From assembly GCF_003260275.1 (NCBI RefSeq), contig NZ_QJHB01000001.1, positions 62,001 through 126,000 on the forward strand: DNA of 64,000 bases, read 5' to 3'. Both the position numbers and the translations under genes were made by a program. This DNA is from Homoserinimonas sp. OAct 916. GTDB lineage: Bacteria; Actinomycetota; Actinomycetes; Actinomycetales; Microbacteriaceae. Positions 1-64,000 of this stretch are shown in pieces (positions within the stretch are counted from its first letter, which is position 1; each line of letters opens with the position of its first letter). The notes beneath the pieces are model-generated. The model saw only the letters and a program-made list of their open reading frames with translations. It was not told the origin of the DNA and ran no database searches.

Positions 1-3000
1 CGGGTGCCCAGCTGAGCACGATGGATCGATTGCCGAAACTCAACACCTCCAGGTTGTTGACCGCGGCCGGTCGGTCTTGAACGGAGACGGTCACGGTACC
101 CCAGACGAAGCGGTCCGGGCTGCCGGTGGCATCCATGACCTGGTATTGCAGGGTGGTGTCGACCGGCGCTGTGCCGTTCGCGGCGGTGATCGACAGCGTG
201 GAGCGATCGCCGGACGGTGTGATCGTCAACCCTTCGGGCAGCGTACCGCCGTCCAGGCCGCGCACGGCGACAACCTGCAATGGAACACCCGGGAACGGAT
301 TCGTGGTCTCATCGTTGGTCAGGACGTCGACCGAGATCGAACTGCCACGGGGGACAACGACACGATCGGATGCGGGAACGGCGAGCGGACGGGTGGAGGA
401 GACCACCTTCAGATCGATTCTTCCGCCCTGACCGTCGCTGTCCTTGTCCCTCACCCCGACGGTGATCGCCGTGGTCGCCCCGCGCACAGCGGAATCGGAA
501 GCGCGGATAGTGAGTCTGGGTCCCTCCAGCCGGTAGCTGAAGTCGACCGGCTGCGGTTCGACGATCGAGTAGACGATATCGGGCAGATCGTTCAGGTATG
601 GATAGGTGGTCAGTTTGACCAGGTCGATGGTCTTCTCCTGCCCGGGCTCGAACTCCAGTGCTGCACCGGTGAAGACCGGTGGCTGGTTCGTGCGCGGGGT
701 GACCGTGATCGGCAGGACAAGCGTCGCCCGGCGGCCGGCGGGGTCAGTCGGGGAGGTTCCGTCGGTCACCTCGAAGGCGATGGACGCCGGGCCGAAATAG
801 CCCTCGGCACCGGTGAAGACCAGGGTGCTCTCATTGGCAACCAGTGGGTCGCCGTTTGAGTTGGTGGCCTGCACCGTGTTCTCGTTCACCAATCTGACGG
901 GCCTGCCATAGGCGGCGACCACGTATTGGTTCAGGTCGATGGTCAGTTGGGCGTCGCTGGCAATGGTGAGCGTGCCCACACCCCGGCGTAGTTGCGGCAG
1001 CGCATCGGTGGAACCGGGCACCCGGATGAATGCGTATGACACGATCTCTGCATCCTGCGGATGGGTGACCTGGAAGGGGATGATCTGCCCTGCGTCCTCG
1101 ACCTGCACGGTGACGATGTTGTTCGGCATCACCGTGGCGGTGGTCGGGAAACCGGGCACCAGTTCGAGGAGCAGATCACTCACATTGCCGTCGGCGAAAA
1201 AGACGTTGCTCAACACGTTCACGTCTACCCGGGAACGGCCCAACACATCGGACAGGCTCAATTGGGTGTCGCTGGCGATCGGCCACGAGAGTGGTGCATC
1301 CTTCTTGACGATCACAGTCAGGAAGTTGGAGCTCGTCCCACCACGGGAATTCTGGATCTCGTAGATGAAGCTGTATCGTCCCTCGACCGCCGGTGACTGC
1401 ACCCGAACCACGTCTCCGACGATTTCGGCGGGGATGGGCGTCGCCTGTTCTGGTCCGGCCTGGGTGACGTCAATGATCTCGAGCGTTCCACCATCCGGGT
1501 TCGAATCGTTGTCGAGCACCTGCACCGAGACCAGCGTGTCGGGGCGCACCGTCACTTCATCCGCGACGGCGATGGGGTTCCTCGCCCCGTCGAGCCGGGG
1601 GCTGATCCCGACCCGGATCAACCCGCTGGCCCGGGCGCCGAGTGCGTCCGCGACGGCATACCCGAACGTGTCGGTACCAGACGAATACTCCCCGGCCTGA
1701 TATTCGATCCAATCTGCTCCCAATTGGAGCACTGTGCCCTTCTCCGGGCTCGTCTCCTGTCCGATCAGTTGAACCGAGTCCCCGTCGGGGTCGATCCCGC
1801 TGAGCGCGATGGGAATGCGAACGGTTTCGCCGGCGAGAACGCGTGCCGTCACCATGCGCGGCACGGGCGGATTGTTCGACGCCTCGTCCACTTCTCTCAC
1901 CGCGATCTTCACTTCGGCAGTCGACCACTGGCCGTCCGGAGCATCCACCCGATACACGGCGGTGTAGTTGCCGGGTGTCGACGGGGCGAGGTAGCGCAGG
2001 CGATTGCCGGAGGCGAACAGGAGGCCGGACTCGGTCGGCAGGCCGCGCTCCAACGTCGGGTTCAGGGCGAGCGTGTCGCCGTCGGGCTGGGAGTCGTTCT
2101 TGAGCACCGGTATGTTGATGGTGTCGCCCACGCGAACTGAGACCGAGTCGGGTTTCGCGACCGGTGGCTGTTTGCGGATGGGTACCGGAATCTGCACCAC
2201 TGTCACGTTTCCCTCGGCCTCGGCCAGGCCATTGCTGACCTGGTAGTTGAAGACCGCCGAGCCGCCCTCCAACGGCTTGGTCAGGGTCACCCTGAGAATC
2301 CGTTGTTCCAGGATCTCCACCCGAAGGCCTGAGGCAACGGGCACGTTGTGCACCCCGGTGATCAGCAGCACGGCCCCGGCCGGGTCGAAGTCCCCGGCCA
2401 GAACGTCGACCTGCGCACTGGTCTGCTCGTGGATGAACGCGGAGTGCGGCACCGTGATCGGCTTGCTGTTGGCGTCGGGAAGTGCCAACACGTCCACCCG
2501 CACCTGAGCGGCGTGCACGAGGTCGCCATCGGTCACCTGGTAGTCGACGTAGGTCGTTCCGACGGATTCACCCACGAACCGGAATGTGCCCCCGTCATAG
2601 TCGGGAGTCAGCGTTATCCCGATCTTGGCCGGGACCGATGACAATCGGATCGTCCCGGTGCCTCCGCGAACGTGAGAAAGCGGGGAGACGGTGACCTCCT
2701 GGCCGGTATAGGCGAGCACCACGAACGTGTCGGCTGTGATCGGCACGTCTCCCGGGGCCTTCACCTTGATCTTGAGCGCACCGACCTGCTCCGAGCGCCC
2801 GTCTGAGACCACGAGACGCACTTCGACCTCGGCGCCGGCAGAACTGGCGTTCCGGTAGGTGACGGTTCCGTCCCGGGTGAATGAGACCTCATCCGGCGAG
2901 GTGACACTGGCTGAGGTGAGATAGAACGAGTCCCCATCCGGGTCCACCCAGTCCCCCAGTACCTGTAGGGAGAGCCGGCCGCCGGCCGCAACCTCGGCGA

Positions 3001-4498
3001 AGCTCGTGCGGGCCTGGAGCGGCGGCTCATTCACCGTCTCCGACCGAACGGTCACGGTGACGCGGGCCGTGTTCTGGCCGCCCCGGCCGTCGGTGATCGT
3101 GTATTCGAAATTCAGAACTCCGTCGGCGCCGGAAGGTAGGGAGAGAAGCAGCTGCTGGTTGTTGTTGATGATGTCGATACTGCCCCTGTCCCCGATCTCG
3201 GAGACGTCGGAGATGACCAGCGCATCGCCGTTCGGGTCGTAATCGTTGAGCAGCACGGGCAGCACGGTCGCGCGGCCCGGGCGTGCGCCGAACTCGTCGT
3301 CGACGGCAACCGGGTCCTGTTGTGTTCTCTCCGCAGTGGGTGGGGCGTCGGATTCGTTCTTCTCGATGACTTCGCGGTCGGCCTCTTCCTTGATCAACGA
3401 ATCCCAGTTGTTGATCAACTGGTTGTCTCGCTGCACCGCCCAGGTCTCACCGCCGCGCGCATCGTTCAGGACCACCCGCGGCCCGTTAACCCGGAAGGTG
3501 AGGATGGCCGTGCGACGAATCTGCTCGAGTTCGCTGACCTCACCCGCCGCCTGGTCGCCGGGGCACCGCTGCCACGCCTGGCCGTCCGACCACGCGGCAT
3601 AGACGCATCCGTTCAGTTGGAGTGCCTGCGCGGGAGCACCATCGATGTCGGTGAGCAACTCTCGCGCCTCGCCCGAATCCAACGGCACTTCGATCAGACC
3701 GTTGCGATGCGCAACGTACACGGCTGTTCCCGCGACACTCGGAGTCTGCAGCACGGGAGTTTCGTTGGAGGTGATCAGCGAGCTGAGGTCTACCGTGCGA
3801 CCAGGTAACTGCAATTGCCTCGTTGCCGTGTCGAGGAGGGCCCACTGGCCCTGTACCGACGTGATCCGGTAGCCCGTTCGCGATGTCCCGAGCGGCAATC
3901 GCTGCGTCGACGCAATCCTGTCGGGGTCGGAGATTTCCACCCGGGAGACGTCCCCGGTACCCGGGGCGTATGCGAACAGGGTTCCGCCGGCATCCATGCT
4001 GATGACCGAATCGGCCCCCAGGCGCAGTGCCGGCTCGCTCTCCGATTTGAAGTCTGGCAGGTTCGCCAGGGGCATCACCCAGAGGTTTCCCGCTTTGGCC
4101 GAGTGGATCGCGATATGGTCCCCACCCAGCAGGACACGCGGCCGATCTGGCGGCAACGCCACATTCTTGCTCACCGTCGAGGTCGCCGGATCGACGATTC
4201 CCAACGTGCTCTTGGAGCGGTCCACCACGAGAACATCCACCCCGTTCTGGGTGATCTCCACGTTCCGTCCGACAGACCCCACGGTGGAGTTCAACTCCAG
4301 CACTTCGGTGTTGGCGCGCCCGACCACTTCTCGGGATTGGTTGGCCACCCAGACGGAGCCGTCGGTCAACTCCATCCGCTGTGCCGTGTAGCCGCCGGAG
4401 GTGACCGCGATCGTGGTGACCAGTGCGGCGACGACGACCGAACTCGCCACCGTGGCGGCGAGTGACTTGTGGGCGGCGACCAGTCGGAGGATCGTCAC
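1..4498 (-). CDS. Giant surface protein with tandem Ig-like repeats (C-terminus outside window)
   Basis: A GTG start overlaps the kinase stop by four bases (GTGA), so the two are probably translationally coupled. I translated about 1,499 codons with no stop down to base 2. Residues about 12-34 are a single hydrophobic signal-anchor. Residues 36-390 have no clear repeat. From about residue 395 I count eleven Ig/cadherin-like repeats of 85-100 residues, several with Asp-rich motifs such as NDYDPNGD, NDSQPDGD and NDSNPDGG. The last visible residues (LEVLSFG..SIVLSW) look like the start of an FN3 domain. The likely role is an extracellular adhesin or wall-associated protein under control of the upstream kinase module; that role is inferred from context. 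Confidence 0.85.
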   Translation of the reverse strand, partial: MTILRLVAAHKSLAATVASSVVVAALVTTIAVTSGGYTAQRMELTDGSVWVANQSREVVGRANTEVLELNSTVGSVGRNVEITQNGVDVLVVDRSKSTLGIVDPATSTVSKNVALPPDRPRVLLGGDHIAIHSAKAGNLWVMPLANLPDFKSESEPALRLGADSVISMDAGGTLFAYAPGTGDVSRVEISDPDRIASTQRLPLGTSRTGYRITSVQGQWALLDTATRQLQLPGRTVDLSSLITSNETPVLQTPSVAGTAVYVAHRNGLIEVPLDSGEARELLTDIDGAPAQALQLNGCVYAAWSDGQAWQRCPGDQAAGEVSELEQIRRTAILTFRVNGPRVVLNDARGGETWAVQRDNQLINNWDSLIKEEADREVIEKNESDAPPTAERTQQDPVAVDDEFGARPGRATVLPVLLNDYDPNGDALVISDVSEIGDRGSIDIINNNQQLLLSLPSGADGVLNFEYTITDGRGGQNTARVTVTVRSETVNEPPLQARTSFAEVAAGGRLSLQVLGDWVDPDGDSFYLTSASVTSPDEVSFTRDGTVTYRNASSAGAEVEVRLVVSDGRSEQVGALKIKVKAPGDVPITADTFVVLAYTGQEVTVSPLSHVRGGTGTIRLSSVPAKIGITLTPDYDGGTFRFVGESVGTTYVDYQVTDGDLVHAAQVRVDVLALPDANSKPITVPHSAFIHEQTSAQVDVLAGDFDPAGAVLLITGVHNVPVASGLRVEILEQRILRVTLTKPLEGGSAVFNYQVSNGLAEAEGNVTVVQIPVPIRKQPPVAKPDSVSVRVGDTINIPVLKNDSQPDGDTLALNPTLERGLPTESGLLFASGNRLRYLAPSTPGNYTAVYRVDAPDGQWSTAEVKIAVREVDEASNNPPVPRMVTARVLAGETVRIPIALSGIDPDGDSVQLIGQETSPEKGTVLQLGADWIEYQAGEYSSGTDTFGYAVADALGARASGLIRVGISPRLDGARNPIAVADEVTVRPDTLVSVQVLDNDSNPDGGTLEIIDVTQAGPEQATPIPAEIVGDVVRVQSPAVEGRYSFIYEIQNSRGGTSSNFLTVIVKKDAPLSWPIASDTQLSLSDVLGRSRVDVNVLSNVFFADGNVSDLLLELVPGFPTTATVMPNNIVTVQVEDAGQIIPFQVTHPQDAEIVSYAFIRVPGSTDALPQLRRGVGTLTIASDAQLTIDLNQYVVAAYGRPVRLVNENTVQATNSNGDPLVANESTLVFTGAEGYFGPASIAFEVTDGTSPTDPAGRRATLVLPITVTPRTNQPPVFTGAALEFEPGQEKTIDLVKLTTYPYLNDLPDIVYSIVEPQPVDFSYRLEGPRLTIRASDSAVRGATTAITVGVRDKDSDGQGGRIDLKVVSSTRPLAVPASDRVVVPRGSSISVDVLTNDETTNPFPGVPLQVVAVRGLDGGTLPEGLTITPSGDRSTLSITAANGTAPVDTTLQYQVMDATGSPDRFVWGTVTVSVQDRPAAVNNLEVLSFGNRSIVLSWAP

Positions 4499-5931
4499 CC
4501 GACGGACCCCGGCACGTCTGAGCATTTCTGCCCGCTGGGGGCTCCCATTTTTCCTTCACGGATGACCGTGACCGTGATGCACACTCGTTCAGCTGCAGCA
4601 ACATCCACCTGGAAGTCTGTGGCGCGTTGGGTGCTGACCAGACCGTCGTGGGTAGTGATCTGATACGAGTCGGACTCGGTCAGACCGGGATCGGCCCAGC
4701 TGAACCTGACGGTGCCCTGCTGCACCCCGGCGGCAATGGAACCGACTTGTGGGATCTCGGAGGAGCCGGCGCGCAGGAGGATGACGCCGGCGCTGATCCC
4801 CAGCACCAGGACGAGTGCCCCTAAGGCGATCAGGCCCCAGGTGACGGCGCGCATCCGCCTCGTCGGCAGGTTCGGGCGGGAAGCCGCGGAGCGCGGGCCG
4901 TTCTCGAACTCGGCGGGCTGACTGCCCGACGCGCCGTCCTCCACGGCGGCATACCCGTGCACGACGGGCTTGCGGCGTCGCCTGGGCGGCGACGCCGTCG
5001 CGGCCACCGGGCGGATGCGAGTTCGATCCTCGGGGACGGAGCCGGTGTGGCTCGCCCAGTCGTCGGAAGCCACTTCGATCGGAGTCTGCGGATAGCCGAG
5101 CTCGGTCTCCACGCGTTGCAATTCGCGGATGAACTCCAGCACGGAGCCGTAGCGGGCGGTGGACTTACGGTTCATCGCCCGCGCCAGAACCTGCTCGAGT
5201 TCGACCGGAACATCAGGTCGGCCGATGGGCTGGGACCGGGATCGGGCGATGCGCGCCATCAGTGCGGAGGACGAGTTGTCGGCATCGGGTTCTTCGAACG
5301 GGGAGCGTCCGGCGAGCAGCGAATAGATGGTCGCGGCAAGGGAGTAGATCTCGCTGGTGACGGTACCGGTGGATTCATCGGCGAGCACTTCCGGAGCCGA
5401 CCAAGGGATGGACAGGCCCACCGCTTCAGAGACGTCCGATTGGTCGAGTGTCGATGCGATTCCAAAATCGCTCAATACCGGATTCCCGTAGGCGGTCATC
5501 AGGATGTTTGACGGCTTGATATCACGATGCAGCACACCATGGTTGTGGGCGGTCTCCACCGCGCTGGCGATCTTGATTCCAATGCGCAGTACGTCACTGA
5601 TCGACAGGCTCTGCTTGCGGTACCCGTCCCCCACGCTGGATGAGCAGAACTCCATGACCAGATACGGCCTGCCGTCCGAGGCCACGCCGGCCTCGTAGAC
5701 GGTCAGGATCGAGGGGTGCGTGCTGAGTTGGGCCATCACGTTCGCCTCGGCCTGGAACATCTGCCGCATCTGGCTGTTCACGACTTCGGCGAGCATGACC
5801 TTGATCGCGACGAGCCGTCTGGGGAGGTTCTGCTCGTACAGGAAGACGTCGGCGAAGCCTCCGGAGCCGAGCACGCGGATGAAGGAGAATCCCGGGAGGT
5901 TCGGGGGTGCAGACGGAAGTCGTCTCTTCAT
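4495..5931 (-). CDS. Membrane Ser/Thr protein kinase with extracytoplasmic FN3-like domain
   Basis: A 478-residue eukaryotic-type (PknB-like) kinase. It has a glycine loop GSGGFADV near residue 22, AIK lysine at 44, HRDIKPSN at 135, DFG at 155 and APE at 179. A basic linker leads to one transmembrane helix (about 365-390), then about 85 outside residues with FN3-like Trp/Tyr spacing and two cysteines. I chose the ATG at 5931 because it follows a GGGGAGG ribosome site; a longer frame exists upstream but lacks kinase homology. It lies between the PP2C phosphatase and the giant Ig protein, which suggests that the outside domain senses or binds wall or surface material. Confidence 0.93.
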   Translation of the reverse strand: MKRRLPSAPPNLPGFSFIRVLGSGGFADVFLYEQNLPRRLVAIKVMLAEVVNSQMRQMFQAEANVMAQLSTHPSILTVYEAGVASDGRPYLVMEFCSSSVGDGYRKQSLSISDVLRIGIKIASAVETAHNHGVLHRDIKPSNILMTAYGNPVLSDFGIASTLDQSDVSEAVGLSIPWSAPEVLADESTGTVTSEIYSLAATIYSLLAGRSPFEEPDADNSSSALMARIARSRSQPIGRPDVPVELEQVLARAMNRKSTARYGSVLEFIRELQRVETELGYPQTPIEVASDDWASHTGSVPEDRTRIRPVAATASPPRRRRKPVVHGYAAVEDGASGSQPAEFENGPRSAASRPNLPTRRMRAVTWGLIALGALVLVLGISAGVILLRAGSSEIPQVGSIAAGVQQGTVRFSWADPGLTESDSYQITTHDGLVSTQRATDFQVDVAAAERVCITVTVIREGKMGAPSGQKCSDVPGSVG

Positions 5932-6126
5932 CGTGCCTCCCCGGTGGTGTCTGTCACGCCGTCCTGTCTGCGCGCGCGCCGACTGTTGCGGGCCCAGCTG
6001 CCCACGTCCTCCCAATCCTAAGCAATACGGTGCCGAATCAACTGCCCCAGTGGGGGGGTTCCCAGCTTTCCACTACCCCAGTTCGAGTCTTCGACCTGCA
6101 CCGGCCGGCTGGCGCAGATCGCCGAC

Positions 6127-6192
6127 GTGACGGATCAGGAGGTGACGGATAAGGAGGTGACGGATCAGGAGGTGACGGATGAGGAGGTGACG
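6127..6192. repeat. 15-bp tandem repeat at the 3' end of the PP2C gene
   Basis: Four full copies of a 15-bp unit (plus-strand consensus GTGACGGATcAGGAG) and a partial fifth. The phosphatase stop codon lies in the third copy counted from the left. Copies differ at one position, which reads TCA, TGA, TTA and TGA on the coding strand, so the array continues past the stop in the same frame. Confidence 0.95.
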
Positions 6193-7007
6193 TCGAGCAC
6201 GTCGATGACGATCACCGTGACGTTGTCACGTCCGCCATTTTCAAGCGCGGCCTGAACAAGCGCCTCAACGGCCGCATCGGCAGTGTCATTGTTTGAAAGG
6301 AAGTGCGCCAGACCGTGAGCGGTCAATTCCTTGCTCAAGCCATCGGAACAGATCAGCAGCCGCGTCCCGGCCAGGACGGGAAGGGCGTAGTAATCCGCTC
6401 GGGGCTCCTCGCTGAAACCGACCGCCCGAGTGATGACGTTTCCGTAGGGATGCACTTCGGCTTCTGCCGGGGTGATCTTTCCTGTTGCGACCAGTTCCTG
6501 AACCACAGAGTGATCGGTTGTCACCTGGAGGAGCGCGTCATCGCGCCAGAGGTAGACCCGAGAGTCACCGATGTTGAACACAACCCATTCCGGGGCACCG
6601 TCGCGCTCACACAGGGCGATGCCGGTCACGGTCGTTCCCGTTCCGGCGTCGATACCGGCGTCAGGACCGACCTCGGCAGCGTGCCGGATGTCTTCGACGG
6701 CTTTGAGGAGCGCCTCGCCGATCGCCTCCGGTTCGGCAAAACCATCGGCGGCCAGTTCCTCAAATCGGTTAGTGACCGCGCGCGATGCGACCTCCCCGGC
6801 TGAATGACCGCCCATCCCATCGGCGACGACGAAGACCGGAGAGCCCGCCCAATAACTGTCCTGATTGTTGGCGCGCACGAGCCCCGTCTCGGTGGCTGCC
6901 GCCCAGGCCACGGTGACCTGGGAACCGTCCGTGCCGACGACGGTTGCCCGGCCGGCTCTGCGGGCACAGGGGTCGGATGCTGGGCTCGGGGAACTCGGTT
7001 GGCTCAT
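6165..7007 (-). CDS. PP2C-family Ser/Thr protein phosphatase
   Basis: A soluble phosphatase of 280 residues that probably reverses phosphorylation by the adjacent kinase. PP2C metal-site motifs are present: RANNQDSYW near the start, VADGMGGHSAGEVAS, NIGDSRVYLW, and GGRDNVTVIVID near the end. The ATG at 7007 is preceded by CAGGGAAG; a GTG at 7037 is the alternative. The last residues (SSSVTS) are encoded by the 15-bp tandem repeat. The gene follows the FHA gene closely and is separated from the kinase by about 230 bp, part of which is repeat. Confidence 0.92.
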   Translation of the reverse strand: MSQPSSPSPASDPCARRAGRATVVGTDGSQVTVAWAAATETGLVRANNQDSYWAGSPVFVVADGMGGHSAGEVASRAVTNRFEELAADGFAEPEAIGEALLKAVEDIRHAAEVGPDAGIDAGTGTTVTGIALCERDGAPEWVVFNIGDSRVYLWRDDALLQVTTDHSVVQELVATGKITPAEAEVHPYGNVITRAVGFSEEPRADYYALPVLAGTRLLICSDGLSKELTAHGLAHFLSNNDTADAAVEALVQAALENGGRDNVTVIVIDVLDVTSSSVTS

Positions 7008-7059
7008 ACTGTCTGGACTTCCCTGCTCTGTCGTCACGTGCCCGTTGCCATCGATCGGT

Positions 7060-8136
7060 TCACGCGGAAGGTTCGGCCGTGTGCGATGCCGGCGCGGAAA
7101 CGATGGTAAGAATCTCGACAATATTACCGTCGCCGATGTCCAGCCGTGTGCCGGGGCCCACAACCAGCGATTCCCCCCCGCGCAACCGCACCGGCGCCGC
7201 ACCCGGTGCCGTCACGATGGTGCCGTTTGCCGAGGCCAAATCGGTGACCACCACGGTGCTGCCCACCTGTTCGATCTTGAGGTGAGTGCTGGACACCTCT
7301 CGCGTGGCCGAGGCCACAGTGACCAGGCGCACCGTATCGGAGGTTCGGATTCGAGGCTGCTGCGGGTTTCTGCCCACAAACGCGGTTTCGGTCAGCAGGA
7401 TTTCTTGGCCGCCGACTCGGAAACGGTACACCTCTCCTGTGGGCGCACGCTCCAGTGGTGCGTTCGGGATCGGCGGCGGTGTCCACGCCCCCGCCGCCTT
7501 CAGCCGCGGGATGAGCACGGTGTCGTCGGTGGCCGGGGTTCGTGGCTCCCCCGGCGCAAACCTGCTCTCCGCGTCGGATGCCTGCGGCTCGAAGGCGCTC
7601 GAGGCTTCTGGCTCGTCCCCTCGGACACTCCAGAGCAATTTGGATGCGGAGAAGACCCGCGTGGCAGCCGCAAGTTCCGTCCGGTCGAGGCGGTCGACGT
7701 CCTGTGTTGGAGCCTCCGTCGAACCGATCACGATCGCGGTGGTGCCCGGGAAGTCTGCCAGCAACCACGGCCTGATGCCCCGGTCGGTGACCCGCCGCCA
7801 ACCGCCCACAGAGTAGACGTCGACGGCCGTATCACCACGAACGACCACGGTGACAGCGGCGGCTTCACCGTCGCTGGTGCCGGTGATCTCCGCGACGATC
7901 GCGAAGGAACCCTCAGAATCCGATTGCGGTACCGCGGCGACGAGTTCTTCCACTCGGGTATCGGCCCGCGAAACCAGTGAGTCGAATGAGCTCAGTGCAC
8001 TGACGTCTTCGACCGCGAGGATGGCAACGATGAAACTCTTCCCCGCGACGAACGTCCACTGCGAGCGCGCAGAGGAATCTCGCACCTCGAAGAGACGCCC
8101 TGAAATCACTGCCTGACCGCCTCGTCGCTCACCCAC
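7060..8136 (-). CDS. FHA-domain protein, partner of the kinase/phosphatase pair
   Basis: A 358-residue protein with a C-terminal FHA domain (about residues 235-345). The phosphothreonine-binding pattern is visible as VGRNPQQP, SSTHLKIE and SANGTIV. FHA domains bind phosphothreonine peptides, so this is a likely adaptor of the kinase. The N-terminal 200 residues have no motif I can name with confidence; a stretch reading VVRGDTAVDVYSVGGW recalls PP2C GDSRVY but lacks the metal aspartates. The start is GTG at 8136; a GTG at 8109 is also possible. First gene of the signalling operon. Confidence 0.85.
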   Translation of the reverse strand: MGERRGGQAVISGRLFEVRDSSARSQWTFVAGKSFIVAILAVEDVSALSSFDSLVSRADTRVEELVAAVPQSDSEGSFAIVAEITGTSDGEAAAVTVVVRGDTAVDVYSVGGWRRVTDRGIRPWLLADFPGTTAIVIGSTEAPTQDVDRLDRTELAAATRVFSASKLLWSVRGDEPEASSAFEPQASDAESRFAPGEPRTPATDDTVLIPRLKAAGAWTPPPIPNAPLERAPTGEVYRFRVGGQEILLTETAFVGRNPQQPRIRTSDTVRLVTVASATREVSSTHLKIEQVGSTVVVTDLASANGTIVTAPGAAPVRLRGGESLVVGPGTRLDIGDGNIVEILTIVSAPASHTAEPSA

Positions 8137-8160
8137 GCGCCGCGTTGGCGCCTTCCCCCG

Positions 8161-8330
8161 TCAGGAACCGATGTAGCTCATGACGTGCTTGATGCGAGTG
8201 TAATCCTCGAAGCCGAACAAGGAGAGATCCTTGCCGTGGCCACGGCCACGAACTCGTCGTGTACGTCTTCCTGCACCAGAAGCCTGGTGGCTGCGGTGCG
8301 GCCCTGCCCGAAGCCGTGGTGAAACTTCAT
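8161..8330 (-). pseudogene. Remnant of gamma-aminobutyraldehyde dehydrogenase (PatD-like)
   Basis: Two aldehyde dehydrogenase pieces are joined out of frame. From 8327 downwards one frame reads GQGRTAATRLLVQEDVHDEF, matching the segment around the catalytic cysteine in this family (usually GQDCTAATR). The frame ending at 8161 reads GKDLSLFGFEDYTRIKHVM, the characteristic C-terminus. The catalytic Cys has been replaced, about 150 intervening residues and the whole N-terminal half are missing, and the junction lies in a GTGGCC-rich stretch. The gene faced away from the Lrp/aminotransferase pair, a usual arrangement for putrescine/GABA catabolism. I consider it non-functional. Confidence 0.82.
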
Positions 8331-8365
8331 GACTAAACATATGAAATTCGAAGTGAATCAACGCA

Positions 8366-8410
8366 AACACAACGAATACACTTGTGTTCATGCATATTTA
8401 CTGCCATAAT
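8366..8410 (+). promoter_or_regulatory. lrp promoter with inverted-repeat operator
   Basis: A -35 TTGTGT (8382-8387) and -10 CATAAT (8405-8410) are separated by exactly 17 bp. The predicted start of transcription falls at the ATG of the regulator, so the mRNA may be leaderless. A perfect 7-bp inverted repeat, AACACAA (8366-8372) and TTGTGTT (8382-8388), overlaps the -35 element and is a good candidate for autoregulation by the Lrp protein. Confidence 0.6.
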
Positions 8411-8416
8411 CGAGGC

Positions 8417-8899
8417 ATGAAGCGGTCTCAGCGCACACCCTCGGTACGCCCGATTCAGCTTGACGAAGTCTCGAAGCAGATCATCGAGCAGCTGCAAGAA
8501 GATGGCCGTCGCTCCTACTCGGAGATCGGCAAGCACGTCGGGCTGAGCGAAGCCGCCGTCAGGCAGCGGGTGCAGAAACTGACCGATGCCGGGGTCATGC
8601 AGGTGGTCGCCGTGACAGATCCCATGCAATTGGGCTTCTTTCGGCAGGCGATGATCGGTGTGCGTGTCACTGGTGACATGCGTACAGTGGCAACAGCGCT
8701 GGAGTCCATCCCGCAGGTCGCCTACGTGGTGTTGACGGCCGGCAGTTTCGACATCCTGGCAGAGGTGGTGTGCGAGTCGGACGAAGATCTCATAACTTTG
8801 CTCAACTCACAGATTCGCAGTTTGGAAGGCGTTCTCTCCACAGAGACGTTCGTCTATCTCAAACTGCACAAACAGTTGTACAACTGGGGAACGCGATAG
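8417..8899 (+). CDS. Lrp/AsnC-family transcriptional regulator
   Basis: A 160-residue regulator. Residues about 12-60 form the AsnC-type helix-turn-helix (DEVSKQIIEQLQEDGRRSY, then SEAAVRQRVQKL), and the rest is the RAM ligand-binding domain ending in TFVYLKLHKQLYNW. The ATG at 8417 is preferred over an upstream in-frame GTG because it matches the family start and the predicted transcription start. Eleven bases separate it from the aminotransferase, so the two form an operon, and it probably controls amine or amino-acid breakdown by that enzyme. Confidence 0.93.
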   Translation: MKRSQRTPSVRPIQLDEVSKQIIEQLQEDGRRSYSEIGKHVGLSEAAVRQRVQKLTDAGVMQVVAVTDPMQLGFFRQAMIGVRVTGDMRTVATALESIPQVAYVVLTAGSFDILAEVVCESDEDLITLLNSQIRSLEGVLSTETFVYLKLHKQLYNWGTR

Positions 8900-8910
8900 G
8901 AATAGCAAAA

Positions 8911-10299
8911 ATGTATAAGAAGATGAACGAATACAACAACAAAGAACTTCAGCAGAAGGCGAAGGATCATCTCTGGATGGCGATGGCACGCCAGTCCGTG
9001 ATGGAGTCCGGCCAGGGAGTACCGATCATCACCAAGGGTGACGGACACCACATCTGGGACATCGAGGGCAACAAATACATCGATGGTCTCGCCGGCCTGT
9101 TCACTGTGAACGTGGGTCACGGCCGGAAGCGCCTCGCTGAGGCCGCAGCGAAGCAGGCCGAGGAGTTGGCCTTCTTCCCACTCTGGTCCTATGCCCACCC
9201 GGCAGCGATCGAACTCGCCGACCGGCTTGCCGGCTACGCCCCGGGCGACCTGAACCGAGTGTTCTTCTCCTCCGGTGGAGGCGAGGCGAATGAGACCGCG
9301 TTCAAGCTCGCCAAGCACTACTGGAAGCTCATGGGCAAGCCCATGAAGCACAAAGTGATTTCTCGTGCGATCGCCTACCACGGCACCCCGCAGGGTGCAC
9401 TGGCGATCACCGGCATCCCCGGCATGAAGGAGATGTTCGAACCGATCGTTCCCGGTGGATTCCGGGTGCCCAACACGAACTTCTACCGGGCACCGGAGCA
9501 CGGCGACGACCTGGAGAAGTTCGGCCTGTGGGCGGCCGACCGTATTGCCGAGATGATCGAATTCGAGGGCCCGGATACGGTTGCCGCGGTCTTCCTCGAA
9601 CCGGTGCAGAACAGCGGTGGCTGCTTCCCGCCTCCCCCCGGCTACTTCCAGCGCGTGCGCGAGATCTGCGACAAATACGATGTTCTGCTGGTCTCCGACG
9701 AGGTGATCACCGGCTTCGGTCGGATCGGGAACATCTTTGCCTGCGAGACGTACGGCTTCGTTCCCGACATGATCACCTGCGCGAAGGGCATCACCAGTGG
9801 GTATGCCCCCGCCGGCGCCACGATCGTGAGCGAGAAGATCTACGAGCCGTTCAAGCACGGCGACACGGTCTTCTACCACGGCTACACCTTCGGGGGGCAC
9901 CCGGTGGCTGCAGCTGTCGCGCTCGAGAACCTGGACATCATCGAGGAGGAGAAGCTCTGCGAGCACGTGCGTGAGAACTCCCCACTGTTCCGGGCCGAGT
10001 TGGAGAAGCTGCTCGACCTGCCGATCGTCGGTGACGTTCGGGGCGACGGGTACTTCTTCGGTATCGAACTGGTGAAGAACAAGGAGACCAAGGAGACCTT
10101 CAACGAGGAGGAATCCGAGCACCTGCTGCGCGGCTTCCTGTCGAAGGCGCTCTATGACGGTGGCCTGTACTGCCGCGCGGACGACCGGGGAGACCCCGTC
10201 ATCCAGCTCGCGCCGCCGCTGACCATCGGGCCGGCCGAGTTCGCCGAGATCGGTGCGATCCTGCGCAAGGTGTTGACCGAGGCATCCGCGCGCCTCTAA
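8911..10299 (+). CDS. Class-III aminotransferase (putrescine/GABA/omega-amino acid type)
   Basis: A 462-residue PLP enzyme. SDEVITGFGR carries the PLP-ring aspartate (about D263) and CAKGITSGYAPAG the Schiff-base lysine (about K292); FSSGGGEANETAFKLA binds the cofactor phosphate. The N-terminus (LWMAMARQSVM) resembles the omega-amino-acid:pyruvate group. Linkage to Lrp and to a dead aminobutyraldehyde dehydrogenase points to putrescine or GABA as substrate, but substrate choice cannot be read from sequence alone. The ATG at 8911 has TAGGAA upstream. Confidence 0.9.
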   Translation: MYKKMNEYNNKELQQKAKDHLWMAMARQSVMESGQGVPIITKGDGHHIWDIEGNKYIDGLAGLFTVNVGHGRKRLAEAAAKQAEELAFFPLWSYAHPAAIELADRLAGYAPGDLNRVFFSSGGGEANETAFKLAKHYWKLMGKPMKHKVISRAIAYHGTPQGALAITGIPGMKEMFEPIVPGGFRVPNTNFYRAPEHGDDLEKFGLWAADRIAEMIEFEGPDTVAAVFLEPVQNSGGCFPPPPGYFQRVREICDKYDVLLVSDEVITGFGRIGNIFACETYGFVPDMITCAKGITSGYAPAGATIVSEKIYEPFKHGDTVFYHGYTFGGHPVAAAVALENLDIIEEEKLCEHVRENSPLFRAELEKLLDLPIVGDVRGDGYFFGIELVKNKETKETFNEEESEHLLRGFLSKALYDGGLYCRADDRGDPVIQLAPPLTIGPAEFAEIGAILRKVLTEASARL

Positions 10300-10330
10300 A
10301 AGGCGCGCGCCTCAAGCAGCTGATACCGCA

Positions 10331-10370
10331 CACCAGACCCCCGGGCCCATTGGGTTCCGGGGGTCTGGTG
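10331..10370. terminator. Strong hairpin terminator between convergent genes
   Basis: A perfect 14-bp inverted repeat (10331-10344 with 10357-10370, arm CACCAGACCCCCGG) with a 12-base loop. It lies 31 bp after the aminotransferase stop and 36 bp from the stop of the opposing DUF4192 gene, so it can serve both strands. There is no T-run, as is common in actinobacteria. Confidence 0.85.
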
Positions 10371-10406
10371 CGTCTGCAACGAATTCGGGTTTCGCTGCAG
10401 GGCCCG

Positions 10407-11666
10407 TCAACCCTCCGGGCCGGTCAAGGCTGAGCCACGATCTCTCGGGGCATCACCAGGATCGTTGAACGCCCACTCCGGCAGGTGCCCGGAGGCGAGC
10501 ATCGTGTTGAGCAACACCGCCATGCCGTACTGGGGGTCGATCTTCAGCGCCCGGTCAAGATGCAGTCCTGCGACGGAGCCGAGACCGAGCGTCCAGTTCA
10601 ACCACGCGAGCATGCACAGTGGCGCCGGTCGCAACGGTTTTGGCGCCATCTGCACAAGATGCGTCAGCAGCGCGATCCCTCGCCTCACCCGGTCGACGTC
10701 TGGCCGCTCGGCGACGTGGCCGATCACGATGTCATCGATTACCAGGGTGGCGCCGGTTCGCGGATCGTAGGCGGTCTTCTCGGGCATCGGAGAAAGGCCC
10801 GCCGCCTGTCGGGCGGCGATCTCCTCGGCGACGATCTCATCCATCGAGCGGCCGTCCTGCGCCTGGATGCGCAGATACTTCTTGTTCGAGGTGTGCACCG
10901 CGTGGCCGACCTCCGGCCCGAACGCGAACTGCATCATCATCTGGTCCCGGTTGGGCGGCGCCTGGACGAAGTGCAGAAGGATCGCCGTATCCCGCGTGCT
11001 CGTGCCGGCCAGAGCCAATGAGAGGGAGATCTCGGCCAGGTCGACCGGGCTGACGATTCGGTTCATCCTCACCAGCCCCAGGTTGCTGCGTGGGTCTCCC
11101 AGTATCGCGGTGAGGTGACCGAGGTCGGCAGCGACCCGGCGCCTGACTGCTGGGTCAGCGGTTGGAATTCTGGCCATTTCCGCCGCCGGGCCCAACCGAT
11201 GGTCTGCGCGGTCTGACCACGGTGTGCTCCGCTCCGATTCGATGATCTGGGTCAGGGGTCGCCCGGCGGACGGCGCGTGAGGGTCGAGGTAGCCGCCCCA
11301 ACCGTCGGCAGCGACGCACAGGGCATCGCGAACGGCGAAGCCCGCCATCTCGGCACGCCCGACCAGCATCGTGGCCAGTTCCAGGTGCGGTGCTCCGCCG
11401 GCGTGGGCGAACGATTCGTCGGTGTAGATCACCGGAACCACGGCATCGGCGTCGCGAACCTTACAGAGCATTCCGACCAGGGTCGTCACGAACTTCTTCT
11501 GGAACTGCTCCTTCAACCCCACGGGCAGGTCTACCCGCAATGCACCGGAGGTCTGGTTGCCGCGGAACACCACCATGACCACCGACTGTTTGGGGGTGAA
11601 CCCGACCAGGTGGGGAACCAGGGCGAGGAACTCGTGCGCTTCGCGGGTCTTCACGATTGTCTTCAT
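10407..11666 (-). CDS. DUF4192 domain-containing protein
   Basis: A protein of 419 residues matching the actinobacterial DUF4192 family, whose function is unknown. The diagnostic N-terminus is EFLALVPHLVGFTPKQSVVMV. The C-terminal part (LAWLNWTLGLGSVAGLHLDRALKIDP) has the alpha-helical Trp/Ala-rich pattern usual for the family. I start it at the ATG of MKTIVKT because the residues upstream show no conservation. No ribosome-binding site is obvious. It stands alone between a terminator and the ABC exporter. Confidence 0.85.
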   Translation of the reverse strand: MKTIVKTREAHEFLALVPHLVGFTPKQSVVMVVFRGNQTSGALRVDLPVGLKEQFQKKFVTTLVGMLCKVRDADAVVPVIYTDESFAHAGGAPHLELATMLVGRAEMAGFAVRDALCVAADGWGGYLDPHAPSAGRPLTQIIESERSTPWSDRADHRLGPAAEMARIPTADPAVRRRVAADLGHLTAILGDPRSNLGLVRMNRIVSPVDLAEISLSLALAGTSTRDTAILLHFVQAPPNRDQMMMQFAFGPEVGHAVHTSNKKYLRIQAQDGRSMDEIVAEEIAARQAAGLSPMPEKTAYDPRTGATLVIDDIVIGHVAERPDVDRVRRGIALLTHLVQMAPKPLRPAPLCMLAWLNWTLGLGSVAGLHLDRALKIDPQYGMAVLLNTMLASGHLPEWAFNDPGDAPRDRGSALTGPEG

Positions 11667-11787
11667 ACCGGCCAGCGTGCCTGACCCCGACAGTCCTCCA
11701 GGGCTCCGGCCAGCTATCTGGGGAGAACTGCACCGCACACCGGCCTGTGCACAACATGCATGGGCCGGTGCGGGTCAGGGCCAGACG

Positions 11788-13794
11788 TCAGACCTCGTCA
11801 GCGACGGGGGCCGCGAATTGCGCGTTGTAGAGGTCGAAGTAGGCGCCTTCCGCGGCCAGCAGTTCGCGGTGGCTCCCCTGTTCCACGATCTGGCCGTGCT
11901 CCATCACCAGGATGAGGTCTGCGTCCCTGATCGTCGACAAGCGGTGCGCGATCACAAAGCTGGTGCGATCGGTGCGCAGGGCGGCCATGGCCTTCTGCAC
12001 CAGCACCTCGGTGCGGGTGTCGACCGAACTGGTGGCCTCGTCAAGGATGAGCACACTCGGCCGGGCCAGGAACGCACGCGCGATCGTGAGCAACTGTTTC
12101 TCTCCCGCGCTGACGTTGCCTGCCTCATCAGTGAGTACCGTGTCATACCCCTCGGGCAGGGAGCGAACAAAGCGGTCGACGAAGGTCGCGGTGGCCGCTT
12201 CGACGATCTCCTCTTCGGTGGACTCCGGGCGACCATACGCAATGTTGTCGCGAATCGACCCGCCGAACAGCCAGGTGTCCTGCAGCACCATACCCATCCG
12301 GCTGCGCAGGTCGTCCCGGGTCATCTTCGCGATGTCAACGCCGTCCAGGGTGATACGACCGGAATTGAGTTCGTAGAATCGCATCATCAGGTTGACCAGC
12401 GTGGTCTTGCCCGCCCCGGTGGGGCCGACGATCGCGATGGTCTGGCCGGGCTCGGCCACCAGGGAAACATGCTCGATCAACGGGGTGTCTTCCGCGTACC
12501 GGAACGACACGTCTTCGAAGACGAGCCGCCCACGGGTGCCTGAGGGGCTCTCCGGCGTCGTCGAATCGGGGCTCTCCTCGTCGGCATCCATCAACTCGAA
12601 GACCCGTTCGGCCGAAGCGACACCAGACTGCAAGAGGTTGGCCATGCTGCCCAATTGGGTGAGCGGCTGGGTGAACTGCCTGGAGTACTGAATGAACGCC
12701 TGCACATCGCCGAGGCTCATTGCCCCCGCAGCGACCCGCATCCCGCCGATCACGGCGATCGCGACGTAGACGAGGTTTCCAACGAACATCATTGACGGCA
12801 TGATGATCCCCGAAACGAACTGCGCGCCGAAGCTCGCCTTGTAGAGTTCCTCGTTCTTCGCGTTGAACACCTCCGCCACCTCTCGCTGGCGGCCGAACAC
12901 CTTGACCAGCGCGTGTCCGGTGAAGTTCTCCTCGATGTCGGCATTCAACTCACCGGTGTGCTTCCACTGGGCGGCGAACAGTTTCTGCGACCGCTTCGCG
13001 ATGACGACGGTGATGAGGATGGTCAGGGGTATCGAGACCACCGCGACCAGGGTCAGTATTGGCGACACGATCAGCATCATCACGATCACGCCGATCACCG
13101 TCAGCAGGGATGTGAGCATCTGGCTCAACGTCTGCTGCAGGGTCTGCGAGATGTTGTCGATGTCGTTGGTGACCCGGCTGAGCAATTCGCCGCGCGGCGT
13201 GCGGTCGTAGTAGCTGAGCGGCAGCCGGTGGATCTTGTCCTCGACATTCTGTCGCAGTCGATAGATCGTCGACTGCACGACATCGTTGAGCACGTAGGCG
13301 GAGAGCCAGGAGAACACGGACGAAAGGATGTAGAGCGAGAGCACGACGATGAGCACCCTGCTCAGCGCATTGAAGTCGATCCCCACACCGGGGGTGAGGT
13401 TCATTCCGCTGAGCAGGTCGGCCTGACTGTTCTGCCCCGTGGCGCGCAGGCCGTCGACGATCTGCTCCTGGGTCATGCCTGCAGGAAGGTTCTTCGAGAT
13501 CGCACCGTCGAAGATGATGTTCGTTCCTGTGCCCAGCAGTTTCGGGCCGAGCACGTTGAAGAAGACACCGATGACCGACAGGAGAACCACTGTGGCAAGG
13601 CCGAGTCTGTGCGGTGCCAGGTGGCCGAGCAGACGCTTGGCACTCGGCCAGAAATTGATCGCCTTCTCGACCGGGACTCCGGGACCCGGGCCATGTCCGG
13701 GCCCGCCGGCACCACGGGGCCCTCCGCCGCGAGGTGGGGCGACCGGTCGCTCAGACATCGCACCGGCTTTGTTCTTGTCGCCAGTGGCGCTCAT
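11788..13794 (-). CDS. ABC exporter half-transporter, subunit with the catalytic Walker B glutamate
   Basis: A 668-residue type-IV ABC exporter. It has a Gly/Pro-rich N-terminal tail, six membrane helices (about 55-390) and a nucleotide-binding domain with Walker A GPTGAGKT (about 455), Walker B SVLILDEATSSVD (about 585) and a non-standard signature, VSAGEKQ in place of LSGGQ. It overlaps the preceding half-transporter by four bases (ATGA), so they form a heterodimer of the BmrC/BmrD or YheH/YheI type. Export of drugs or lipids is likely; the substrate is unknown. The TetR gene at the operon head suggests induction by its ligand. Confidence 0.92.
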   Translation of the reverse strand: MSATGDKNKAGAMSERPVAPPRGGGPRGAGGPGHGPGPGVPVEKAINFWPSAKRLLGHLAPHRLGLATVVLLSVIGVFFNVLGPKLLGTGTNIIFDGAISKNLPAGMTQEQIVDGLRATGQNSQADLLSGMNLTPGVGIDFNALSRVLIVVLSLYILSSVFSWLSAYVLNDVVQSTIYRLRQNVEDKIHRLPLSYYDRTPRGELLSRVTNDIDNISQTLQQTLSQMLTSLLTVIGVIVMMLIVSPILTLVAVVSIPLTILITVVIAKRSQKLFAAQWKHTGELNADIEENFTGHALVKVFGRQREVAEVFNAKNEELYKASFGAQFVSGIIMPSMMFVGNLVYVAIAVIGGMRVAAGAMSLGDVQAFIQYSRQFTQPLTQLGSMANLLQSGVASAERVFELMDADEESPDSTTPESPSGTRGRLVFEDVSFRYAEDTPLIEHVSLVAEPGQTIAIVGPTGAGKTTLVNLMMRFYELNSGRITLDGVDIAKMTRDDLRSRMGMVLQDTWLFGGSIRDNIAYGRPESTEEEIVEAATATFVDRFVRSLPEGYDTVLTDEAGNVSAGEKQLLTIARAFLARPSVLILDEATSSVDTRTEVLVQKAMAALRTDRTSFVIAHRLSTIRDADLILVMEHGQIVEQGSHRELLAAEGAYFDLYNAQFAAPVADEV

Positions 13795-15518
13795 GCTGAC
13801 TCCTCCGCGGTGAGCTGGGATGAGACGATCTCAGCATAGGTTTTCGATGTTGTCAGGAGTTCGTCGTGGGTGCCTCGACCGACGATCTCGCCGCCTTCGA
13901 GCACTATGATCTGGTCGGCCTCGACGATCGTCGCCACTCTCTGCGCGACAATGATCAGGGTTGCGTCAGCCATGGTGCGGGATAAAGCCATTCGCAGCCG
14001 CGCATCTGTTGCCGAATCGAGCGCCGAGAATGAATCGTCGAAGACGTAGATCTCGGCCTGCTTGACCAGGGCGCGGGCGATGGCCAGGCGTTGTCGCTGG
14101 CCGCCTGAGACGTTCGTGCCGCCCTGGGCGATCGGCGCCTGGAGACCATCATCCATCGCGCTCACGAAGTCGGCGGCCTGGGCGATGGTCAAGGCATCCC
14201 AGAGCTCGGCGTCGGTGGCGTCGGGGTTGCCGTAGCGCAGGTTGCTGGCGACGGTTCCGGAGAAGAGGTAGGGCTTCTGGGGCACGAGCCCGATGCGGCT
14301 CCAGAGCACGTCGGGGTCGAGGTCGCGCACGTTCACACCGTCGACCAGTACCGACCCGCCGGTGGCGTCGAACAGGCGGGGAAGCAGATTGATCAGCGTG
14401 GTCTTGCCGCTGCCGGTGCTGCCGATGACGGCAGTGGTCTGGCCCGGGCGCACATCGAACGTCAGGTTGCGCAGTACCGGTTTTTCGGCTCCCGGGTAGG
14501 AGAACGAGACATCCAGGAATTCAACGGTGCCCGACTTCGGCAGTTCGGTCACTCCGTGCTCGGGCATCTTCACCGAGGTCTCGGTGTCGACCACCTCGGC
14601 GATACGGCCGCCACTGACGGCTGCGCGCGGCAGGATGACACCGATGAAGGTGGCCATCATGACGGCCATCAGGATCTGGAGCAGGTAGCTCAGGTAGGCG
14701 ACGAGGGCTCCCACTTCCATGCCCTCACTCACCCGGATGCCACCGAACCAGATCACCGCGACAGAGGAGACGTTGAGCACCAGCATCACGATCGGGAACA
14801 TGAGTGCAAAGTAGCGCCCGACACTCAGCGCGGTGGCGGTGAGGTCTTTGTTCGCGTCTGCGAACCGCTTTGTCTCGACGTCTTCCCTGACGAACGCCCG
14901 GATGACGCGGATGCCCGTGAGTTGTTCCCGAAGCACCCGGTTGACCACATCGATGCGCTTCTGCATCAGCTGGAACTGTGGCACCATCTTCATGATGAGC
15001 AGGCCGATCGCAATCAGCAGCACAGGGACGGCGACCGCCATCAGCCAGGACAGGCCGACATCCTGCTGCAGGGCCATGATCACGCCGCCGACGGCGAGGA
15101 TCGGCGCGGAGACGAACATGGTGCAGGCCATGAGCACGAACATCTGCACCTGCTGCACATCGTTGGTGGTGCGCGTGATCAGCGAGGGCGCACCGAATTG
15201 GGAGACTTCACGTTCGGAGAAGACACTGACCCGGTCGAAGATGCCGCCGCGCAGGTCGCGGCCCAGAGACATTGCGGTCTTCGCCCCGAAGTACACGGCG
15301 ATGATCGCGCACACCACCTGCAGCAGTGTGACCGCCAGCATCACGCCGCCGACCATGATGATGTGGCCTACATCGCCTTTGGCGATGCCGTTGTCGATGA
15401 TGTCGGCGTTCAGACTGGGGAGGTAGAGGGAGGCGATGGATTGTGCGGTCTGGAAGACCGCCACCGCCAGAAGCAGCTTCCAATAGGGGGCGAGGTAGCG
15501 GCGCAGGAGGCGTGACAT
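13791..15518 (-). CDS. ABC exporter half-transporter, subunit with degenerate Walker B
   Basis: A 575-residue half-transporter: membrane domain about 1-320, then an ATPase domain with Walker A GSTGSGKT (about 365) and the standard signature VSGGQRQRL. After Walker B the catalytic glutamate is replaced (IYVFDDSFSALD, about 493). With the sister subunit this builds one competent and one degenerate ATP site, the known layout of heterodimeric exporters. An AAGGAA ribosome site lies just before the ATG, 20 bases after the TetR stop. Confidence 0.93.
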   Translation of the reverse strand: MSRLLRRYLAPYWKLLLAVAVFQTAQSIASLYLPSLNADIIDNGIAKGDVGHIIMVGGVMLAVTLLQVVCAIIAVYFGAKTAMSLGRDLRGGIFDRVSVFSEREVSQFGAPSLITRTTNDVQQVQMFVLMACTMFVSAPILAVGGVIMALQQDVGLSWLMAVAVPVLLIAIGLLIMKMVPQFQLMQKRIDVVNRVLREQLTGIRVIRAFVREDVETKRFADANKDLTATALSVGRYFALMFPIVMLVLNVSSVAVIWFGGIRVSEGMEVGALVAYLSYLLQILMAVMMATFIGVILPRAAVSGGRIAEVVDTETSVKMPEHGVTELPKSGTVEFLDVSFSYPGAEKPVLRNLTFDVRPGQTTAVIGSTGSGKTTLINLLPRLFDATGGSVLVDGVNVRDLDPDVLWSRIGLVPQKPYLFSGTVASNLRYGNPDATDAELWDALTIAQAADFVSAMDDGLQAPIAQGGTNVSGGQRQRLAIARALVKQAEIYVFDDSFSALDSATDARLRMALSRTMADATLIIVAQRVATIVEADQIIVLEGGEIVGRGTHDELLTTSKTYAEIVSSQLTAEESA

Positions 15519-15538
15519 TGGTTTCCTTGTGTGTTCTG

Positions 15539-16141
15539 TCAGAGCGACGGACGGGCGCCGGCAACGCCGTACAGAACGATGTCGGTGATTTCTTGGGGGG
15601 TGTAGGACACCCCGTCGTTGAGGTGCGGTATCGACGTGGAGAATGCGAGCAGCCGGATCATCCGAGCCACAACCTCCGGAGGACAGTTGAGCCGGCCGGC
15701 GTCGGGTGCGAGCATCGCCTCAAAAATTTTGGCCAAGGTGTCCCGCGGCGCCTTGGCAGGATGGCGATGTTCGCCGAACAGTGCCATCAAGCCGAAGATC
15801 TCGAGGAACTTCGCCTGCACCAGCGTGACTGCTGCAAGGATCTTCTGCTCCAGCGGCTGGCCGGGATCGATCATTGCCAGGGCCTCCTGCAACGGGGCGA
15901 AGTCCATCTGCTTATCCAGCACCGCATTGATCAGCGATTCCTTGTCGGTGAACGCACGATACACGGTCCCCTCCGCGATCCCTGCGGCGTCGGCGAGTTG
16001 CCGCGAAGTCACTTGCGGGCCGAACTCCATCAGCAACGGGGTGACCGCCTCGATGATCATCGCCTGCCGATCCTCGAGAGCCAACGGGCGCGCCCGTGCC
16101 GGCGACAACGGTTCACCGGGTAGCACAGTTGGATCTTGCAC
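15539..16141 (-). CDS. TetR-family repressor of the ABC exporter operon
   Basis: A regulator of about 200 residues. The helix-turn-helix is plain: VTSRQLADAAGIAEGTVYRAF followed by KESLINAVLD. The C-terminal ligand domain is generic. I chose the GTG at 16141 because a good promoter places the transcription start at that base (leaderless). A GTG at 16171 would put the coding region inside the promoter and operator. It is co-directional with the two exporter genes and probably represses itself and them. Confidence 0.85.
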   Translation of the reverse strand: MQDPTVLPGEPLSPARARPLALEDRQAMIIEAVTPLLMEFGPQVTSRQLADAAGIAEGTVYRAFTDKESLINAVLDKQMDFAPLQEALAMIDPGQPLEQKILAAVTLVQAKFLEIFGLMALFGEHRHPAKAPRDTLAKIFEAMLAPDAGRLNCPPEVVARMIRLLAFSTSIPHLNDGVSYTPQEITDIVLYGVAGARPSL

Positions 16142-16148
16142 GTCAAGA

Positions 16149-16177
16149 ATTCTAACTGAGTGAGTGCTCACTCACAA
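16149..16177 (-). promoter_or_regulatory. TetR promoter with operator in the spacer
   Basis: On the minus strand, -35 TTGTGA (16177-16172) and -10 TAGAAT (16154-16149) are 17 bp apart. The spacer and the end of the -35 hold a perfect inverted repeat at 16157-16174: two 8-bp arms, TGAGTGAG and CTCACTCA, around two central bases. This is a classic TetR-family operator that would block RNA polymerase directly. Confidence 0.85.
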
Positions 16178-16206
16178 GCACTTCTTTCCGAGATTTTGCC
16201 GAGTGT

Positions 16207-16246
16207 GCAGTTGTCGGGGTTCTCGCCGTCGGAAAACCCCAACTGC
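16207..16246 (-). terminator. Hairpin downstream of the aldo/keto reductase array
   Basis: Arms GCAGTTG..GGGGTT and AACCCCAACTGC pair with a two-base bulge around a 12-base loop. It lies beyond the 18-bp repeat array on the aldo/keto reductase side and before the TetR promoter, so it is the likely transcription stop for that gene. Confidence 0.6.
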
Positions 16247-16248
16247 TC

Positions 16249-16392
16249 ACCTCTCGGCGGGCGAAGGGGTTTCGGAGGGCTAAGGGTTATCGGCAGGCCA
16301 AGGAGTCTCGGCGGGCTATGGCGTCTCGGCAGGCTATGGGGTCTCGGCAGGCTATGGGGTCTCGGCAGGCTATGGGGTCTCGGCAGGCACGG
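16249..16392. repeat. Eight-copy 18-bp tandem repeat overlapping a stop codon
   Basis: Eight consecutive 18-bp units (plus-strand consensus GGGTCTCGGCAGGCTATG). The units nearest the gene are almost identical, while those further left diverge steadily. The reductase stop (TAG at 16370-16372) lies inside a unit, and in-frame TAG triplets recur every 18 bp downstream. The last residues of the protein (PAETP) are repeat-encoded. Confidence 0.96.
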
Positions 16393-17350
16393 CGGCGAAT
16401 ATCGCGTCGATCGAGGCGATATCCTCAGGCGTCGGGAGCCAGGTACCCGCGGCTGCGTTCTGCACCACCTGCTCGGGTTTGGTCGCGCCGGCAATCACGC
16501 TGGTCACCCCCGGTTGGGCAAGCAGCCAGGCGAACGTCGCATCGAGCATGCTCACACCGCGCTCATCGCAGAAAGCCTGGTATTGCTCGATCACGGACCA
16601 GTCGACCCGATCCATCAGATGTGGCTTGTTGACTGTGACCCGGCCATCGGCGGGGCCACCCGACCGGGTGTATTTTCCGGTGAGGATGCCGTCGTGCAGC
16701 GGGTAGAAGGGCAGGAATCCGAGCCCGAAGGCGTTGACCGCTGGCAGAACCTCCGCCTCGGCGCCGCGGCTGAGCAGGTTGTATTCGTTCTGGGCCGAGA
16801 TGAACTTCGGGTGCCCGTTCAATTCGGCGGTGAGTTCGGCCTCCGCGATCTGCCAACCGGCAAAGTTGGAATGGCCGATGTACCGGATCTTGCCCTCTGT
16901 GATCAGGTCATCCAGCGTCGACAGTGTCTCCTCGATCGGGGTGACACCGTCGGGCTCGTGCAACTGGTACAGGTCGATCCAATCGGTCTGCAGCCGGACG
17001 AGTGATGCCTCCACCGCACGTCGGATGTACCGCCTCGCGGCCCGCGCTCCCCAATCGGGACCGTTCGCGCCGGCCATGTCCATGCCGAACTTGGTCGCGA
17101 GCACGATCTGGTCACGGCGACCCTTCAGCGCATTGCCCATCATTCTCTCGCTCAGGCCGGACTCCGCCCCGTAGATGTCAGCACCGTCGAAGAGGGTGAT
17201 CCCCGAATCGACGGCCTGGTGGATGACTGCGTCCGTGCCCGCTTGGGTTTCGGTCGCACTGCGTGCTCGGCCGAAGTTGTTGCAGCCCAGCCCGATCGCG
17301 GAGACCATGAGGCCCGAGCGCCCGAGGGGGCGGTAGTTCATTGAAGTCAT
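16370..17350 (-). CDS. Aldo/keto reductase
   Basis: A 326-residue NAD(P)H-dependent TIM-barrel oxidoreductase. The catalytic residues are visible: FDGADIYG (Asp and Tyr), VLATKFG (Lys) and DLYQLHEPD (His). The C-terminal cofactor loop reads VIAGATKPEQVVQNA. It most resembles the YajO/Tas-like bacterial AKR groups; the substrate is unknown. The ATG at 17350 follows GGGAA at short distance; a second ATG three codons in is also possible. Its C-terminus ends in the 18-bp tandem repeat. Confidence 0.9.
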   Translation of the reverse strand: MTSMNYRPLGRSGLMVSAIGLGCNNFGRARSATETQAGTDAVIHQAVDSGITLFDGADIYGAESGLSERMMGNALKGRRDQIVLATKFGMDMAGANGPDWGARAARRYIRRAVEASLVRLQTDWIDLYQLHEPDGVTPIEETLSTLDDLITEGKIRYIGHSNFAGWQIAEAELTAELNGHPKFISAQNEYNLLSRGAEAEVLPAVNAFGLGFLPFYPLHDGILTGKYTRSGGPADGRVTVNKPHLMDRVDWSVIEQYQAFCDERGVSMLDATFAWLLAQPGVTSVIAGATKPEQVVQNAAAGTWLPTPEDIASIDAIFAAVPAETP

Positions 17351-17502
17351 GTTCCCAAGGCTAGCCCGTCGCCCCACATCGGGTTGGGCGCCACGGCATC
17401 GCCCGGTTCTCGCCACTCCTCCACAGCGCCGCTCTGCGCCGGAGTGTCGCAGAGTGTTCGGTTCGCCGGCGGCGCGGGAAGCGGGTCGCCTACGGTCGGT
17501 GC

Positions 17503-18033
17503 ATGTCAACAGAAACCACACCCGATCCCCCGCTCCATCGTGTGCGCATCGATTCGCCCATCGGCCGAATCCAATTGACCGGCTCTGCCGCCACTCTTGA
17601 TGGGGTCGCCGTCGAGCGTGACGGAGCGCTTCCCCTCGATCATCTGCCGGAGAATTCCAGCCGGGTACTCTGCGACACCGCACGTCAACTCGATCGCTAC
17701 TTCGACGGGCGACGTGTTCGATTCACCGCCCCACGCAGGGAATCGGGAACCCCATTCCAGAACGACGTCTGGCAGATCCTCGGCGCCCTGAGCTGGGGTG
17801 AGGTGATCACCTACGGTGAGATCGGTCGGCGCCTCGGCAGACCAACGGCCGGACGGGCCGTCGGGTCTGCGGTGCGGGCCAATCCATTCCCCATCATTGT
17901 GGGGTGCCATCGTGTACTGGCAGCAGACGGCGCGATCACGGGCTACAGCCAGGGCGCGGGAGTTCCTACAAAGATCTGGCTTCTCGACCACGAAGGCATC
18001 GTGCACACGCAGGTCTCGAGCCAAGCGAAGTGA
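17503..18033 (+). CDS. ogt: Methylated-DNA--protein-cysteine methyltransferase
   Basis: A 176-residue DNA repair protein that removes O6-alkyl groups from guanine by irreversible transfer to a cysteine. The C-terminal domain shows TPFQNDVWQILGALSWGEVITYGEIG, the helix-turn-helix with RPTAGRAVGSAVRANP, and the active site VGCHRVLAADG. The usual active site is PCHRV; here Gly replaces Pro but the nucleophilic Cys is kept. It is convergent with yaaA, 14 bp apart. Confidence 0.92.
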   Translation: MSTETTPDPPLHRVRIDSPIGRIQLTGSAATLDGVAVERDGALPLDHLPENSSRVLCDTARQLDRYFDGRRVRFTAPRRESGTPFQNDVWQILGALSWGEVITYGEIGRRLGRPTAGRAVGSAVRANPFPIIVGCHRVLAADGAITGYSQGAGVPTKIWLLDHEGIVHTQVSSQAK

Positions 18034-18047
18034 TCGGGCTCCGAGTC

Positions 18048-18791
18048 TCAGACCAGAAGTTCCAGCTCGCCCGGTGCGCCACGGGAGAGCCGAAAGCCGG
18101 CGCCCGCGGCCCAGTCGATGAGCTCCGACACCGTGGCGTGGTTCGCCCCCGAAGTGATCAGGGCCCTCACGAGGGAACCCTTCGCCGTCTTGTTGAAGTG
18201 GTTCAGGGCGCGCTTTCGGCCATCCGTGCCCTCGGTCACGACTCGCAGGTAGTACGACCCCTCCCGCACCGGCGCAGGCCCGAGCGCAACATACGACTGC
18301 GAACGAAGGTCGAGGATCAGGTCGTCTCGTGCGCTGAGAGCTGAACGGAGGGCGTCACTCCAGTATTTGCCCAATGTGAACCCCGGCACCCGCGAATTGT
18401 GCGAAAGCCGATACACCGGGATCAGGTCGGCAGCCCCGACGAGCCCGAAGAGGGCCGAGTGCACCACGACGTGCCGAGTTGCGAACTCGCGTTCCTGCGT
18501 GGTGAGCTCGCTCGCCTTTATCGGATCGAAGAGCACACCGGTGTACCGCTCGAGCACGGGCAGGGTCGGCGACGAGGACACCGTACGATTGCGCTCCACC
18601 TCGAACAACTGCTTCGGCCCAAGTTTCAGGGCGGCCATACTCTGTTCCTCATTCGCCGCCAATTCTTCCACCGCCTGAAGCAACGAGGCGCGATGAGCGG
18701 CCAGGCCGGGAAACGACAAACCCGTCAGGTCGAGCGCGCCCGAGCTGCCGCCACTGGTCTTGGTCTCAGACGGCGGCAGGATGATCAACAT
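18048..18791 (-). CDS. yaaA: Peroxide stress protein YaaA (DUF328)
   Basis: A 247-residue cytoplasmic protein. The family opening MLIILPPSETKT and later blocks RYTGVLFD, HSALFGLVGAADLIPVYRLS, YWSDALRSAL and LRSQSYV are present. In E. coli YaaA limits free iron and protects DNA during peroxide stress. The upstream side carries a short 15-bp array shared with the region after atpC, so the gene likely has its own promoter there. Confidence 0.92.
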   Translation of the reverse strand: MLIILPPSETKTSGGSSGALDLTGLSFPGLAAHRASLLQAVEELAANEEQSMAALKLGPKQLFEVERNRTVSSSPTLPVLERYTGVLFDPIKASELTTQEREFATRHVVVHSALFGLVGAADLIPVYRLSHNSRVPGFTLGKYWSDALRSALSARDDLILDLRSQSYVALGPAPVREGSYYLRVVTEGTDGRKRALNHFNKTAKGSLVRALITSGANHATVSELIDWAAGAGFRLSRGAPGELELLV

Positions 18792-18799
18792 GGTTCACC

Positions 18800-18859
18800 T
18801 TCGACGAGGAGGGGCTCAACGACGACACGCTGAGCGACAACACTTTCAACGACAACGGG
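18800..18859. repeat. 15-bp tandem repeat upstream of yaaA
   Basis: Four 15-bp units; the last three (from 18815) are clear, with consensus cTCAACGACaACAcg. The first (18800-18814) is more diverged. It occupies the spacer between the yaaA start and the atpC terminator. Confidence 0.8.
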
Positions 18860-18883
18860 GACGAGCAGAATGCCCGTCCCCGT
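18855..18883 (-). terminator. atp operon terminator
   Basis: A 9-bp perfect stem, ACGGGGACG with CGTCCCCGT, and an 11-base loop, 25 bp after the atpC stop. It lies where transcription of the ATP synthase operon should end. No U-tract follows. Confidence 0.75.
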
Positions 18884-18907
18884 CGTCTCAATTCAGTGTT
18901 CGAGCGG

Positions 18908-19177
18908 CTACTTCACCAGTTCGGCATGGTGTGCCACGATGGTGATGGCATTGTTCTCCACGGAGAGAAAGCCATCATCTGCATTCGCGATGAGCTTGGT
19001 GCCGTCGAGCTTCGTGATCCGCACCTCGCCGCTGCCGAGAATGGCGAGCATCGGCTCGTGCCCGGAGAGGATACCGATCTCACCGACAACGGTGCGAGCG
19101 ACCACGAATGACGCCTCGCCCGACCACACTTCGTGGTCGGCCGCTACGAGCGAGACCTGCAATGGGGCCGAAGCCAT
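18908..19177 (-). CDS. atpC: F1Fo ATP synthase subunit epsilon
   Basis: An 89-residue subunit consisting of the N-terminal beta-sandwich (PLQVSLVAADHEVWSGEAS, GEIGILSGHEPMLAIL) without the C-terminal helical arm seen in longer homologues. It is part of the rotor stalk, coupling gamma to the c-ring. The short form is usual in actinobacteria. The ATG is two bases after the atpD stop. Last gene of the operon. Confidence 0.95.
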   Translation of the reverse strand: MASAPLQVSLVAADHEVWSGEASFVVARTVVGEIGILSGHEPMLAILGSGEVRITKLDGTKLIANADDGFLSVENNAITIVAHHAELVK

Positions 19178-19179
19178 GA

Positions 19180-20670
<1,491 letters not shown>

Positions 20671-20722
20671 CTAGAGACGTGAATCTGTCAAAACTTGGAT
20701 GATGTGCGATCGTGCCAGGTGT

Positions 20723-21622
20723 TCATTTACCCGACCCGAGGGCGTCGGCGCCGCCGACGATCTCTGAGATCTGTTGGGTGATTTCAGACTGGCGCGCGTT
20801 GTTCGCGAGCCGGGTGTAGTTGGTGATGAGCTTGTCTGCGTTGTCGCTGGCGGACTTCATCGCCTTCTGGGTCGCGGCATGCTTTGACGCCGCAGACATC
20901 AACATGGCATTGTACAGCCGGCTCTCGATGTACACCGGCAACAGTGAATCCAGAACCTCTTCGACATCCGGTTCGAATTCGTACAGCGGCAGAGTCGCGG
21001 TGCTGTCTGGCTCCTCGACGCCTTCGACGACTTCCAACGGAAGCAGTCTGACGACCTCCGGAACCTGGCTCAACATGTTCACGAACCGGTTGTAGATGAT
21101 GTGGATCTCGTCGACACCGCCTTCGCTCGCGTCGCGCAGGAACGCCTCGAGCACAGCCTGGCCGATCTCCTGTGCCGTCTCGAACTGTGGCGCATCCGTT
21201 CCGCCGGTCCACACTCGCTCGGCGTCGCGCTTGCGGAACGCGAAGTAGGCATTCGCCTTACGGCCCACCAGAAAGTAGACGACCTCTTTGCCCTGGCTGC
21301 GCAGGAGTTCGGCGAGCTGCTCCGACTCCTTCAACACGTTGGCGTTGAATGCGCCCGCGAGACCCCGATCGGAGGCGAAGATGACGACCGCAGCGCGTTC
21401 GATCTTTTCCGGCTCCGTGGTGAGCACGTGGTCGATGTTCGAGTACGTCGCCACAGCGGACACCGCACGGGTGATCGCCCGCGAGTACGGCGTCGACTCA
21501 CGCACGCGCGCCTGCGCCTTTTGGATCCGCGAGGCGGAGATCAACTCCATTGCTCGCGTGATCTTCTTGGTCGTCTGGGCAGAACGAATCTTCTGCCGGT
21601 AGACCCGAAGTTGCGCTCCCAT
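20723..21622 (-). CDS. atpG: F1Fo ATP synthase subunit gamma
   Basis: A 299-residue central rotor shaft. The N-terminal coiled helix ([22 protein letters not shown]) and the C-terminal helix ([20 protein letters not shown]) frame the Rossmann-like middle ([14 protein letters not shown]). The ATG lies two bases after the atpA stop. Confidence 0.97.
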
Positions 21623-21624
21623 GG

Positions 21625-23262
21625 TTAGCGGCGGCCCTTCACGATCTTCTCTTGGTTGACATCTTCTTCGTCAATGGCGGTGAACTCCTCGCGTCCGACC
21701 GAGGCGAGTGGCTTGCCCTCGCCGGTCTGGAACTCGAGCTTGAACGTATCGATCGAGGCGGCGAGAGCGTCAGCCGTCTCATCAGACAGCACGTTCGTCT
21801 CGCGCAGCGTGGAGAGGATCTCGGTGTTGCGGCCCAAGTAGTCGAGCAGTTCACGCTCGAACCTCAGGATGTCCTCAACCGGAACTTCGTCGAGCTTGCC
21901 GTTGGTGCCGGCCCAGATCGCGACGACCTGGTCCTCGACCGGGTACGGCGAGTACTGCGGCTGCTTGAGCAACTCGGTCAACCGGGCACCACGGGCGAGC
22001 TGGCGGCGGCTGGCGGGGTCGAGGTCAGACGCGAACATCGCGAACGCCTCGAGCGAACGGTACTGCGCCAACTCCAGCTTCAGTGTTCCGGAGACCTTCT
22101 TGATGCTCTTCACCTGGGCGTCTCCACCGACACGCGACACCGAGATGCCCACGTCGACTGCGGGGCGCTGGTTGGCGTTGAACAGGTCGGACTGCAGGAA
22201 GATCTGGCCGTCGGTGATCGAGATCACGTTGGTCGGAATGTAGGCCGACACGTCGTTGGCCTTGGTCTCGATGATGGGCAGACCCGTCATCGAGCCGGCG
22301 CCCAACTCGTCAGACAGCTTGGCGCACCGCTCAAGCAACCGGGAGTGCAGGTAGAACACGTCACCGGGGTAGGCTTCGCGGCCCGGCGGGCGCCGCAGCA
22401 GCAGGGAGACGGCGCGGTAGGCCTCGGCCTGCTTCGACAGGTCGTCGAAGACGATCAGCACGTGCTTGCCGTCGTACATCCAGTGCTGCCCGATGGCGCT
22501 TCCGGTGTACGGGGCGAGGTACTTGAAGCCGGCGGGGTCGGATGCGGGCGACGCGACGATCGTGGTGTACTCCATCGCACCGGCTTCCTCGAGGGCGCCC
22601 TTCACCGAAGCGATGGTGGAGCCCTTCTGGCCGATCGCAACATAGATGCATCGCACCTGCTTGTTCACGTCACCGGAATCCCAGTTGGCCTTCTGGTTGA
22701 TGATGGTGTCGATGGCGAGAGCGGTCTTGCCGGTCTGGCGGTCACCGATGATCAGCTGACGCTGGCCGCGACCGATCGGGATCATCGCGTCGATCGCCTT
22801 GATGCCGGTCTGCATCGGCTCGTGCACGGACTTACGGGCCATCACGCCGGGAGCCTGGAGCTCCAATGCGCGACGAACGTCAGTCTTGACCTCGCCGAGG
22901 CCATCGATGGGGGAACCCAGCGGGTCAACCACACGGCCGAGGAACGCATCGCCGACGGGCACCGAGAGTACCTCGCCCGTGCGCTGCACCTCCATGCCCT
23001 CGACGATTCCGGAGAACTCGCCCAAGATGATGACACCGATCTCATCCTCGTCCAGGTTCTGGGCAAGTCCCAGGGTGCCATTGGCGAATTTGATGAGCTC
23101 GTTGGCCATCACGCCGGGAAGTCCCTCGACGTGGGCGATGCCGTCACCGGCATCGATCACGGTGCCGACCTCGGTCGCTGCCGCGGTTCCGGGCTCATAG
23201 GACGTGACGAAGTCCTTCAGAGCATCACGAATCTCATCCGGGCTGATCGTAAGTTCTGCCAT
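21625..23262 (-). CDS. atpA: F1Fo ATP synthase subunit alpha
   Basis: A 545-residue non-catalytic nucleotide-binding subunit. Walker A is [36 protein letters not shown] and the C-terminal helical domain are standard. It begins [20 protein letters not shown] 114-bp spacer with hairpins and a short repeat separates it from atpH. Confidence 0.98.
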
Positions 23263-23344
23263 CTGAAGTTCCTCTTTGTCTCTTGTCCTGGGGGTTGGCC
23301 CCCGCGGTGTAAAAATTGGGGAAGCGCTGGCTTCAGCGCTGCTT

Positions 23345-23389
23345 TTTCAGTACTACGTGTTTCCGTGCTGCGTGTTTCAGTGCTGCAAC
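23345..23389. repeat. 15-bp tandem repeat over the atpH stop codon
   Basis: Three 15-bp units (plus-strand consensus TTTCAGTgCTgCGTG). The atpH stop (23377-23379) is inside the rightmost unit, and the array runs on downstream into the atpH-atpA spacer. Two further inverted repeats lie in the same spacer: GGGGG/CCCCC near 23290-23303 and AGCGCTG/CAGCGCT at 23323-23340. Confidence 0.85.
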
Positions 23390-24171
23390 TGCAGCTTCAA
23401 GTCCTTGATACGGGTGGCAATGCTGCCGTCGATCACGTCGTCGCCGATCTGCACCCGCAGTCCACCGACGACGCTCGGATCGATCACGGTGTTCAGCTGT
23501 AGCCGCCGGCCATACATCGCACTCAGCTTCTCGTTCAGCGTGTTGAGTTGCGTTTCGGCGATCGGCGCCGCACTGGTGACGGTCGCCACGTGCAGCCCTG
23601 CCGCATCGGCGACGATCGAGGCCGCGAAGCCCGTGAGCTTGCGCACCCGGCGTCCGCGCGGCTGGGCGATCAGATGATCGACGATCGCCCTTGTTGCCGG
23701 CGACGCCTTATCGAGCAGTCGATCGACCAGCGCAAGCTTTGCACCGGTGTCGCCGAGTTTGTTGCCCAGGGCGAGTTCCAATTCGGAGTTGCTGGCGACG
23801 GCCTCCCCGAAGGTGAACAGTTCGTCTTCAACCGATACCGTGCCGACGCTCGCGATGGCCGCGGCACGGATGCCAAGATCTTCAAGTCCCACGAGCAGGT
23901 CGTCCTGATCGGAGAAGCGGCTCGTGGCCAACGTCTTCAGCAGCACGGTGGCATTGCCCCCGAGCTTCGACCCGAACACCTGGTCGACCAGGGCTGCCTT
24001 CTTCTCAGGTGTGGCTGCCGAGTCGGCCAGAGCTGCCTTCAACGGCGCGGACGCGCCGACGGCACGTCCCGCGGCAAAGAGGTCTTCGGCTGTCGCCAAA
24101 TCGATCTTGTCGCCGAGGTCTGTGAGCGCCGCCCTGCCCCTGGCCAATGCTTCTCTGGTCGCGCTTCCCAT
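23377..24171 (-). CDS. atpH: F1Fo ATP synthase subunit delta
   Basis: A 264-residue peripheral stalk subunit that joins b to the top of F1. It is about 80 residues longer than E. coli delta, as is normal for this phylum. The C-terminal block VDPSVVGGLRVQIGDDVIDGS is diagnostic. The ATG overlaps the atpF stop by one base (TAATG). The final residues LQLQH adjoin a 15-bp repeat. Confidence 0.95.
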   Translation of the reverse strand: MGSATREALARGRAALTDLGDKIDLATAEDLFAAGRAVGASAPLKAALADSAATPEKKAALVDQVFGSKLGGNATVLLKTLATSRFSDQDDLLVGLEDLGIRAAAIASVGTVSVEDELFTFGEAVASNSELELALGNKLGDTGAKLALVDRLLDKASPATRAIVDHLIAQPRGRRVRKLTGFAASIVADAAGLHVATVTSAAPIAETQLNTLNEKLSAMYGRRLQLNTVIDPSVVGGLRVQIGDDVIDGSIATRIKDLKLQLQH

Positions 24172-24764
24172 TACTTGGTCAAGCCTGCCTTATCCGTTTC
24201 GCTTTTTTCGAGGTCGGCCAGGAATCGGTCGACGATCGATGAGGCCTTGGCGTCGTCGGTCAACGACTCCCCGATCACGCCGGAGGCGAGATCCAGAGCC
24301 AGTGAGCCGACCTCCTGGCGCAGTGAGACCACTGCGGCCTGCCGTTCGGCCTCGATCTGCGTCTTGGCCTGCGCGGTGACCCGAGCTGCCTCGACGCCCG
24401 CCTGCTCCTTCAGGTCAGCGAGAATACGCTGTCCGTCGGCTCGGGCGGTCTCGCGGATGCTCCCGGCCTCGGCACGTGCCTCGGCCAGCTGGGCGGTGTA
24501 CTCCTCAAGGGCGGCCTCAGCCTGACGCTGGGCCTCATCGGCCTTGGCGATGTTGCCCTCGATGGCGGCAGAACGCCTGTCCAGCATCTGCTGGAAATTT
24601 GGCAGAATCTTCCAGAAGAAGACCGCGAGCACGACCGCGAAGCACAGCGCCGACCAAACGAGATCGTAGACCGCTGGCAGCAACAGGTTCGGCGCAGCCT
24701 CAGCTGAGGCTGCCTGAATCAGCGCTCCTTGCATCAGCGCTCCTTGAATCAGCACAGTGTTCAC
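24171..24764 (-). CDS. atpF: F1Fo ATP synthase subunit b
   Basis: A 197-residue subunit: one membrane helix (about 35-55, LVWSALCFAVVLAVFFW) then a long charged coiled coil. It forms the stator. The N-terminus is unusual: residues 5-19 are encoded by a 15-bp tandem repeat (LIQGA-LMQGA-LIQAA) ahead of the normal AEAAPNLLLP. The ATG at 24764 is used; an ATG ten codons in lies inside the repeat and could also work. Confidence 0.95.
   Translation of the reverse strand: MNTVLIQGALMQGALIQAASAEAAPNLLLPAVYDLVWSALCFAVVLAVFFWKILPNFQQMLDRRSAAIEGNIAKADEAQRQAEAALEEYTAQLAEARAEAGSIRETARADGQRILADLKEQAGVEAARVTAQAKTQIEAERQAAVVSLRQEVGSLALDLASGVIGESLTDDAKASSIVDRFLADLEKSETDKAGLTK
24715..24759. repeat. In-frame 15-bp repeat in the atpF N-terminus
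   Basis: Three 15-bp units (plus strand TGaATCAGCGCTCCT); two are identical but for one base, the third is diverged. They are in the reading frame, so each copy adds five residues. Confidence 0.85.
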
Positions 24765-24768
24765 CTTC

Positions 24769-25849
<1,081 letters not shown>

Positions 25850-26030
25850 GTTCACAGCGTTAGCTAGCAGGGCCGTCTCCTGTTTCGGGCGTAGAGCGTG
25901 ACGCTCTCGCGAGTTCAGATGGTGGGATGATGACCGAACCTCGTCGGCCATCCACGTCTATTTTTTGCGCATCGTCTCCGACACGAGATTTCGGCCCGAC
26001 TTTCTCGTCACCGGCCGAATAACCTCCATT

Positions 26031-26036
26031 ACTCTA
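26031..26036 (-). promoter_or_regulatory. Possible -10 of an atpB promoter
   Basis: On the minus strand TTTGCTAGAGTAAT carries an extended -10 (TGcTAGAGT). A near-identical GCTAGAGT lies at 43192-43197 ahead of lysA. The -35 is weak in both. The gap 25850-26078 between atpB and atpI holds no gene that I can support. Confidence 0.4.
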
Positions 26037-26078
26037 GCAAAGGAAATCCCTTGGAGACGAATCGAATTCCCGATTGCC

Positions 26079-26570
26079 TCAGGCCTCATGGTTCTGGTCT
26101 TGACTCTCGTCGTATCCGGTCGGCAGCATGACGTCGCTGGCATACGGCATTCGAGTCTTCATAACGACCACGACGTCGATGACCAGGGAGCCGATGACCC
26201 CGATCACGAGGCAGAGGAAAAGCACCATGGTGTTGATCCAGGGCTGGTCCTTGAGCACGAGTGCGAGCACGATGAACAGGATGAACTTCAGCAGCCAGGC
26301 TCCCAGGACGATCGGGAAGAATGCGGCGACGTGAAAACGATTGGCCAACAGGATGCTGCCCACCGTGATTCCAAGGAACACCGCGGCCATGGCCGCGCCG
26401 ATCAGAGCGCTCCACACTCCGACCGGCCCGACCACGATGGCGCCGATCACGGCACCGACGACCCCAAGCGTCACCGCGAACAGGGCTCCCCAAGCGAGCG
26501 CCTTCACCAGCACGGGGGTGGAACTGTTGCCGGTTCCGGCGACCGAGGTTTCGTGTGCGGGGTTGGTCAT
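26079..26570 (-). CDS. AtpI-like membrane protein upstream of atpB
   Basis: A 163-residue membrane protein with four hydrophobic segments (about 22-48, 52-75, 83-105, 113-136) and a polar C-terminus. It occupies the atpI position between wecA and atpB in actinobacteria, where such proteins are thought to help c-ring assembly or ion supply. Sequence similarity within this family is weak, so the call leans on position and topology. The ATG follows AGGAGAG and overlaps the wecA stop by four bases. Confidence 0.75.
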   Translation of the reverse strand: MTNPAHETSVAGTGNSSTPVLVKALAWGALFAVTLGVVGAVIGAIVVGPVGVWSALIGAAMAAVFLGITVGSILLANRFHVAAFFPIVLGAWLLKFILFIVLALVLKDQPWINTMVLFLCLVIGVIGSLVIDVVVVMKTRMPYASDVMLPTGYDESQDQNHEA

Positions 26571-27706
26571 GAACTCTCCTTGGGTGTGGATGGGGCGGGT
26601 TGCAGGCGGCGTGCCCGATCTCGGCGGCCGAGCGGTGCCAGCGTGATGGCGAGGCAGGCGAGTAGGCCCACAGCCAAGAAGACGACGGCGATCCAATTCG
26701 GTTGCACGAGGTAGAACAGCAGGCAGCCGATCGAGAACACCGCCGTCCAGGCGTAAAAGATCAGCACGGCGTGAAAATGCGAGTGCCCCATATCGAGCAG
26801 CCTGTGGTGCAGGTGCTTGCGATCGGCGCTGAACGGGCTCTTTCCTGCGCGCAGCCGTCGGATCACCGCCATCGAGAAGTCGACCACGGGCACGATCAGC
26901 ACCGCGAACGGCAACAGTATCGGGATGAATGCGGGCAGGAACTGGGAGCGGCTGATGTTCGCCGGGTCGATGCTGCCAGTGACGGCAATCGCACCCGTCG
27001 CCATCAGGAGGCCGATCAGGAGGGCACCGGCATCGCCGATGAACATTCGTGCTGGGTGCCAGTTCAGCGGCAGGATGCCGACACACACGCCAACGAGAAC
27101 AACCGCGATCAACGACGCCAGGTTGAAGTAGTTCGACGGCGAGATGTCACGCCACAGCAGGTAGGTGTAGAGAAAGAAGACACCGTTCGCGATCAGGGCG
27201 ACTCCCACGACCAGCCCATCGAGCCCGTCGATGAAGTTGATCGCGTTCATCACCAGCACGATGGCAAAAATTGTGAGGATGAGGGAGACGTTGGAAGAGA
27301 ACAGGGCGATCTCACCGATCGGGATCGACAGGATCGTGACCCCCTTCCACGCGACCAGGCCGGCTGCGATGAACTGGCCGGCGAGCTTCGTCATCCAGTC
27401 CAGGTCCCAGATGTCGTCAATCACTCCCATCGCGACGATCAGGCCGGATGCCCCGAGAATGGCCAGGATCGGAACCGGGTCGTCGAAGACCAGCCGAAAG
27501 TAGCCGATCTGGGAGGCCACCGCGAAGGCCGCGAGAATTCCGATGAACATCGCGATTCCACCGAGCCTGGGTGTGGGCCGGGTGTGCACGTCGCGGTCCC
27601 GGATCATGGGATACCACTGATGTTTCAGGGCGACACGCCAGATCACGAAACCGAGCGCGAGGGTCACGATGGCCGCGATCAGTGCCATGAGGAGAAAGAG
27701 GAGCAT
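26567..27706 (-). CDS. WecA/TagO-type undecaprenyl-phosphate sugar-1-phosphate transferase
   Basis: A 379-residue polytopic membrane enzyme that starts a wall glycan by loading an amino-sugar phosphate onto undecaprenyl phosphate. MraY/WecA motifs are all there: RPTPRLGGIAMF, MGVIDDIWDLDW, NAINFIDGLDGLVVG, FIGDAGALLIG and DRKHLHHRLLDMGHSH. The position before the atp operon is conserved in actinobacteria. It starts two bases after the tsaC stop. Confidence 0.92.
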   Translation of the reverse strand: MLLFLLMALIAAIVTLALGFVIWRVALKHQWYPMIRDRDVHTRPTPRLGGIAMFIGILAAFAVASQIGYFRLVFDDPVPILAILGASGLIVAMGVIDDIWDLDWMTKLAGQFIAAGLVAWKGVTILSIPIGEIALFSSNVSLILTIFAIVLVMNAINFIDGLDGLVVGVALIANGVFFLYTYLLWRDISPSNYFNLASLIAVVLVGVCVGILPLNWHPARMFIGDAGALLIGLLMATGAIAVTGSIDPANISRSQFLPAFIPILLPFAVLIVPVVDFSMAVIRRLRAGKSPFSADRKHLHHRLLDMGHSHFHAVLIFYAWTAVFSIGCLLFYLVQPNWIAVVFLAVGLLACLAITLAPLGRRDRARRLQPAPSTPKESS

Positions 27707-27708
27707 GC

Positions 27709-28527
27709 CTAGCCGCTCGCCTGCGCCCCGGGTGCGATTGCATCGGGTCGCCCGGCATCGCTCGCCTCGGAATCGCTCGGCTCGGCATCGCTCGGCTCGG
27801 TATCGCTGGGCTCGGAATCCGCCACCGACGCGACGTCTGGCTCGGGCTCCTCGGTTGCACGTTCGAGCACGTCACCGATCACGGCGCGCAACTGTTCCTC
27901 GCTGATCACTCCAGAACGGAGCACGCGAATCTTTCCGCCCTCGGCCTGGAGCCCGGTGGCATCGATGATTGTGGAGCCCTGGTGCGCCCCGCCGGTGCCC
28001 TCGGCGCGACCGCCGTCGAGGTAGAGCGTCACCGAATTTCCGAGCATCCCCTCCGCCTCCTGGGCGGTGTCGGCCGCCGGCTGGCCGGTGAGGTTCGCGG
28101 ATGAGACGGCCAACGGTCCGGTCTCGGCGAGCAGTTCAAGTGCCACCGGGTTGGCGGGCATGCGCAGCGCGACGGTGCCGTGCGTGTCGCCGAGATCCCA
28201 GAGCAGCGAGGGCTGGGAGGGCAGGATGATCGTCAGCGCCCCCGGCCAGAACTCTGCGACCAGGTCGCGCACGGCAACGGGAACGTGGCTGGCGAGGGCG
28301 TCCAGGGTGGCCAGATCCGGAATGAGCACCGGCGGCGGCGCATGCCGGGTACGCCCCTTGGCGTCGAGCAATCGTTGCACCGCACGCGGGGTGAAAGCGT
28401 CGGCGGCGACCCCGTAAACGGTGTCTGTGGGGATGACGACAAGCTCGCCGCGTCCTATCGCCGCGCGTGCGAGCCTCATCCCGGCCAGGAGTTCGGTATT
28501 CTCCGAACAGTCATAGATGCGAGCCAT
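27709..28527 (-). CDS. tsaC: L-threonylcarbamoyladenylate synthase (Sua5/TsaC)
   Basis: A 272-residue enzyme that makes threonylcarbamoyl-AMP from threonine, bicarbonate and ATP for the t6A modification of tRNA. Motifs: VIPTDTVYGVAADAF, KGRTRHAPPPVLI, GTVALRMPAN and LAVSSANLTGQPA. The body ends near residue 220; the last 45 residues are an acidic Ser/Pro/Asp tail built by a 15-bp tandem repeat. The ATG at 28527 (MARIYDC) fits the family start. Confidence 0.93.
   Translation of the reverse strand: MARIYDCSENTELLAGMRLARAAIGRGELVVIPTDTVYGVAADAFTPRAVQRLLDAKGRTRHAPPPVLIPDLATLDALASHVPVAVRDLVAEFWPGALTIILPSQPSLLWDLGDTHGTVALRMPANPVALELLAETGPLAVSSANLTGQPAADTAQEAEGMLGNSVTLYLDGGRAEGTGGAHQGSTIIDATGLQAEGGKIRVLRSGVISEEQLRAVIGDVLERATEEPEPDVASVADSEPSDTEPSDAEPSDSEASDAGRPDAIAPGAQASG
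27740..27814. repeat. In-frame 15-bp repeat in the tsaC C-terminus
   Basis: Five units of 15 bp (plus-strand consensus GcATCGCTCGGCTCG), encoding EPSDT, EPSDA, EPSDS, EASDA and GRPDA. The middle units are the most alike and the outermost left unit is the most decayed. Confidence 0.93.
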
Positions 28528-28611
28528 TGCGAATAAATGATACCGCCGCCGGGCCACGCGAACCTGCAACCCACCTGCACTCCCCCTGCAGACGACCCAT
28601 GTCCTCTCACG

Positions 28612-31167
28612 CTATTGGTCGGCGTCGACAGTGATGTCATCGGATTCCTCGGGCCGGGCTGCCGCCCGAGACGATGCCGCCGTGACGGGTCCGGAGGTCG
28701 CCGGGCTCGGTGTGCTCAGCCGAAAGTATGCCCAGAACAACACCGCGAACACGCCGAACCCGATATACAGGCTCAACCACAGCGTGAACGGGGTATCAAC
28801 GGTGCCCCAACTGGTCGGCAACGGCATCAACACCAGAATGAACACCAGCAGGCCAACGCCGTAACAGGCAGCCCACACCGGTTTGCGCCAGGCGAACAGC
28901 TTGCCGCCACTCAGGATTGCCATCGGCAACAGCGACAACGGCAACGACGAGAACCCGCCAACGGTGAAACCGCTGAGCGTCTCCAGGAAGAACCGACCCA
29001 CGAACCCGGGCTGGGGGCCCATCACCGGCACCAACCAGCTGTATGCGAGCCAACAGGCGACACTGACACCGGCCGCATATCCCAGACCGACCAGGGTGAG
29101 CCTGGCATCGTGCGCCTTGGCCAGGGTGAGCCCAAGCGCCAACCCGAACACGGCACCGAACACGATCCCGGGTTCGAACGCGGTGAACCGGGAGAACATC
29201 ACCGCGGCGACCACGATCAGCAGTGACGCGTACCGGAACCTGACCGTCGGTTTCGGTGCCAGGCCCAACCGTTTCACCACCCACAGCACCAGCAGCCAGG
29301 CGAACAGGCTGCGCACCACGAACGAGATCGCGAGCGAGACGAACAACCGCGCCGACCCGGCGTTGAACCCGAACCCGGGATCGATGAATGCCGCAATCAC
29401 CGAAGCCGCAATGATTCCCAACGTCACCGCCAACCAATGCGGAACCCCCGGCCTCGCGACTGCCACATCACCATCGACAGCACCTGCATCTGCTGGAGGT
29501 GCGGGCGGACGCAGCCTGGCCCACCGCCGGGTGAACGGGGCTGTCCACCCCATGATCCGGTCGTAATTGGTTGAGATTGTCGAGTTCAGCAACTGGGCCG
29601 GGTAACCGACGATCAACATCAGAATCAACACCAACCCGATTGATCCGGCCACCGCCCACGGCGCCAGGTTCACCTGCTGCACGGTGCGCAACGAACTCAA
29701 CACCGACGGGGCATCCGGCGACGACCCCAATACCGGCCGGGGGATCGCCATGGGCGCGGCTACCGGGTCGACGGCATTCTCCGCCGCCGGCTCGGCGGGA
29801 GCCGGCAACGCGATTGGTGCGGTCTGCATCGCGGGCAGAGCGGCCGATGTCAGCAGGCTGCCAACAACCTCAGAGACCACTGGCATCGCCGAGCCGACGC
29901 CGAGCGCGCAGTTGGCCAGGTAGGCGTCCGGGGCCTCTGTGGAGGTGCCCGTGTGCGTCCCCGCCAATGTCGTCACTGTCGGCAACCCCTGTCGGAGCTC
30001 CACGGTTGCGGCCACAAGAACGTAGTCGCTGGTGTTCGTGAAGGCGTTCTCCATCAATACGCGGCCATCGTCGTTCGCGGTGCAATCGCTGTCTTCAACA
30101 CGAATCAATTCGAAACTGCCCGCACTGTACGTGACCGTCTCTTCATAGGATCGGTCTGCGACCTTACCCTGATCACCGAAATCCCGGGTCAGGGTGAGCT
30201 GACACGAGTCTGCGCAGTCCATCGAGCCGAACTCCCACTCCCGATGGGTCTTGGTGCCCGGGGGAAGGCCTGGCTGGTACGAGTCAACCACCGTGGAGTC
30301 GATTGTCCAGGAACCCTGAAGCCGAGCCGCGGCCTTGACGGATGGGTTTGTCACGTCGATGGTGAACCCGGCAGATTCCTTGTCGTCGAGGGCCCGGTTG
30401 ATGCCGGTCCACTCGTCGGCCAACATGGCGTCAACGGGGTAGATGCCGGGATCTCCGACAACACCGCTGTCGTCCACGGTCAGCTGTTGAAACGCAGTCA
30501 CCGTAACCGGGTCTCCCGCGAGCGGAGTGACCGTCACGCTCCCGGAGTAGACGATGAGTATGCAGCTATTGGGTTCCCTGCAGTCGAGCGAGAAGGTTGA
30601 CGCGGTGGCACTGAAACCCCCCACGATCGTTTGCACCGTTTGTTCCGGCTCGCTGGTGTTGCCAGCCTGTCTCGGCGCTTCTGCCACGCGGTGCCAACTG
30701 CGTCCCCCCGACAGCGCCACGGTCGGCTGAGTCACGATCGGCTCGGTCACGATCGGCTCGGTCATGGTGGGCTGGGTCATGGTGGGCTGGGTCATGGTGG
30801 GCTGGGTCCCACCTCGGAACTCCACTGCGGTGGCCGCATCAAGGCGGATGGCGGAGCCGTCGGTGAGTGAAACTGCTGCTAGGCCCGTGGCATCCGTCGA
30901 CACGATGGAGCCGTTGTAAATCACATCGTCTGTGTGCGCGGGCGCCAGGCTCGCCCGATCGGTGCCGGCGAGTGTGCCTTCGGCGAAGAGGACCAGGCTC
31001 CCCACTACTGCACCCGGCTCACCGGAGGTTTCAGGAAACTCCGCTCCCGAGGCCTGCGCCTCAGGAGATGCACTCGGCCCCCTCCCTTCAGACCCGTTTG
31101 TGCACCCTGCAAGGGAACTCGCGAGAACAAGTGAACCGAGAACAACAACGAGACCTCGCAGCGACAT
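28612..31167 (-). CDS. FecR-like lipoprotein fused to a polytopic membrane domain
   Basis: An 851-residue protein. It has a lipoprotein signal with lipobox LAGC (Cys22). Residues about 50-260 look FecR-like: ETSGEPGAVVGS, DGSAIRLDAATAVEFRG, GGFSATASTFSLDC and SGSVTVTPLAGDPVTV. A further extracytoplasmic region with several cysteines follows, then about ten membrane helices from residue 500. A six-unit 15-bp repeat lies inside the FecR-like part. The fusion and the role are unclear; signalling or wall binding is possible. It separates prmC from tsaC, genes that are usually adjacent, so it looks like an insertion. Ribosome site GAGGAAAGG. Confidence 0.8.
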   Translation of the reverse strand: MSLRGLVVVLGSLVLASSLAGCTNGSEGRGPSASPEAQASGAEFPETSGEPGAVVGSLVLFAEGTLAGTDRASLAPAHTDDVIYNGSIVSTDATGLAAVSLTDGSAIRLDAATAVEFRGGTQPTMTQPTMTQPTMTEPIVTEPIVTQPTVALSGGRSWHRVAEAPRQAGNTSEPEQTVQTIVGGFSATASTFSLDCREPNSCILIVYSGSVTVTPLAGDPVTVTAFQQLTVDDSGVVGDPGIYPVDAMLADEWTGINRALDDKESAGFTIDVTNPSVKAAARLQGSWTIDSTVVDSYQPGLPPGTKTHREWEFGSMDCADSCQLTLTRDFGDQGKVADRSYEETVTYSAGSFELIRVEDSDCTANDDGRVLMENAFTNTSDYVLVAATVELRQGLPTVTTLAGTHTGTSTEAPDAYLANCALGVGSAMPVVSEVVGSLLTSAALPAMQTAPIALPAPAEPAAENAVDPVAAPMAIPRPVLGSSPDAPSVLSSLRTVQQVNLAPWAVAGSIGLVLILMLIVGYPAQLLNSTISTNYDRIMGWTAPFTRRWARLRPPAPPADAGAVDGDVAVARPGVPHWLAVTLGIIAASVIAAFIDPGFGFNAGSARLFVSLAISFVVRSLFAWLLVLWVVKRLGLAPKPTVRFRYASLLIVVAAVMFSRFTAFEPGIVFGAVFGLALGLTLAKAHDARLTLVGLGYAAGVSVACWLAYSWLVPVMGPQPGFVGRFFLETLSGFTVGGFSSLPLSLLPMAILSGGKLFAWRKPVWAACYGVGLLVFILVLMPLPTSWGTVDTPFTLWLSLYIGFGVFAVLFWAYFRLSTPSPATSGPVTAASSRAAARPEESDDITVDADQ
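30716..30805. repeat. In-frame 15-bp repeat inside the FecR-like gene
   Basis: Six units of 15 bp. Three adjacent units are identical (GTCATGGTGGGCTGG) and two others are identical to each other (GTCACGATCGGCTCG), which suggests local homogenisation or recent duplication. They encode TQPTM and TEPIV repeats. Confidence 0.95.
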
Positions 31168-31345
31168 GGCTGCACCTTTCCTCGGGCGGAAAATTGCTTG
31201 CAGGCGTACTTTTGTGTCGTAGTGTTTTCAGGTGTATTTTTTTTGGACACGAACTCGAACAAACAGCCCTCTCCAGCCGGGCTGAGCAAAACTCATGCAT
31301 TCGCGTGGTGCACTGAGAGTACTCCTGCGGCGCCTCAACGTCTGT

Positions 31346-31361
31346 ACCCCCGTTCGGGGGT
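31346..31361. terminator. Short palindrome after prmC
   Basis: ACCCCC and GGGGGT pair across a GTTC loop, 20 bp after the prmC stop. It is a plausible terminator for prmC. The rest of 31168-31381 is AT-richer than its surroundings (a T8 run near 31238) and probably carries the promoter of the FecR-like gene; I see no gene in it. Confidence 0.5.
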
Positions 31362-31381
31362 CATTCATTCGTCGCTCGAGG

Positions 31382-32263
31382 TCAGCGAATGGCGCTCGTC
31401 GCCCGATCCCGCCCCGACAAGTCGGGGGTCGTTCGGGGTGTGCGCCAACCGTCGGCGGCAAGCAATGCGCGGATGCCCGGCCCCTGCTCCTCGCCGTGTT
31501 CAAGGATCAGGGTGCCGCCCGGGTGCAGCAGCATCTGCGCCCGGGTCGACACGGCGCGCACAACGTCGAGCCCGTCCTCGCCGCCGTAGAGCGCCGCGCC
31601 CGGGTCGTGCAGGCGCACCTCGACCTCGCGCGGGATCGCAGCATCCGGAATGTAGGGCGGGTTCGAGATGACAACATCGGCGGTGCCGTCGATTTCGGGA
31701 AAAGCGTCGGCAAGGTCGCCGAGCACCAACGTCGCGTTGGGGGCGGCCACGGCATCGAAGTTACGCCTGGTCCACAAAAACGCATCCACCGACTTCTCCA
31801 CAGCGAATACGCGCGCCCGGGGAACCTCGGTGGCCAATGCCAGCGCGATCGCCCCGCTGCCGGTACCGAGGTCGACAGCGATCGGCTCGGGCAATTCAGA
31901 TTGGTTCAAACGGTCGATCGCGATCTGCGTCACCTGCTCGGTCTCTGGTCGCGGAACGAAGACTCCGGGGCCGACAGCGAGTACCAGCGACCGAAAAGGG
32001 GCCTGGCCGGTGATGTGCTGCAGCGGTTCCCGTGCAGCGCGTCGCGTGGTGAGTTCGTTGATCGTCGCGGCGTCGTCCGGGCTCACAGCGGTATCGGTGA
32101 TCGCCATTGCCTGCACCCGGCCGCGGCTGGCGTCGAGCACGAACCCGATCAGCAGGTCGGCGTCGACCTGCGGATCTGATATTCCGGCGGCGGACAACAG
32201 CCCGCGTACGGCTTCTCTCATTGAACTCACAGTCGTCACAGTGCGACTTATTTCCTCTGGCAT
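31382..32263 (-). CDS. prmC: Release-factor glutamine N5-methyltransferase
   Basis: A protein of about 293 residues that methylates the GGQ glutamine of release factors RF1 and RF2. SAM motif [15 protein letters not shown] and the diagnostic NPPYIP (about 200) are present. I start at the ATG of MPEEISRT; an ATG 14 codons further in is the alternative. It normally sits beside prfA; here a plus-strand block of four genes lies between the two. Confidence 0.92.
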
Positions 32264-32325
32264 GTCATTCCAAGAATAGGCTGAATAGTCGGGGCCGAAT
32301 TTTCCCAGAAGAAAGCGGAGTTTCC

Positions 32326-33264
32326 ATGAGTGCACAAATCTATTCCGACATCACCGAGGCAGTGGGTAATACCCCGCTGGTCCGACTCAACCGCGTCACC
32401 GCAGATTCGGCGGCCACGGTGCTCGCGAAGCTGGAGTTCTACAACCCGGCCGGTAGCGTGAAAGACCGCATCGGCGTGGCCATCGTGGATGCCGCAGAGG
32501 CGTCTGGTGCCCTGAAGCCGGGCGGCACCATTGTCGAGGGCACCAGCGGCAACACCGGCATCGCGCTCGCACTGGTCGGGGCCGCTCGCGGGTACCGGGT
32601 GATCCTGACCATGCCAGACACCATGAGCCGCGAGCGTCGCGTGCTGCTGCGCGCCTACGGCGCCGAGATTGTGTTCACTCCCGGCAGTGAGGGGATGCGC
32701 GGAGCCGTGGACAAGGCGCAGGAGATTGTTGAGAACACGCCGAACTCGATCTGGGCCAAGCAGTTCGCAAACCCGGCGAATCCGCAGATCCATCGCACGG
32801 GAACCGGTGAAGAGATCTGGTCAGACACCGAAGGCGCGGTCGACATTCTGGTGGCGGGCATCGGCACCGGCGGCACCATCACAGGGGCGGGCGGTCTGCT
32901 CAAAGAACGCAAACCAGGGCTGAAAGTGGTGGCGGTCGAGCCGATCGACTCCCCCCTCCTCTCCGGCGGTGCACCCGGTCCGCACAAGATTCAGGGGCTC
33001 GGCGCTAACTTCGTGCCGGAGGTGCTGGATACCACCATCTATGACGAGGTCATTGATGTGAGCCTCGACGATTCGCTTCGAACCGCTCGTACCCTGGCGA
33101 CCGACGAGGGGATCCTCGCGGGAATCTCCGGTGGTGCTGCGGCGTGGGCGGCGCTGCAGGTGGCAGCTCGCCCCGAGAATGCCGGCAAGACCATCGTTGT
33201 CGTCATCCCCGACTTCGGCGAACGCTACGTGTCGACCATGCTGTACGAAGATCTGCTCGATTGA
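32326..33264 (+). CDS. cysK: Cysteine synthase (O-acetylserine sulfhydrylase)
   Basis: A 312-residue PLP enzyme that converts O-acetylserine and sulfide to cysteine. [11 protein letters not shown] holds the PLP lysine, [12 protein letters not shown] the substrate loop, and [10 protein letters not shown] the phosphate loop. The ATG at 32326 begins [19 protein letters not shown]. cysE follows after 13 bp, so the two form an operon making cysteine from serine. Confidence 0.96.
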
Positions 33265-33277
33265 GAGCCGGGCTCTG

Positions 33278-33853
33278 ATGTCTGTGATCTCCCGGCTGCG
33301 TGAAGACGTGCACGCAGCACGCACCCACGATCCTGCCGCTCGCAGCAATCTCGAAGTGCTTCTCACATACTCCGGCCTGCACGCGATCTGGTCCTACCGG
33401 GTGGCTCACCGCTGGTGGCGCGACCCGTTGCTCCGGTTGCCCGCCCGTGCCCTCTCCCAATTCACCAGGTTTCTGACCGGGGTCGAGATCCATCCCGGTG
33501 CACGGATCGGTCGACGATTCTTCATCGACCACGGCATGGGGGTCGTGATCGGCCAGACGGCGGTGATCGGCGACGACGTCATGCTGTACCACGGTGTCAC
33601 CCTGGGCGGGAAGAGCCAAGGCACTGGCAAGCGGCATCCGACACTGCATTCGGAGGTGGTGGTGGGAGCCGGCGCCCAGGTGCTCGGCGACATCGTGATC
33701 GGGCGCGGGAGCGTCATCGGGGCGAACGCCGTCGTGGTGCACGATGCCCCGGCCCACTCGGTGCTCGTGGGCATCCCGGCGACCACCCGTTCGGCCACGA
33801 CCGCCCAACCGCCCGACGAGGACGGCTGGTTGGACCCGGCGATCTATATCTGA
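33278..33853 (+). CDS. cysE: Serine O-acetyltransferase
   Basis: A 191-residue left-handed beta-helix acyltransferase, first step of cysteine synthesis from serine and acetyl-CoA. Hexapeptide repeats run through [39 protein letters not shown] and [16 protein letters not shown]. It is the short form, lacking much of the N-terminal helical domain of E. coli CysE. Confidence 0.94.
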
Positions 33854-33909
33854 GCGGCCCGCGCCCGGCCGGTTGTGCCGTGCGCTGTGAAACGTGTCAG
33901 GCTTGACGA

Positions 33910-34194
33910 GTGACCACCGTATTGCAGGACCCAGAGATCCTGGAGCAGACGACCCACGACACCCCGTGGCTCACCATCGTCTGGAATGACCCGGTCAATC
34001 TGATGTCGTACGTGGCGCACGTGTTCCGCACCTATTTCGGATTCAGCCGGGCCGAGGCCGAGCGCCGGATGCTCGAAGTTCACAACAAGGGTCGCGCGAT
34101 CGTCGCCCGCGGCAACCGCGAGGAGATGGAGCGCCACGTCGAGGCGATGCACGACTACGGCTTGTGGGCCACCCTGTCGAAGGCGGACAGGTGA
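33910..34194 (+). CDS. clpS: ClpS, N-end-rule adaptor of the Clp protease
   Basis: A 94-residue adaptor that delivers substrates with destabilising N-terminal residues to the ClpAP or ClpCP machine. The substrate pocket block PWLTIVWNDPVNLMSYV and the later GRAIVARGNREEMERHVEAM are typical. GTG start. Its stop overlaps the next gene by four bases (GTGA). Confidence 0.94.
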   Translation: MTTVLQDPEILEQTTHDTPWLTIVWNDPVNLMSYVAHVFRTYFGFSRAEAERRMLEVHNKGRAIVARGNREEMERHVEAMHDYGLWATLSKADR

Positions 34195-34685
34195 TTCGGG
34201 GGATCCAGCGCGACGGCAATCAGCTGATCGCCGACCTTGAGCCCGGCGAGCGAAATCTCATCCGGCTGATCTGCGGTCAACTGGTCGACATGCTCGAGGC
34301 GGATGCCACGGGCGACGCCGGCGGAACCGCCGACCCGGCAATGATCCGGTTGCTCCCGGATGCCTACCCGGATGATGCCGAGGCCGGAGCCGAGTTTCGC
34401 CGGTTCACCGCCGAGGGCATCACCGAACGACGGCGGCAGAATGCCCGGATCGTGTTGGAAGAGCTCGAGGAGGCTCCGGCCGATGACCCGGTCGTGATTG
34501 CCACCGAATCCGCACCGGCCTGGTTGCGCACGATCACCTCGCTCCGTCTGGTGCTGGCGACCCGGCTGGGGATTGAGAACGACGACGACGAGGGCCGCAC
34601 CGATGATGACGCGCAGCCTCTGCACGATGTGTACCACTGGCTGGGCTGGCTGCAGGAGTCACTCATCGTCGCACTCGACGACTGA
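34191..34685 (+). CDS. DUF2017 protein coupled to clpS
   Basis: A 164-residue soluble protein of the actinobacterial DUF2017 family, function unknown. Pattern: GERNLIRLICGQLVDML near residue 20, FRRFTAEGITERRRQNARIVLEEL, and the C-terminal VYHWLGWLQESLIVAL. The constant neighbourhood and overlap with clpS suggest a role with the Clp adaptor. GTG start overlapping the clpS stop. Confidence 0.88.
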   Translation: MIRGIQRDGNQLIADLEPGERNLIRLICGQLVDMLEADATGDAGGTADPAMIRLLPDAYPDDAEAGAEFRRFTAEGITERRRQNARIVLEELEEAPADDPVVIATESAPAWLRTITSLRLVLATRLGIENDDDEGRTDDDAQPLHDVYHWLGWLQESLIVALDD

Positions 34686-34688
34686 GGG

Positions 34689-34708
34689 CACGAGTTCTCA
34701 CCCTCGTG
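34689..34708. terminator. Weak hairpin between convergent DUF2017 and prfA
   Basis: CACGAG and CTCGTG pair over an 8-base loop in the 31-bp gap between the two stop codons. It is short, but in the right place for a bidirectional stop. Confidence 0.4.
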
Positions 34709-34716
34709 GACCGGAA

Positions 34717-35796
34717 CTATTCCTGGTCGCCGAGTTCTGCGATCCTCGACTCCTCATCGAAGGTGATGCATGACTGCAGCACGGGCTCGAGTGCCCCGTT
34801 CATGACCGCATCCAGGTTGTACGCCTTGTAGCCGGTGCGATGGTCGGCGATGCGGTTCTCCGGGAAGTTGTAGGTGCGGATGCGCTCCGAGCGGTCCATG
34901 GTGCGGATCTGGCTCTTGCGCACGGCCGATGCCTCTGCATCCAGCTCCTCCTGCTGGCGGGCCAGCACGCGGGCGCGAAGCACGCGCATCCCCGCCTCGC
35001 GGTTCTGGATCTGGCTCTTCTCGTTCTGCATCGCCACGACGATGCCGGTCGGCAAGTGCGTGATCCGCACCGCCGAGTCGGTCGTGTTCACCGATTGTCC
35101 GCCAGGGCCGCTGGAGCGGTACACGTCGATCTTCAGATCGTTCGCGTGGATCTCCACCTCTTCGGGCTCGTCCACCTCGGGAAACACCAGCACCCCGGCC
35201 GCCGAGGTGTGGATGCGCCCCTGTGACTCGGTCGCCGGCACCCGCTGCACGCGGTGCACCCCGCCCTCGTACTTCAGGTGCGCCCAGACGCCCTCAGCGG
35301 GATCGGAGGACTTGCCCTTGATGGCCAGCTGCACGTCCTTGATGCCACCGAGGTCGCTCACCGTCTGCTCGATGATCTCGGTCTTCCACTTCTTGGATTC
35401 GGCGTAGTGCAGGTACATGCGCAGCAGGTCGCCGGCGAACAGCGCCGATTCGGCACCGCCCTCCCCCATCTTGATCTCCATGATCACGTCGCGACCGTCG
35501 TTCGGGTCGCGCGGGATCAGCAGACGCCTCAGCTTCTCGGCCGCGGCATCCGTCTGCTCCTGGAGGCCTGGGATCTCCTCGGCGAACGCATGATCCTCTG
35601 CAGCAAGCTCGCGTGCCGCGGCGAGATCGGCGTCGACCGCCTCCCACACGCGGTAGGCAGCGATGATCCGGCTGAGTTCGGCGTAGCGCCTGTTGACCTT
35701 CTTCGATCTCACCGGGTCGGAATGCAACTCGGGATCGGAGAGCTGCTGCTGCAGGTCTTCGTGCTCGGCCAGCAAACCGCTTACTGACTCAAACAC
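34717..35796 (-). CDS. prfA: Peptide chain release factor 1
   Basis: A 359-residue factor that releases the chain at UAA and UAG. The anticodon-like tripeptide PAT (in [15 protein letters not shown], about 190) marks RF1, not RF2, and the catalytic loop is [10 protein letters not shown] (about 230). GTG start; the gene begins 7 bp after rho. It is the substrate of PrmC, encoded downstream beyond the inserted block. Confidence 0.97.
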
Positions 35797-35803
35797 GAGC
35801 TTC

Positions 35804-37939
35804 TCACGCTTCCTTGCTGTTGGGGATCGTGGGCATGGACTTCTGCACCTGCATCAGGAACTCGACATTGCTCGAAGTCTCCTTCAACCGGCCGAGCACC
35901 ATCTCCAGCGCCTGCTGAGTGTCCTGGCCCGCCAACGCCCGACGCAGTTTCCAGGTGACCTGGGTCTCGTCGGCGCTCATCAGCATCTCTTCCCTGCGGG
36001 TACCGGATGCGTTCACATCGACAGCTGGGAAGATGCGCTTGTCCGCCAGCTGGCGCGACAGTCGCAGTTCCATGTTTCCGGTTCCCTTGAACTCTTCGAA
36101 GATGACCTCGTCCATCTTGGAGCCCGTCTCGACCAGTGCCGAGGCGATGATGGTGAGGGAGCCGCCGTTCTCGATGTTGCGAGCAGCACCGAAGAACCGC
36201 TTGGGCGGGTACAGCGCCGAGGCGTCGACCCCGCCGGAGAGGATACGGCCGGATGCCGGCGCGGTGAGGTTGTAGGCGCGCCCGAGCCGGGTGATCGAGT
36301 CGAGCAGCACGACCACGTCGTGGCCCAGTTCGACCAGGCGCTTTGCGCGCTCGATCGCGAGCTCGGCGACGGTGGTGTGGTCTTCGGCCGGACGGTCGAA
36401 GGTGGAGGCGATGACCTCACCCTTCACCGTGCGTTGCATGTCGGTGACCTCTTCCGGGCGCTCGTCCACGAGCACGACCATCAGGTGCACCTCGGGGTTG
36501 TTCGCAGAGATCGCGTTGGCGATCTGCTGCATCACGATCGTCTTGCCCGCCTTGGGCGGAGCCACGATCAGGCCGCGCTGTCCCTTGCCGATCGGCGACA
36601 CCAGGTCGATGATGCGCGTGGTGACCTTGGACGCGTCAGTCTCCAACCGCAGGCGCTCCTGCGGGTAGAGGGGGGTGAGGCTCTGGAACTCGACCCGCGT
36701 GGCCGCCTCATCGACACTCAACCCGTTGATGGAGTCGACTTTGACGATCGCGTTGTACTTCTGGCGACCCCCGGTGCTCTCGCCATCTCGCGGCTGGCGG
36801 ATGGCGCCAACGACGGCGTCACCCTTGCGCAGGTGGTACTTCTTGACCTGACCGAGTGAGACGTAGACGTCGTGGGTACCCGGCAGGTAACCGCTGGTGC
36901 GCACGAACGCGTAATTGTCGAGGACGTCGAGGATGCCCGCGACGGGGATCAGCACGTCGTCATCGGAGATCTCGGGCTCGAAATCGTCTTGCCCACCACC
37001 GCGACGTTTACGGTCCCGGTAGCGGCTGCGGCCCGAACGTGACTGGTCTCCATCGTCGTCGCCTCGGTTGGGCGGCTGGTTCTGGTTCTGGCCCTGCTTC
37101 TGGCCCTGCTCCTGCTTGGTCTCTGTTCGGTCGGAGCCGCGGTCAGCATCCTGCCCGGAGCCGCGGCGATCACTGCGCCCACGCCGGTTTCGCTGCTGGC
37201 GGTCGCCGGAGGAGGCCTGCTTGTCGTCGTCGCCCTGTCCGTTGCCGGCATCCTGGCCCGTGTCGTGAGCCGTGCCGTTGTGGTCAGTGCGGTCCTGATC
37301 GGCAGTCTTCTCCGTGTCGGCGGTTCGACCCTGGCCGTCCTTCCGATCCTGACTCTGCGTGTCCTGCTCTTCGGACTGGGCACGTGCACCCTTGCGCCGA
37401 TCGTTGCCTTCGTTGCGGCTTCCGCGGCGACCGCCGCGCTGCTGCCCGGCCTCTGTCGCCTCGTGTTCGTCAGCAGCCTGTTCGGCCTCGGTCTTCTGGC
37501 TTGTCGAATCAGCCGCACCGCGCCTGTTCGGAGACTGCCTAGCGGTCGTCTGGTCCAAGGCCTGGTCCAGCGCAGCCAGAGCGTCTGCCGAGGTGGCGCG
37601 ACGGGGGGCCCGGCGGGCCGGGGCCTCGGGGATCTCCAGCGGCTCCACTGCTCCAGCGGGAGCCTTGCGGCCGGCTGGCTCAGCTGCGTCGGCGGACTTC
37701 TTGCGGCCAGCCGATGTTCGTGCGGCAACAGGCTCGACAACCGGCTCTGCCGCCGGTGCTGTTTTCTGACTTGCCGGGGCGCGGCCCGCGCTGATCGCCT
37801 CGATCAGCGCACTCTTGCGCAGTTTGGACACGCCGGGCACTCCGAGCTTGGCCGCCATGGCCTGAAGCTCGGTCACCTTGAGCGTGTTGAGGTCGCCGCC
37901 GGAAGCGGCATCGGTGTTGGGATTGTTGACATTGGTCAC
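35804..37939 (-). CDS. rho: Transcription termination factor Rho
   Basis: A 711-residue RNA-dependent ATPase helicase. A Rho-N domain ([21 protein letters not shown]) is followed by about 270 residues of Arg/Asp/Gln/Gly-rich, probably disordered sequence. Then come the RNA-binding cold-shock fold ([21 protein letters not shown]) and the ATPase core (Walker [13 protein letters not shown] and R loops). The long hydrophilic insert is known for actinobacterial Rho and binds RNA. GTG start behind AAGGAA. Confidence 0.97.
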
Positions 37940-38145
37940 TGAGAGAAAGTTCCTTAGCTCCTGATGATCGCGAGAAGCGCGTTGTCAGGGAAGTCATTGC
38001 GAACCGAAAGCCTTGAGCGAGGTGACACCGGGTGTTCTGATCCACCGGCGGATTGAAGACAATCCGTAAAGTTCACCCAACCGAAACCCGCACGCCAGCA
38101 ATGACGGTGATTTTGTGGGACATACCGGAGACCAGATTCGCTGTA
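37940..38145 (-). promoter_or_regulatory. Leader region of rho
   Basis: A 206-bp non-coding gap between thrB and rho. A perfect hairpin GGATTG/CAATCC with a 4-base loop is at 38050-38065, and a GC-rich inverted pair (CACCGGGTG/CCACCGG) lies at 38025-38047. rho leaders are often autoregulated; I see no defined riboswitch. Confidence 0.35.
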
Positions 38146-39108
38146 TTACGCGTTTTCCACCGGATGCGGTACTACTGTAGCACCTTTGACATCCACAGCC
38201 AGCATCAATGCCTGCCACTCGGTTTCGGAGCGCTCTGCCACCAGGTCGGCGGCGACCTGCCGCTGGCCCGGGTCACTGCAGAGCACCAGGATGGACGGCC
38301 CGGCTCCGGAGACAACGGCGGCAAAGCCATTCTCACGCAGCAATGTGATCAGTCGGTCGGTTTCGGGCATGGCACTGGCCCGATAACGCTGGTGCAACTT
38401 GTCCTCGGTGGCCGCGAGCAGCAGCTCGGGGCTCTGGATCAAGGCGGCGATCAGCAGGGCCGAGCGGGACACATTGAAGATTGCATCCGCGTGCGGCACC
38501 TGTTCCGGCTGCAGACTGCGCGCAAGCGCGGTCGACATGGTGGTCTCCGGCACGAACACCAGCGGTGAGACCCCGCGGTGCACGATCAGTCGCTTGTGTA
38601 ACGGCACGCTGTCGGTCACCCACGCGATCGTCAGGCCTCCGAAGAGTGAGGGCGCGACGTTGTCAGGATGCCCCTCCATCTCGGTCGCCAGGGCGAGCAG
38701 CTGGTCGGGATCGATCGTTTCGATACCCTCGAGCAAACCCTTGGCCGCCATGATGCCGGCCACAATGGCCGCGCCGGACGAGCCCAGCCCTCGGCCGTGA
38801 GGGATGGCGTTGTGAGCCACCAGATCCACCCCGGGCATCGGCCGGGAGAAGTGCGCAAAGGTGTGAGCGATCGCCTTCACGACGAGGTTCGACGCGTCGG
38901 TCGCCACTTCGCCCTCCCCGACGCCGTGCACCTCGACATGGGCGCTGGTGTCCGCACGAGCGGTGACGGTCAACTCGTCGTAGAGCCCGAGAGCCAGTCC
39001 GAGCGTGTCGAATCCGGGCCCGAGGTTCGCTGTGGTTGCCGGAACCTTGACCTGCACACTGCGGCCGACCGGAACGGTGCTCTGGGGCGCGCCGCCTGCT
39101 GCGCTCAT
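38146..39108 (-). CDS. thrB: Homoserine kinase
   Basis: A 320-residue GHMP kinase that phosphorylates homoserine for threonine synthesis. The ATP loop [16 protein letters not shown] and the C-terminal GAGPSILVL motif are clear. The ATG overlaps the thrC stop by four bases. Confidence 0.96.
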
Positions 39109-40196
39109 GAGCGGTCTCCCGTAGCCTTTGCCAGCCCGAGCACATCGGCGATCTTGGCCGTGTCAATTGGCACGACAGTGGGGGTGACGTCACTTCCATC
39201 CGGTGATCTCAACGCCCATTGCGGGTCCTTCAGCCCGTGGCCGGTGACCGTGATGACGATCTTCGCGCCTTCGGGGATCACGCCGGCAGCCGACCGCTCC
39301 AGCAGACCCGCGACGCCGATGGCCGACGCGGGTTCCACGAAGACGCCCACCGTGGCGGAGAGCAGGCGGTGCGCCTCAAGGATCTTTTCGTCGGTGATGG
39401 CGCCGAAGTAGCCGTCGCTGTCGTCGCGTGCGGTCAGGGCCTGTTCCCAGGATGCCGGGTTGCCGATGCGGATCGCGCTGGCGATCGTGTCTGGTTCGGC
39501 GACGGGGCGGCCGAGCACGATCGGAGCACTGCCCGCAGCCTGAAAACCGAACATTCGAGGCAGCTTTGTGATGCCGCCGCGGCCGAGCTCCTCGTTGTAT
39601 CCGCGAAAGTACGCGGTGTAGTTTCCGGCGTTGCCGACCGGCAGGAAGTGGTAGTCAGGGGCGTCGCCCAGCACGTCGATGACTTCGAACGCGGCTGTCT
39701 TCTGCCCCTCGATGCGGTCGTTGTTGACCGAGTTGACCAGATGCACCGGATAGTTGGCTGCCAGATCCCGTGCAATGTCGAGGCAGTCGTCGAAGTTGCC
39801 CTGAACCTGCAGCAATTGTGCGTTGTGCGCGATCGCCTGGCTGAGCTTGCCCATCGAGATCTTGCCTTCGGGAACCAGCACTGCGGCGGTGATGCCCCCA
39901 TGGGCGGCGTAGGCCGCTGCCGATGCCGACGTGTTGCCGGTCGACGCGCAGATCACGGCTTTGGCACCCGCTTCGAGCGCCTTCGAGATCGCCATGGTCA
40001 TGCCGCGGTCCTTGAACGAGCCGGTGGGGTTCATCCCTTCGAACTTGAGGTGCACCTCAGTCCCGGTCATGTGCGACAGCGACGGCGCCGGGATCAACGG
40101 CGTGCCGCCCTCGCCCAGCGTGACGATCGGTGTCGCCTCGGTGATATCCAAGCGGTCTGCGTATTCACGCAGTACTCCGCGCCACTGTTTGGCCAT
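39105..40196 (-). CDS. thrC: Threonine synthase
   Basis: A 363-residue PLP enzyme that converts phosphohomoserine to threonine. [13 protein letters not shown] has the PLP lysine and [17 protein letters not shown] the phosphate loop. The ATG overlaps the hom stop by one base (TGATG). It is the short, actinobacterial type. Confidence 0.97.
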
Positions 40197-41530
40197 CAGG
40201 CTCCCTCGACTCTCAGTATGCTCGACACCCGGTTGACGGCGTCGTTGGTTTCCAATGCGTGAACGGTGGCTGCCAGGTCGGCCTCCAGCGCCGAATGCGT
40301 GCCGATCACAAGGCTAACGGAGGTGACCGGCAGCTCGTCCGTCTGCTGCGGCACACTGTGCACGATCGACTGCTGGACGGTTTCCACCGAGACCCCGAAT
40401 TCGCTGAACACGGTTGCTACCTGTGCGAGCGTGCCCGGCTCGTCAACGACGTCGAGGCTGATCTGGTAGCGCGTGGTGATGCGGCCCACGTCGAGCACGG
40501 TCACATTCGCGTGGGTGGATTCGGCCACACCCGGGCCCCCGGCGACGTGCCTGCGGGCAGCAGAGACGACGTCACCGAGCACGGCCGAAGCGGTCTCGAC
40601 GCCGCCGGCACCGGCGCCGTAGAACATGAGGTCGCCGGCGGCCTCGGCCTCAACGAAGACCGCGTTATTGCCCCCGTGTACCGAAGCCAGCGGATGGTCG
40701 CGAGCGATCAGGGCCGGGTACACGCGCGCACTCACCCCCTCGTTTCCCGTATCCGGGTCGGTGAGTCGTTCGCAGATGGCCAACAATTTGATCACATAGC
40801 CGGCGTTGCGCGCGGCCTGGATGCTCTCTTTGGTGATCGACCTGATGCCCTCGCGATGCACGCGGTCGACGGGAACCTGCGTGTGGAACGCAAGACTGGC
40901 GAGGATTGCCGCCTTTTGCGCGGCGTCGTAGCCGTCAACGTCAGCAGTGGGGTCGGCTTCGGCGAAACCCAGTTCGGTGGCAACAGCCAATGCCTCGTCG
41001 AAGCCGGCGCCCTCCCTGTCCATCTTGTCGAGGATGAAGTTTGTGGTGCCGTTCACAATGCCGAGAATCTTCTGCACCCGGTCGCCGGCCAGTGAATCAC
41101 GCAGCGGCCGGATGATCGGGATCGCCCCACCGACCGCCGCCTCGTAGGACAGCTGGGCGCCCACCTGCTCGGCCGCGTCCGCGAGTTCGGGGCCGTGCGT
41201 GGCGATCAGTGCCTTGTTGGCGGTGACGATGTCGGCGCCGGAGGCGATCGCGTCGAGGATGAGGGTACGCGCCGGTTCGATCCCGCCGATCAGCTCGATG
41301 ACGATGTCGGCCTTGAGGATGAGCGATTGGGCGTCGGTGGTCACCAGTTCGGCCGGAAGGTCGGCAGTGCGTGGTGCGCTGGCGTCCCGAACGGCGATCC
41401 CGACGAGCTCCAAGCGGGTTCCGGCGCGCCGGGCAAGTTCGTCGCCGTGCTCAAGCAGAAGCCGCGCCACCTGCGCCCCGACCGATCCGGCTCCGAGCAG
41501 CGCTACCTTCAGGCTGCGGTATTCCATCAT
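40196..41530 (-). CDS. hom: Homoserine dehydrogenase
   Basis: A 444-residue enzyme: Rossmann domain ([17 protein letters not shown]), catalytic domain with [14 protein letters not shown], and a C-terminal ACT domain (about 360-444) that usually gives feedback inhibition by threonine. The start has two ATGs in a row behind GAAGGAA. First of the hom-thrC-thrB set. Confidence 0.97.
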
Positions 41531-41561
41531 GTTGTTCCTTCGACGTGTCGTGGTGGGTAGA

Positions 41562-41625
41562 TTTCAGGGGCTGAGGGTTTCAGGGGCTGAGTGTTTCAGA
41601 GGCTGAGGGTTTCAGGGGCTGATTC
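41562..41625. repeat. 16-bp tandem repeat over the lysA stop codon
   Basis: Four 16-bp units (plus-strand consensus TTTCAGGGGCTGAGgG). The lysA stop (41612-41614) lies in the rightmost unit, and the array fills most of the lysA-hom gap. The period is not a multiple of three, in line with its non-coding position. Confidence 0.94.
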
Positions 41626-43072
41626 CCGGATCGCGGGCGAGCACGTCGTGCTCGGTCTCGCCGCGAACGATCACGCGCGCCCGGCCGTCGGCTACCGCGA
41701 TCACGGCCGGCCGGCCAACGTAGTTGTAGTTGCTCGCCAGGGACCAGCAATATGCCCCCGTCGCGGCCACGGCAAGCAGGTCACCCGGCCGCACATCACC
41801 GGGTAGGTAGCCGTCGTTGACGATCAGGTCGCCGGTTTCACAGTGTTTGCCCGCCACCCGCGACAGTGCCGGCCCAGCCGTGGACCGCCGGTTCGCGACG
41901 GTCGCCGTGTAGTCGGCGCCATAGAGTGCGGGGCGGGCATTGTCGCTCATGCCGCCGTCGACGCTCACATAGGTGCGGACTCCATCATCGACGGGAACCG
42001 GTTTGACCGTTCCCACCTCATAACAGGTGATGCCTGGCGGGCCGATGATCCACCGGCCCGGTTCGAAGCTGATCGCCGGAACCTCGATGTCGAGACGGGC
42101 ACAGCCCGCGGCGACCGCGTCAGCGACCTGCCCGGCAATCTGTTCGATGCTGTCAGGTCGGTCGGCCGTCGTGTAGGCGATTCCGAAGCCGCCACCGAGG
42201 TTCAGCTCGGGCACAGGGCCCGATCGGAGGAGGTCGGCGTGCACCTCGAGCAGCTTCTCGGCGGAGACGGCAAACCCGTCTGCGCCGAAGATCTGGGAAC
42301 CGATGTGACAGTGCAGGCCGAGGAACTCCAACTCCGCGCGGGCACGGATCGTGGCGACCGCCGCCGGGGCCCCGGCCAAAGAGATGCCGAACTTCTGGTC
42401 GTCGTGCGCCGTGGCGAGATGTTCGTGCGTGTGCGCGTGCACTCCGCTGTTCACCCGCAGCCGCACGCGCTGCGTGACGCCGTGGGCAGCAGCGGCGTCG
42501 GCCACTCGGTCGATCTCCGCGAGACTGTCGAGCACGATGGTGCCGACGCCGGCGGCGACGGCGCGGTCGATCTCGGCAACGGACTTGTTGTTCCCGTGAA
42601 ACCCGATCCGAGCCGGCGGCGCCCCTCCGGCAAGTGCAACGGCAAGCTCTCCCCCGGTGCAGACATCGATATTCAGGCCCGCGCCGATCATCCAACGCAC
42701 CACTTCGGTGCACAGGAACGCCTTGCCCGCGTAGTACACGTTGACTTTTGTGCCGATGCGCGCGAACTCGGTCTCGAATGCCTCGCGAAGCCGGATGGCC
42801 CGGCCGCGGGCGGCTGCCTCGTCGATGACGTATAGCGGGCTGCCGTATTCGGCCACCAGGTCGGTGACGCGCAGCTCGGCCACTGTGAGGATCCCACAGG
42901 CGGAGCCGCGGCGTGCGGTGCACGGCCAGATCCCGTCGGCGAGTTCGTTGACATCGGCAGGGACGGTGAGCCAATCGGGGGCGAGGATCGTGGGGGCGGC
43001 GCCTGTGGAAGCATTGCCCGCCGGCGCACCACCGTCTGCCGCGTTGTCTGCGACGGATTCGAAAAATGCCAC
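41612..43072 (-). CDS. lysA: Diaminopimelate decarboxylase
   Basis: A 486-residue PLP enzyme (fold III), last step of lysine synthesis. YYAGKAFLC carries the PLP lysine; HCHIGSQIF, GGGFGIAYT and EPGRWIIGPPG are standard. A 50-residue N-terminal extension precedes the barrel. The pathway product also feeds peptidoglycan. Confidence 0.96.
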   Translation of the reverse strand: MAFFESVADNAADGGAPAGNASTGAAPTILAPDWLTVPADVNELADGIWPCTARRGSACGILTVAELRVTDLVAEYGSPLYVIDEAAARGRAIRLREAFETEFARIGTKVNVYYAGKAFLCTEVVRWMIGAGLNIDVCTGGELAVALAGGAPPARIGFHGNNKSVAEIDRAVAAGVGTIVLDSLAEIDRVADAAAAHGVTQRVRLRVNSGVHAHTHEHLATAHDDQKFGISLAGAPAAVATIRARAELEFLGLHCHIGSQIFGADGFAVSAEKLLEVHADLLRSGPVPELNLGGGFGIAYTTADRPDSIEQIAGQVADAVAAGCARLDIEVPAISFEPGRWIIGPPGITCYEVGTVKPVPVDDGVRTYVSVDGGMSDNARPALYGADYTATVANRRSTAGPALSRVAGKHCETGDLIVNDGYLPGDVRPGDLLAVAATGAYCWSLASNYNYVGRPAVIAVADGRARVIVRGETEHDVLARDPGISP

Positions 43073-43191
43073 GGTGAAAGCCTCACACGGGAAGAAAGTG
43101 GAAGTGTTCCCCTGTGGCGAGCGGACCCGGCTTGGCCCCTGAAGCCTTGGATAACATCGGCCGGGTGCGGGTGCACTGCCAACCGGTAACC

Positions 43192-43197
43192 ACTCTA
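43192..43197 (-). promoter_or_regulatory. Possible -10 of a lysA promoter
   Basis: GCTAGAGT on the minus strand matches the putative atpB -10. It would leave a leader of about 110 nt before lysA in the gap 43073-43241. The -35 is not convincing and I see no known riboswitch. Confidence 0.3.
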
Positions 43198-43241
43198 GCG
43201 AATCTGTTCCCCGCCCGTTGCCCAGTCACAGGCCTGCGTGG

Positions 43242-43988
43242 TCACGGGCAGCTGCCGCTGGTGCCCTCGTCCAGTTGGGCGAGCATCAGGTCGGTTCCCG
43301 TGAGCTTCACGGTTGCCTCGCCCGGTTGCACCTGAATACTGGACAGCGAGAGTCCGGCCGGTAGATATTGAGCGGCGCAGATGCGCACGTTCTTGTCTGA
43401 GAGCGCGCCGAGCAGTTCTTTCACATCGAGCTGGAGAGACCCGTTCGTCACCGAGGCGGTCTTCGGTTGCAGATCGATCCAGGGGCCGTCGATCACCGGT
43501 ACCGCGGCCACGTTGTAGCCGATCTCGAAGCCGAACAGCGAGACCACGCCGTCGTAGCCGACAGTCTCGTCGCCCAATACCACGGTGCCGGGTTCCCCGG
43601 AAGCAGCGGTCCAGCTGTTGAGCGCTGCCTGGTCGATGACCGCCGTAGCCTGGATGTCGCGCACCGGCTTCTCTGCATCGATGGGAACGCCCTGCGCCTC
43701 GAGGTGCGCGCTCAGACGCACACCGTCGACAGTGATGGGATCGGCCTCGACGATGACGGAGTCCAGAGACCCCGACAGGTATTGTGCGATCGCGGATGCG
43801 CCGCCGACGGTGACCACCGGATCGACGCTGACGTTCTCCGGCAACCCGGCGGTGACCTCATCGCCGATCTGCTGCTCCATCACACCGCGCAGGGCCTGGT
43901 CGGCCACGATGTAGCCGACGATCAGAAGCCCGACGGCCACCGCACCGCCGAGCGACCAGGCGAGTATCCTGCGCGAGCGCCGGGTCAC
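43242..43988 (-). CDS. DUF2993 (LmeA-like) membrane-anchored lipid-binding protein
   Basis: A 248-residue protein: short cytoplasmic Arg-rich start, one membrane helix (about 10-32), then an extracytoplasmic domain with the DUF2993 pattern (LPENVSVDPVVTVGG, LSGSLDSVIVEAD, LSLSSIQVQPGEATVKLTG). The family includes mycobacterial LmeA, a phosphoinositide binder needed for lipomannan elongation. The GTG overlaps the argS stop by four bases, which decides the start. Confidence 0.85.
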   Translation of the reverse strand: MTRRSRRILAWSLGGAVAVGLLIVGYIVADQALRGVMEQQIGDEVTAGLPENVSVDPVVTVGGASAIAQYLSGSLDSVIVEADPITVDGVRLSAHLEAQGVPIDAEKPVRDIQATAVIDQAALNSWTAASGEPGTVVLGDETVGYDGVVSLFGFEIGYNVAAVPVIDGPWIDLQPKTASVTNGSLQLDVKELLGALSDKNVRICAAQYLPAGLSLSSIQVQPGEATVKLTGTDLMLAQLDEGTSGSCP

Positions 43989-45673
43989 ATCCGCTCCGGG
44001 GCTGATACGCCGAGAAGTTCGAGGCTGTTGCGGATGACTTGCCCGGTGGCCTCGTTCAGCCACAACCGAGTGCGGTGCAGGTCGGTCACCGGATCATCAC
44101 CGAGTGGAATCACTCGGCAGTTGTCATACCAGCGGTGGTAGAAACCGGCCAACTCCTCGGCGTAACGGGCGACCCGGTGCGGCTCTCGCAGTTCCGCCGC
44201 CTGTGCGACGACGCGCGGGAATTCCGCGAGGATCCCCACGAGACGCATCTCGGACTCATGGTCCAACAGTTCCGGCTCGAATGCGCTGCGGTCGATCCCT
44301 GCTGCAGCCGCGTTTCGGGAAACCGAGCAGGTGCGGGCATGGGCGTACTGCACGTAGAAGACCGGGTTGTCGTTGGTGCGCTTCTTGAGCAGTTCGGGGT
44401 CGAGGGTGAGCGGCGAATCGGCCGGATAGCGGCCGAGGGAGTATCGCAGGGCGTCCGTACCCAGCCACGCCTGCAGGTCGTTCAACTCGATCACGTTACC
44501 GGCCCGCTTCGACAGCCTGGCCCCGTTGATGCTGACCAACTGGCCGATGAGCACCTCGATGTCGCGGCTCGGGTCGTCGCCGGCGGCACCGGCGAGCGCC
44601 TTCAGCCGGTGCACGTAGCCGTGGTGGTCGGCGCCGAGCAGGTAGATCTTGTGGGCGAAGCCGCGGTCACCCTTGTCGAGGTAGTAGGCGGCATCGGAGG
44701 CGAAGTAGGTGTACACGCCATTTGCGCGGCGGATCACGCGATTCTTGTCGTCACCGAATTCTTTGGTGCGCACCCACACCGCCCCGTCTTCATCGAACAC
44801 GTGGCCCTGCGCGCGCAACCGTTCCACCGCGGTGTCCACAGCACTCTGGCCCGTCGCCGGATCGGTGGTGTGCAGACTGCGTTCCGAGAACCAGACGTCG
44901 AAATGCACGTTGAAGCGTTCGAGCGATTCACGGATCTCGCCGAGCTGCAGCTGGTATCCGGTCTCGCCGGCGAGTATCAGCCCGTCGGTCCGATCGAGGT
45001 CGAGGATCTCTGGATGCGCCGCCCGCACCCGGTCGGCGAGGTCGGAGATGTATGAGCCGGGGTAGCCGTTTTCTGGAGTGGGCTCGCCGAGCAGCGCGGC
45101 GTAGACGGATGCCGCGAAGTTGTCCATCTGGTTGCCGGCGTCGTTGATGTAGAACTCGCTGGCGACCCGTGCGCCGGCAGCGCGCAGCACCCGGGCGAGG
45201 GAGTCGCCCAGGGCAGCCCACCTGGTGTGTCCGATGTGCAGAGGGCCGGTGGGGTTCGCTGACACGAACTCGAGGTTGATGCCCTGCCCAGCCAAGGAGT
45301 CGTTGTACCCGAACCGCGAACCGGTGTCGACGATGGTCTCCACGATGGCGGCCGCCGCGGCGGCATCCAGGCGGATGTTGATGAATCCGGGGCCGGCGAC
45401 TTCGGCGCCGGCGATACCGGGCACTCGCACCAGTTCGGCGACGAGTTCCGCGGCGAGTTCGCGTGGTGGCACACCAAACTCTTTGGCCAGCTTCATAGCG
45501 ACGTTGGACGCCCAGTCGCCATGTTCGCGGTTGCGGGGGCGCTCGAGCGCCAGATCGGCTGCCGAATCTGGCAGGCGAATGTCGCGGCCGCTGAGGGATT
45601 GGTGGCGGGATGCCACGATCGTCAAACGGGCGAGAAGTTCGGCGGAGAGTTCGGCGGGAGTCACAGAAGCCAA
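43985..45673 (-). CDS. argS: Arginyl-tRNA synthetase
   Basis: A 562-residue class I synthetase. HIGH motif in PTGPLHIGHTRWAALGD, KMSKS-equivalent RLSKRAGNVIEL, and a C-terminal DALR anticodon-binding domain. The N-terminal Add domain is present. It leads the argS-DUF2993-lysA-hom-thr run typical of actinobacteria. Confidence 0.97.
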   Translation of the reverse strand: MASVTPAELSAELLARLTIVASRHQSLSGRDIRLPDSAADLALERPRNREHGDWASNVAMKLAKEFGVPPRELAAELVAELVRVPGIAGAEVAGPGFINIRLDAAAAAAIVETIVDTGSRFGYNDSLAGQGINLEFVSANPTGPLHIGHTRWAALGDSLARVLRAAGARVASEFYINDAGNQMDNFAASVYAALLGEPTPENGYPGSYISDLADRVRAAHPEILDLDRTDGLILAGETGYQLQLGEIRESLERFNVHFDVWFSERSLHTTDPATGQSAVDTAVERLRAQGHVFDEDGAVWVRTKEFGDDKNRVIRRANGVYTYFASDAAYYLDKGDRGFAHKIYLLGADHHGYVHRLKALAGAAGDDPSRDIEVLIGQLVSINGARLSKRAGNVIELNDLQAWLGTDALRYSLGRYPADSPLTLDPELLKKRTNDNPVFYVQYAHARTCSVSRNAAAAGIDRSAFEPELLDHESEMRLVGILAEFPRVVAQAAELREPHRVARYAEELAGFYHRWYDNCRVIPLGDDPVTDLHRTRLWLNEATGQVIRNSLELLGVSAPERM

Positions 45674-45846
45674 TCTTATCGGTTGCCCCGTGACGCTGAC
45701 CTCGATCTCGGTCGCGCATCAATTGTGATCCGGCGGAGTGGTGCCGGGGGGATCCCGCCTGCTGGTTGGTATCGTCGGACGAGTTCGACGCAGGGGCCCG
45801 AATTGCACCGAGCCGACCGGTCGAGCCCACGGTCGCAGCACAACCG

Positions 45847-45905
45847 GCAACGCGGCGGCTGGCAACAGAGCGACCAGCAACAGGCGACCAGCAACAGAGC
45901 AACCG
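45847..45905. repeat. Mostly 15-bp tandem repeat before the lipoprotein gene
   Basis: Four units of 15, 15, 14 and 15 bp based on GCAACAGaGCgACCA. It ends 20 bp before the ATG and occupies the space where the promoter and leader of the lipoprotein should be. Confidence 0.88.
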
Positions 45906-45925
45906 GCAATAGAAGGATAGAGACC

Positions 45926-46627
45926 ATGACCCAGACGCGCTCCCACTCCAGCACAGCTCCCCGCGCGGATACAGGCCACGGGGCCGGCCCAGGTCGTCGT
46001 TGGCTCAGAGGAACGCTGTCTGTCGTCTGCGGCACGGCGCTGTTCGCTGCCCTCACCGCTTGTGCGGCTGGGGTCCCGCTGGTCACCGGCCCGCCCAGCG
46101 CACCCACGTCGCCGCCGGTGGTGGCGCCGAGTGCCGAACCCACCACTTCGCCAACAGTGGAGCCCGAGCCCTCGCCGACGCCCACGGAGTCGCCAGAGCC
46201 GGATCCCACCCCGATGACCCTCAGTTGCACCGATCTGGTTCCGCTCGAAGTGCTGTACAACTTCAACCCCAACTACGGCACAGACCCGAACTACTCACCG
46301 GCCGCCGGTTCTGAGGCCGCCCAGATGGCGGCAGCAGGAGGCCTGGCCTGCGGGTGGATCAACCAGTCGAGTTCCGAGGAGATCGAGATCGCAGTGGCCA
46401 AATTGGATGACGCTGCCCTGGGTGCCGCCTACGACAAGGCCATAGCCGACAGCACCCCCGTTCCGCTGTTCGGAATGGAGGGTTTTTTCACCACCGATGG
46501 CGACGTCGGAGTGGCGCAGGCGTTCACCCCGGAATACTGGTTGGTTGCTCGCTCGACCGCATTCGTCGAGGCGACAGACGCTCAGGATTTGGTCAACACG
46601 GCACTTAAAAACCTGCCAGCATCCTGA
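45926..46627 (+). CDS. Predicted lipoprotein of unknown function
   Basis: A 233-residue protein. A long Arg-containing n-region is followed by a hydrophobic stretch and the lipobox LTAC (Cys46). A Pro/Ser/Thr-rich linker (about 50-95) leads to a domain of about 130 residues (SCTDLVPLEVLYNFNPNYG.., CGWINQSSSEEIEIAVAKLDD). Similar Microbacteriaceae lipoproteins are of unknown role. The ATG at 45926 follows AAGGA. Confidence 0.8.
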   Translation: MTQTRSHSSTAPRADTGHGAGPGRRWLRGTLSVVCGTALFAALTACAAGVPLVTGPPSAPTSPPVVAPSAEPTTSPTVEPEPSPTPTESPEPDPTPMTLSCTDLVPLEVLYNFNPNYGTDPNYSPAAGSEAAQMAAAGGLACGWINQSSSEEIEIAVAKLDDAALGAAYDKAIADSTPVPLFGMEGFFTTDGDVGVAQAFTPEYWLVARSTAFVEATDAQDLVNTALKNLPAS

Positions 46628-46657
46628 CCCGGGACGCCCTCCATCAACTGATCCGGC

Positions 46658-46741
46658 TAGTAATAGAGCCCGGTAGAAACTAGAGCACGATAGACGCTAG
46701 AGCACGTTAGAAGCTAGAGCACGTTAGAAGCTGGAGCACGG
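46658..46741. repeat. 17-bp tandem repeat after the lipoprotein gene
   Basis: Four clear 17-bp units from 46674 (consensus TAGAagCTAGAGCACGt) plus a decayed one before. It begins 31 bp after the stop codon. Confidence 0.93.
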
Positions 46742-46775
46742 TCGTAAGAGACGGCGCCTGCGGCGGTGCCGGATC

Positions 46776-46858
46776 ATCAGCGCCCGAGCTATCAGCACCG
46801 AGCATCAGCACCGAGCATCACTACTGGAGCATCACCACGGGTACATCACCCCGGGTAC
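46776..46858. repeat. 13-15-bp tandem repeat up to the pdxH stop codon
   Basis: Six units of 15, 13, 13, 14, 14 and 14 bp that begin ATCA(G/C)CaCcGaG. The next ATCA contains the pdxH stop. Together with the 17-bp array it fills nearly all of the 232-bp gap between the convergent genes. Confidence 0.88.
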
Positions 46859-46859
46859 A

Positions 46860-47714
46860 TCAATGCCAGAGTGAGGCGTGCTCCCAGCTGGAGGCAGTGC
46901 GTGAGTACCTGACCCGCACCTGTTCCCGCGCGGCAGTCGTCTGCCAGAACTCAATCTCCTCCGGCTGCAGTCGATACGCCGTCCAGGCTCGCGGTACGAA
47001 CAATGGGTTGCCGGCCACGAACTCCTGCGCAGCCGCAAGCTGGCGCCGAACCGCGTCTGCGCCCGGCAGCGGCTTGCTCTGCTCGCCAGTGAGGGCCGCG
47101 GCACGCGCCTGGGGGCTGCGGGCGCGGAAGTCTGCCTCACTCACCTCGCGGGGTCCCTCGAACACCTGGCCGCGCACCCTGACCTGCCTGGCCTGCTCAC
47201 GCCAGTAAAGCGTGAGAGCGGCGGCCGGGTTCTCTACCAGTTGCTCACCCTTGGGGCCGTCACTCATCGAAGCGAACCAGAACCCATCAGTCCTCCCAGC
47301 GCCCGAATCCGAACCCGGGGCACGATCTCGCTGGTCGGAAGTGACGTCTTTCAGCAACAGGGTGCGGGCATCCGGACGACCATCCCCGTCAACGGTGGAC
47401 AGGACCATCGCATGTGGTTGGGAAACCCCAGAGCTGATCGCTCCGTCCAACCAGGTCGCCATCAGATCGTAGGGGTTCTTCGGCACGGTGGCCGCGTCGA
47501 AATCGCCCGGCACGATCGGAAACGCGTCCAGTGAGCGCAACCGGAGCCGCAGTGACTGCTGCCCCGACACAGGTTCACCCGACACAGGTTCATCCGACAC
47601 AGGTTCATCCGACACAGATTCGTCCGAGGCGAACTCGTGTGATCCGGGAGCGCGCGACGCAGAGTCGGGGGGTTGCGAATGCGGATACTGGCGCGGACGC
47701 GAATGCTCGGTCAT
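46860..47714 (-). CDS. pdxH: Pyridoxamine/pyridoxine 5'-phosphate oxidase
   Basis: A 284-residue FMN enzyme that makes pyridoxal 5'-phosphate, the cofactor of several enzymes in this window. Core motifs: MVLSTVDGDGRPDARTLLLKD, GFWFASMSDGPKGEQL, NPAAALTLYW, RQVRVRGQVF and WTAYRLQPEEIEFWQ. The first 60 residues are a Ser/Pro/Glu-rich tail absent from most homologues, and part of it is built by a 15-bp tandem repeat. Confidence 0.93.
   Translation of the reverse strand: MTEHSRPRQYPHSQPPDSASRAPGSHEFASDESVSDEPVSDEPVSGEPVSGQQSLRLRLRSLDAFPIVPGDFDAATVPKNPYDLMATWLDGAISSGVSQPHAMVLSTVDGDGRPDARTLLLKDVTSDQRDRAPGSDSGAGRTDGFWFASMSDGPKGEQLVENPAAALTLYWREQARQVRVRGQVFEGPREVSEADFRARSPQARAAALTGEQSKPLPGADAVRRQLAAAQEFVAGNPLFVPRAWTAYRLQPEEIEFWQTTAAREQVRVRYSRTASSWEHASLWH
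47566..47640. repeat. In-frame 15-bp repeat in the pdxH N-terminus
   Basis: Four good 15-bp units (plus-strand GACACAGGTTCAtCC) and a fifth decayed one, encoding SDESV, SDEPV, SDEPV and SGEPV. Two units are identical. Confidence 0.94.
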
Positions 47715-47750
47715 GCGTTCAGCCTAGAGGGCAACATTCGACGACTCGGC

Positions 47751-49088
47751 TCAGATCCCCAGCACTGCGCGCGCGATCAGGAAGTAGATCACCAAACCAC
47801 TGGCGTCGACAAACGTGCTGATGAACGGCGCCGAGACGATCGCCGGGTCAACCTTGGCGGCTCGGGCCCCCAACGGGATAGAGCCACCGACGGTCGCCGC
47901 CAGGGTGCCGATAGCGGTCACGGTCAAAAGGAGCACCAGGGCGATGTCGGGCCCGACCAGAAGTGCAGCCGGGATGAACCCGACCAGGCCCATTGCGGCG
48001 CCCAGCATCAGGCCGACCCGCAACTCCCGGAACATGACCTTGATGATGTCTTTGGGCCGCACCTCTTCCAACGCCAGCGCACGGGTCAAAGTGGTAGCGG
48101 CCTGGGCCCCGATGTTTCCTCCGGCGCCGATCAGCATGGGGATGAAGAGGGCCAGCGAGATCGACTGCTCCAGGGTCGCCTCGAAGGCACCCTGCACGGC
48201 GACGGTTAAGGATGAGGCCCCGACGAGTACGAACAACCAGACCACGCGGCTGCGCACCACTGCCCACAGGCGGGCCGTCAGATACGGCTGTCGCAGCGGT
48301 TCGGCACCACCGGTACGGGCGGCATCCTCGTCTTCGGCGTCGGAGAGGATCTGGGCCGCATCGTCGAAGGTGAAGAGCCCGACGAGACGGTCTTCGAGGT
48401 CGACCACCGCGGTCGCGATCACATCAGCTTCCACAACACGACGGGCGGCCGGTTCCTCCGGGTCGGTCACCCGGATCAGGATCGGGTCGTGCATGAGCTC
48501 TTCGACGAGCGTGTCCGGCTCGGCCATTAAGAGGTCACGCAGTTCGACAGCCCCCACCACGATGCGGTTCTCGGCGGCTACTGGCAGGAAGTAGATGGTG
48601 GTTGCATGTTGCCCGGCCTCGCGCACATGCTCCAGTGCCTCGGCGGCGGTCATGGTGGCGAGCACCTTGATGAACTCCGGGCTCATACGCCGGCCGATGC
48701 TGCCCACCGGGTAGCCCATCAGGGTCGCGGTGAGCTTCCGCTCCTTGTCGGACAGGCCGAGCAGAAGCTTCTTGGCCACGTTGGCGGGTAGTTCGTCAAG
48801 AAAGCCGACCCGGTCGTCGGGGTCGAGATCTTCGATGATCTGGCCGACCTTTTCGTCGCGCAGGCCACCGAGGAGCTCCGTCGCGAGTCCAGCATCCAGG
48901 GCTTCGAAGACCACGACCGCTTCTTCCTTCGGCAGCAGCCTGAAGAGAAGGGCGCGCCGCCGGAACGAGATGCGGCCCATGAGAGCGACGATTTCACTCG
49001 TATGCACTTCACGCAGGGCGGCCCGCAACACGCGGAGGTCCGTCTCGTCGCTGTCTTCGAGCACTTCCAATGCATCGAGTTCAATCAT
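47751..49088 (-). CDS. mgtE: MgtE-family magnesium transporter
   Basis: A 445-residue channel. An N-terminal helical Mg-sensing domain (about 1-130) is followed by two CBS domains (about 130-255) and five membrane helices with PMLIGAGGNIGAQAATTL, the conserved pore segment. I prefer the ATG at 49088 behind GAGGTGG; a GTG three codons upstream is possible. Confidence 0.95.
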   Translation of the reverse strand: MIELDALEVLEDSDETDLRVLRAALREVHTSEIVALMGRISFRRRALLFRLLPKEEAVVVFEALDAGLATELLGGLRDEKVGQIIEDLDPDDRVGFLDELPANVAKKLLLGLSDKERKLTATLMGYPVGSIGRRMSPEFIKVLATMTAAEALEHVREAGQHATTIYFLPVAAENRIVVGAVELRDLLMAEPDTLVEELMHDPILIRVTDPEEPAARRVVEADVIATAVVDLEDRLVGLFTFDDAAQILSDAEDEDAARTGGAEPLRQPYLTARLWAVVRSRVVWLFVLVGASSLTVAVQGAFEATLEQSISLALFIPMLIGAGGNIGAQAATTLTRALALEEVRPKDIIKVMFRELRVGLMLGAAMGLVGFIPAALLVGPDIALVLLLTVTAIGTLAATVGGSIPLGARAAKVDPAIVSAPFISTFVDASGLVIYFLIARAVLGI

Positions 49089-49243
49089 TGCCGCCACCTC
49101 ACTCTCCCGGCGCTACACTACTGCACCACGAAAGGGTTTCCAGATGCAGAGGACCTCGGTATGCACAGGTTTGACGGCCGGCGCGCGAGGCGCCGCGTGT
49201 GCGAGTGACCAGAGAATTGGGCTAATCTTGTTGAGCACTCCTG

Positions 49244-49315
49244 GCCCCCATAGCTCAGGGGATAGAGCACTGCCCTCCGGAGGCAGAGGCGGAGGTTCGA
49301 ATCCTCCTGGGGGCA
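49244..49315 (+). tRNA. tRNA-Arg, anticodon CCG
   Basis: A full cloverleaf of 72 nt: acceptor GCCCCCA with TGGGGGC, D arm GCTC/GAGC, anticodon stem CTGCC/GGCAG around loop CTCCGGA, T arm GGAGG/CCTCC with TTCGAAT. The CCA end is not encoded. It reads CGG codons. Confidence 0.97.
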
Positions 49316-49608
49316 CTCATTTCTTGCGTGACGCTCCAGTTCGGACATCTGCCGTGCAGTTGGGAGAAGCGCCGTCGCCAAGCGCACTCACGCTTCAGTT
49401 CATGAGCTGATTCGCCGTCGGCCTGACCGACCAGCTCTGATCACCGCCATTCACCCGGTTTGGTGATCCCAACTATGCAACAACCCGGTTTCCTACCAGG
49501 AGGTTGCAGCTTCTCGAACGGGTATGTGTTCGGCGCTGAAGCTATGCCATATTGCAATCGGCCGTCTGCCGATTTGCGCAATTCTAAACTTCTGTCACAC
49601 TGACCGGC
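49316..49608 (+). other. Gene-free stretch after the tRNA
   Basis: I see no coding sequence here. A TAAACT near 49584 could be the -10 of the following membrane-protein gene. No second copy of the tRNA 3' end, integrase or att site is visible. Confidence 0.5.
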
Positions 49609-50574
49609 ATGGAGAACATTGACGTTTTGCCCGGCCAGCATCCAAATATTTCGGAACCGCCACCGGAACCGCAACCCCGCAACAAATTTGGTTTTGCCGC
49701 GATGATCATCGGAATCGTGGCGATCGTGATCTCATTCGTGCCATTCGTGAACCTGAGTGTCGGGCTGATCGGCCTGGTCGGGCTCGTGCTCGGAATCATC
49801 GGCCTCACCAGGAATGGCCTGCCAAAACGTCAGGCGCTGACTGGTGTGATCCTCTCAGCGGTCGCGATGGTTGTCGCGATCGTGATGACCATCGTCTACA
49901 GCCTTATGTTCGCCAGTTCCCTTGGCGAAAGCCTGGAGGAGTCGTTCGGCGCGGAGTGGGAGATCGTGGAGGACGACCCATTCGGCGGCGAATCCCTGTT
50001 CGGCGACGACTTCTCCTTCGACGAGGAAACGGGAATCGACGAGGAAACAGGGTTCGACGAGGTCGAGTGGGAGCCGATTACAGAAGGTGAGCTGGGACCG
50101 GAGCTCGGAATTGCGGATGGCGTGGGCGCCGCAGACTCTCCACTTCCGCTTGGGACTCCGATGAGGATCATGGGAATGGGGGACTGGGAATATGAGCTTG
50201 TGCTCGGCCCGACCATGCTCAACGCCAATGCCTACGTCGCCGAAGCGGACTCCGGCAACAAACCGCCGCCGGAAGGACAACAGTACGTCGCGGTCGATGC
50301 CACGATCACCTACATAGGTCCAGAAGCGGAGAGCGACGGAACCTCTCCCTCGTTCAGTCTTGGCTTCGCATTCAGCGACGGTACGGACAATCCGAGGACG
50401 AGCCTTCGAGACCTGAAGAATGTGCATGAGAGCTTGACCGGGTACAGCCTGGCGCAGAACGAATCGGCAACCGTCACCTACGTCAGGCTCGTCCCGAGCG
50501 CTGAGGTCGAAAACGGTATGTGGAAAGTGACGCAGTCATTCTGGATGCGGGACGTCTACTTCACTGCGAAGTAG
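49609..50574 (+). CDS. DUF4190-like membrane protein with DUF4352-like outer domain
   Basis: A 321-residue protein of unknown role. After a short Pro-rich start come two hydrophobic segments (about 30-62 and 75-102) in the DUF4190 style. Then comes an acidic linker with an 18-bp in-frame repeat (DEETGI/DEETGF). The C-terminal domain (about 185-321: GDWEYELVLGPTMLNANA, YVAVDATITYIG, SATVTYVRLVPS) has the DUF4352 beta-sandwich pattern of exported proteins. Confidence 0.78.
   Translation: MENIDVLPGQHPNISEPPPEPQPRNKFGFAAMIIGIVAIVISFVPFVNLSVGLIGLVGLVLGIIGLTRNGLPKRQALTGVILSAVAMVVAIVMTIVYSLMFASSLGESLEESFGAEWEIVEDDPFGGESLFGDDFSFDEETGIDEETGFDEVEWEPITEGELGPELGIADGVGAADSPLPLGTPMRIMGMGDWEYELVLGPTMLNANAYVAEADSGNKPPPEGQQYVAVDATITYIGPEAESDGTSPSFSLGFAFSDGTDNPRTSLRDLKNVHESLTGYSLAQNESATVTYVRLVPSAEVENGMWKVTQSFWMRDVYFTAK
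50020..50055. repeat. In-frame 18-bp duplication in the membrane-protein linker
   Basis: Two 18-bp units (GACGAGGAAACgGGaaTC) and a partial third encode DEETGI, DEETGF and DEVE in the acidic linker. Confidence 0.75.
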
Positions 50575-50734
50575 GTTTCCTAGACAGTCATGCGTGCACC
50601 TCGGCCTGCAGAGGAGGTACGGGCCGAACCGTAGTCGATACTGCTTCGGTAGGCGATGCTGCAGCGAGAGCACCCCCGCAGAGGTGTACTTAAAATGTGG
50701 CGTGTCCCAGAGGTGCAGGTCGGCGTGTGGCCGG

Positions 50735-52411
50735 CTACCTGGTGCGGTGGGTACGGCCTGGTTTGGCTCTAACCGGGTTCGTCACGGTTTGGGTCACGGT
50801 TTGGGTCACGCTTTCGGTGAAGGTGGGCCAGGTGTCTGGCTGGTCGGTGATGATCCGGCCGGTGGGGGTGGTCCATTCCAGTACTCCCGGGGACATTTGT
50901 TTCACTTCCCACCCGCCGTGGTGTTTCAGGGTGTGGTGGCCGCGGCAGAGGTGGGCGAGGTTGTTGGGCACGGTGGGGCCACCTACTTCGGCGGGGATGG
51001 TGTGGTCGATGTCGCACCGGCCGGCAGACCGGGTGCAGCCCGGCTGTCGGCACCGGCCATCTCGCAATCGAAGGAACCGGCGAAGTTTCGCCGACGGCCT
51101 ATACGTGTCGGCGGTCAAGGCCATGCCGGTGACCGGGTGGGTGAGCAGCCGTGTCAGCCTGGGTGCGTCGGCGGCCAACCGGCGGGCGGTGGCCGGGTCG
51201 ATCGGGCCCTTCCCCGCGAGCGTCGGTGGTTCCAGCCGGACTTTCCCGGGTTTCGTCCCCGTACCAGTGCCTGTATCGCGGGCAGTGTTCGTGCCTGTGC
51301 TGGTATCGGCGCCGGTGTCGGGGTTAGTCCTGGCGCTTCCTGTTGCTCCGGTGCTGTTGCCATCGTTCCTGCCGGCGTGGCTGCGTGCGTTGGTGTCTGT
51401 GGTGCCACCGCCGCCGCCACCGCCACCGCCGCCGGTGTCGGTGCCCGGGTCTGTGTGGAGGAGGGTGAGTGCGGGGATCACGACCGCGATCTCGGCGCGG
51501 ATGCCGATGCCGGCGTGGTGGGGTGCGTCTTCGCAGCCGGTGGGTTGCCCGGTCAGTAACAGCTCACAGGCCAGATCGGCGCGCAACTGGTCATAGCTGC
51601 GTGGCTCACCGGTGACCAGGTCACCGGTGTCAGGGTCGAGGGTGCGGGCGCCGGCGGCGCCGGTGATGGCTTTGGCCTGTTGGGTGAGCCGGTCCAGGAT
51701 GCCCTCCGCCAACACGGTCGGCACGGTCATACCCAGCTCGGACAGGCCGTCACCGATGTCGTGCACCCACACCCGGCGTTGTTTGTACGCCTGGTCGTAC
51801 CGTTGCTGAAAAGTGACCTCGCCGCACGTCGCGGCCGCCCGTTGCGCGTACCGGCCGAGCCTGCCCGGGGTGGTGTCGGCCGCTTTGTCCAACACCACCT
51901 GTTCGTAGACGGCCCGGGCGGTGTCGTCCTGGATGGGCAGGCCGTGGTCGGCGATCACCCGGATATGGCCCAGGTCGATGCGGCCGTCGTTGAGAGCGGC
52001 GACCGCGGCCGGGTAGTCGGTGACGAACCGTTCCGCGTCAGCGAGGCGGCGACCCATGGTGCGCTCAGAGACCCGGTGCGCGGCGGCGAGGTCGGCGACC
52101 AGGGACCGGTGCGCGATCGACGGGTCACAACCGTACAGTTCGGTGTTGCCGGCCCGCGCCCACACCGCCAGGGTCGCCAACTCGTGCAACTCCTGGGCCT
52201 GCAGGGCACCCATCTGCTGCCGGATCACCACGGTGCGGGCGATCGCAGCCGCCGCCTTCTCATCACCGGGACCAAACAGGACAGCGTTCCCAGCTACAGC
52301 GGAGTCGTCGGACCGGGTCGGGTTGGCCGGGATATTCGACGGACCCGGCACCCCGTAGTCGGCTGGAACCCCCAGGAGGTGAGGACCTTCCCCCGCGCCA
52401 GGTTCGAACAT
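50735..52411 (-). CDS. DUF222/HNH (13E12-type) endonuclease
   Basis: A protein of about 558 residues. The N-terminal DUF222 helical region (ELHELATLAVW, VSERTMGRRLADAERF, GRIDLGHIRVIADHG) is followed by a low-complexity linker with ten consecutive glycines and Thr/Gly/Asp repeats. A C-terminal HNH nuclease has RDGRCRQPGCTRSAGRCDIDH and HLCRGHHTLKHHGGW. The family is multicopy in actinobacteria and includes REP13E12 of M. tuberculosis. I choose the ATG at 52411 (MFEPGAG) because it falls inside a LexA-type box, as seen in relatives; 52420 is the alternative. Confidence 0.9.
   Translation of the reverse strand: MFEPGAGEGPHLLGVPADYGVPGPSNIPANPTRSDDSAVAGNAVLFGPGDEKAAAAIARTVVIRQQMGALQAQELHELATLAVWARAGNTELYGCDPSIAHRSLVADLAAAHRVSERTMGRRLADAERFVTDYPAAVAALNDGRIDLGHIRVIADHGLPIQDDTARAVYEQVVLDKAADTTPGRLGRYAQRAAATCGEVTFQQRYDQAYKQRRVWVHDIGDGLSELGMTVPTVLAEGILDRLTQQAKAITGAAGARTLDPDTGDLVTGEPRSYDQLRADLACELLLTGQPTGCEDAPHHAGIGIRAEIAVVIPALTLLHTDPGTDTGGGGGGGGGGTTDTNARSHAGRNDGNSTGATGSARTNPDTGADTSTGTNTARDTGTGTGTKPGKVRLEPPTLAGKGPIDPATARRLAADAPRLTRLLTHPVTGMALTADTYRPSAKLRRFLRLRDGRCRQPGCTRSAGRCDIDHTIPAEVGGPTVPNNLAHLCRGHHTLKHHGGWEVKQMSPGVLEWTTPTGRIITDQPDTWPTFTESVTQTVTQTVTNPVRAKPGRTHRTR
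50781..50816. repeat. In-frame 12-bp repeat near the endonuclease C-terminus
   Basis: Three 12-bp units (plus strand GTCACGGTTTGG, two identical) encode the C-terminal TQTV/TNPV series. Confidence 0.85.
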
Positions 52412-52419
52412 ATGTTCCA
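52404..52419 (-). promoter_or_regulatory. LexA (SOS) box at the start of the DUF222/HNH gene
   Basis: On the plus strand TCGAACATATGTTCCA contains the 12-bp palindrome GAACATATGTTC and differs by one base in the right arm from the mycobacterial consensus TCGAACnnnnGTTCGA. It covers the start codon, so LexA binding would block transcription. DUF222/HNH genes of the M. tuberculosis REP13E12 group are known LexA targets. Confidence 0.8.
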
Positions 52420-52505
52420 TACAAGCAGTCAACCATGACCCACCGACATTTCGACCGGCGAGTGACGGACCTGTGGATAACTCCAGTCGTCCTGAACTTG
52501 AGGCG

Positions 52506-53138
52506 TCAGGAGGCCGTGACGATTTCCGCACCATACCCCAGCGTGCGCAACCGACTCACCGCCCACACAAGAGACGCCACCGCCATCGTTGCAACGGCAA
52601 TCGCGACCGCATAGAGGGCGACGACACCGTATCCCTGCGCCGGATCCAAGAACGGATATGGCACCCAGCCGTCGGTCGCCCCACGGATCAGAACTACCAC
52701 CACCCAGACGATCGGGTAGACCAGCGGAACCCAGACGAGCCGCCAAGCCAGGCGCGCACGGTCGCCGAAGGCCAGCCAGTCGATGGCCGCATAAATGGGC
52801 AGCACCACGTGCAGGATCGTGTTCGCCCAGCCCAGCGACACCCCGCCCTCTAGGCCTACCAAGAGGGTGTTGTACACGATTCCGACGATCACGATGTACG
52901 TGGTCGCGCAGCCACGAAGAAGACTCACTCCAGCGCCACGCTCGCGTCCGAATGTCGCGGCAACAGCGGTGACCAGAAGAGCCGCGATCATGATCAGGTT
53001 GCTCTGCATCGTGAAGAAACCGAAGAAATTGAACGGATTGATGGTGGCACGAGTGGCGGTGTCGAAGAACGTGGCGACAACGGCTGTGATTCCAATCGCA
53101 GCGAAGATCAGTCGAATGAGTGCTCTGAGTGTGGTCAT
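52506..53138 (-). CDS. Pr6Pr-family integral membrane protein
   Basis: A 210-residue protein with six hydrophobic segments. Family features are NFFGFFTMQSNLIM after the first helix, LHVVLPIYAAIDWL in the fourth, and YPFLDPAQGYGVVALY before the last. Function unknown; the family recalls the FAR-17a/AIG1 group of lipid hydrolases. The start is the ATG at 53138. Confidence 0.85.
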   Translation of the reverse strand: MTTLRALIRLIFAAIGITAVVATFFDTATRATINPFNFFGFFTMQSNLIMIAALLVTAVAATFGRERGAGVSLLRGCATTYIVIVGIVYNTLLVGLEGGVSLGWANTILHVVLPIYAAIDWLAFGDRARLAWRLVWVPLVYPIVWVVVVLIRGATDGWVPYPFLDPAQGYGVVALYAVAIAVATMAVASLVWAVSRLRTLGYGAEIVTAS

Positions 53139-53258
53139 CCGGATTCCTTACGTCATCGGAAATCGGGGGCGGCCTGCGGATTCGTCCATGGAGCGCTGCT
53201 TACCTGAATTCTACGCGCTGCATTTCTGCACGAGGCAGCGCGCCTCTAGAGCCATAAC

Positions 53259-53287
53259 CTGACATTTCGCTCATTTTTCGCTAAGGT
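53259..53287 (+). promoter_or_regulatory. Promoter of the LAATG surface-protein gene
   Basis: A -35 CTGACA (53259-53264) and -10 TAAGGT (53282-53287) with a 17-bp spacer. It gives a leader of about 66 nt. A six-codon ORF (MNGLIT, 53343-53363) ends in a TGA that overlaps the GTG start of the surface protein. Confidence 0.6.
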
Positions 53288-53359
53288 CTCTGGAGACATC
53301 CTCAATTTGCTGTGCGCGACACATTCTGCGCCACGCCAACACATGAACGGACTGATCAC

Positions 53360-54559
53360 GTGAAATTCTCGCGCATCATCGCATCGACCGGGGCAGTCGC
53401 CCTTGTCGCAGCGTCAGTACTCCTCGGGGCCGGAGTTGCCCAGGCCGCCGACTACTTCGTCACCGCTGACGACTTCGGCGTCGAAGGCGACTCGTACCCC
53501 CAGGGTTGGTTTGTCGGGGACATGGGCCCCCAGACTGGAAGTATCCAGTCCACGCCTGACGGCCTCGAAATCACCGGGCCGCTGCAGATCCTGAACGGTA
53601 CGACCCCGTCCACCGACATCCTCGGTCTCGTGGGCAACGATCTCGATCTCCGGCACACGGGGACCGCGACGTTCCAGATCCCTGTTTACACGGGTACTGG
53701 AGCGAACGGATTCACCACGTTCCGCCCCGCGCCCTCGACCTTGCCCTGGAATCCGAACGGCGACTGGATAACAAGTCAGGCGTGGGGCGGCTACGCCAAG
53801 GGCGCCACAGCCAGCCTGACAGAGTTCGCAGCAGCCATGGACCCCGGATACACCATCCTTGCATTCGGGCTTTTCGTCAATGCCGGAGACGTCGTCACGG
53901 TCCAGCAGATCGAGTGGGCCGGAGACACGCACTACTTTGTGCCCGGGCCGACCGGCGTCTTCGACATCTCGGTGCTGAGCCTCGACGACTTGCGGAAGAA
54001 CGGCGTCAGTGTGACCTTCACCAATCTGCCAAAGTCGCTTTGGGCCTGGTGCAACATCGTCGCGGGCGAATATGAAGCGATTGATTGGCCGAACCTGGAC
54101 GACGAGGATTTTATCTCTAAACAGCAGATCGACCTGAACGAGGACGGGTCCCTCACAGTGACCTACCAGCCGGGCGCAGATGTGGAGCTCGCGGACGGCC
54201 CGTACACCGTGGCGTGCTTCACGTCAGAAGTGGACTCCGCCCTCAACACTGCGCACGCCACTTTCACGATCGCTGAGGCAAACGAGGAGACTCCCGTGCC
54301 GCCCGCCGACGAAGGCGACGAGGAAGCTCCCCTGCCGCCCGCCGACGAAGGCGACGAGGAAGCTCCCGCGCTACCCGTCGACGAAGGCGACGAGGACGAG
54401 TCGGCGGTCCCAGTCGTCGCTGCGCCTAAGAACGCCACCCCCGCGCTAGCAGCGACCGGCGTCGACGGCGGTCCGCTCGCCCTCGCTGCCTTCCTGCTGG
54501 TCCTGGGCGGCCTGGGAGTCACCGCCGTGGCGACACGTCGCACCGTGAGCGCGCGATAG
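53360..54559 (+). CDS. Secreted protein with LAATG sorting signal
   Basis: A 399-residue protein. Signal peptide KFSRIIASTGAVALVAASVL with cleavage after AQA (about residue 29). An extracellular body of about 280 residues shows no domain that I recognise; it contains two cysteine pairs (WCNIVAG, VACFTSE). Then follows an acidic Pro/Asp/Glu repeat linker (about 312-350) and a C-terminal LAATG motif, hydrophobic helix and RR tail, the layout of class E sortase substrates. It is probably fixed to the wall. The GTG at 53360 is chosen because it begins a proper signal peptide. Confidence 0.85.
   Translation: MKFSRIIASTGAVALVAASVLLGAGVAQAADYFVTADDFGVEGDSYPQGWFVGDMGPQTGSIQSTPDGLEITGPLQILNGTTPSTDILGLVGNDLDLRHTGTATFQIPVYTGTGANGFTTFRPAPSTLPWNPNGDWITSQAWGGYAKGATASLTEFAAAMDPGYTILAFGLFVNAGDVVTVQQIEWAGDTHYFVPGPTGVFDISVLSLDDLRKNGVSVTFTNLPKSLWAWCNIVAGEYEAIDWPNLDDEDFISKQQIDLNEDGSLTVTYQPGADVELADGPYTVACFTSEVDSALNTAHATFTIAEANEETPVPPADEGDEEAPLPPADEGDEEAPALPVDEGDEDESAVPVVAAPKNATPALAATGVDGGPLALAAFLLVLGGLGVTAVATRRTVSAR
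54296..54400. repeat. 36-bp in-frame repeat in the wall-spanning linker
   Basis: Just under three units of 36 bp, encoding (V/L)PPADEGDEEAP. The first two are identical except for the first base. Confidence 0.93.
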
Positions 54560-54586
54560 TCACCGCTGTAACCACCTGAAAGTTGG

Positions 54587-54612
54587 GGGCCGAGACGATA
54601 TCGTCTCGGCCC
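54587..54612. terminator. 26-bp perfect palindrome, bidirectional terminator
   Basis: GGGCCGAGACGATATCGTCTCGGCCC is self-complementary over its full length. It lies between the convergent surface-protein and AlaX genes, 27 and 43 bp from their stops. Confidence 0.85.
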
Positions 54613-54655
54613 TCAGTTCGCACCCACACCGCGCATACCTGCAGCGATCGCGGAG

Positions 54656-55537
54656 TCAGAGTGCGCGAGTGGTCTCCATGGTCAGCACGGGGGTGCCGTC
54701 CACATCGGCCAGCGAAAGCGTTGCCGAAAGCCCGACGAGTTCAGCGGTAGAGCCCAGATGCGTTCCTCCGCAGGGGATGCGCACCTCGCCGTCAACGGCA
54801 TCGGCGAGTTCGCACACCCAATACCGGCGGTCGGTGAGGCCCTCGCCGTCACGATCGATGCGAACAGTCGACGCGGATGCGGTCCATTCCCCCAGGGTCT
54901 GGTTCACCGCGGCTCCGACATCTGCGAGCGCCTCGGCCAAACCGTCAGTGGTGAAACCCTTCTTGCGCAGCGACTTGCCCAGTCGATAGGTGTCGATCGA
55001 CCCGTTCTCGCGGATGACCGAGGATGCGTTCGCCGCCTGGTCGAAGTCGGGGCTGCCCACGCCGTCTGGGCGCACCTCCTTGCGCCAGCGATCAGCCATC
55101 GCCCGGTTGAGTGCGAGCGCCGCCAGGTGGCAGCCGGTGTGGCCCGCAGACAGCGCGAGGCGGTGATCGGCATCCACCCGCTGCTCGACCCGGTCGCCTT
55201 CGGCCAGGCTCGTGCCGCCCTCGACCAGGTGCGCGACCACGAACGCCCAGCCCTCGCTTCCCTTGGAAACCGGGATGTCCGCGCCGAGATGCAATGCCTG
55301 CCCGTCGGTGGCTCCGACGACGCAGTCCACCACCGAGTACTCCCGCTCGCCGGCCACCAGCACCGCGCGATCCGGGCCCTGGTCGGGCCAGCCGGCATCC
55401 ACCGGGTGACAGCAGGTGGCGTCGAGCAACACCGCGGTACGACCGTCGGCAACCGGTTCAACGTGCAGCACCGTGCCGAAGCCGGATATCTGGCCGGTCG
55501 GATAGGTGACGAGGGTGTCAACGCCGGGCAAAGTCAT
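54656..55537 (-). CDS. AlaX-type alanyl-tRNA editing metal hydrolase
   Basis: A 293-residue protein that probably removes wrongly attached serine or glycine from tRNA-Ala. The zinc ligands are visible as HTGCH (HxxxH) and PCGGTH (CxxxH). The upstream part (residues 1-90) resembles the beta-barrel of AlaX/AlaRS, and the C-terminal stretch resembles the AlaRS continuation. The ATG at 55537 follows AAGGAA. Confidence 0.88.
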
Positions 55538-55582
55538 GGAGGATTCCTTGGTTGTTCGGGTGGTGCCCTCGGGAGGGACACC

Positions 55583-55652
55583 GGGGCGGCACCATCGAGG
55601 CGGCACCGTCGAGGCGGCACCATCGAGGCGGCAGCGTCGAGCCGGCATGGCA
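55583..55652. repeat. 14-bp tandem repeat between AlaX and tdh
   Basis: Five units of 14 bp (GaGGCGGCACCaTC); the last is decayed. It lies in the divergent intergenic region, 46 bp from the AlaX start. Confidence 0.92.
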
Positions 55653-55774
55653 CGACGCATCCATTGTGTCAAACCTCTCGCCCGGAACTCGATCGACCGC
55701 AGCACTTTGTCAGACATGGCAGAGTTGTCTTAGCAACGCCGCCGCCCAAACCCAACCTGTGGAGCACAATCCAG

Positions 55775-56800
55775 ATGAAAGCCCTCTTCAAGGAAACAGC
55801 CGGACCCGGACTCACGCTTGTCGAGCGCCCCGAGCCGTCACCGGGACCGGGCGACGTGAAGATCAAGGTGCTGCGCACGGGCATCTGTGGCACCGACCTG
55901 CACATCGAGTCCTGGGATGCCTGGGCCGAAGGTGCTGTCAACGCGCCGCTGATTCCCGGGCACGAGTTCTCGGGCCGAGTGGTCGAGATCGGGGAAGACG
56001 TGACCACCGTTTCGGTGGGTGAACTGGTCTCGGGCGAGGGCCACGTGGTCTGCGGGCACTGCCGCAACTGCCGCGCCGGTCGCCGTCACATGTGCAAGAA
56101 CACGTCGAGCCTCGGAGTGAACCGCGACGGTGCATTCGCCGAGTTCGTGGTCATCCCCGAAGATAACGTCTGGCAGCACCAGGAAGGCATCGATCCCGAT
56201 CTGGCGGCCATCTTCGACCCGCTCGGTAACGCCGTGCACACCGCGTTGTCGTTCCCCCTGGTGGGCGAAGACGTGTTGATCACCGGCGCCGGCCCGATCG
56301 GCCTGATGGCCGCGAAAGTTGCCAGACACATCGGTGCCCGCTTCGTCGTGATCACAGACGTCAACCCCGACAGGCTGGAGTTGGCGCGCAGCATGGGCGT
56401 GGACGTGGCCGTGGATGTCAGTCGCACCCGCGTGGCCGAGGCGCAGAAGCAGCTGGGCATGCAGGAGGGCTTCGACGTGGCGTTCGAGATGAGCGGGCAT
56501 CCGACCGCCCTGCCTGAAGTCCTGGATAATCTTGCGCACGGCGCCCGGGTGGCCATGCTCGGACTACCCACCACATCGATCGACATCAACTGGGCGAAGG
56601 TGGTCAGCCACATGATCACCATCAAGGGCATCTACGGCCGGGAGATGTTCGAGACCTGGTACGCGATGACCGCGATGGTGTCCACTGGCCTGGACGTGTC
56701 TGCCGTGATCACCGACCGTTTCCCCGTGTCCGAATGGCAACAGGCCTTCGCAACGGCCCGGGCAGGCAACTCGGGCAAAGTCGTCATCGACTGGAGCTGA
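55775..56800 (+). CDS. tdh: L-threonine 3-dehydrogenase
   Basis: A 341-residue zinc enzyme of the medium-chain dehydrogenase family that oxidises threonine to 2-amino-3-ketobutyrate. [13 protein letters not shown] and [14 protein letters not shown] supply the catalytic zinc, [15 protein letters not shown] the structural zinc, and [13 protein letters not shown] the NAD fold. kbl follows after 65 bp and uses the product at once. Confidence 0.96.
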
Positions 56801-56865
56801 CGCTCCCCCGCCGAAGGCGCACACCCAACAGGCTGCAACAGCACACTTTCAAGGAGACCCCACTC

Positions 56866-58041
56866 ATGTACGGAAACATCAAAGAGCAGTTGGCCGAGAC
56901 TCTGACCGAGATCCGGGAGGCCGGGCTCTACAAGACAGAGCGCCAACTCGAGTCGGCCCAGTCGTCACACGTGGGCGTGGCCGGCAGCGGAGTGCTGAAC
57001 TTCTGCGCCAACAACTACCTCGGGCTGGCCAACCATCCCGATCTGGTCAAGGCTGCCAAGGTGGCCCTCGACGAGTGGGGCTTCGGCATGGCCAGCGTGC
57101 GCTTCATCTGCGGCACGCAGACCCAGCACGTCGAGCTCGAGGACAAGCTCTCCGCGATGCTGGGCACCGAGGCGACCATCCTGTTCCCGTCCTGCTTCGA
57201 CGCCAACGGGGCAATCTTCGAGGTGCTGCTCGACGCGCAGGATGCAGTCATCTCCGACGAATTGAACCACGCCTCCATCATCGACGGGGTGCGGCTGTCC
57301 AAGGCCCAGCGCTACCGCTACAAGAACCGCGACCTGGCCGACCTCGAGGAGCAGTTGAAGGCATCCGCAGATGCCCGCCGCCGCCTGATCGTCACTGACG
57401 GCGTGTTCTCGATGGACGGCTACCTGGCTCCACTGCCAGAGATCTGCGACCTGGCCGAGCGGTATGACGCCATGGTCATGGTCGACGACTCCCACGCCAC
57501 CGGCTTCGTCGGCGCCACCGGGGCCGGCACCCCAGAACACTTCGGGGTGACCGACCGCATCGACATCCTCTCCGGCACCCTCGGCAAGGCGCTGGGCGGA
57601 GCATCCGGCGGCTACATCAGCGCCCACCAGGAGATCGTCGACCTGCTGCGCCAGCGCGCCCGGCCGTACCTGTTCTCCAACGCGGTGGCTCCTGCTGTGG
57701 TCGCGGGTTCGATCGCGGCACTCGACGTCGTCGCCCAGGCGGATGACCTCAGAGACACTCTGCACTCGAACGCGCAACTGTTCCGTTCGCTGATGTCGGA
57801 TGCCGGCTTCACCCTTCTGCCCGGAGACCACCCGATCATCCCGGTGATGTTCGCCGACGAGCATGAGGCCCAGGCGATGGCCGAACTGCTGCTCGAGCGC
57901 GGAATCTACGTGATCGCGTTCTCGTACCCGGTGGTTCCGCTCGGCAAGGCGCGCATCCGCGTGCAGATCTCGGCGGCGCACAGCGAAGACGATATCCGCA
58001 CCGCAGCGCAGGCTTTCATCGACGCGCGCGCGGCGCTGTAG
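56866..58041 (+). CDS. kbl: Glycine C-acetyltransferase (2-amino-3-ketobutyrate CoA ligase)
   Basis: A 391-residue PLP enzyme of the alpha-oxoamine synthase family. With CoA it splits the Tdh product to glycine and acetyl-CoA. [27 protein letters not shown] and the PLP lysine in [15 protein letters not shown] are clear. The ATG at 56866 has AAGGAGA. The tdh-kbl pair gives threonine breakdown to glycine. Confidence 0.97.
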
Positions 58042-58045
58042 CAAA

Positions 58046-58684
58046 CTACCCCATCAGGGGCGGCGCGCCCGGGGTGAGGGCGCTATGCGCGTGCAGAATC
58101 AGCTGGGTGTCCTGCTCGGGAAAAACCCGGCGTTCGGCGCGCAACAACTCCAGCGGGGGGTTGACGCTGTCGACGAGTTCTGTGAGCGACGGCCTGGGCC
58201 TGGCATCGAACGGGCCGACCTTGCTCTCCGGGCCGTGCAGCACAATCAACAATTCACCGCCCGGCTTCAACCATTCAGCGATCCGGCGGAAATCGTCGGT
58301 GAGATTGACGAACGCGCACAGGATGAGGTCGAAGCCGCCGCCGTGCAATACGAGTGACGGGGTCCAACTGCGCACATCGGCAACCTGGGTCTCTATCTCG
58401 AGCTTGGCCAGCTCCGCGCGCTCCAGGCATCGGTTGATCTGGTTGGGCGACGAGTCCACGGCCGTGACCTTCCAGCCATGCTGTGCGAGCCAGATGCTGT
58501 GGCGACCACTTCCGGCCCCGACATCGAGCGCACGCGCACCCTCGGGCACAGTGTGGCCGCCCAAAAGTTCGACAATCGCCTTGTTCGGATCCAGGCGCGC
58601 GTGGTACGGGTGCCCGTAGTCACCTGTCAGTGCCGGGTCATCACGCCACGTCGGTCGGATCGCATTGTTCGAGTCGGCTGCCAT
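58046..58684 (-). CDS. SAM-dependent class I methyltransferase
   Basis: A 212-residue protein. The SAM loop ALDVGAGSGRHSIWLAQHGW, then TAVDSSPNQINRC and LILCAFVNLTDDFRRIAEWLKPGG, give a tellurite-resistance TehB-like or generic methyltransferase fold. Substrate unknown. It is convergent with kbl, only four bases apart, with no terminator between them. Confidence 0.85.
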   Translation of the reverse strand: MAADSNNAIRPTWRDDPALTGDYGHPYHARLDPNKAIVELLGGHTVPEGARALDVGAGSGRHSIWLAQHGWKVTAVDSSPNQINRCLERAELAKLEIETQVADVRSWTPSLVLHGGGFDLILCAFVNLTDDFRRIAEWLKPGGELLIVLHGPESKVGPFDARPRPSLTELVDSVNPPLELLRAERRVFPEQDTQLILHAHSALTPGAPPLMG

Positions 58685-58808
58685 AACCCCAAACTAGTCT
58701 TCTCCCGCGCCGCTGGCCAGCATCCACCACCTCGAACCCGGCTGCCGGGGGCGAAAACCGGTCGTGCACACCCACACCGTTCCGGAGAGTTCATGCGAGA
58801 CTGGGGTC

Positions 58809-59645
58809 GTGTCCAAGTCGCAATTCATCATCGTTCCCGAATGGCAGGGGTCGAGTTCGTCACGCGCCATGCGCCTGGTCGATGGGGCCAACGCCATCTT
58901 GGGCGACCTGCCCCAGTCCGCCACCCGCGTGGTCGAAATTCCCACAGGTGCGGGCGATATGGTCGAGACCGGAATCGCCCGGTTCACGTCGTTGCAGTCG
59001 GTGCGGCGGGCGCAGGCGCGGGTGCTGGCCGAGACGCCAGAACCGGCGATCACCATCGGGGGCGACTGCGGGGTTGAATTGGCGGCCGTGGAAGCGGCCC
59101 ATGCCCGGCACCTGGGGTCGATGGCGCTCGTCTGGCTGGACGCCCATGCCGATCTGAACACGCCACAGACGTCGCCGTCAGGAACGTTCCACGGGATGGT
59201 TCTGCGTGCGTTGATGGGTGAAGCGGCACCCGGGTTGATCCCGGAGTCGGGCCACGAACTTCTCGCCGAAATGGTGGTGCTTGCCGGGGTACGGGCGCTG
59301 GATGACGCCGAGGACGAGTTCATCGCTTCGGCCGGTATCACGGTCTTGACTCCGGCACAGTTGACTGACCCACAATCTCTGGTGCGCGCGATCGAGAACA
59401 CGGGCGCGACATCCGTCTACCTTCACGTCGACCTTGATGTGCTGGATCCGAGCGATATCGCCGGGGTGACCTACCCGGAACCGTTCGGGGTGAGCGCAAG
59501 CGACCTGACCGCACTGATCCGCGCGGTGCGTGGGCGCTTTCCCCTGGTCGGCGCAGGAATCACCGAATTCGCCCCGGCCAGCCCCAACCAGGCCGCAGAC
59601 GACCTGCCGACCATCCTGCGCGTGATCGGAGCCCTCACCTCGTAA
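58809..59645 (+). CDS. Arginase/ureohydrolase-family protein
   Basis: A 278-residue protein of the arginase fold. Two of three metal motifs are standard: DAHADLN and HVDLDVLDP. The first, usually GGDHS, is GGDCG, so a histidine metal ligand is a cysteine. It may act on an amidine or guanidine compound, or may have lost the second metal. The GTG at 58809 (VSKSQFII) is preferred; an upstream frame start exists. The stop codon begins a 15-bp repeat array. Confidence 0.82.
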   Translation: MSKSQFIIVPEWQGSSSSRAMRLVDGANAILGDLPQSATRVVEIPTGAGDMVETGIARFTSLQSVRRAQARVLAETPEPAITIGGDCGVELAAVEAAHARHLGSMALVWLDAHADLNTPQTSPSGTFHGMVLRALMGEAAPGLIPESGHELLAEMVVLAGVRALDDAEDEFIASAGITVLTPAQLTDPQSLVRAIENTGATSVYLHVDLDVLDPSDIAGVTYPEPFGVSASDLTALIRAVRGRFPLVGAGITEFAPASPNQAADDLPTILRVIGALTS

Positions 59646-59800
59646 CCGAAGTACGCACAACCATGGTTTCCGCAACCACAGCTCTCGAAACCACAGCTTT
59701 CTAAACCACAGTGTTCGGTAGAACGGTGCTCGGCAGAACAGTGTTTCGCAGAACAGTGTTTCGCAGAAAAGGGCTTGGCAGTACAGTGCTCAGCAGAACC
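59644..59800. repeat. Ten-unit decaying 15-bp array filling an intergenic region
   Basis: Nine clear 15-bp units from 59659 to 59793, a decayed one at 59644 that starts in the TAA stop, and a partial one after. The unit drifts gradually from AACCACAGCTcTCgA on the left to CAGAACAGTGTTTCG on the right, where two neighbours are identical. Almost the whole gap between the arginase-family gene and the oxidoreductase is repeat. Confidence 0.95.
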
Positions 59801-59814
59801 GGAAGGAACCTGAA

Positions 59815-61278
59815 ATGGTGACCGAAGACTACGACCTGATTGTGATCGGCGCGGGTGCAGTGGGTGAGAATGTGGCAGACCGGGCAACGCGGGGTGGGCT
59901 TCGAACCGTCGTCATCGAGCGCGACCTGGTCGGCGGAGAATGCAGCTATTGGGCCTGCATGCCGTCCAAGGCACTGCTGAGAAGCCCTGCGGCTCTGCGC
60001 GCAGCCACGGCGGTCGGCGGGGCCAGGGAAGCCATCACGGGCGATCTGGACGTCAACGCGTTGCTGGACCGGCGGGACACATTCACAAGCCACTGGAAGG
60101 ACCATGGGCAGGTCGACTGGCTGGAATCCGCCGGAATCGACCTGATCCGCGGCCGCGGGAGCATCCACGGTGCGCGAAAAGTGATCGTCACCACTGAAGA
60201 CGAAGGCCAATTCACGCTCACCGCGAAGCACGCCGTGGCGCTCTGCACCGGTAGCACCCCGCTCATCGCGCCCATCCCGGGGATCGCGTCGATGGCGCCC
60301 TGGACCAGCCGCGACCTGACCGCTGTCACGAACATCCCGGAGAGCATCATCATCGTCGGCGGCGGCGTCGTCGCCTGTGAGATGGCCACTGTGTTCGCCC
60401 AGTTGGGCAGTGTCGTCACCGTGCTCTCACGCAGCCAGTTGCTCGATTCCGAGGAACCGTTCGCCGGCGAGCTCGTGGCCGAATCCCTGATCGGAATGGG
60501 CGTGGACCTTCGCCTGAAGACGCACATTTCGAAATTGAGCCGCGCGGCGGATGGAACCGTGCACGCCGTGCTTGAAAACGGCGCACAGATCTTCGCGGAA
60601 CAGATCGCCGTCGCGACCGGCCGCAAGCCACGAACAGACGACGTAGGGCTCGACTCAGTGGGGCTCGTCCCCGGCGACTGGCTGCACGTTGACGACACCA
60701 TGCTCGTCCGCGACCCTCACACCGGCGGCTCAGAGTTCGACGGCGAGAGCGATTGGCTCTACGCGATCGGCGACGTGAACAATCGTGCCCCGCTCACCCA
60801 CCAGGGCAAATATCAGGCGAGGGCCGCCGGCGACGTGATCGTGGCCCGTGCCGCCGGGTTGTCTGTGACCGCCGAGCCGTGGTCTCAGTACGCCGCAACC
60901 GCCGATCATCAGGCGGTACCGCAGGCGATCTTCACCGAACCAGAAGTCGCATCAGTGGGCCTGACCGCGGCCGCGGCGAAGAAGGCGGGCTACGAGATCC
61001 GCGTCGTCGACTACGAGATCGGTCACGTGGCAGGGGCCGCACTGCATGCAGACAACTATCGGGGAACCGCCCGCATCGTGGTCGATGAGAGTCGTCGCGT
61101 GCTGCTCGGCGCCACGTTTGTGGGGCCCGAAGTCGCAGAGTTGTTGCACGCCGCCACGATCGCCGTGGTCGCCGAGGTACCCATCGAGCGCCTCTGGCAC
61201 GCGGTTCCGTCCTATCCGACCATCAGTGAGGTCTGGCTCCGATTGCTCGAAGCGTATGGCCGGCCGTCAGACTGGTGA
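59815..61278 (+). CDS. FAD-dependent disulfide oxidoreductase-family protein
   Basis: A 487-residue flavoprotein with the layout of lipoamide dehydrogenase and mercuric reductase. FAD loop VIGAGAVGENVADRATRGG, redox region GGECSYWACMPSKALL, NAD loop IIVGGGVVACEMATVFAQLG, FAD motif LYAIGDVN and the C-terminal dimer domain. The usual redox pair CxxxxC is kept, but its surroundings differ from the common TCLNVGC. The usual HPHPTLSE base region reads HAVPSYPTISE. Substrate unknown. Confidence 0.88.
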   Translation: MVTEDYDLIVIGAGAVGENVADRATRGGLRTVVIERDLVGGECSYWACMPSKALLRSPAALRAATAVGGAREAITGDLDVNALLDRRDTFTSHWKDHGQVDWLESAGIDLIRGRGSIHGARKVIVTTEDEGQFTLTAKHAVALCTGSTPLIAPIPGIASMAPWTSRDLTAVTNIPESIIIVGGGVVACEMATVFAQLGSVVTVLSRSQLLDSEEPFAGELVAESLIGMGVDLRLKTHISKLSRAADGTVHAVLENGAQIFAEQIAVATGRKPRTDDVGLDSVGLVPGDWLHVDDTMLVRDPHTGGSEFDGESDWLYAIGDVNNRAPLTHQGKYQARAAGDVIVARAAGLSVTAEPWSQYAATADHQAVPQAIFTEPEVASVGLTAAAAKKAGYEIRVVDYEIGHVAGAALHADNYRGTARIVVDESRRVLLGATFVGPEVAELLHAATIAVVAEVPIERLWHAVPSYPTISEVWLRLLEAYGRPSDW

Positions 61279-61279
61279 C

Positions 61280-61660
61280 ATGCGCATTCTGAAACGGATC
61301 CTGCTTGACGAGGCCCTCACCCGGCCCGGTTACCTGTATGCGTCTGCAGTCGGCCTGGTCTGGGGTTTCATCTGGAGCACTGGCCGAGTCGAGCGGGTCA
61401 ACGGCCTGTTCATCTTCACCGGGATGCCGAAATGGTCGTTCGGGCGCGGTGGCTCCTGTGTGGGCTCCAGTTACCTCACCGACCACAACGTCTCCCCCGA
61501 CGTGCTCGAACACGAGGCAGTGCACCGGCTGCAATGGCAGAAATACGGCACCTGGTTTCCGTTCCTGTACCTGCTCGCCGGACGCAACCCGCTGAAGAAC
61601 CGGTTCGAGATCGAGGCCGGGCTGGAAAAGGGCGGCTACCTGCGCACCCCACAACGCTGA
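61280..61660 (+). CDS. Small protein with HExxH-like motif
   Basis: A 126-residue protein of unknown function. A weakly hydrophobic segment near residues 18-32 is followed by LEHEAVHRLQWQKYG, which has the HExxH shape of zinc metalloproteases, although the protein is very short for one. It begins one base after the oxidoreductase stop, so they are probably co-transcribed. Confidence 0.7.
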   Translation: MRILKRILLDEALTRPGYLYASAVGLVWGFIWSTGRVERVNGLFIFTGMPKWSFGRGGSCVGSSYLTDHNVSPDVLEHEAVHRLQWQKYGTWFPFLYLLAGRNPLKNRFEIEAGLEKGGYLRTPQR

Positions 61661-61688
61661 CCGCTCCCTGCGCTGGACCCACAGCACC

Positions 61689-61754
61689 GAGGGGTCAGGA
61701 TCGGCGTCTGGCGCGGCCGCTGAGGTGCTGCTGAGGTGCCGATCCTGACCCCTC
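61689..61754. terminator. 17-bp perfect inverted repeat between convergent genes
   Basis: 61689-61705 and 61738-61754 are exact complements (arm GAGGGGTCAGGATCGGC) around a 32-base loop. It follows the HExxH gene by 28 bp and faces the SIP gene; it is probably a bidirectional terminator. Confidence 0.75.
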
Positions 61755-61786
61755 AGCGGTGGAGGGCCCTGTTGGATTGGGCAAGG

Positions 61787-61842
61787 GCTGGGCTGAGCTG
61801 AGCTGAGCTGAGCTGAGCTGGGCTGAGCTGGGCTGAGCTGGG
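61787..61842. repeat. 5-bp (GAGCT/GGGCT) tandem repeat after the SIP gene
   Basis: About eleven 5-bp units, alternating GAGCT and GGGCT towards the right, ending five bases from the SIP stop codon. Confidence 0.93.
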
Positions 61843-61846
61843 CAAG

Positions 61847-62338
61847 TCAGGCGGCGCGGCGTCCAAGCCTGTAGGCCTCACGGGTGGTGATCATGTCATC
61901 TGACAGACCCAGGGTCTCGGTCAGGTACTCGTGGATGGCCGCCACACCGCGGTAGTCGCCGCCCAACCACACCTGGGTGCGAGCCAGCTCGGTGGAATCA
62001 CTGTCGGTCTCGGCGGCTTCGCAGATCATCTCGGCGGCCCAGGCGCGGGCGGCACGGGACACTGCCGTCCCCGGGCGACAGGCCTCGGCCGTTCCGGGTG
62101 CGCCAGAGCGCGTGGACCGGGCCAACCAGGTCACGGTCATCCGCGGCGGCACCGCAAGGAGCCCGATGTGGTCCGGGGTGGGGACCTCCACGAAGACCCG
62201 GCCGCGCGCACAGAGAGGCAACGCCGCCAGTGCCAACTCGAGTTCGGCGAACGTCGTCTCATCGCTGGTGAGGAGGAAGTGGGGCGCTCCGGTGGTGTGT
62301 TTGGTCCTGGCCGAGTGGCCGGTATGCTGCGTGATCAT
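61847..62338 (-). CDS. Stand-alone SIP (siderophore-interacting) domain protein
   Basis: A 163-residue protein that matches only the C-terminal NAD(P)H-binding half of siderophore-interacting ferric reductases: HFLLTSDETTFAELELALAALP, RVFVEVPTPDH and QVWLGGDYRGVAAIHEYL. The FAD-binding half is absent. The iron box in its promoter supports a role in iron supply. The ATG at 62338 lies about seven bases after a TATACT -10, so the mRNA may be leaderless. Confidence 0.85.
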   Translation of the reverse strand: MITQHTGHSARTKHTTGAPHFLLTSDETTFAELELALAALPLCARGRVFVEVPTPDHIGLLAVPPRMTVTWLARSTRSGAPGTAEACRPGTAVSRAARAWAAEMICEAAETDSDSTELARTQVWLGGDYRGVAAIHEYLTETLGLSDDMITTREAYRLGRRAA

Positions 62339-62348
62339 CGCCTCAAGT

Positions 62349-62367
62349 ATAGGACAGCCTTACCTAA
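62349..62367 (-). promoter_or_regulatory. DtxR/IdeR iron box overlapping the SIP promoter
   Basis: On the minus strand TTAGGTAAGGCTGTCCTAT agrees at 15 of 19 positions with the DtxR consensus TTAGGTTAGGCTAACCTAA. It overlaps a TATACT -10 just before the start codon, so an iron-loaded repressor would shut the gene when iron is plentiful. Confidence 0.85.
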
Positions 62368-62397
62368 CTCGGCGAGGGTCGAAGGAGATTCTCCGGG

Positions 62398-63822
62398 TCA
62401 CCACTGCACGGGATGTCTGGCCTGCCAGTCGATCACGCGCTCCAATTGTGCCCCGAGCGCGAGCAGGGTCTCCTCCCCACCCGGCCGACCGATCAATTGA
62501 ACCCCCATCGGCAGCCCGGTGGCGGTCTGTGCGATCGGCAACGTGATCGCGGGCAGACCGGCCACGTTCACGAATGAGGTGAACGGCGTGTACTGCACCT
62601 GTTGGGCGAAGTTACGCTCGGCGTCCTCGGCGTCATACCAGCCGACCGGACGCGGAGTCATTGCCAGGGCGGGGGTGAGCACCGCGTCAAAGCCGGCGAA
62701 GAGACGGATGATCTGGGCTTCGAACGCACTGAGCGCGGCGAGCGCCTCTGCGAGCTGCCGGGCGCTGAGGGCCCGGCCCACGGCGACCAACCATTGTGTC
62801 AATGGTTCCAGGAGGTGCAACGCCTCGCGCTCGGCCGGGATGCTCGCGGCACCCGCCTGCCAGATGGTGCGGAACGCCGGAGCGTAGCCAGGGGTGGGTG
62901 GCAACGCCAGTTGGTCGATCTCGTGGCCAAGGGCGGCGAACTCACGCACCGCTTGGGCCAGGGCATCCTGGGCCTCTGGTGCGATGGTGATCTCGTAGGC
63001 GTCGTCCCAGGGCGTTGTGGTCATGACACCGAGCCGAAAGGTGCCTTCGGCGGCGAGCGCCGCCTGCAGAAGGCTGCCGCTCAACTCGGGCGCGCGCAGG
63101 GTGAAGTGGTGGTCGACACGGCCATCCGAGCGGCCGATCATGCCATCGGCCAGCAGCGCGGTGTCGGCGACCGTGCGCGCCAGTGGCCCGGCCACGGCAA
63201 GGCCGCCGAGACTGCCGATGCCACTGCCGGCCGGGATGAGCCCGCGGGACGGTTTGAGGCCGACCAAGCCGCAGGCTGCGGCCGGGATGCGCACCGACCC
63301 GCCACCGTCGGAGCCTGGCGCGAACGGTAATAACCCGGCGGCGACAGCCACCGCTGCTCCTCCGCTGGATCCGCCGGCACCGAGGCTCATGTCATAGGGC
63401 GTGACCGCGGGCGGAGCCACCAACGACTCGGTGTAGGAGGGTAGGCCGAACTCCGGGGTATTCGTCTTGCCCAGGCTGATCGCGCCGGCATCGTCGAGCA
63501 CCGTGGCGATCTCGTCCGAGGTCTCAGGGATGAACCCGGCGGTCAGTCGGGAGCCGAACCCGCAGGGCACTCCTTTGCGCTGGGTGAGATCCTTGTCAGC
63601 GAACGGCAACCCCCACAGCGTGACCGGCTTCGGCCCGGACTGCTCAAGGGCGCGGGCGGCATCGAGGGCGGCATCCGCTGTCACGGTCACAAAGGCGCCC
63701 AACGGCTCATTCAGCCGGTCGATGCGTTCAAGATAGTGACGGGTCAACTCGACCGGCCCGATGTCACCGGTTTGCAGGGCGTTCCGTTGTTCGAACGCGG
63801 TCAGATCGTGTAGCTCAGCCAT
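62398..63822 (-). CDS. Amidase-signature family hydrolase
   Basis: A 474-residue amidase. The Ser-cisSer-Lys triad is visible: Lys77 in PFADKDL, the Gly/Ser stretch GAGGSSGGAA (about 150) and nucleophile Ser176 in GSDGGGSVRIPAA. It hydrolyses an unknown amide; GatA is less likely, as no gatB or gatC is nearby. The SIP gene and its iron box follow on the same strand. Confidence 0.92.
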   Translation of the reverse strand: MAELHDLTAFEQRNALQTGDIGPVELTRHYLERIDRLNEPLGAFVTVTADAALDAARALEQSGPKPVTLWGLPFADKDLTQRKGVPCGFGSRLTAGFIPETSDEIATVLDDAGAISLGKTNTPEFGLPSYTESLVAPPAVTPYDMSLGAGGSSGGAAVAVAAGLLPFAPGSDGGGSVRIPAAACGLVGLKPSRGLIPAGSGIGSLGGLAVAGPLARTVADTALLADGMIGRSDGRVDHHFTLRAPELSGSLLQAALAAEGTFRLGVMTTTPWDDAYEITIAPEAQDALAQAVREFAALGHEIDQLALPPTPGYAPAFRTIWQAGAASIPAEREALHLLEPLTQWLVAVGRALSARQLAEALAALSAFEAQIIRLFAGFDAVLTPALAMTPRPVGWYDAEDAERNFAQQVQYTPFTSFVNVAGLPAITLPIAQTATGLPMGVQLIGRPGGEETLLALGAQLERVIDWQARHPVQW

Positions 63823-63890
63823 CTGCCCAGCCTACGGGGCGCCCCCATGGCGGGCTCAGCCGTGCGTCTTTCAGGGCGGCAGCACTCAAA

Positions 63891-64000
63891 CAGGCAGGAG
63901 TCAAACAGGCAGTCAACCAGGCAGTCAACCAGGCAGTCAACCAGGCAGTCAACCAGGCAGTCAATCAGGCAGGAGTCAACCAGGGAGCGACCAGTCGATC
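63891..64000. repeat. 12/15-bp tandem repeat at the window edge
   Basis: Units of CAGGCAGTCAAC: a 15-bp unit (63891), five 12-bp units (63906-63965; four identical), then another 15-bp unit and decayed copies to the end. The 15-bp forms carry an extra GAG. It lies upstream of the amidase and may continue beyond the window. Confidence 0.94.

Follow-up and report, generated by a model that had tools for sequence, protein, structure and literature searches.

A 64-kb stretch of a 3.64-Mb draft genome from the Microbacteriaceae (positions 62001–126000 of contig C51; the window hereafter) carries short tandem arrays at many gene boundaries. Are these arrays more than chance repeats, and what process could have placed them there?

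Tandem arrays exceed chance in the window and across the genome

A preliminary description of the window had listed 19 arrays, nine of them with a 15-bp period. Tandem Repeats Finder (TRF) recovered all 19 positions, with offsets of at most about 60 bp, along with two arrays absent from that list, at 37082 (12 bp, in rho) and 46830 (14 bp). The nine 15-bp arrays were likewise recovered (6127, 18814, 23332, 24715, 27753, 30718, 45862, 47564 and 59674/59708), those at 18814 and 23332 being weak (75–78% match). Other periods were 18 (16252, 50018), 16 (41562), 17 (46664), 13 (46775), 12 (50781, 63895), 36 (54282), 14/28 (55585) and 5/10 bp (61787).

Tandem arrays of the window (all from TRF; additional evidence in brackets)
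6127–6192, minus: 15 bp ×4.4, across the stop codon of a PP2C-type phosphatase gene (6165–7007, minus) [Pfam]
16252–16388, minus: 18 bp ×7.6, across the stop codon of an aldo/keto reductase gene (16370–17341, minus) [Pfam]
18814–18856, unstranded: weak 15 bp ×2.9 (75% match), flanked by two minus-strand genes
23332–23386, minus: degenerate 15 bp ×3.7, across a stop codon, upstream of atpA
24715–24753, unstranded: 15 bp ×2.6, at a gene start (24171–24734, minus)
27753–27819, minus: 15 bp ×4.5, coding, C-terminal tail of Sua5 (27709–28527, minus) [Pfam]
30718–30808, minus: 15/30 bp, coding, 851-aa protein without Pfam match [Pfam]
37082–37114, minus: 12 bp ×2.8, coding, in rho
41562–41622, minus: 16 bp ×3.8, between lysA and hom [sequence]
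45862–45913, unstranded: 15 bp ×3.5, intergenic, divergent gap next to argS
46664–46742, unstranded: 17 bp ×4.6, convergent gap
46775–46820, unstranded: 13 bp ×3.4, same convergent gap as the 46664 array
46830–46862, minus: 14 bp ×2.4, across the stop codon of a pyridoxamine-phosphate-oxidase-like gene [Pfam]
47564–47627, unstranded: 15 bp ×4.3, 5′ edge of the pyridoxamine-phosphate-oxidase-like gene
50018–50062, plus: 18 bp ×2.5, coding
50781–50818, minus: 12 bp ×3.2, coding, near the C-terminus of a DUF222/HNH protein (50735–52411) [Pfam]
54282–54396, plus: 36 bp ×3.2, coding, protein without Pfam match [Pfam]
55585–55647, unstranded: 14/28 bp, divergent gap
59674–59799, unstranded: two contiguous 15-bp arrays, flanked by arginase and oxidoreductase genes [Pfam]
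61787–61843, unstranded: 5/10 bp, convergent gap, 4 bp past a stop codon
63895–63972, unstranded: 12 bp ×6.6, 4 bp past a stop codon

Comparison with shuffled controls had been proposed together with the list. Keeping genes and gaps in place, we shuffled dinucleotides between genes and codons within them. At a score of at least 50, the window held 21 merged arrays versus 0.7 expected (maximum 3 in 40 shuffles), far above the controls. To extend the count, 1.57 Mb (43% of the genome) was sampled and genes were called with a self-trained hexamer model; some of the sampled ‘intergenic’ DNA still displays three-base periodicity, so these home-made calls missed some genes. TRF reported 270 arrays in this sample, 141 coding and 129 intergenic. 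The first 766 kb contained 61 intergenic arrays as compared to about one in shuffles, and clean arrays—defined by a match of at least 85%, at least 2.8 copies and a period of at least 9—did not occur in shuffles at all. The window is a hot stretch: its 6.2 kb of intergenic DNA hold 15 arrays, whereas the sampled genome has 129 in 191 kb. The densest stretch found was a contig end (the first 64 kb of C135; 28 arrays), where a single gap (L171:10262–10700) harbors four contiguous arrays, including one of 15 bp ×10.7 with 97% match.

Arrays share a step of about 15 nt

A lag spectrum computed independently of TRF over the 1.57 Mb revealed a smooth bell in intergenic DNA, with 4, 8, 14, 29, 18, 11 and 6 counts at lags 12, 13, 14, 15, 16, 17 and 18. 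The coding spectrum also peaked at 15 (56, versus 18 at lag 12 and 20 at lag 18), and the period was divisible by three in 134 of 141 coding arrays, in line with what had been described for the window. Given the bell at 15 in non-coding DNA, the step is not set by codons. Among two-copy arrays the peak lay at 14–16, and from about four copies upwards it lay at 15; the former peak indicates that the first duplication, like the later expansion, proceeds by this step. A peak of runs one base below the period was dismissed as an artefact of single point mutations inside arrays. In 100 kb of Escherichia coli, a small sample, four arrays were detected, none with a period of 12–20.

Units are private to nearly every locus

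The unit had been said to differ at every locus, and 127 of the 129 intergenic arrays indeed lacked a copy elsewhere in the 1.57-Mb sample, leaving two with such a copy. One clear exception, outside the window, is a 57-bp ×3.2 intergenic array (C51, about 262999–263179), whose relatives on C115 and C22 identify it as a dispersed repeat. Motifs shared between units did not exceed chance: the top 6-mer was present in 11 of 129 arrays, while random intergenic pseudo-units gave 7–12. A MIRU-like or other dispersed repeat family, with homologous units at many loci, was rejected in view of the private units, as were regulatory arrays built on a shared motif (TAACTGA type), no common motif emerging across the 129 intergenic arrays. 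With head-to-tail units above about 9 bp, beyond chance and private to their locus, the arrays of this single genome resemble locus-specific VNTRs, or minisatellites.

Arrays favor the 3′ ends of genes

The initial assignment of arrays to ‘gene edges’ held for 3′ edges and failed for 5′ edges. A stop codon fell inside 30 arrays versus 12.2 expected from random shifts (maximum 21), whereas a start codon fell inside only seven (12.4 expected). Per 10 kb of gap, we counted 13.2 arrays in convergent, 6.9 in codirectional and 4.4 in divergent arrangements. Within codirectional gaps, 26 arrays lay at most 15 bp from the upstream stop (16.6 expected) and seven at most 15 bp from the downstream start (16.4 expected). 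Coding arrays were concentrated towards gene ends, with 36 of 141 in the final tenth. A process striking everywhere would, once filtered by selection, leave such a placement.

Two loci of the window support the earlier proposal that local duplication makes spacers and protein tails: an opened lysA–hom junction and a repetitive tail of Sua5. In 47 of 77 relatives, lysA and hom share a 4-bp overlap; here they are 81 bp apart, and about four copies of a 16-bp unit reproduce the last bases of lysA plus TGA. None of the 27 relatives whose lysA–hom gap is long enough to score carries an array there. Sua5 comprises 272 residues in this genome, with the Pfam domain ending at residue 206, and in most relatives the protein is alignable only to about residue 220; the tail holds a 15-bp array, read as SDTEPSDAEPSDSEASDA.

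Might the arrays instead be functional 3′ elements under selection, for instance C-rich sites for Rho loading whose contacts are regularly spaced, or gene insulators? Their bias towards 3′ ends and convergent gaps would fit, and in codirectional gaps the sense strand of arrays shows a larger excess of C over G than that of array-free controls (0.143 vs 0.037; p = 0.006, one of several tests). However, the lysA–hom array is not conserved, no motif is common to the units above chance, coding arrays display the same peak at 15, and some arrays reside in divergent gaps. We accord a selected 3′ function only a slim chance.

Array density varies between lineages

Per 100 kb of intergenic DNA, clean arrays numbered 23.6 here, 24.8 in Curtobacterium (hom loci), 10.8 at the hom locus of other genera—the hom loci being one neighborhood and not independent—and 0.7 in six relatives elsewhere (0.8 Mb in total). 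Away from the hom locus, these six genomes yielded one clean intergenic array in 150 kb versus 45 in 191 kb here (p about 1e-10), and one clean coding array versus 44. Given such different reference densities, the excess is anywhere from 2- to 35-fold, according to the comparison set. In this comparison, of a kind also proposed at the outset, the genome is denser in arrays than most sampled relatives, but Curtobacterium is equally rich.

The presence of arrays in relatives, at the hom-locus densities given above, and the similar mean period among periods of 12–21 (15.6 in relatives, 15.8 here) are what an ordinary short-repeat background of a G+C-rich actinobacterium, with nothing lineage-specific to it, would produce. 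Yet the scarcity of clean arrays in the six relatives off the hom locus and their absence from shuffles speak against a mere background, which we deem unlikely.

In the gap after argS, different Curtobacterium species carry arrays of 4, 6, 9, 14, 15, 17 and 26 bp in the same place. Such unlike arrays in one orthologous gap suggest that arrays have arisen and disappeared repeatedly. The step may vary between lineages, the mean period being 17.0 in Curtobacterium versus 15.8 here (p = 0.017, with loci not independent). Coding arrays of relatives at the hom loci also peak at 15; judging from array positions, this peak probably derives in part from the repetitive N-terminal region of rho there, and it was left out of the argument. 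Beside the arrays in the Curtobacterium argS gap (for example in L064 and L053), several species possess an inverted repeat around GGACACAGCACCGC...GCGGTGCTGTGTCC, which could represent either a terminator or a small mobile repeat.

Candidate repair genes do not track array richness

The lack of MutS/MutL in Actinobacteria had been raised as a possible explanation. MutS is absent from the present genome, which encodes NucS, but it is also absent from 39 of the 40 genomes searched, array-poor relatives included. Since this absence is common to array-poor relatives, the richness here is not explained by a lack of MutS/MutL. MutS_V matches were confined to one of the 40 genomes, with two in neighboring genes (G008:C1:251858–253788). 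MutSL efficiently repairs loops of 1–3 nt, with efficiency declining as loop length increases (PMC4060949). Expansion through a mismatch-repair defect was discarded, as richness does not track loss of MutS or NucS. Neither did it track Ku, MutS, SbcD, DinB/ImuB-type polymerases or a stand-alone 5′–3′ exonuclease beside polA, and no gene difference among the candidates compared across relatives explained it.

Slipped-strand duplication as a probable origin

We consider it fairly likely that the arrays are minisatellites born in place by recurrent slipped-strand duplication with a step of ~15 nt, filtered by selection. In this scheme, about 15 nt (range 12–20) would be copied head to tail during DNA synthesis, with slipped-strand mispairing as the simplest way to the first duplication, in many cases between short (4–10 nt) direct repeats. 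Further slippage would turn two copies into three to ten, and point mutations would then blur them. Selection in coding DNA would let only multiples of three survive, mostly in C-terminal tails; survivors in non-coding DNA would lie mostly downstream of stops, away from starts and promoters.

Exact two-copy duplications (n = 39) had a mean of 4.7 extra matching bases, versus 0.7 expected without microhomology. Many contained 4–10 nt of microhomology; about a third had 0–1 extra matching bases. The combination of unrelated units with microhomology at many two-copy duplications favors slipped-strand duplication, and we infer slippage as the event. The bell at 15, the two-copy peak at 14–16, the unrelated units and the unlike Curtobacterium arrays in the same gaps agree with the recurrent local duplication near 15 nt that had been suggested for the window. 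Simple slippage does not predict the microhomology-free third well. A smooth bell at 15, moreover, is not expected from plain slippage alone, shorter steps being at least as easy.

The microhomology-free third leaves room for fill-in and end joining. Here, nicks or breaks staggered by about 15 nt would undergo non-homologous repair, being filled in and joined by Ku/LigD; this would duplicate the overhang without microhomology, and slippage would expand it afterwards. The genome encodes Ku, and stagger length would yield a bell-shaped step. Array density, however, does not follow Ku—the Ku-positive genomes G006, G021 and G014 are array-poor and the Ku-negative G017 is no poorer—and the 4–10 nt of microhomology at many duplications argue for slipped strands, making this repair route improbable.

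We tentatively raise the possibility of a mutational process with a measure of about 15 nt in this lineage and perhaps, as a separate case, in Curtobacterium: a nearly fixed-size replication or repair step that would make tandem duplications at a far higher rate than sister genera show and would continually write 3′ spacers and protein tails.

Comparison with known systems

Minisatellites are usually treated as typing markers. The present case is one genome with hundreds of them, with one preferred step that extends to non-coding DNA, and with a concentration at stop codons. If the step is an enzyme property, the period histogram of a genome would be a readout of that enzyme, and there would be a simple route to pulled-apart overlapping operon junctions and repetitive protein tails, as at lysA–hom and Sua5. 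Our literature search, covering mostly papers available without subscription, revealed no earlier account of a ~15-nt step for Microbacteriaceae, nor a description of such an array number in one genome, of a ~15-nt step in non-coding DNA or of a stop-codon bias.

Several known systems resemble the arrays in part. Beggiatoaceae likewise have many short intergenic tandem arrays in one lineage, but these are TAACTGA heptamers, one shared 7-bp unit located just upstream of starts (PMC4679880), whereas here the units differ and stops are favored. Closer in phylogeny, the VNTR loci used for MLVA of Clavibacter michiganensis are locus-specific tandem repeats from the same bacterial family; their units of 20–45 bp were chosen for gel typing, and the accessible part of that report gives no step spectrum or gene-end bias (PMC3691591). 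MIRUs, too, are intergenic tandem units of an actinobacterium used as VNTR markers, but they measure 40–100 bp and occupy 41 places (PMC2734929), as opposed to the mostly 12–20-bp units here, which are unrelated between loci.

The rnc–fpg1 VNTR (ETR-F/VNTR3239) of the Mycobacterium tuberculosis complex also consists of private direct repeats that open a gene junction in an actinobacterium (PMC2734929). This junction spans 358 bp in M. tuberculosis, versus a few bp to 54 bp in other mycobacteria, and its copy number is variable (PMC2734929). It is one locus, with a main unit of 37 bp and shorter repeats of 16 and 18 bp, and its effect on expression has been measured (PMC2734929). The arrays described here, as seen in one genome, fall into the same general category as rnc–fpg1 and comparable mycobacterial VNTRs.

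Follow-up and report, generated by a model that had tools for sequence, protein, structure and literature searches.

A short region of Homoserinimonas sp. OAct 916 DNA, lying between an FHA-domain protein gene and an lrp regulator gene, raises two questions: what did it once encode, and how might the organism manage without it? We analysed it within a window of 64,000 nucleotides, the whole stretch to which all positions below refer. A sequence-only reading had described 8161-8330 as two fused scraps of a PatD-type aminobutyraldehyde dehydrogenase, joined out of frame and with the Cys lost. Our results agree, and the coordinates were nearly right, homology beginning at 8309 rather than at 8330. 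On the minus strand, 8309-8244 corresponds to residues 280-301 of the PatD-type enzyme (translation GQGRTAATRLLVQEDVHDEFVA), and 8241-8161 corresponds to residues 453-478 plus the stop codon (translation GHGKDLSLFGFEDYTRIKHVMSYIGS, then stop). The two scraps are collinear and their reading frames differ. The Cys of the GQDC motif is the catalytic residue in this aldehyde dehydrogenase family; in the active-site scrap the conserved GQDC now reads GQGR (Cys codon to Arg), and the catalytic Cys of the relic is thus lost. Aldehyde dehydrogenases also possess an NAD-binding part and a catalytic Glu in an ELGG segment. Codons ~9-277 and 302-452 are absent from the relic, which is therefore without the NAD-binding part and the catalytic Glu segment. 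The intact FHA-domain gene (7060-8136, minus strand, PF00498) adjoins the relic on one side and the plus-strand lrp gene (8417-8899) follows on the other. The FHA gene marks a conserved neighbourhood, kinase-PP2C-FHA-patD, whose order is kept in relatives. Judged by the nearest relatives of the FHA protein, the window belongs in Microbacteriaceae or close to that family. Two tandem repeats were also noted in the window, one of 15 bp at the 3' end of the PP2C-type phosphatase ORF (6127-6192, 4.4 copies, 94% matches) and one of 18 bp at 16252-16388 (7.6 copies, 85% matches).

To place the scraps, 12 full-length orthologues were compared by tblastn with the whole 64 kb window, and the reversed window served as control. 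Residues 453-478 matched at 8241-8164 (92% over 26 aa against the L056 and L058 orthologue, E 3e-10) and residues 280-304 at 8309-8235 (80% over 25 aa against L059, E 1.4e-5). Outside the relic no match in the window was better than E 0.021, and none in the reversed window was better than 0.083. In a search of the whole genome the C-terminal and active-site scraps were recovered at E 4.6e-9 and 2.4e-4, respectively. Both scraps align to members of the PatD/gamma-aminobutyraldehyde dehydrogenase family (PRK13473), of which the relic retains only ~50 to 60 of 478 codons. A 76-aa ORF running through the relic matches the C-terminus of the PRK13473 profile (NCBIfam NF010000; E 3.3e-6) at positions 449-473 only, and its 26 bits are far below the curated cut-off of 615; a Pfam search gave no match for this ORF. 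At the DNA level the C-terminal scrap is 90% identical to L058 over 77 nt and the active-site scrap 80% identical to L064 over 65 nt (E 5e-12 in a small comparison). When L056, L058 and L069 were compared with the relic, the C-terminal scrap differed at 9 to 12 of 75 bases and the active-site scrap at 15 to 17 of 66. Most of these differences fall at third codon positions (6/9 and 12/17, respectively, against L058), which indicates that the lost gene coded for a functional protein through most of its existence. This bias is as expected for a gene that would have been under selection until fairly recently.

The N-terminal end is less distinct. An ATG at 8340-8338 (minus strand) is separated from the lrp start by 76 bp, a spacing shared with L056 and L058. 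The codons there read MFSHEV, which resembles MS-HEL, and the L056 and L058 proteins start with MSQREL and MSTREL, respectively. This ATG is probably the old start codon and the beginning of a third scrap, the N-terminal likeness being too short for proof; the assignment of 8310-8340, which would also hold the first deletion junction, is accordingly uncertain. Between this ATG and lrp lies an intergenic region (8341-8416) in which a diverged copy of an operator-like motif, described below, can be made out by eye.

We then examined 199 family genomes (Microbacteriaceae), counting as lrp orthologues those matching at E 1e-45 or better. Such an orthologue is present in 140 genomes, and in 77 of these an intact dehydrogenase gene stands divergently beside it, where the sequence-only reading had proposed to look, with a gap of 104-189 bp to the lrp match. 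L069 carries, at the corresponding place, an orthologue that is a PRK13473 member (680.2 bits, cut-off 615). Among 20 relatives with wide flanks, 12 carry a full dehydrogenase gene, with FHA or phosphatase genes on one side and lrp on the other; at that threshold one has a remnant and seven have none. Four of eight named loci are intact (L073, L075, L076, and L078), namely Cryobacterium psychrotolerans (L073, 84%), Microbacteriaceae bacterium VKM Ac-2854, a Salinibacterium MAG, and one Microbacteriaceae MAG. In two more, Cryobacterium tagatosivorans and another Microbacteriaceae MAG, lrp and the aminotransferase gene are present but the dehydrogenase is not, and in the remaining two none of the three genes was matched within the stretch examined. 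Because the intact orthologue stands beside lrp in 77/140 genomes and the scraps match it, we read the region as a fairly recent pseudogene relic.

The dehydrogenase has been lost repeatedly in the family. The lrp and aminotransferase genes occur without an adjacent dehydrogenase in 49 of the 140 genomes, that of OAct 916 included (its genus is represented by this one genome in the comparison), and lrp occurs without the aminotransferase in 14. In ten genera, some lrp-aminotransferase members bear the dehydrogenase and others lack it. An orthologue elsewhere in the genome was found in only 6 of the 49, so replacement is no general rule. Relics were sought in the 2,500 bases upstream (less at stretch ends) at 64 places without an intact gene in 63 genomes, the 64th place being a second lrp copy in a genome with an intact gene elsewhere. 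Clear relics were detected at only three of these places: the window, G181 (L067), and G063 (L068). The remaining upstream matches had E values of 0.002 or higher, weaker than the best of the reversed-sequence control (3e-4). In G063 and G181, two members of one genus, this place holds C-terminal relics that differ from that of the window; in a third member of the genus, G128, the gene is intact. In four other genomes (G018, G069, G098, and G132; L130-L133) a different dehydrogenase of 31-34% identity fills the slot beside lrp, in two of the four on the opposite strand.

The retained pair in the window is intact, as the sequence-only reading had stated. The Lrp/AsnC-family regulator exceeds the cut-offs of PF13404 and PF01037, and the class III aminotransferase (8911-10299, plus strand) scores 784.9 bits against PRK06541 (cut-off 574). 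The gene SCO5656 of Streptomyces coelicolor is presumably also an Lrp regulator. In two reports on that species, PatA-like SCO5655 and PatD/PuuC-like SCO5657 are described as induced by polyamines (PMC5403932, PMC8998196). Their locus tags are two apart, and the ancestral arrangement of the window has lrp between the two genes; in the window, by contrast, the dehydrogenase is a relic, and the likeness is one of description and gene order. The closest solved chain to the window aminotransferase is PDB 9gh9, the Streptomyces transaminase Sbv333-ATA (721.6 bits). Its report, in which this nearest solved relative is characterised as a biocatalyst, describes activity on cadaverine, propylamine, 2-phenylethylamine, beta-alanine, and GABA (PMC12343752). 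Given this broad amine range in the closest solved relative of the aminotransferase, it is possible that the lrp-aminotransferase pair does not open a PatA-PatD route at all. A similarly broad range, by analogy, would explain the survival of the pair without its neighbour, since several dehydrogenases could handle the aldehyde products.

An operator-like motif precedes lrp in 11 of 12 dehydrogenase-bearing loci (0.8 expected from shuffles) and in 39 of 49 dehydrogenase-lacking lrp-aminotransferase loci (3.2 expected from shuffles), and from this enrichment the lrp side appears to be still under selection in relatives. The relatives have half-sites of the GATTTCG / CGGAATC type before lrp, often two ~30 bp apart and often followed by a CTTG element; together these form a candidate operator of this Lrp group. 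The window is one of these 49; an exact copy of the motif is absent before its lrp, and we make no claim of an operator there. An FAD oxidoreductase gene (L069:8004-9401) follows the aminotransferase gene in 8 of the 12 dehydrogenase-bearing loci and in at least 23 of the 49 lrp-aminotransferase-only loci, many of which end ~1 kb past the aminotransferase; no such gene was found after 10299 in the window.

Apart from the relic, the PRK13473 profile has 18 matches in the genome of OAct 916, of which about a dozen are full-length. A single match exceeds the cut-off (630.7 vs 615 bits; C51:466109-467563), which supports the earlier suggestion of another dehydrogenase elsewhere. This gene is intact and lies on the same contig, ~395 kb from the relic. 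The possibility that the orthologue had simply moved elsewhere in the genome was rejected, the best full-length match, this same enzyme, being only 44% identical to the lost type. Next to the intact gene lie an FAD oxidase gene and a pot-type (polyamine) ABC transporter, of which the ATP-binding protein exceeds the potA cut-off and the substrate-binding protein is closest to PotD, below the PotD cut-off. Also in this cluster is a gene (L080:7641-8942) for a glycosyltransferase that resembles the macrolide family, below its cut-off; a 67% identical copy is found in the G141 cluster. A close relative of the second dehydrogenase occurs in only one other of the 199 genomes, G141 (72%), which is also without the lrp-adjacent dehydrogenase. 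PotD relatives of at least 65% identity are confined to 5/199 genomes (OAct 916, G063, G181, G082, and G141), and in all five the transporter genes stand beside aldehyde dehydrogenase and FAD oxidase genes (at L141 these neighbours were assigned by family). Compared with the pot-linked dehydrogenase of OAct 916, those of G063, G181, and G082 reach only 31-33% identity.

Each of the three genomes with a relic belongs to this group of five (Fisher p 2e-5 by genome; p 0.003 by genus, with 2/2 relic genera among 4/64). The association is post hoc, two of the three genomes (G063 and G181) are of one genus, and we regard it as suggestive. A general rule that loss goes with the pot operon was not supported: 4 of 5 pot-type genomes and 59 of 135 others have lost the gene (Fisher p 0.13), and G082 has both the pot operon and the intact gene. 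Since the association is post hoc, is not significant for all losses and meets an exception in G082, we keep it as a speculative reading only. In that tentative reading, lrp and the aminotransferase gene would form a self-standing unit that has repeatedly shed patD in Microbacteriaceae and, where relics remain, shed it after gain of a pot operon with its own aldehyde dehydrogenase and amine oxidase; one gene would possibly have been displaced by a whole cluster.

Three other accounts of the locus have to be weighed. The gene might be intact in the organism and the deletions an artefact of assembly, the genome being a single draft assembly of 135 contigs. This is very improbable, because two separate junctions and the point changes in the Cys motif all lie inside a 558-kb contig, and similar relics occur in two other genomes. 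The relic might instead still make a short protein from ATG 8340 (or 8391) to the old stop, the region toward lrp acting as a divergent promoter region. The 76-aa ORF is indeed open from 8391 to 8161 and has the old C-terminus in frame; however, its central part is the Cys region read out of frame, and open frames of this kind are common in GC-rich DNA. A conserved short peptide was rejected as well: the relics of G063 and G181 keep other codons and have another length, so there is no conserved counterpart among them, and we give a short product hardly any credence.

The fate of the pathway was the other part of the sequence-only reading, which held that it had probably been cut after the first step or was completed by another dehydrogenase elsewhere. 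Were it cut, the aminotransferase would make 4-aminobutanal (1-pyrroline) that is oxidised no further, in keeping with the loss of the local dehydrogenase and the retention of the aminotransferase. We consider this unlikely. The genome offers a second enzyme that exceeds the curated PRK13473 cut-off and, in all, about a dozen full-length aldehyde dehydrogenases; 49/140 genomes keep lrp and the aminotransferase without this neighbour, and Sbv333-ATA, the closest solved relative of the aminotransferase, has a broad amine range (PMC12343752). Completion elsewhere is favoured over a cut pathway by the second PatD-family enzyme on the same contig, in its pot cluster.

We concluded that the stretch is very likely the relic of a patD-type pseudogene divergent from lrp, and that its function may have been replaced. 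Two internal deletions, spanning roughly codons 9-277 and 302-452, removed ~87% of the codons of the ancestral gene, and the point changes at the catalytic Cys motif could have come before or after them. The decay would be fairly recent, ordinary and neutral. The relic yields no dehydrogenase, and the Lrp regulator and aminotransferase are presumably used. If the lost step is still needed, it would most likely be taken over by the pot-linked PatD-family enzyme, notwithstanding its only 44% identity to the lost type, or else by other aldehyde dehydrogenases.

A single literature search linking aminobutyraldehyde dehydrogenase with Microbacteriaceae yielded no paper, and we claim nothing beyond that result. 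Taken alone, the locus is unremarkable as a gene relic; what makes it interesting is that the gene has been lost again and again while the pair next to it was conserved. The ten genera with and without the dehydrogenase amount to a small natural experiment on what the retained pair does, and the same pattern opens to test the idea that a catabolic step can pass to an enzyme linked to a transporter.

Follow-up and report, generated by a model that had tools for sequence, protein, structure and literature searches.

The spacer between an arginase-family gene and an oxidoreductase gene of Homoserinimonas sp. OAct 916 raises the question of how intergenic DNA comes to consist almost entirely of one short repeated unit. 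The spacer is 169 bp long (59646-59814 of the window, the stretch of 64,000 nucleotides analysed here). An earlier note described it as an intergenic region filled by a drifting 15-bp array, and as DNA that grew in place. Our analysis leads to a model in which the spacer is very probably a degenerate minisatellite, built by 15-bp tandem duplications from local sequence and subsequently eroded.

Structure and decay of the 15-bp array

The gene order arginase, oxidoreductase, small protein is widely kept across Microbacteriaceae, and the closest relatives of the arginase-family protein are those of Herbiconiux and other members of the family. The locus comprises the following features:

58764..59645, + strand: arginase-family gene (PF00491; Pfam E=6.5e-35), upstream of the spacer; the gene caller chose an alternative start at 58869
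59636..59650, + strand: possible unit 0, overlapping the arginase TAA stop, with a suggestive in-phase 9/15 match to the block A consensus
59651..59710, + strand: array block A, units 1-4, 15 bp each; consensus GTTCTCGCAACCACA
59711..59800, + strand: array block B, units 5-10, 15 bp each; consensus GTGTTCGGCAGAACA
59801..59814, + strand: ribosome-site stretch GGAAGGAACCTGAA, which leads up to the oxidoreductase start codon; it matches none of the units and is not part of the array
59815..61278, + strand: pyridine nucleotide-disulphide oxidoreductase gene (PF07992/PF02852; Pfam E=2.9e-42), downstream of the spacer

The drifting array is confirmed. Ten 15-bp units run from 59651 to 59800 in register and without indels, taking up nearly the whole spacer, and the right edge of the array ends ahead of the ribosome site GGAAGGA. 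At a lag of 15, 104/154 positions compared across the spacer are identical (0.675), against a maximum of 0.446 among 2000 shuffles at any lag of 5-59. Pairwise alignment of the units, the check proposed in the earlier note, bears out its claim that neighbours are more alike than distant copies, with a mean identity of 0.73, 0.63, 0.61, 0.53, 0.47, 0.40, 0.38 and 0.33 at 1 to 8 units apart (Spearman rho -0.69, permutation p=0.0002). The claim gains a refinement in that the decay is mainly a single step at the boundary between blocks A and B, identity being 0.66 within block A, 0.74 within block B and 0.43 between them. Block B alone has little gradient (rho -0.13) and does not require simple stepwise growth, and the two-block pattern is as compatible with amplification of a founder that had diverged as with growth in steps. 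At the left edge, a match as good as the 9/15 of candidate unit 0 occurs at ~0.4% of window positions, which is suggestive of an array that extends into, or was seeded by, the 3' end of the arginase gene. The array thus has the make-up of a minisatellite, with head-to-tail units inside the range of about 10-60 bp, located outside genes, and imperfect copies of which neighbours are the more alike.

The unit length of 15 is divisible by 3 and an antisense frame is open through the array, as would be expected if it were a remnant of, or present, coding sequence for five-residue repeats. Against such an origin, the coding score of the spacer is negative in all six frames (genes score +0.27 per codon), and substitutions among the units fall evenly over codon phases (12/12/13); together these largely refute coding repeats. 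In addition, intergenic arrays of this genome with 16-bp (n=17) and 17-bp (n=19) units are about as common as those with 15-bp units (n=26), and we consider a coding array highly improbable. An RNA element or terminator is likewise rejected, as an Rfam search of the spacer returned no RNA family, a simple scan found neither promoter nor terminator, and the predicted RNA fold is no better than that of shuffles.

A regulatory element, with tandem protein-binding sites controlling the oxidoreductase gene, could draw on the near-palindrome GAACA-G-TGTTC at the unit joints of block B (GAACAGTGTTC across the joints) and on an excess of the words CAGTG and CTGAGC in array units. That excess is modest: CAGTG is present in 18/97 intergenic array units and in 6/47 coding 15-bp units (1.5 expected), and CTGAGC in 10 array units against 1.5 expected. 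As the palindrome decays, no compensating changes appear, and neither block A nor the orthologous spacers contain it, while arrays elsewhere in the genome have unrelated units and avoid divergent, promoter-bearing spacers. A regulatory origin is therefore improbable. These scans gave no sign of a function of the array itself.

Orthologous spacers in Microbacteriaceae

Growth of the spacer at this site was assessed against 22 Microbacteriaceae relatives in which the arginase and oxidoreductase genes are direct neighbours. Their spacers range from 2 to 196 bp (median 46, n=22) and are mostly without repeats, and 20/22 are shorter than 169 bp. The earlier note had held that orthologous spacers of equal length but free of repeats would refute growth. 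Spacers of this kind occur in two Subtercola, at 191 and 196 bp as called and without a comparable array, the longer perhaps about 121 bp if an upstream ATG is the start; the refuting case named in the note thus occurs in these two relatives. Two closely related Herbiconiux differ at this site. The spacer of Herbiconiux gentiana measures 137 bp and is occupied by an array unlike the present one (periods 9, 27 and 36), and that of Herbiconiux sp. VKM Ac-1786 measures 53 bp and contains a 12-bp duplication. In this other genus, then, the same spacer has grown independently by tandem duplication. At the orthologous site the array is thus missing or different in relatives, as is typical of minisatellites; the cases without it include the two Subtercola spacers that are long yet free of such repeats. 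The ancestral spacer length is not firmly reconstructible because the window's genome sits on a long, poorly supported branch of the two-protein tree. The proposal that the DNA grew here is nevertheless the best reading, supported by the decay of similarity with distance, the predominance of shorter orthologous spacers and the 53 versus 137 bp of the Herbiconiux pair.

Two further observations come from relatives. A Subtercola MAG has an array of its own (17 bp x 6.4) just 3' of the arginase gene, at L054:10911-11018, with roughly 900 bp more from this array to the oxidoreductase gene. In three others (L035, L028 and L097), TAGTCTGC(G) stands immediately 5' of the oxidoreductase start codon and resembles the -10 box of a leaderless transcript.

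Arrays and unit lengths across the genome

A sample of 1.42 Mb, taken as stretches of the 3.64-Mb genome, contains 126 intergenic arrays, whose units are mutually unrelated; the exceptions are two pairs, one of which is adjacent. This bears on the alternative that a member of a dispersed or mobile repeat family inserted in the spacer and has since decayed to the present array. The many tandem arrays of the same genome might be taken to favour such a family. Yet the spacer has no second genomic copy, and the same unit does not recur elsewhere in the genome; the idea is largely refuted and, in our judgement, has very little chance of being correct. Neither is array density unusual, as 0.86 arrays per intergenic kb lies within the family's 0.29-1.69. 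The fall of similarity with distance between units recurs at other loci of the genome, where rho is negative for 17 of the 18 well-populated arrays.

Arrays are unevenly distributed over spacer types, with 1.53 per kb in convergent, 0.82 in co-directional and 0.34 in divergent spacers. Their scarcity in divergent and abundance in convergent spacers is expected if arrays are tolerated only where promoters are left undisturbed; purifying selection acting on near-neutral insertions would produce just such an orientation bias.

The arrays do have a preferred unit length. In a comparison based on a home-made gene caller and on a mixed sample of relatives, mostly of higher G+C than this genome, intergenic units of 14-17 bp account for 73/126 arrays (58%) here and 45/165 (27%) in the relatives (p=2e-7). 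Period 15 is similarly enriched in arrays called coding (47/115 here versus 52/415 in relatives, p=2e-10); some of these lie at the ends of genes, where the gene caller may have extended a gene over a spacer array. An independent analysis, in which exact 11-base matches were counted by lag, gives a peak at 15-16 and another rise at 30-32. Near-perfect arrays and arrays with about two copies already show the unit-length peak, which therefore seems to reflect the length added by each duplication.

Hairpin-driven expansion is rejected as a cause, since array units show no greater tendency to fold than shuffled ones (mean z +0.19). Loss of NucS mismatch repair or of Ku end joining is rejected too, both being present as in most relatives. 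A more tentative proposal, which we regard as possible but doubtful, is that the lineage has a DNA-copying or repair trait generating short tandem duplications with a step of ~15-16 bp (roughly 1.5 helical turns), with little dependence on sequence and no distinction between genes and spacers, such that spacers would be slowly built with a molecular ruler.

Proposed origin and relation to known systems

We propose that the array began with the tandem duplication of some 15 bp lying between the two genes, a stretch that may have taken in the arginase stop codon. Slipped-strand or unequal copying would then have added further units of 15 bp. Among the diverged variants, at least block B would have been amplified later, with point mutations eroding the units afterwards. 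The array may have been tolerated because of its position between stop codon and ribosome site. The same process would act genome-wide, with local sequence as the source of every array and 14-17 bp as the favoured step. Slippage is our favoured copying mechanism, and on sequence evidence alone slippage, unequal recombination and nick-based duplication are indistinguishable. We read the arrays of this genome as near-neutral duplications of slippage type, made in steps of a size particular to the lineage.

Bacterial spacers with tandem repeats, like satellites of unique sequence, are already well documented (PMC3320496, PMC6749651). Taken alone, this locus is a degenerate minisatellite of an ordinary sort. 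In Yersinia pestis, 7/8 typing spacers are reported to contain tandem repeats (PMC3320496), and these intergenic minisatellites, the VNTR loci of MLVA typing, are likewise short-unit tandem arrays in spacers. The present array differs from them in its strongly diverged units and in a step narrowly confined to 14-17 bp genome-wide. A further likeness is to the unique-sequence satellites of prokaryotes, which also arise on the spot; about 40% of bacterial satellites are unique-sequence arrays of this kind in one survey (PMC6749651). The same survey derives Burkholderia repeats of 12, 14 and 16 nt from microsatellites of 6-8 nt. Here, by contrast, 71/73 arrays with 14-17 bp units lack a half-period inside the unit, and an origin from a 7-8 bp microsatellite is rejected. 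Our search of open papers turned up no account of a comparable 15-bp step across a genome and, on preferred unit length in bacteria, general surveys only. What could matter is the 14-17 bp peak, which is common to spacers and genes and less sharp in relatives. Through this peak the size of the duplication step can be read from a natural bacterial genome, and the genome-scale bias merits a proper survey, while the arrays themselves show new spacer DNA arising from local sequence.

Other spacers of the window hold arrays as well. Three different adjoining arrays (units of 17, 13 and 14 bp) at 46664-46862 occupy about two thirds of a convergent spacer of ~230 bp. Further spacer arrays with unrelated units lie at 16252-16388 (18 bp), 41562-41622 (16 bp), 61787-61843 (10 bp) and 63895-63972 (12 bp).
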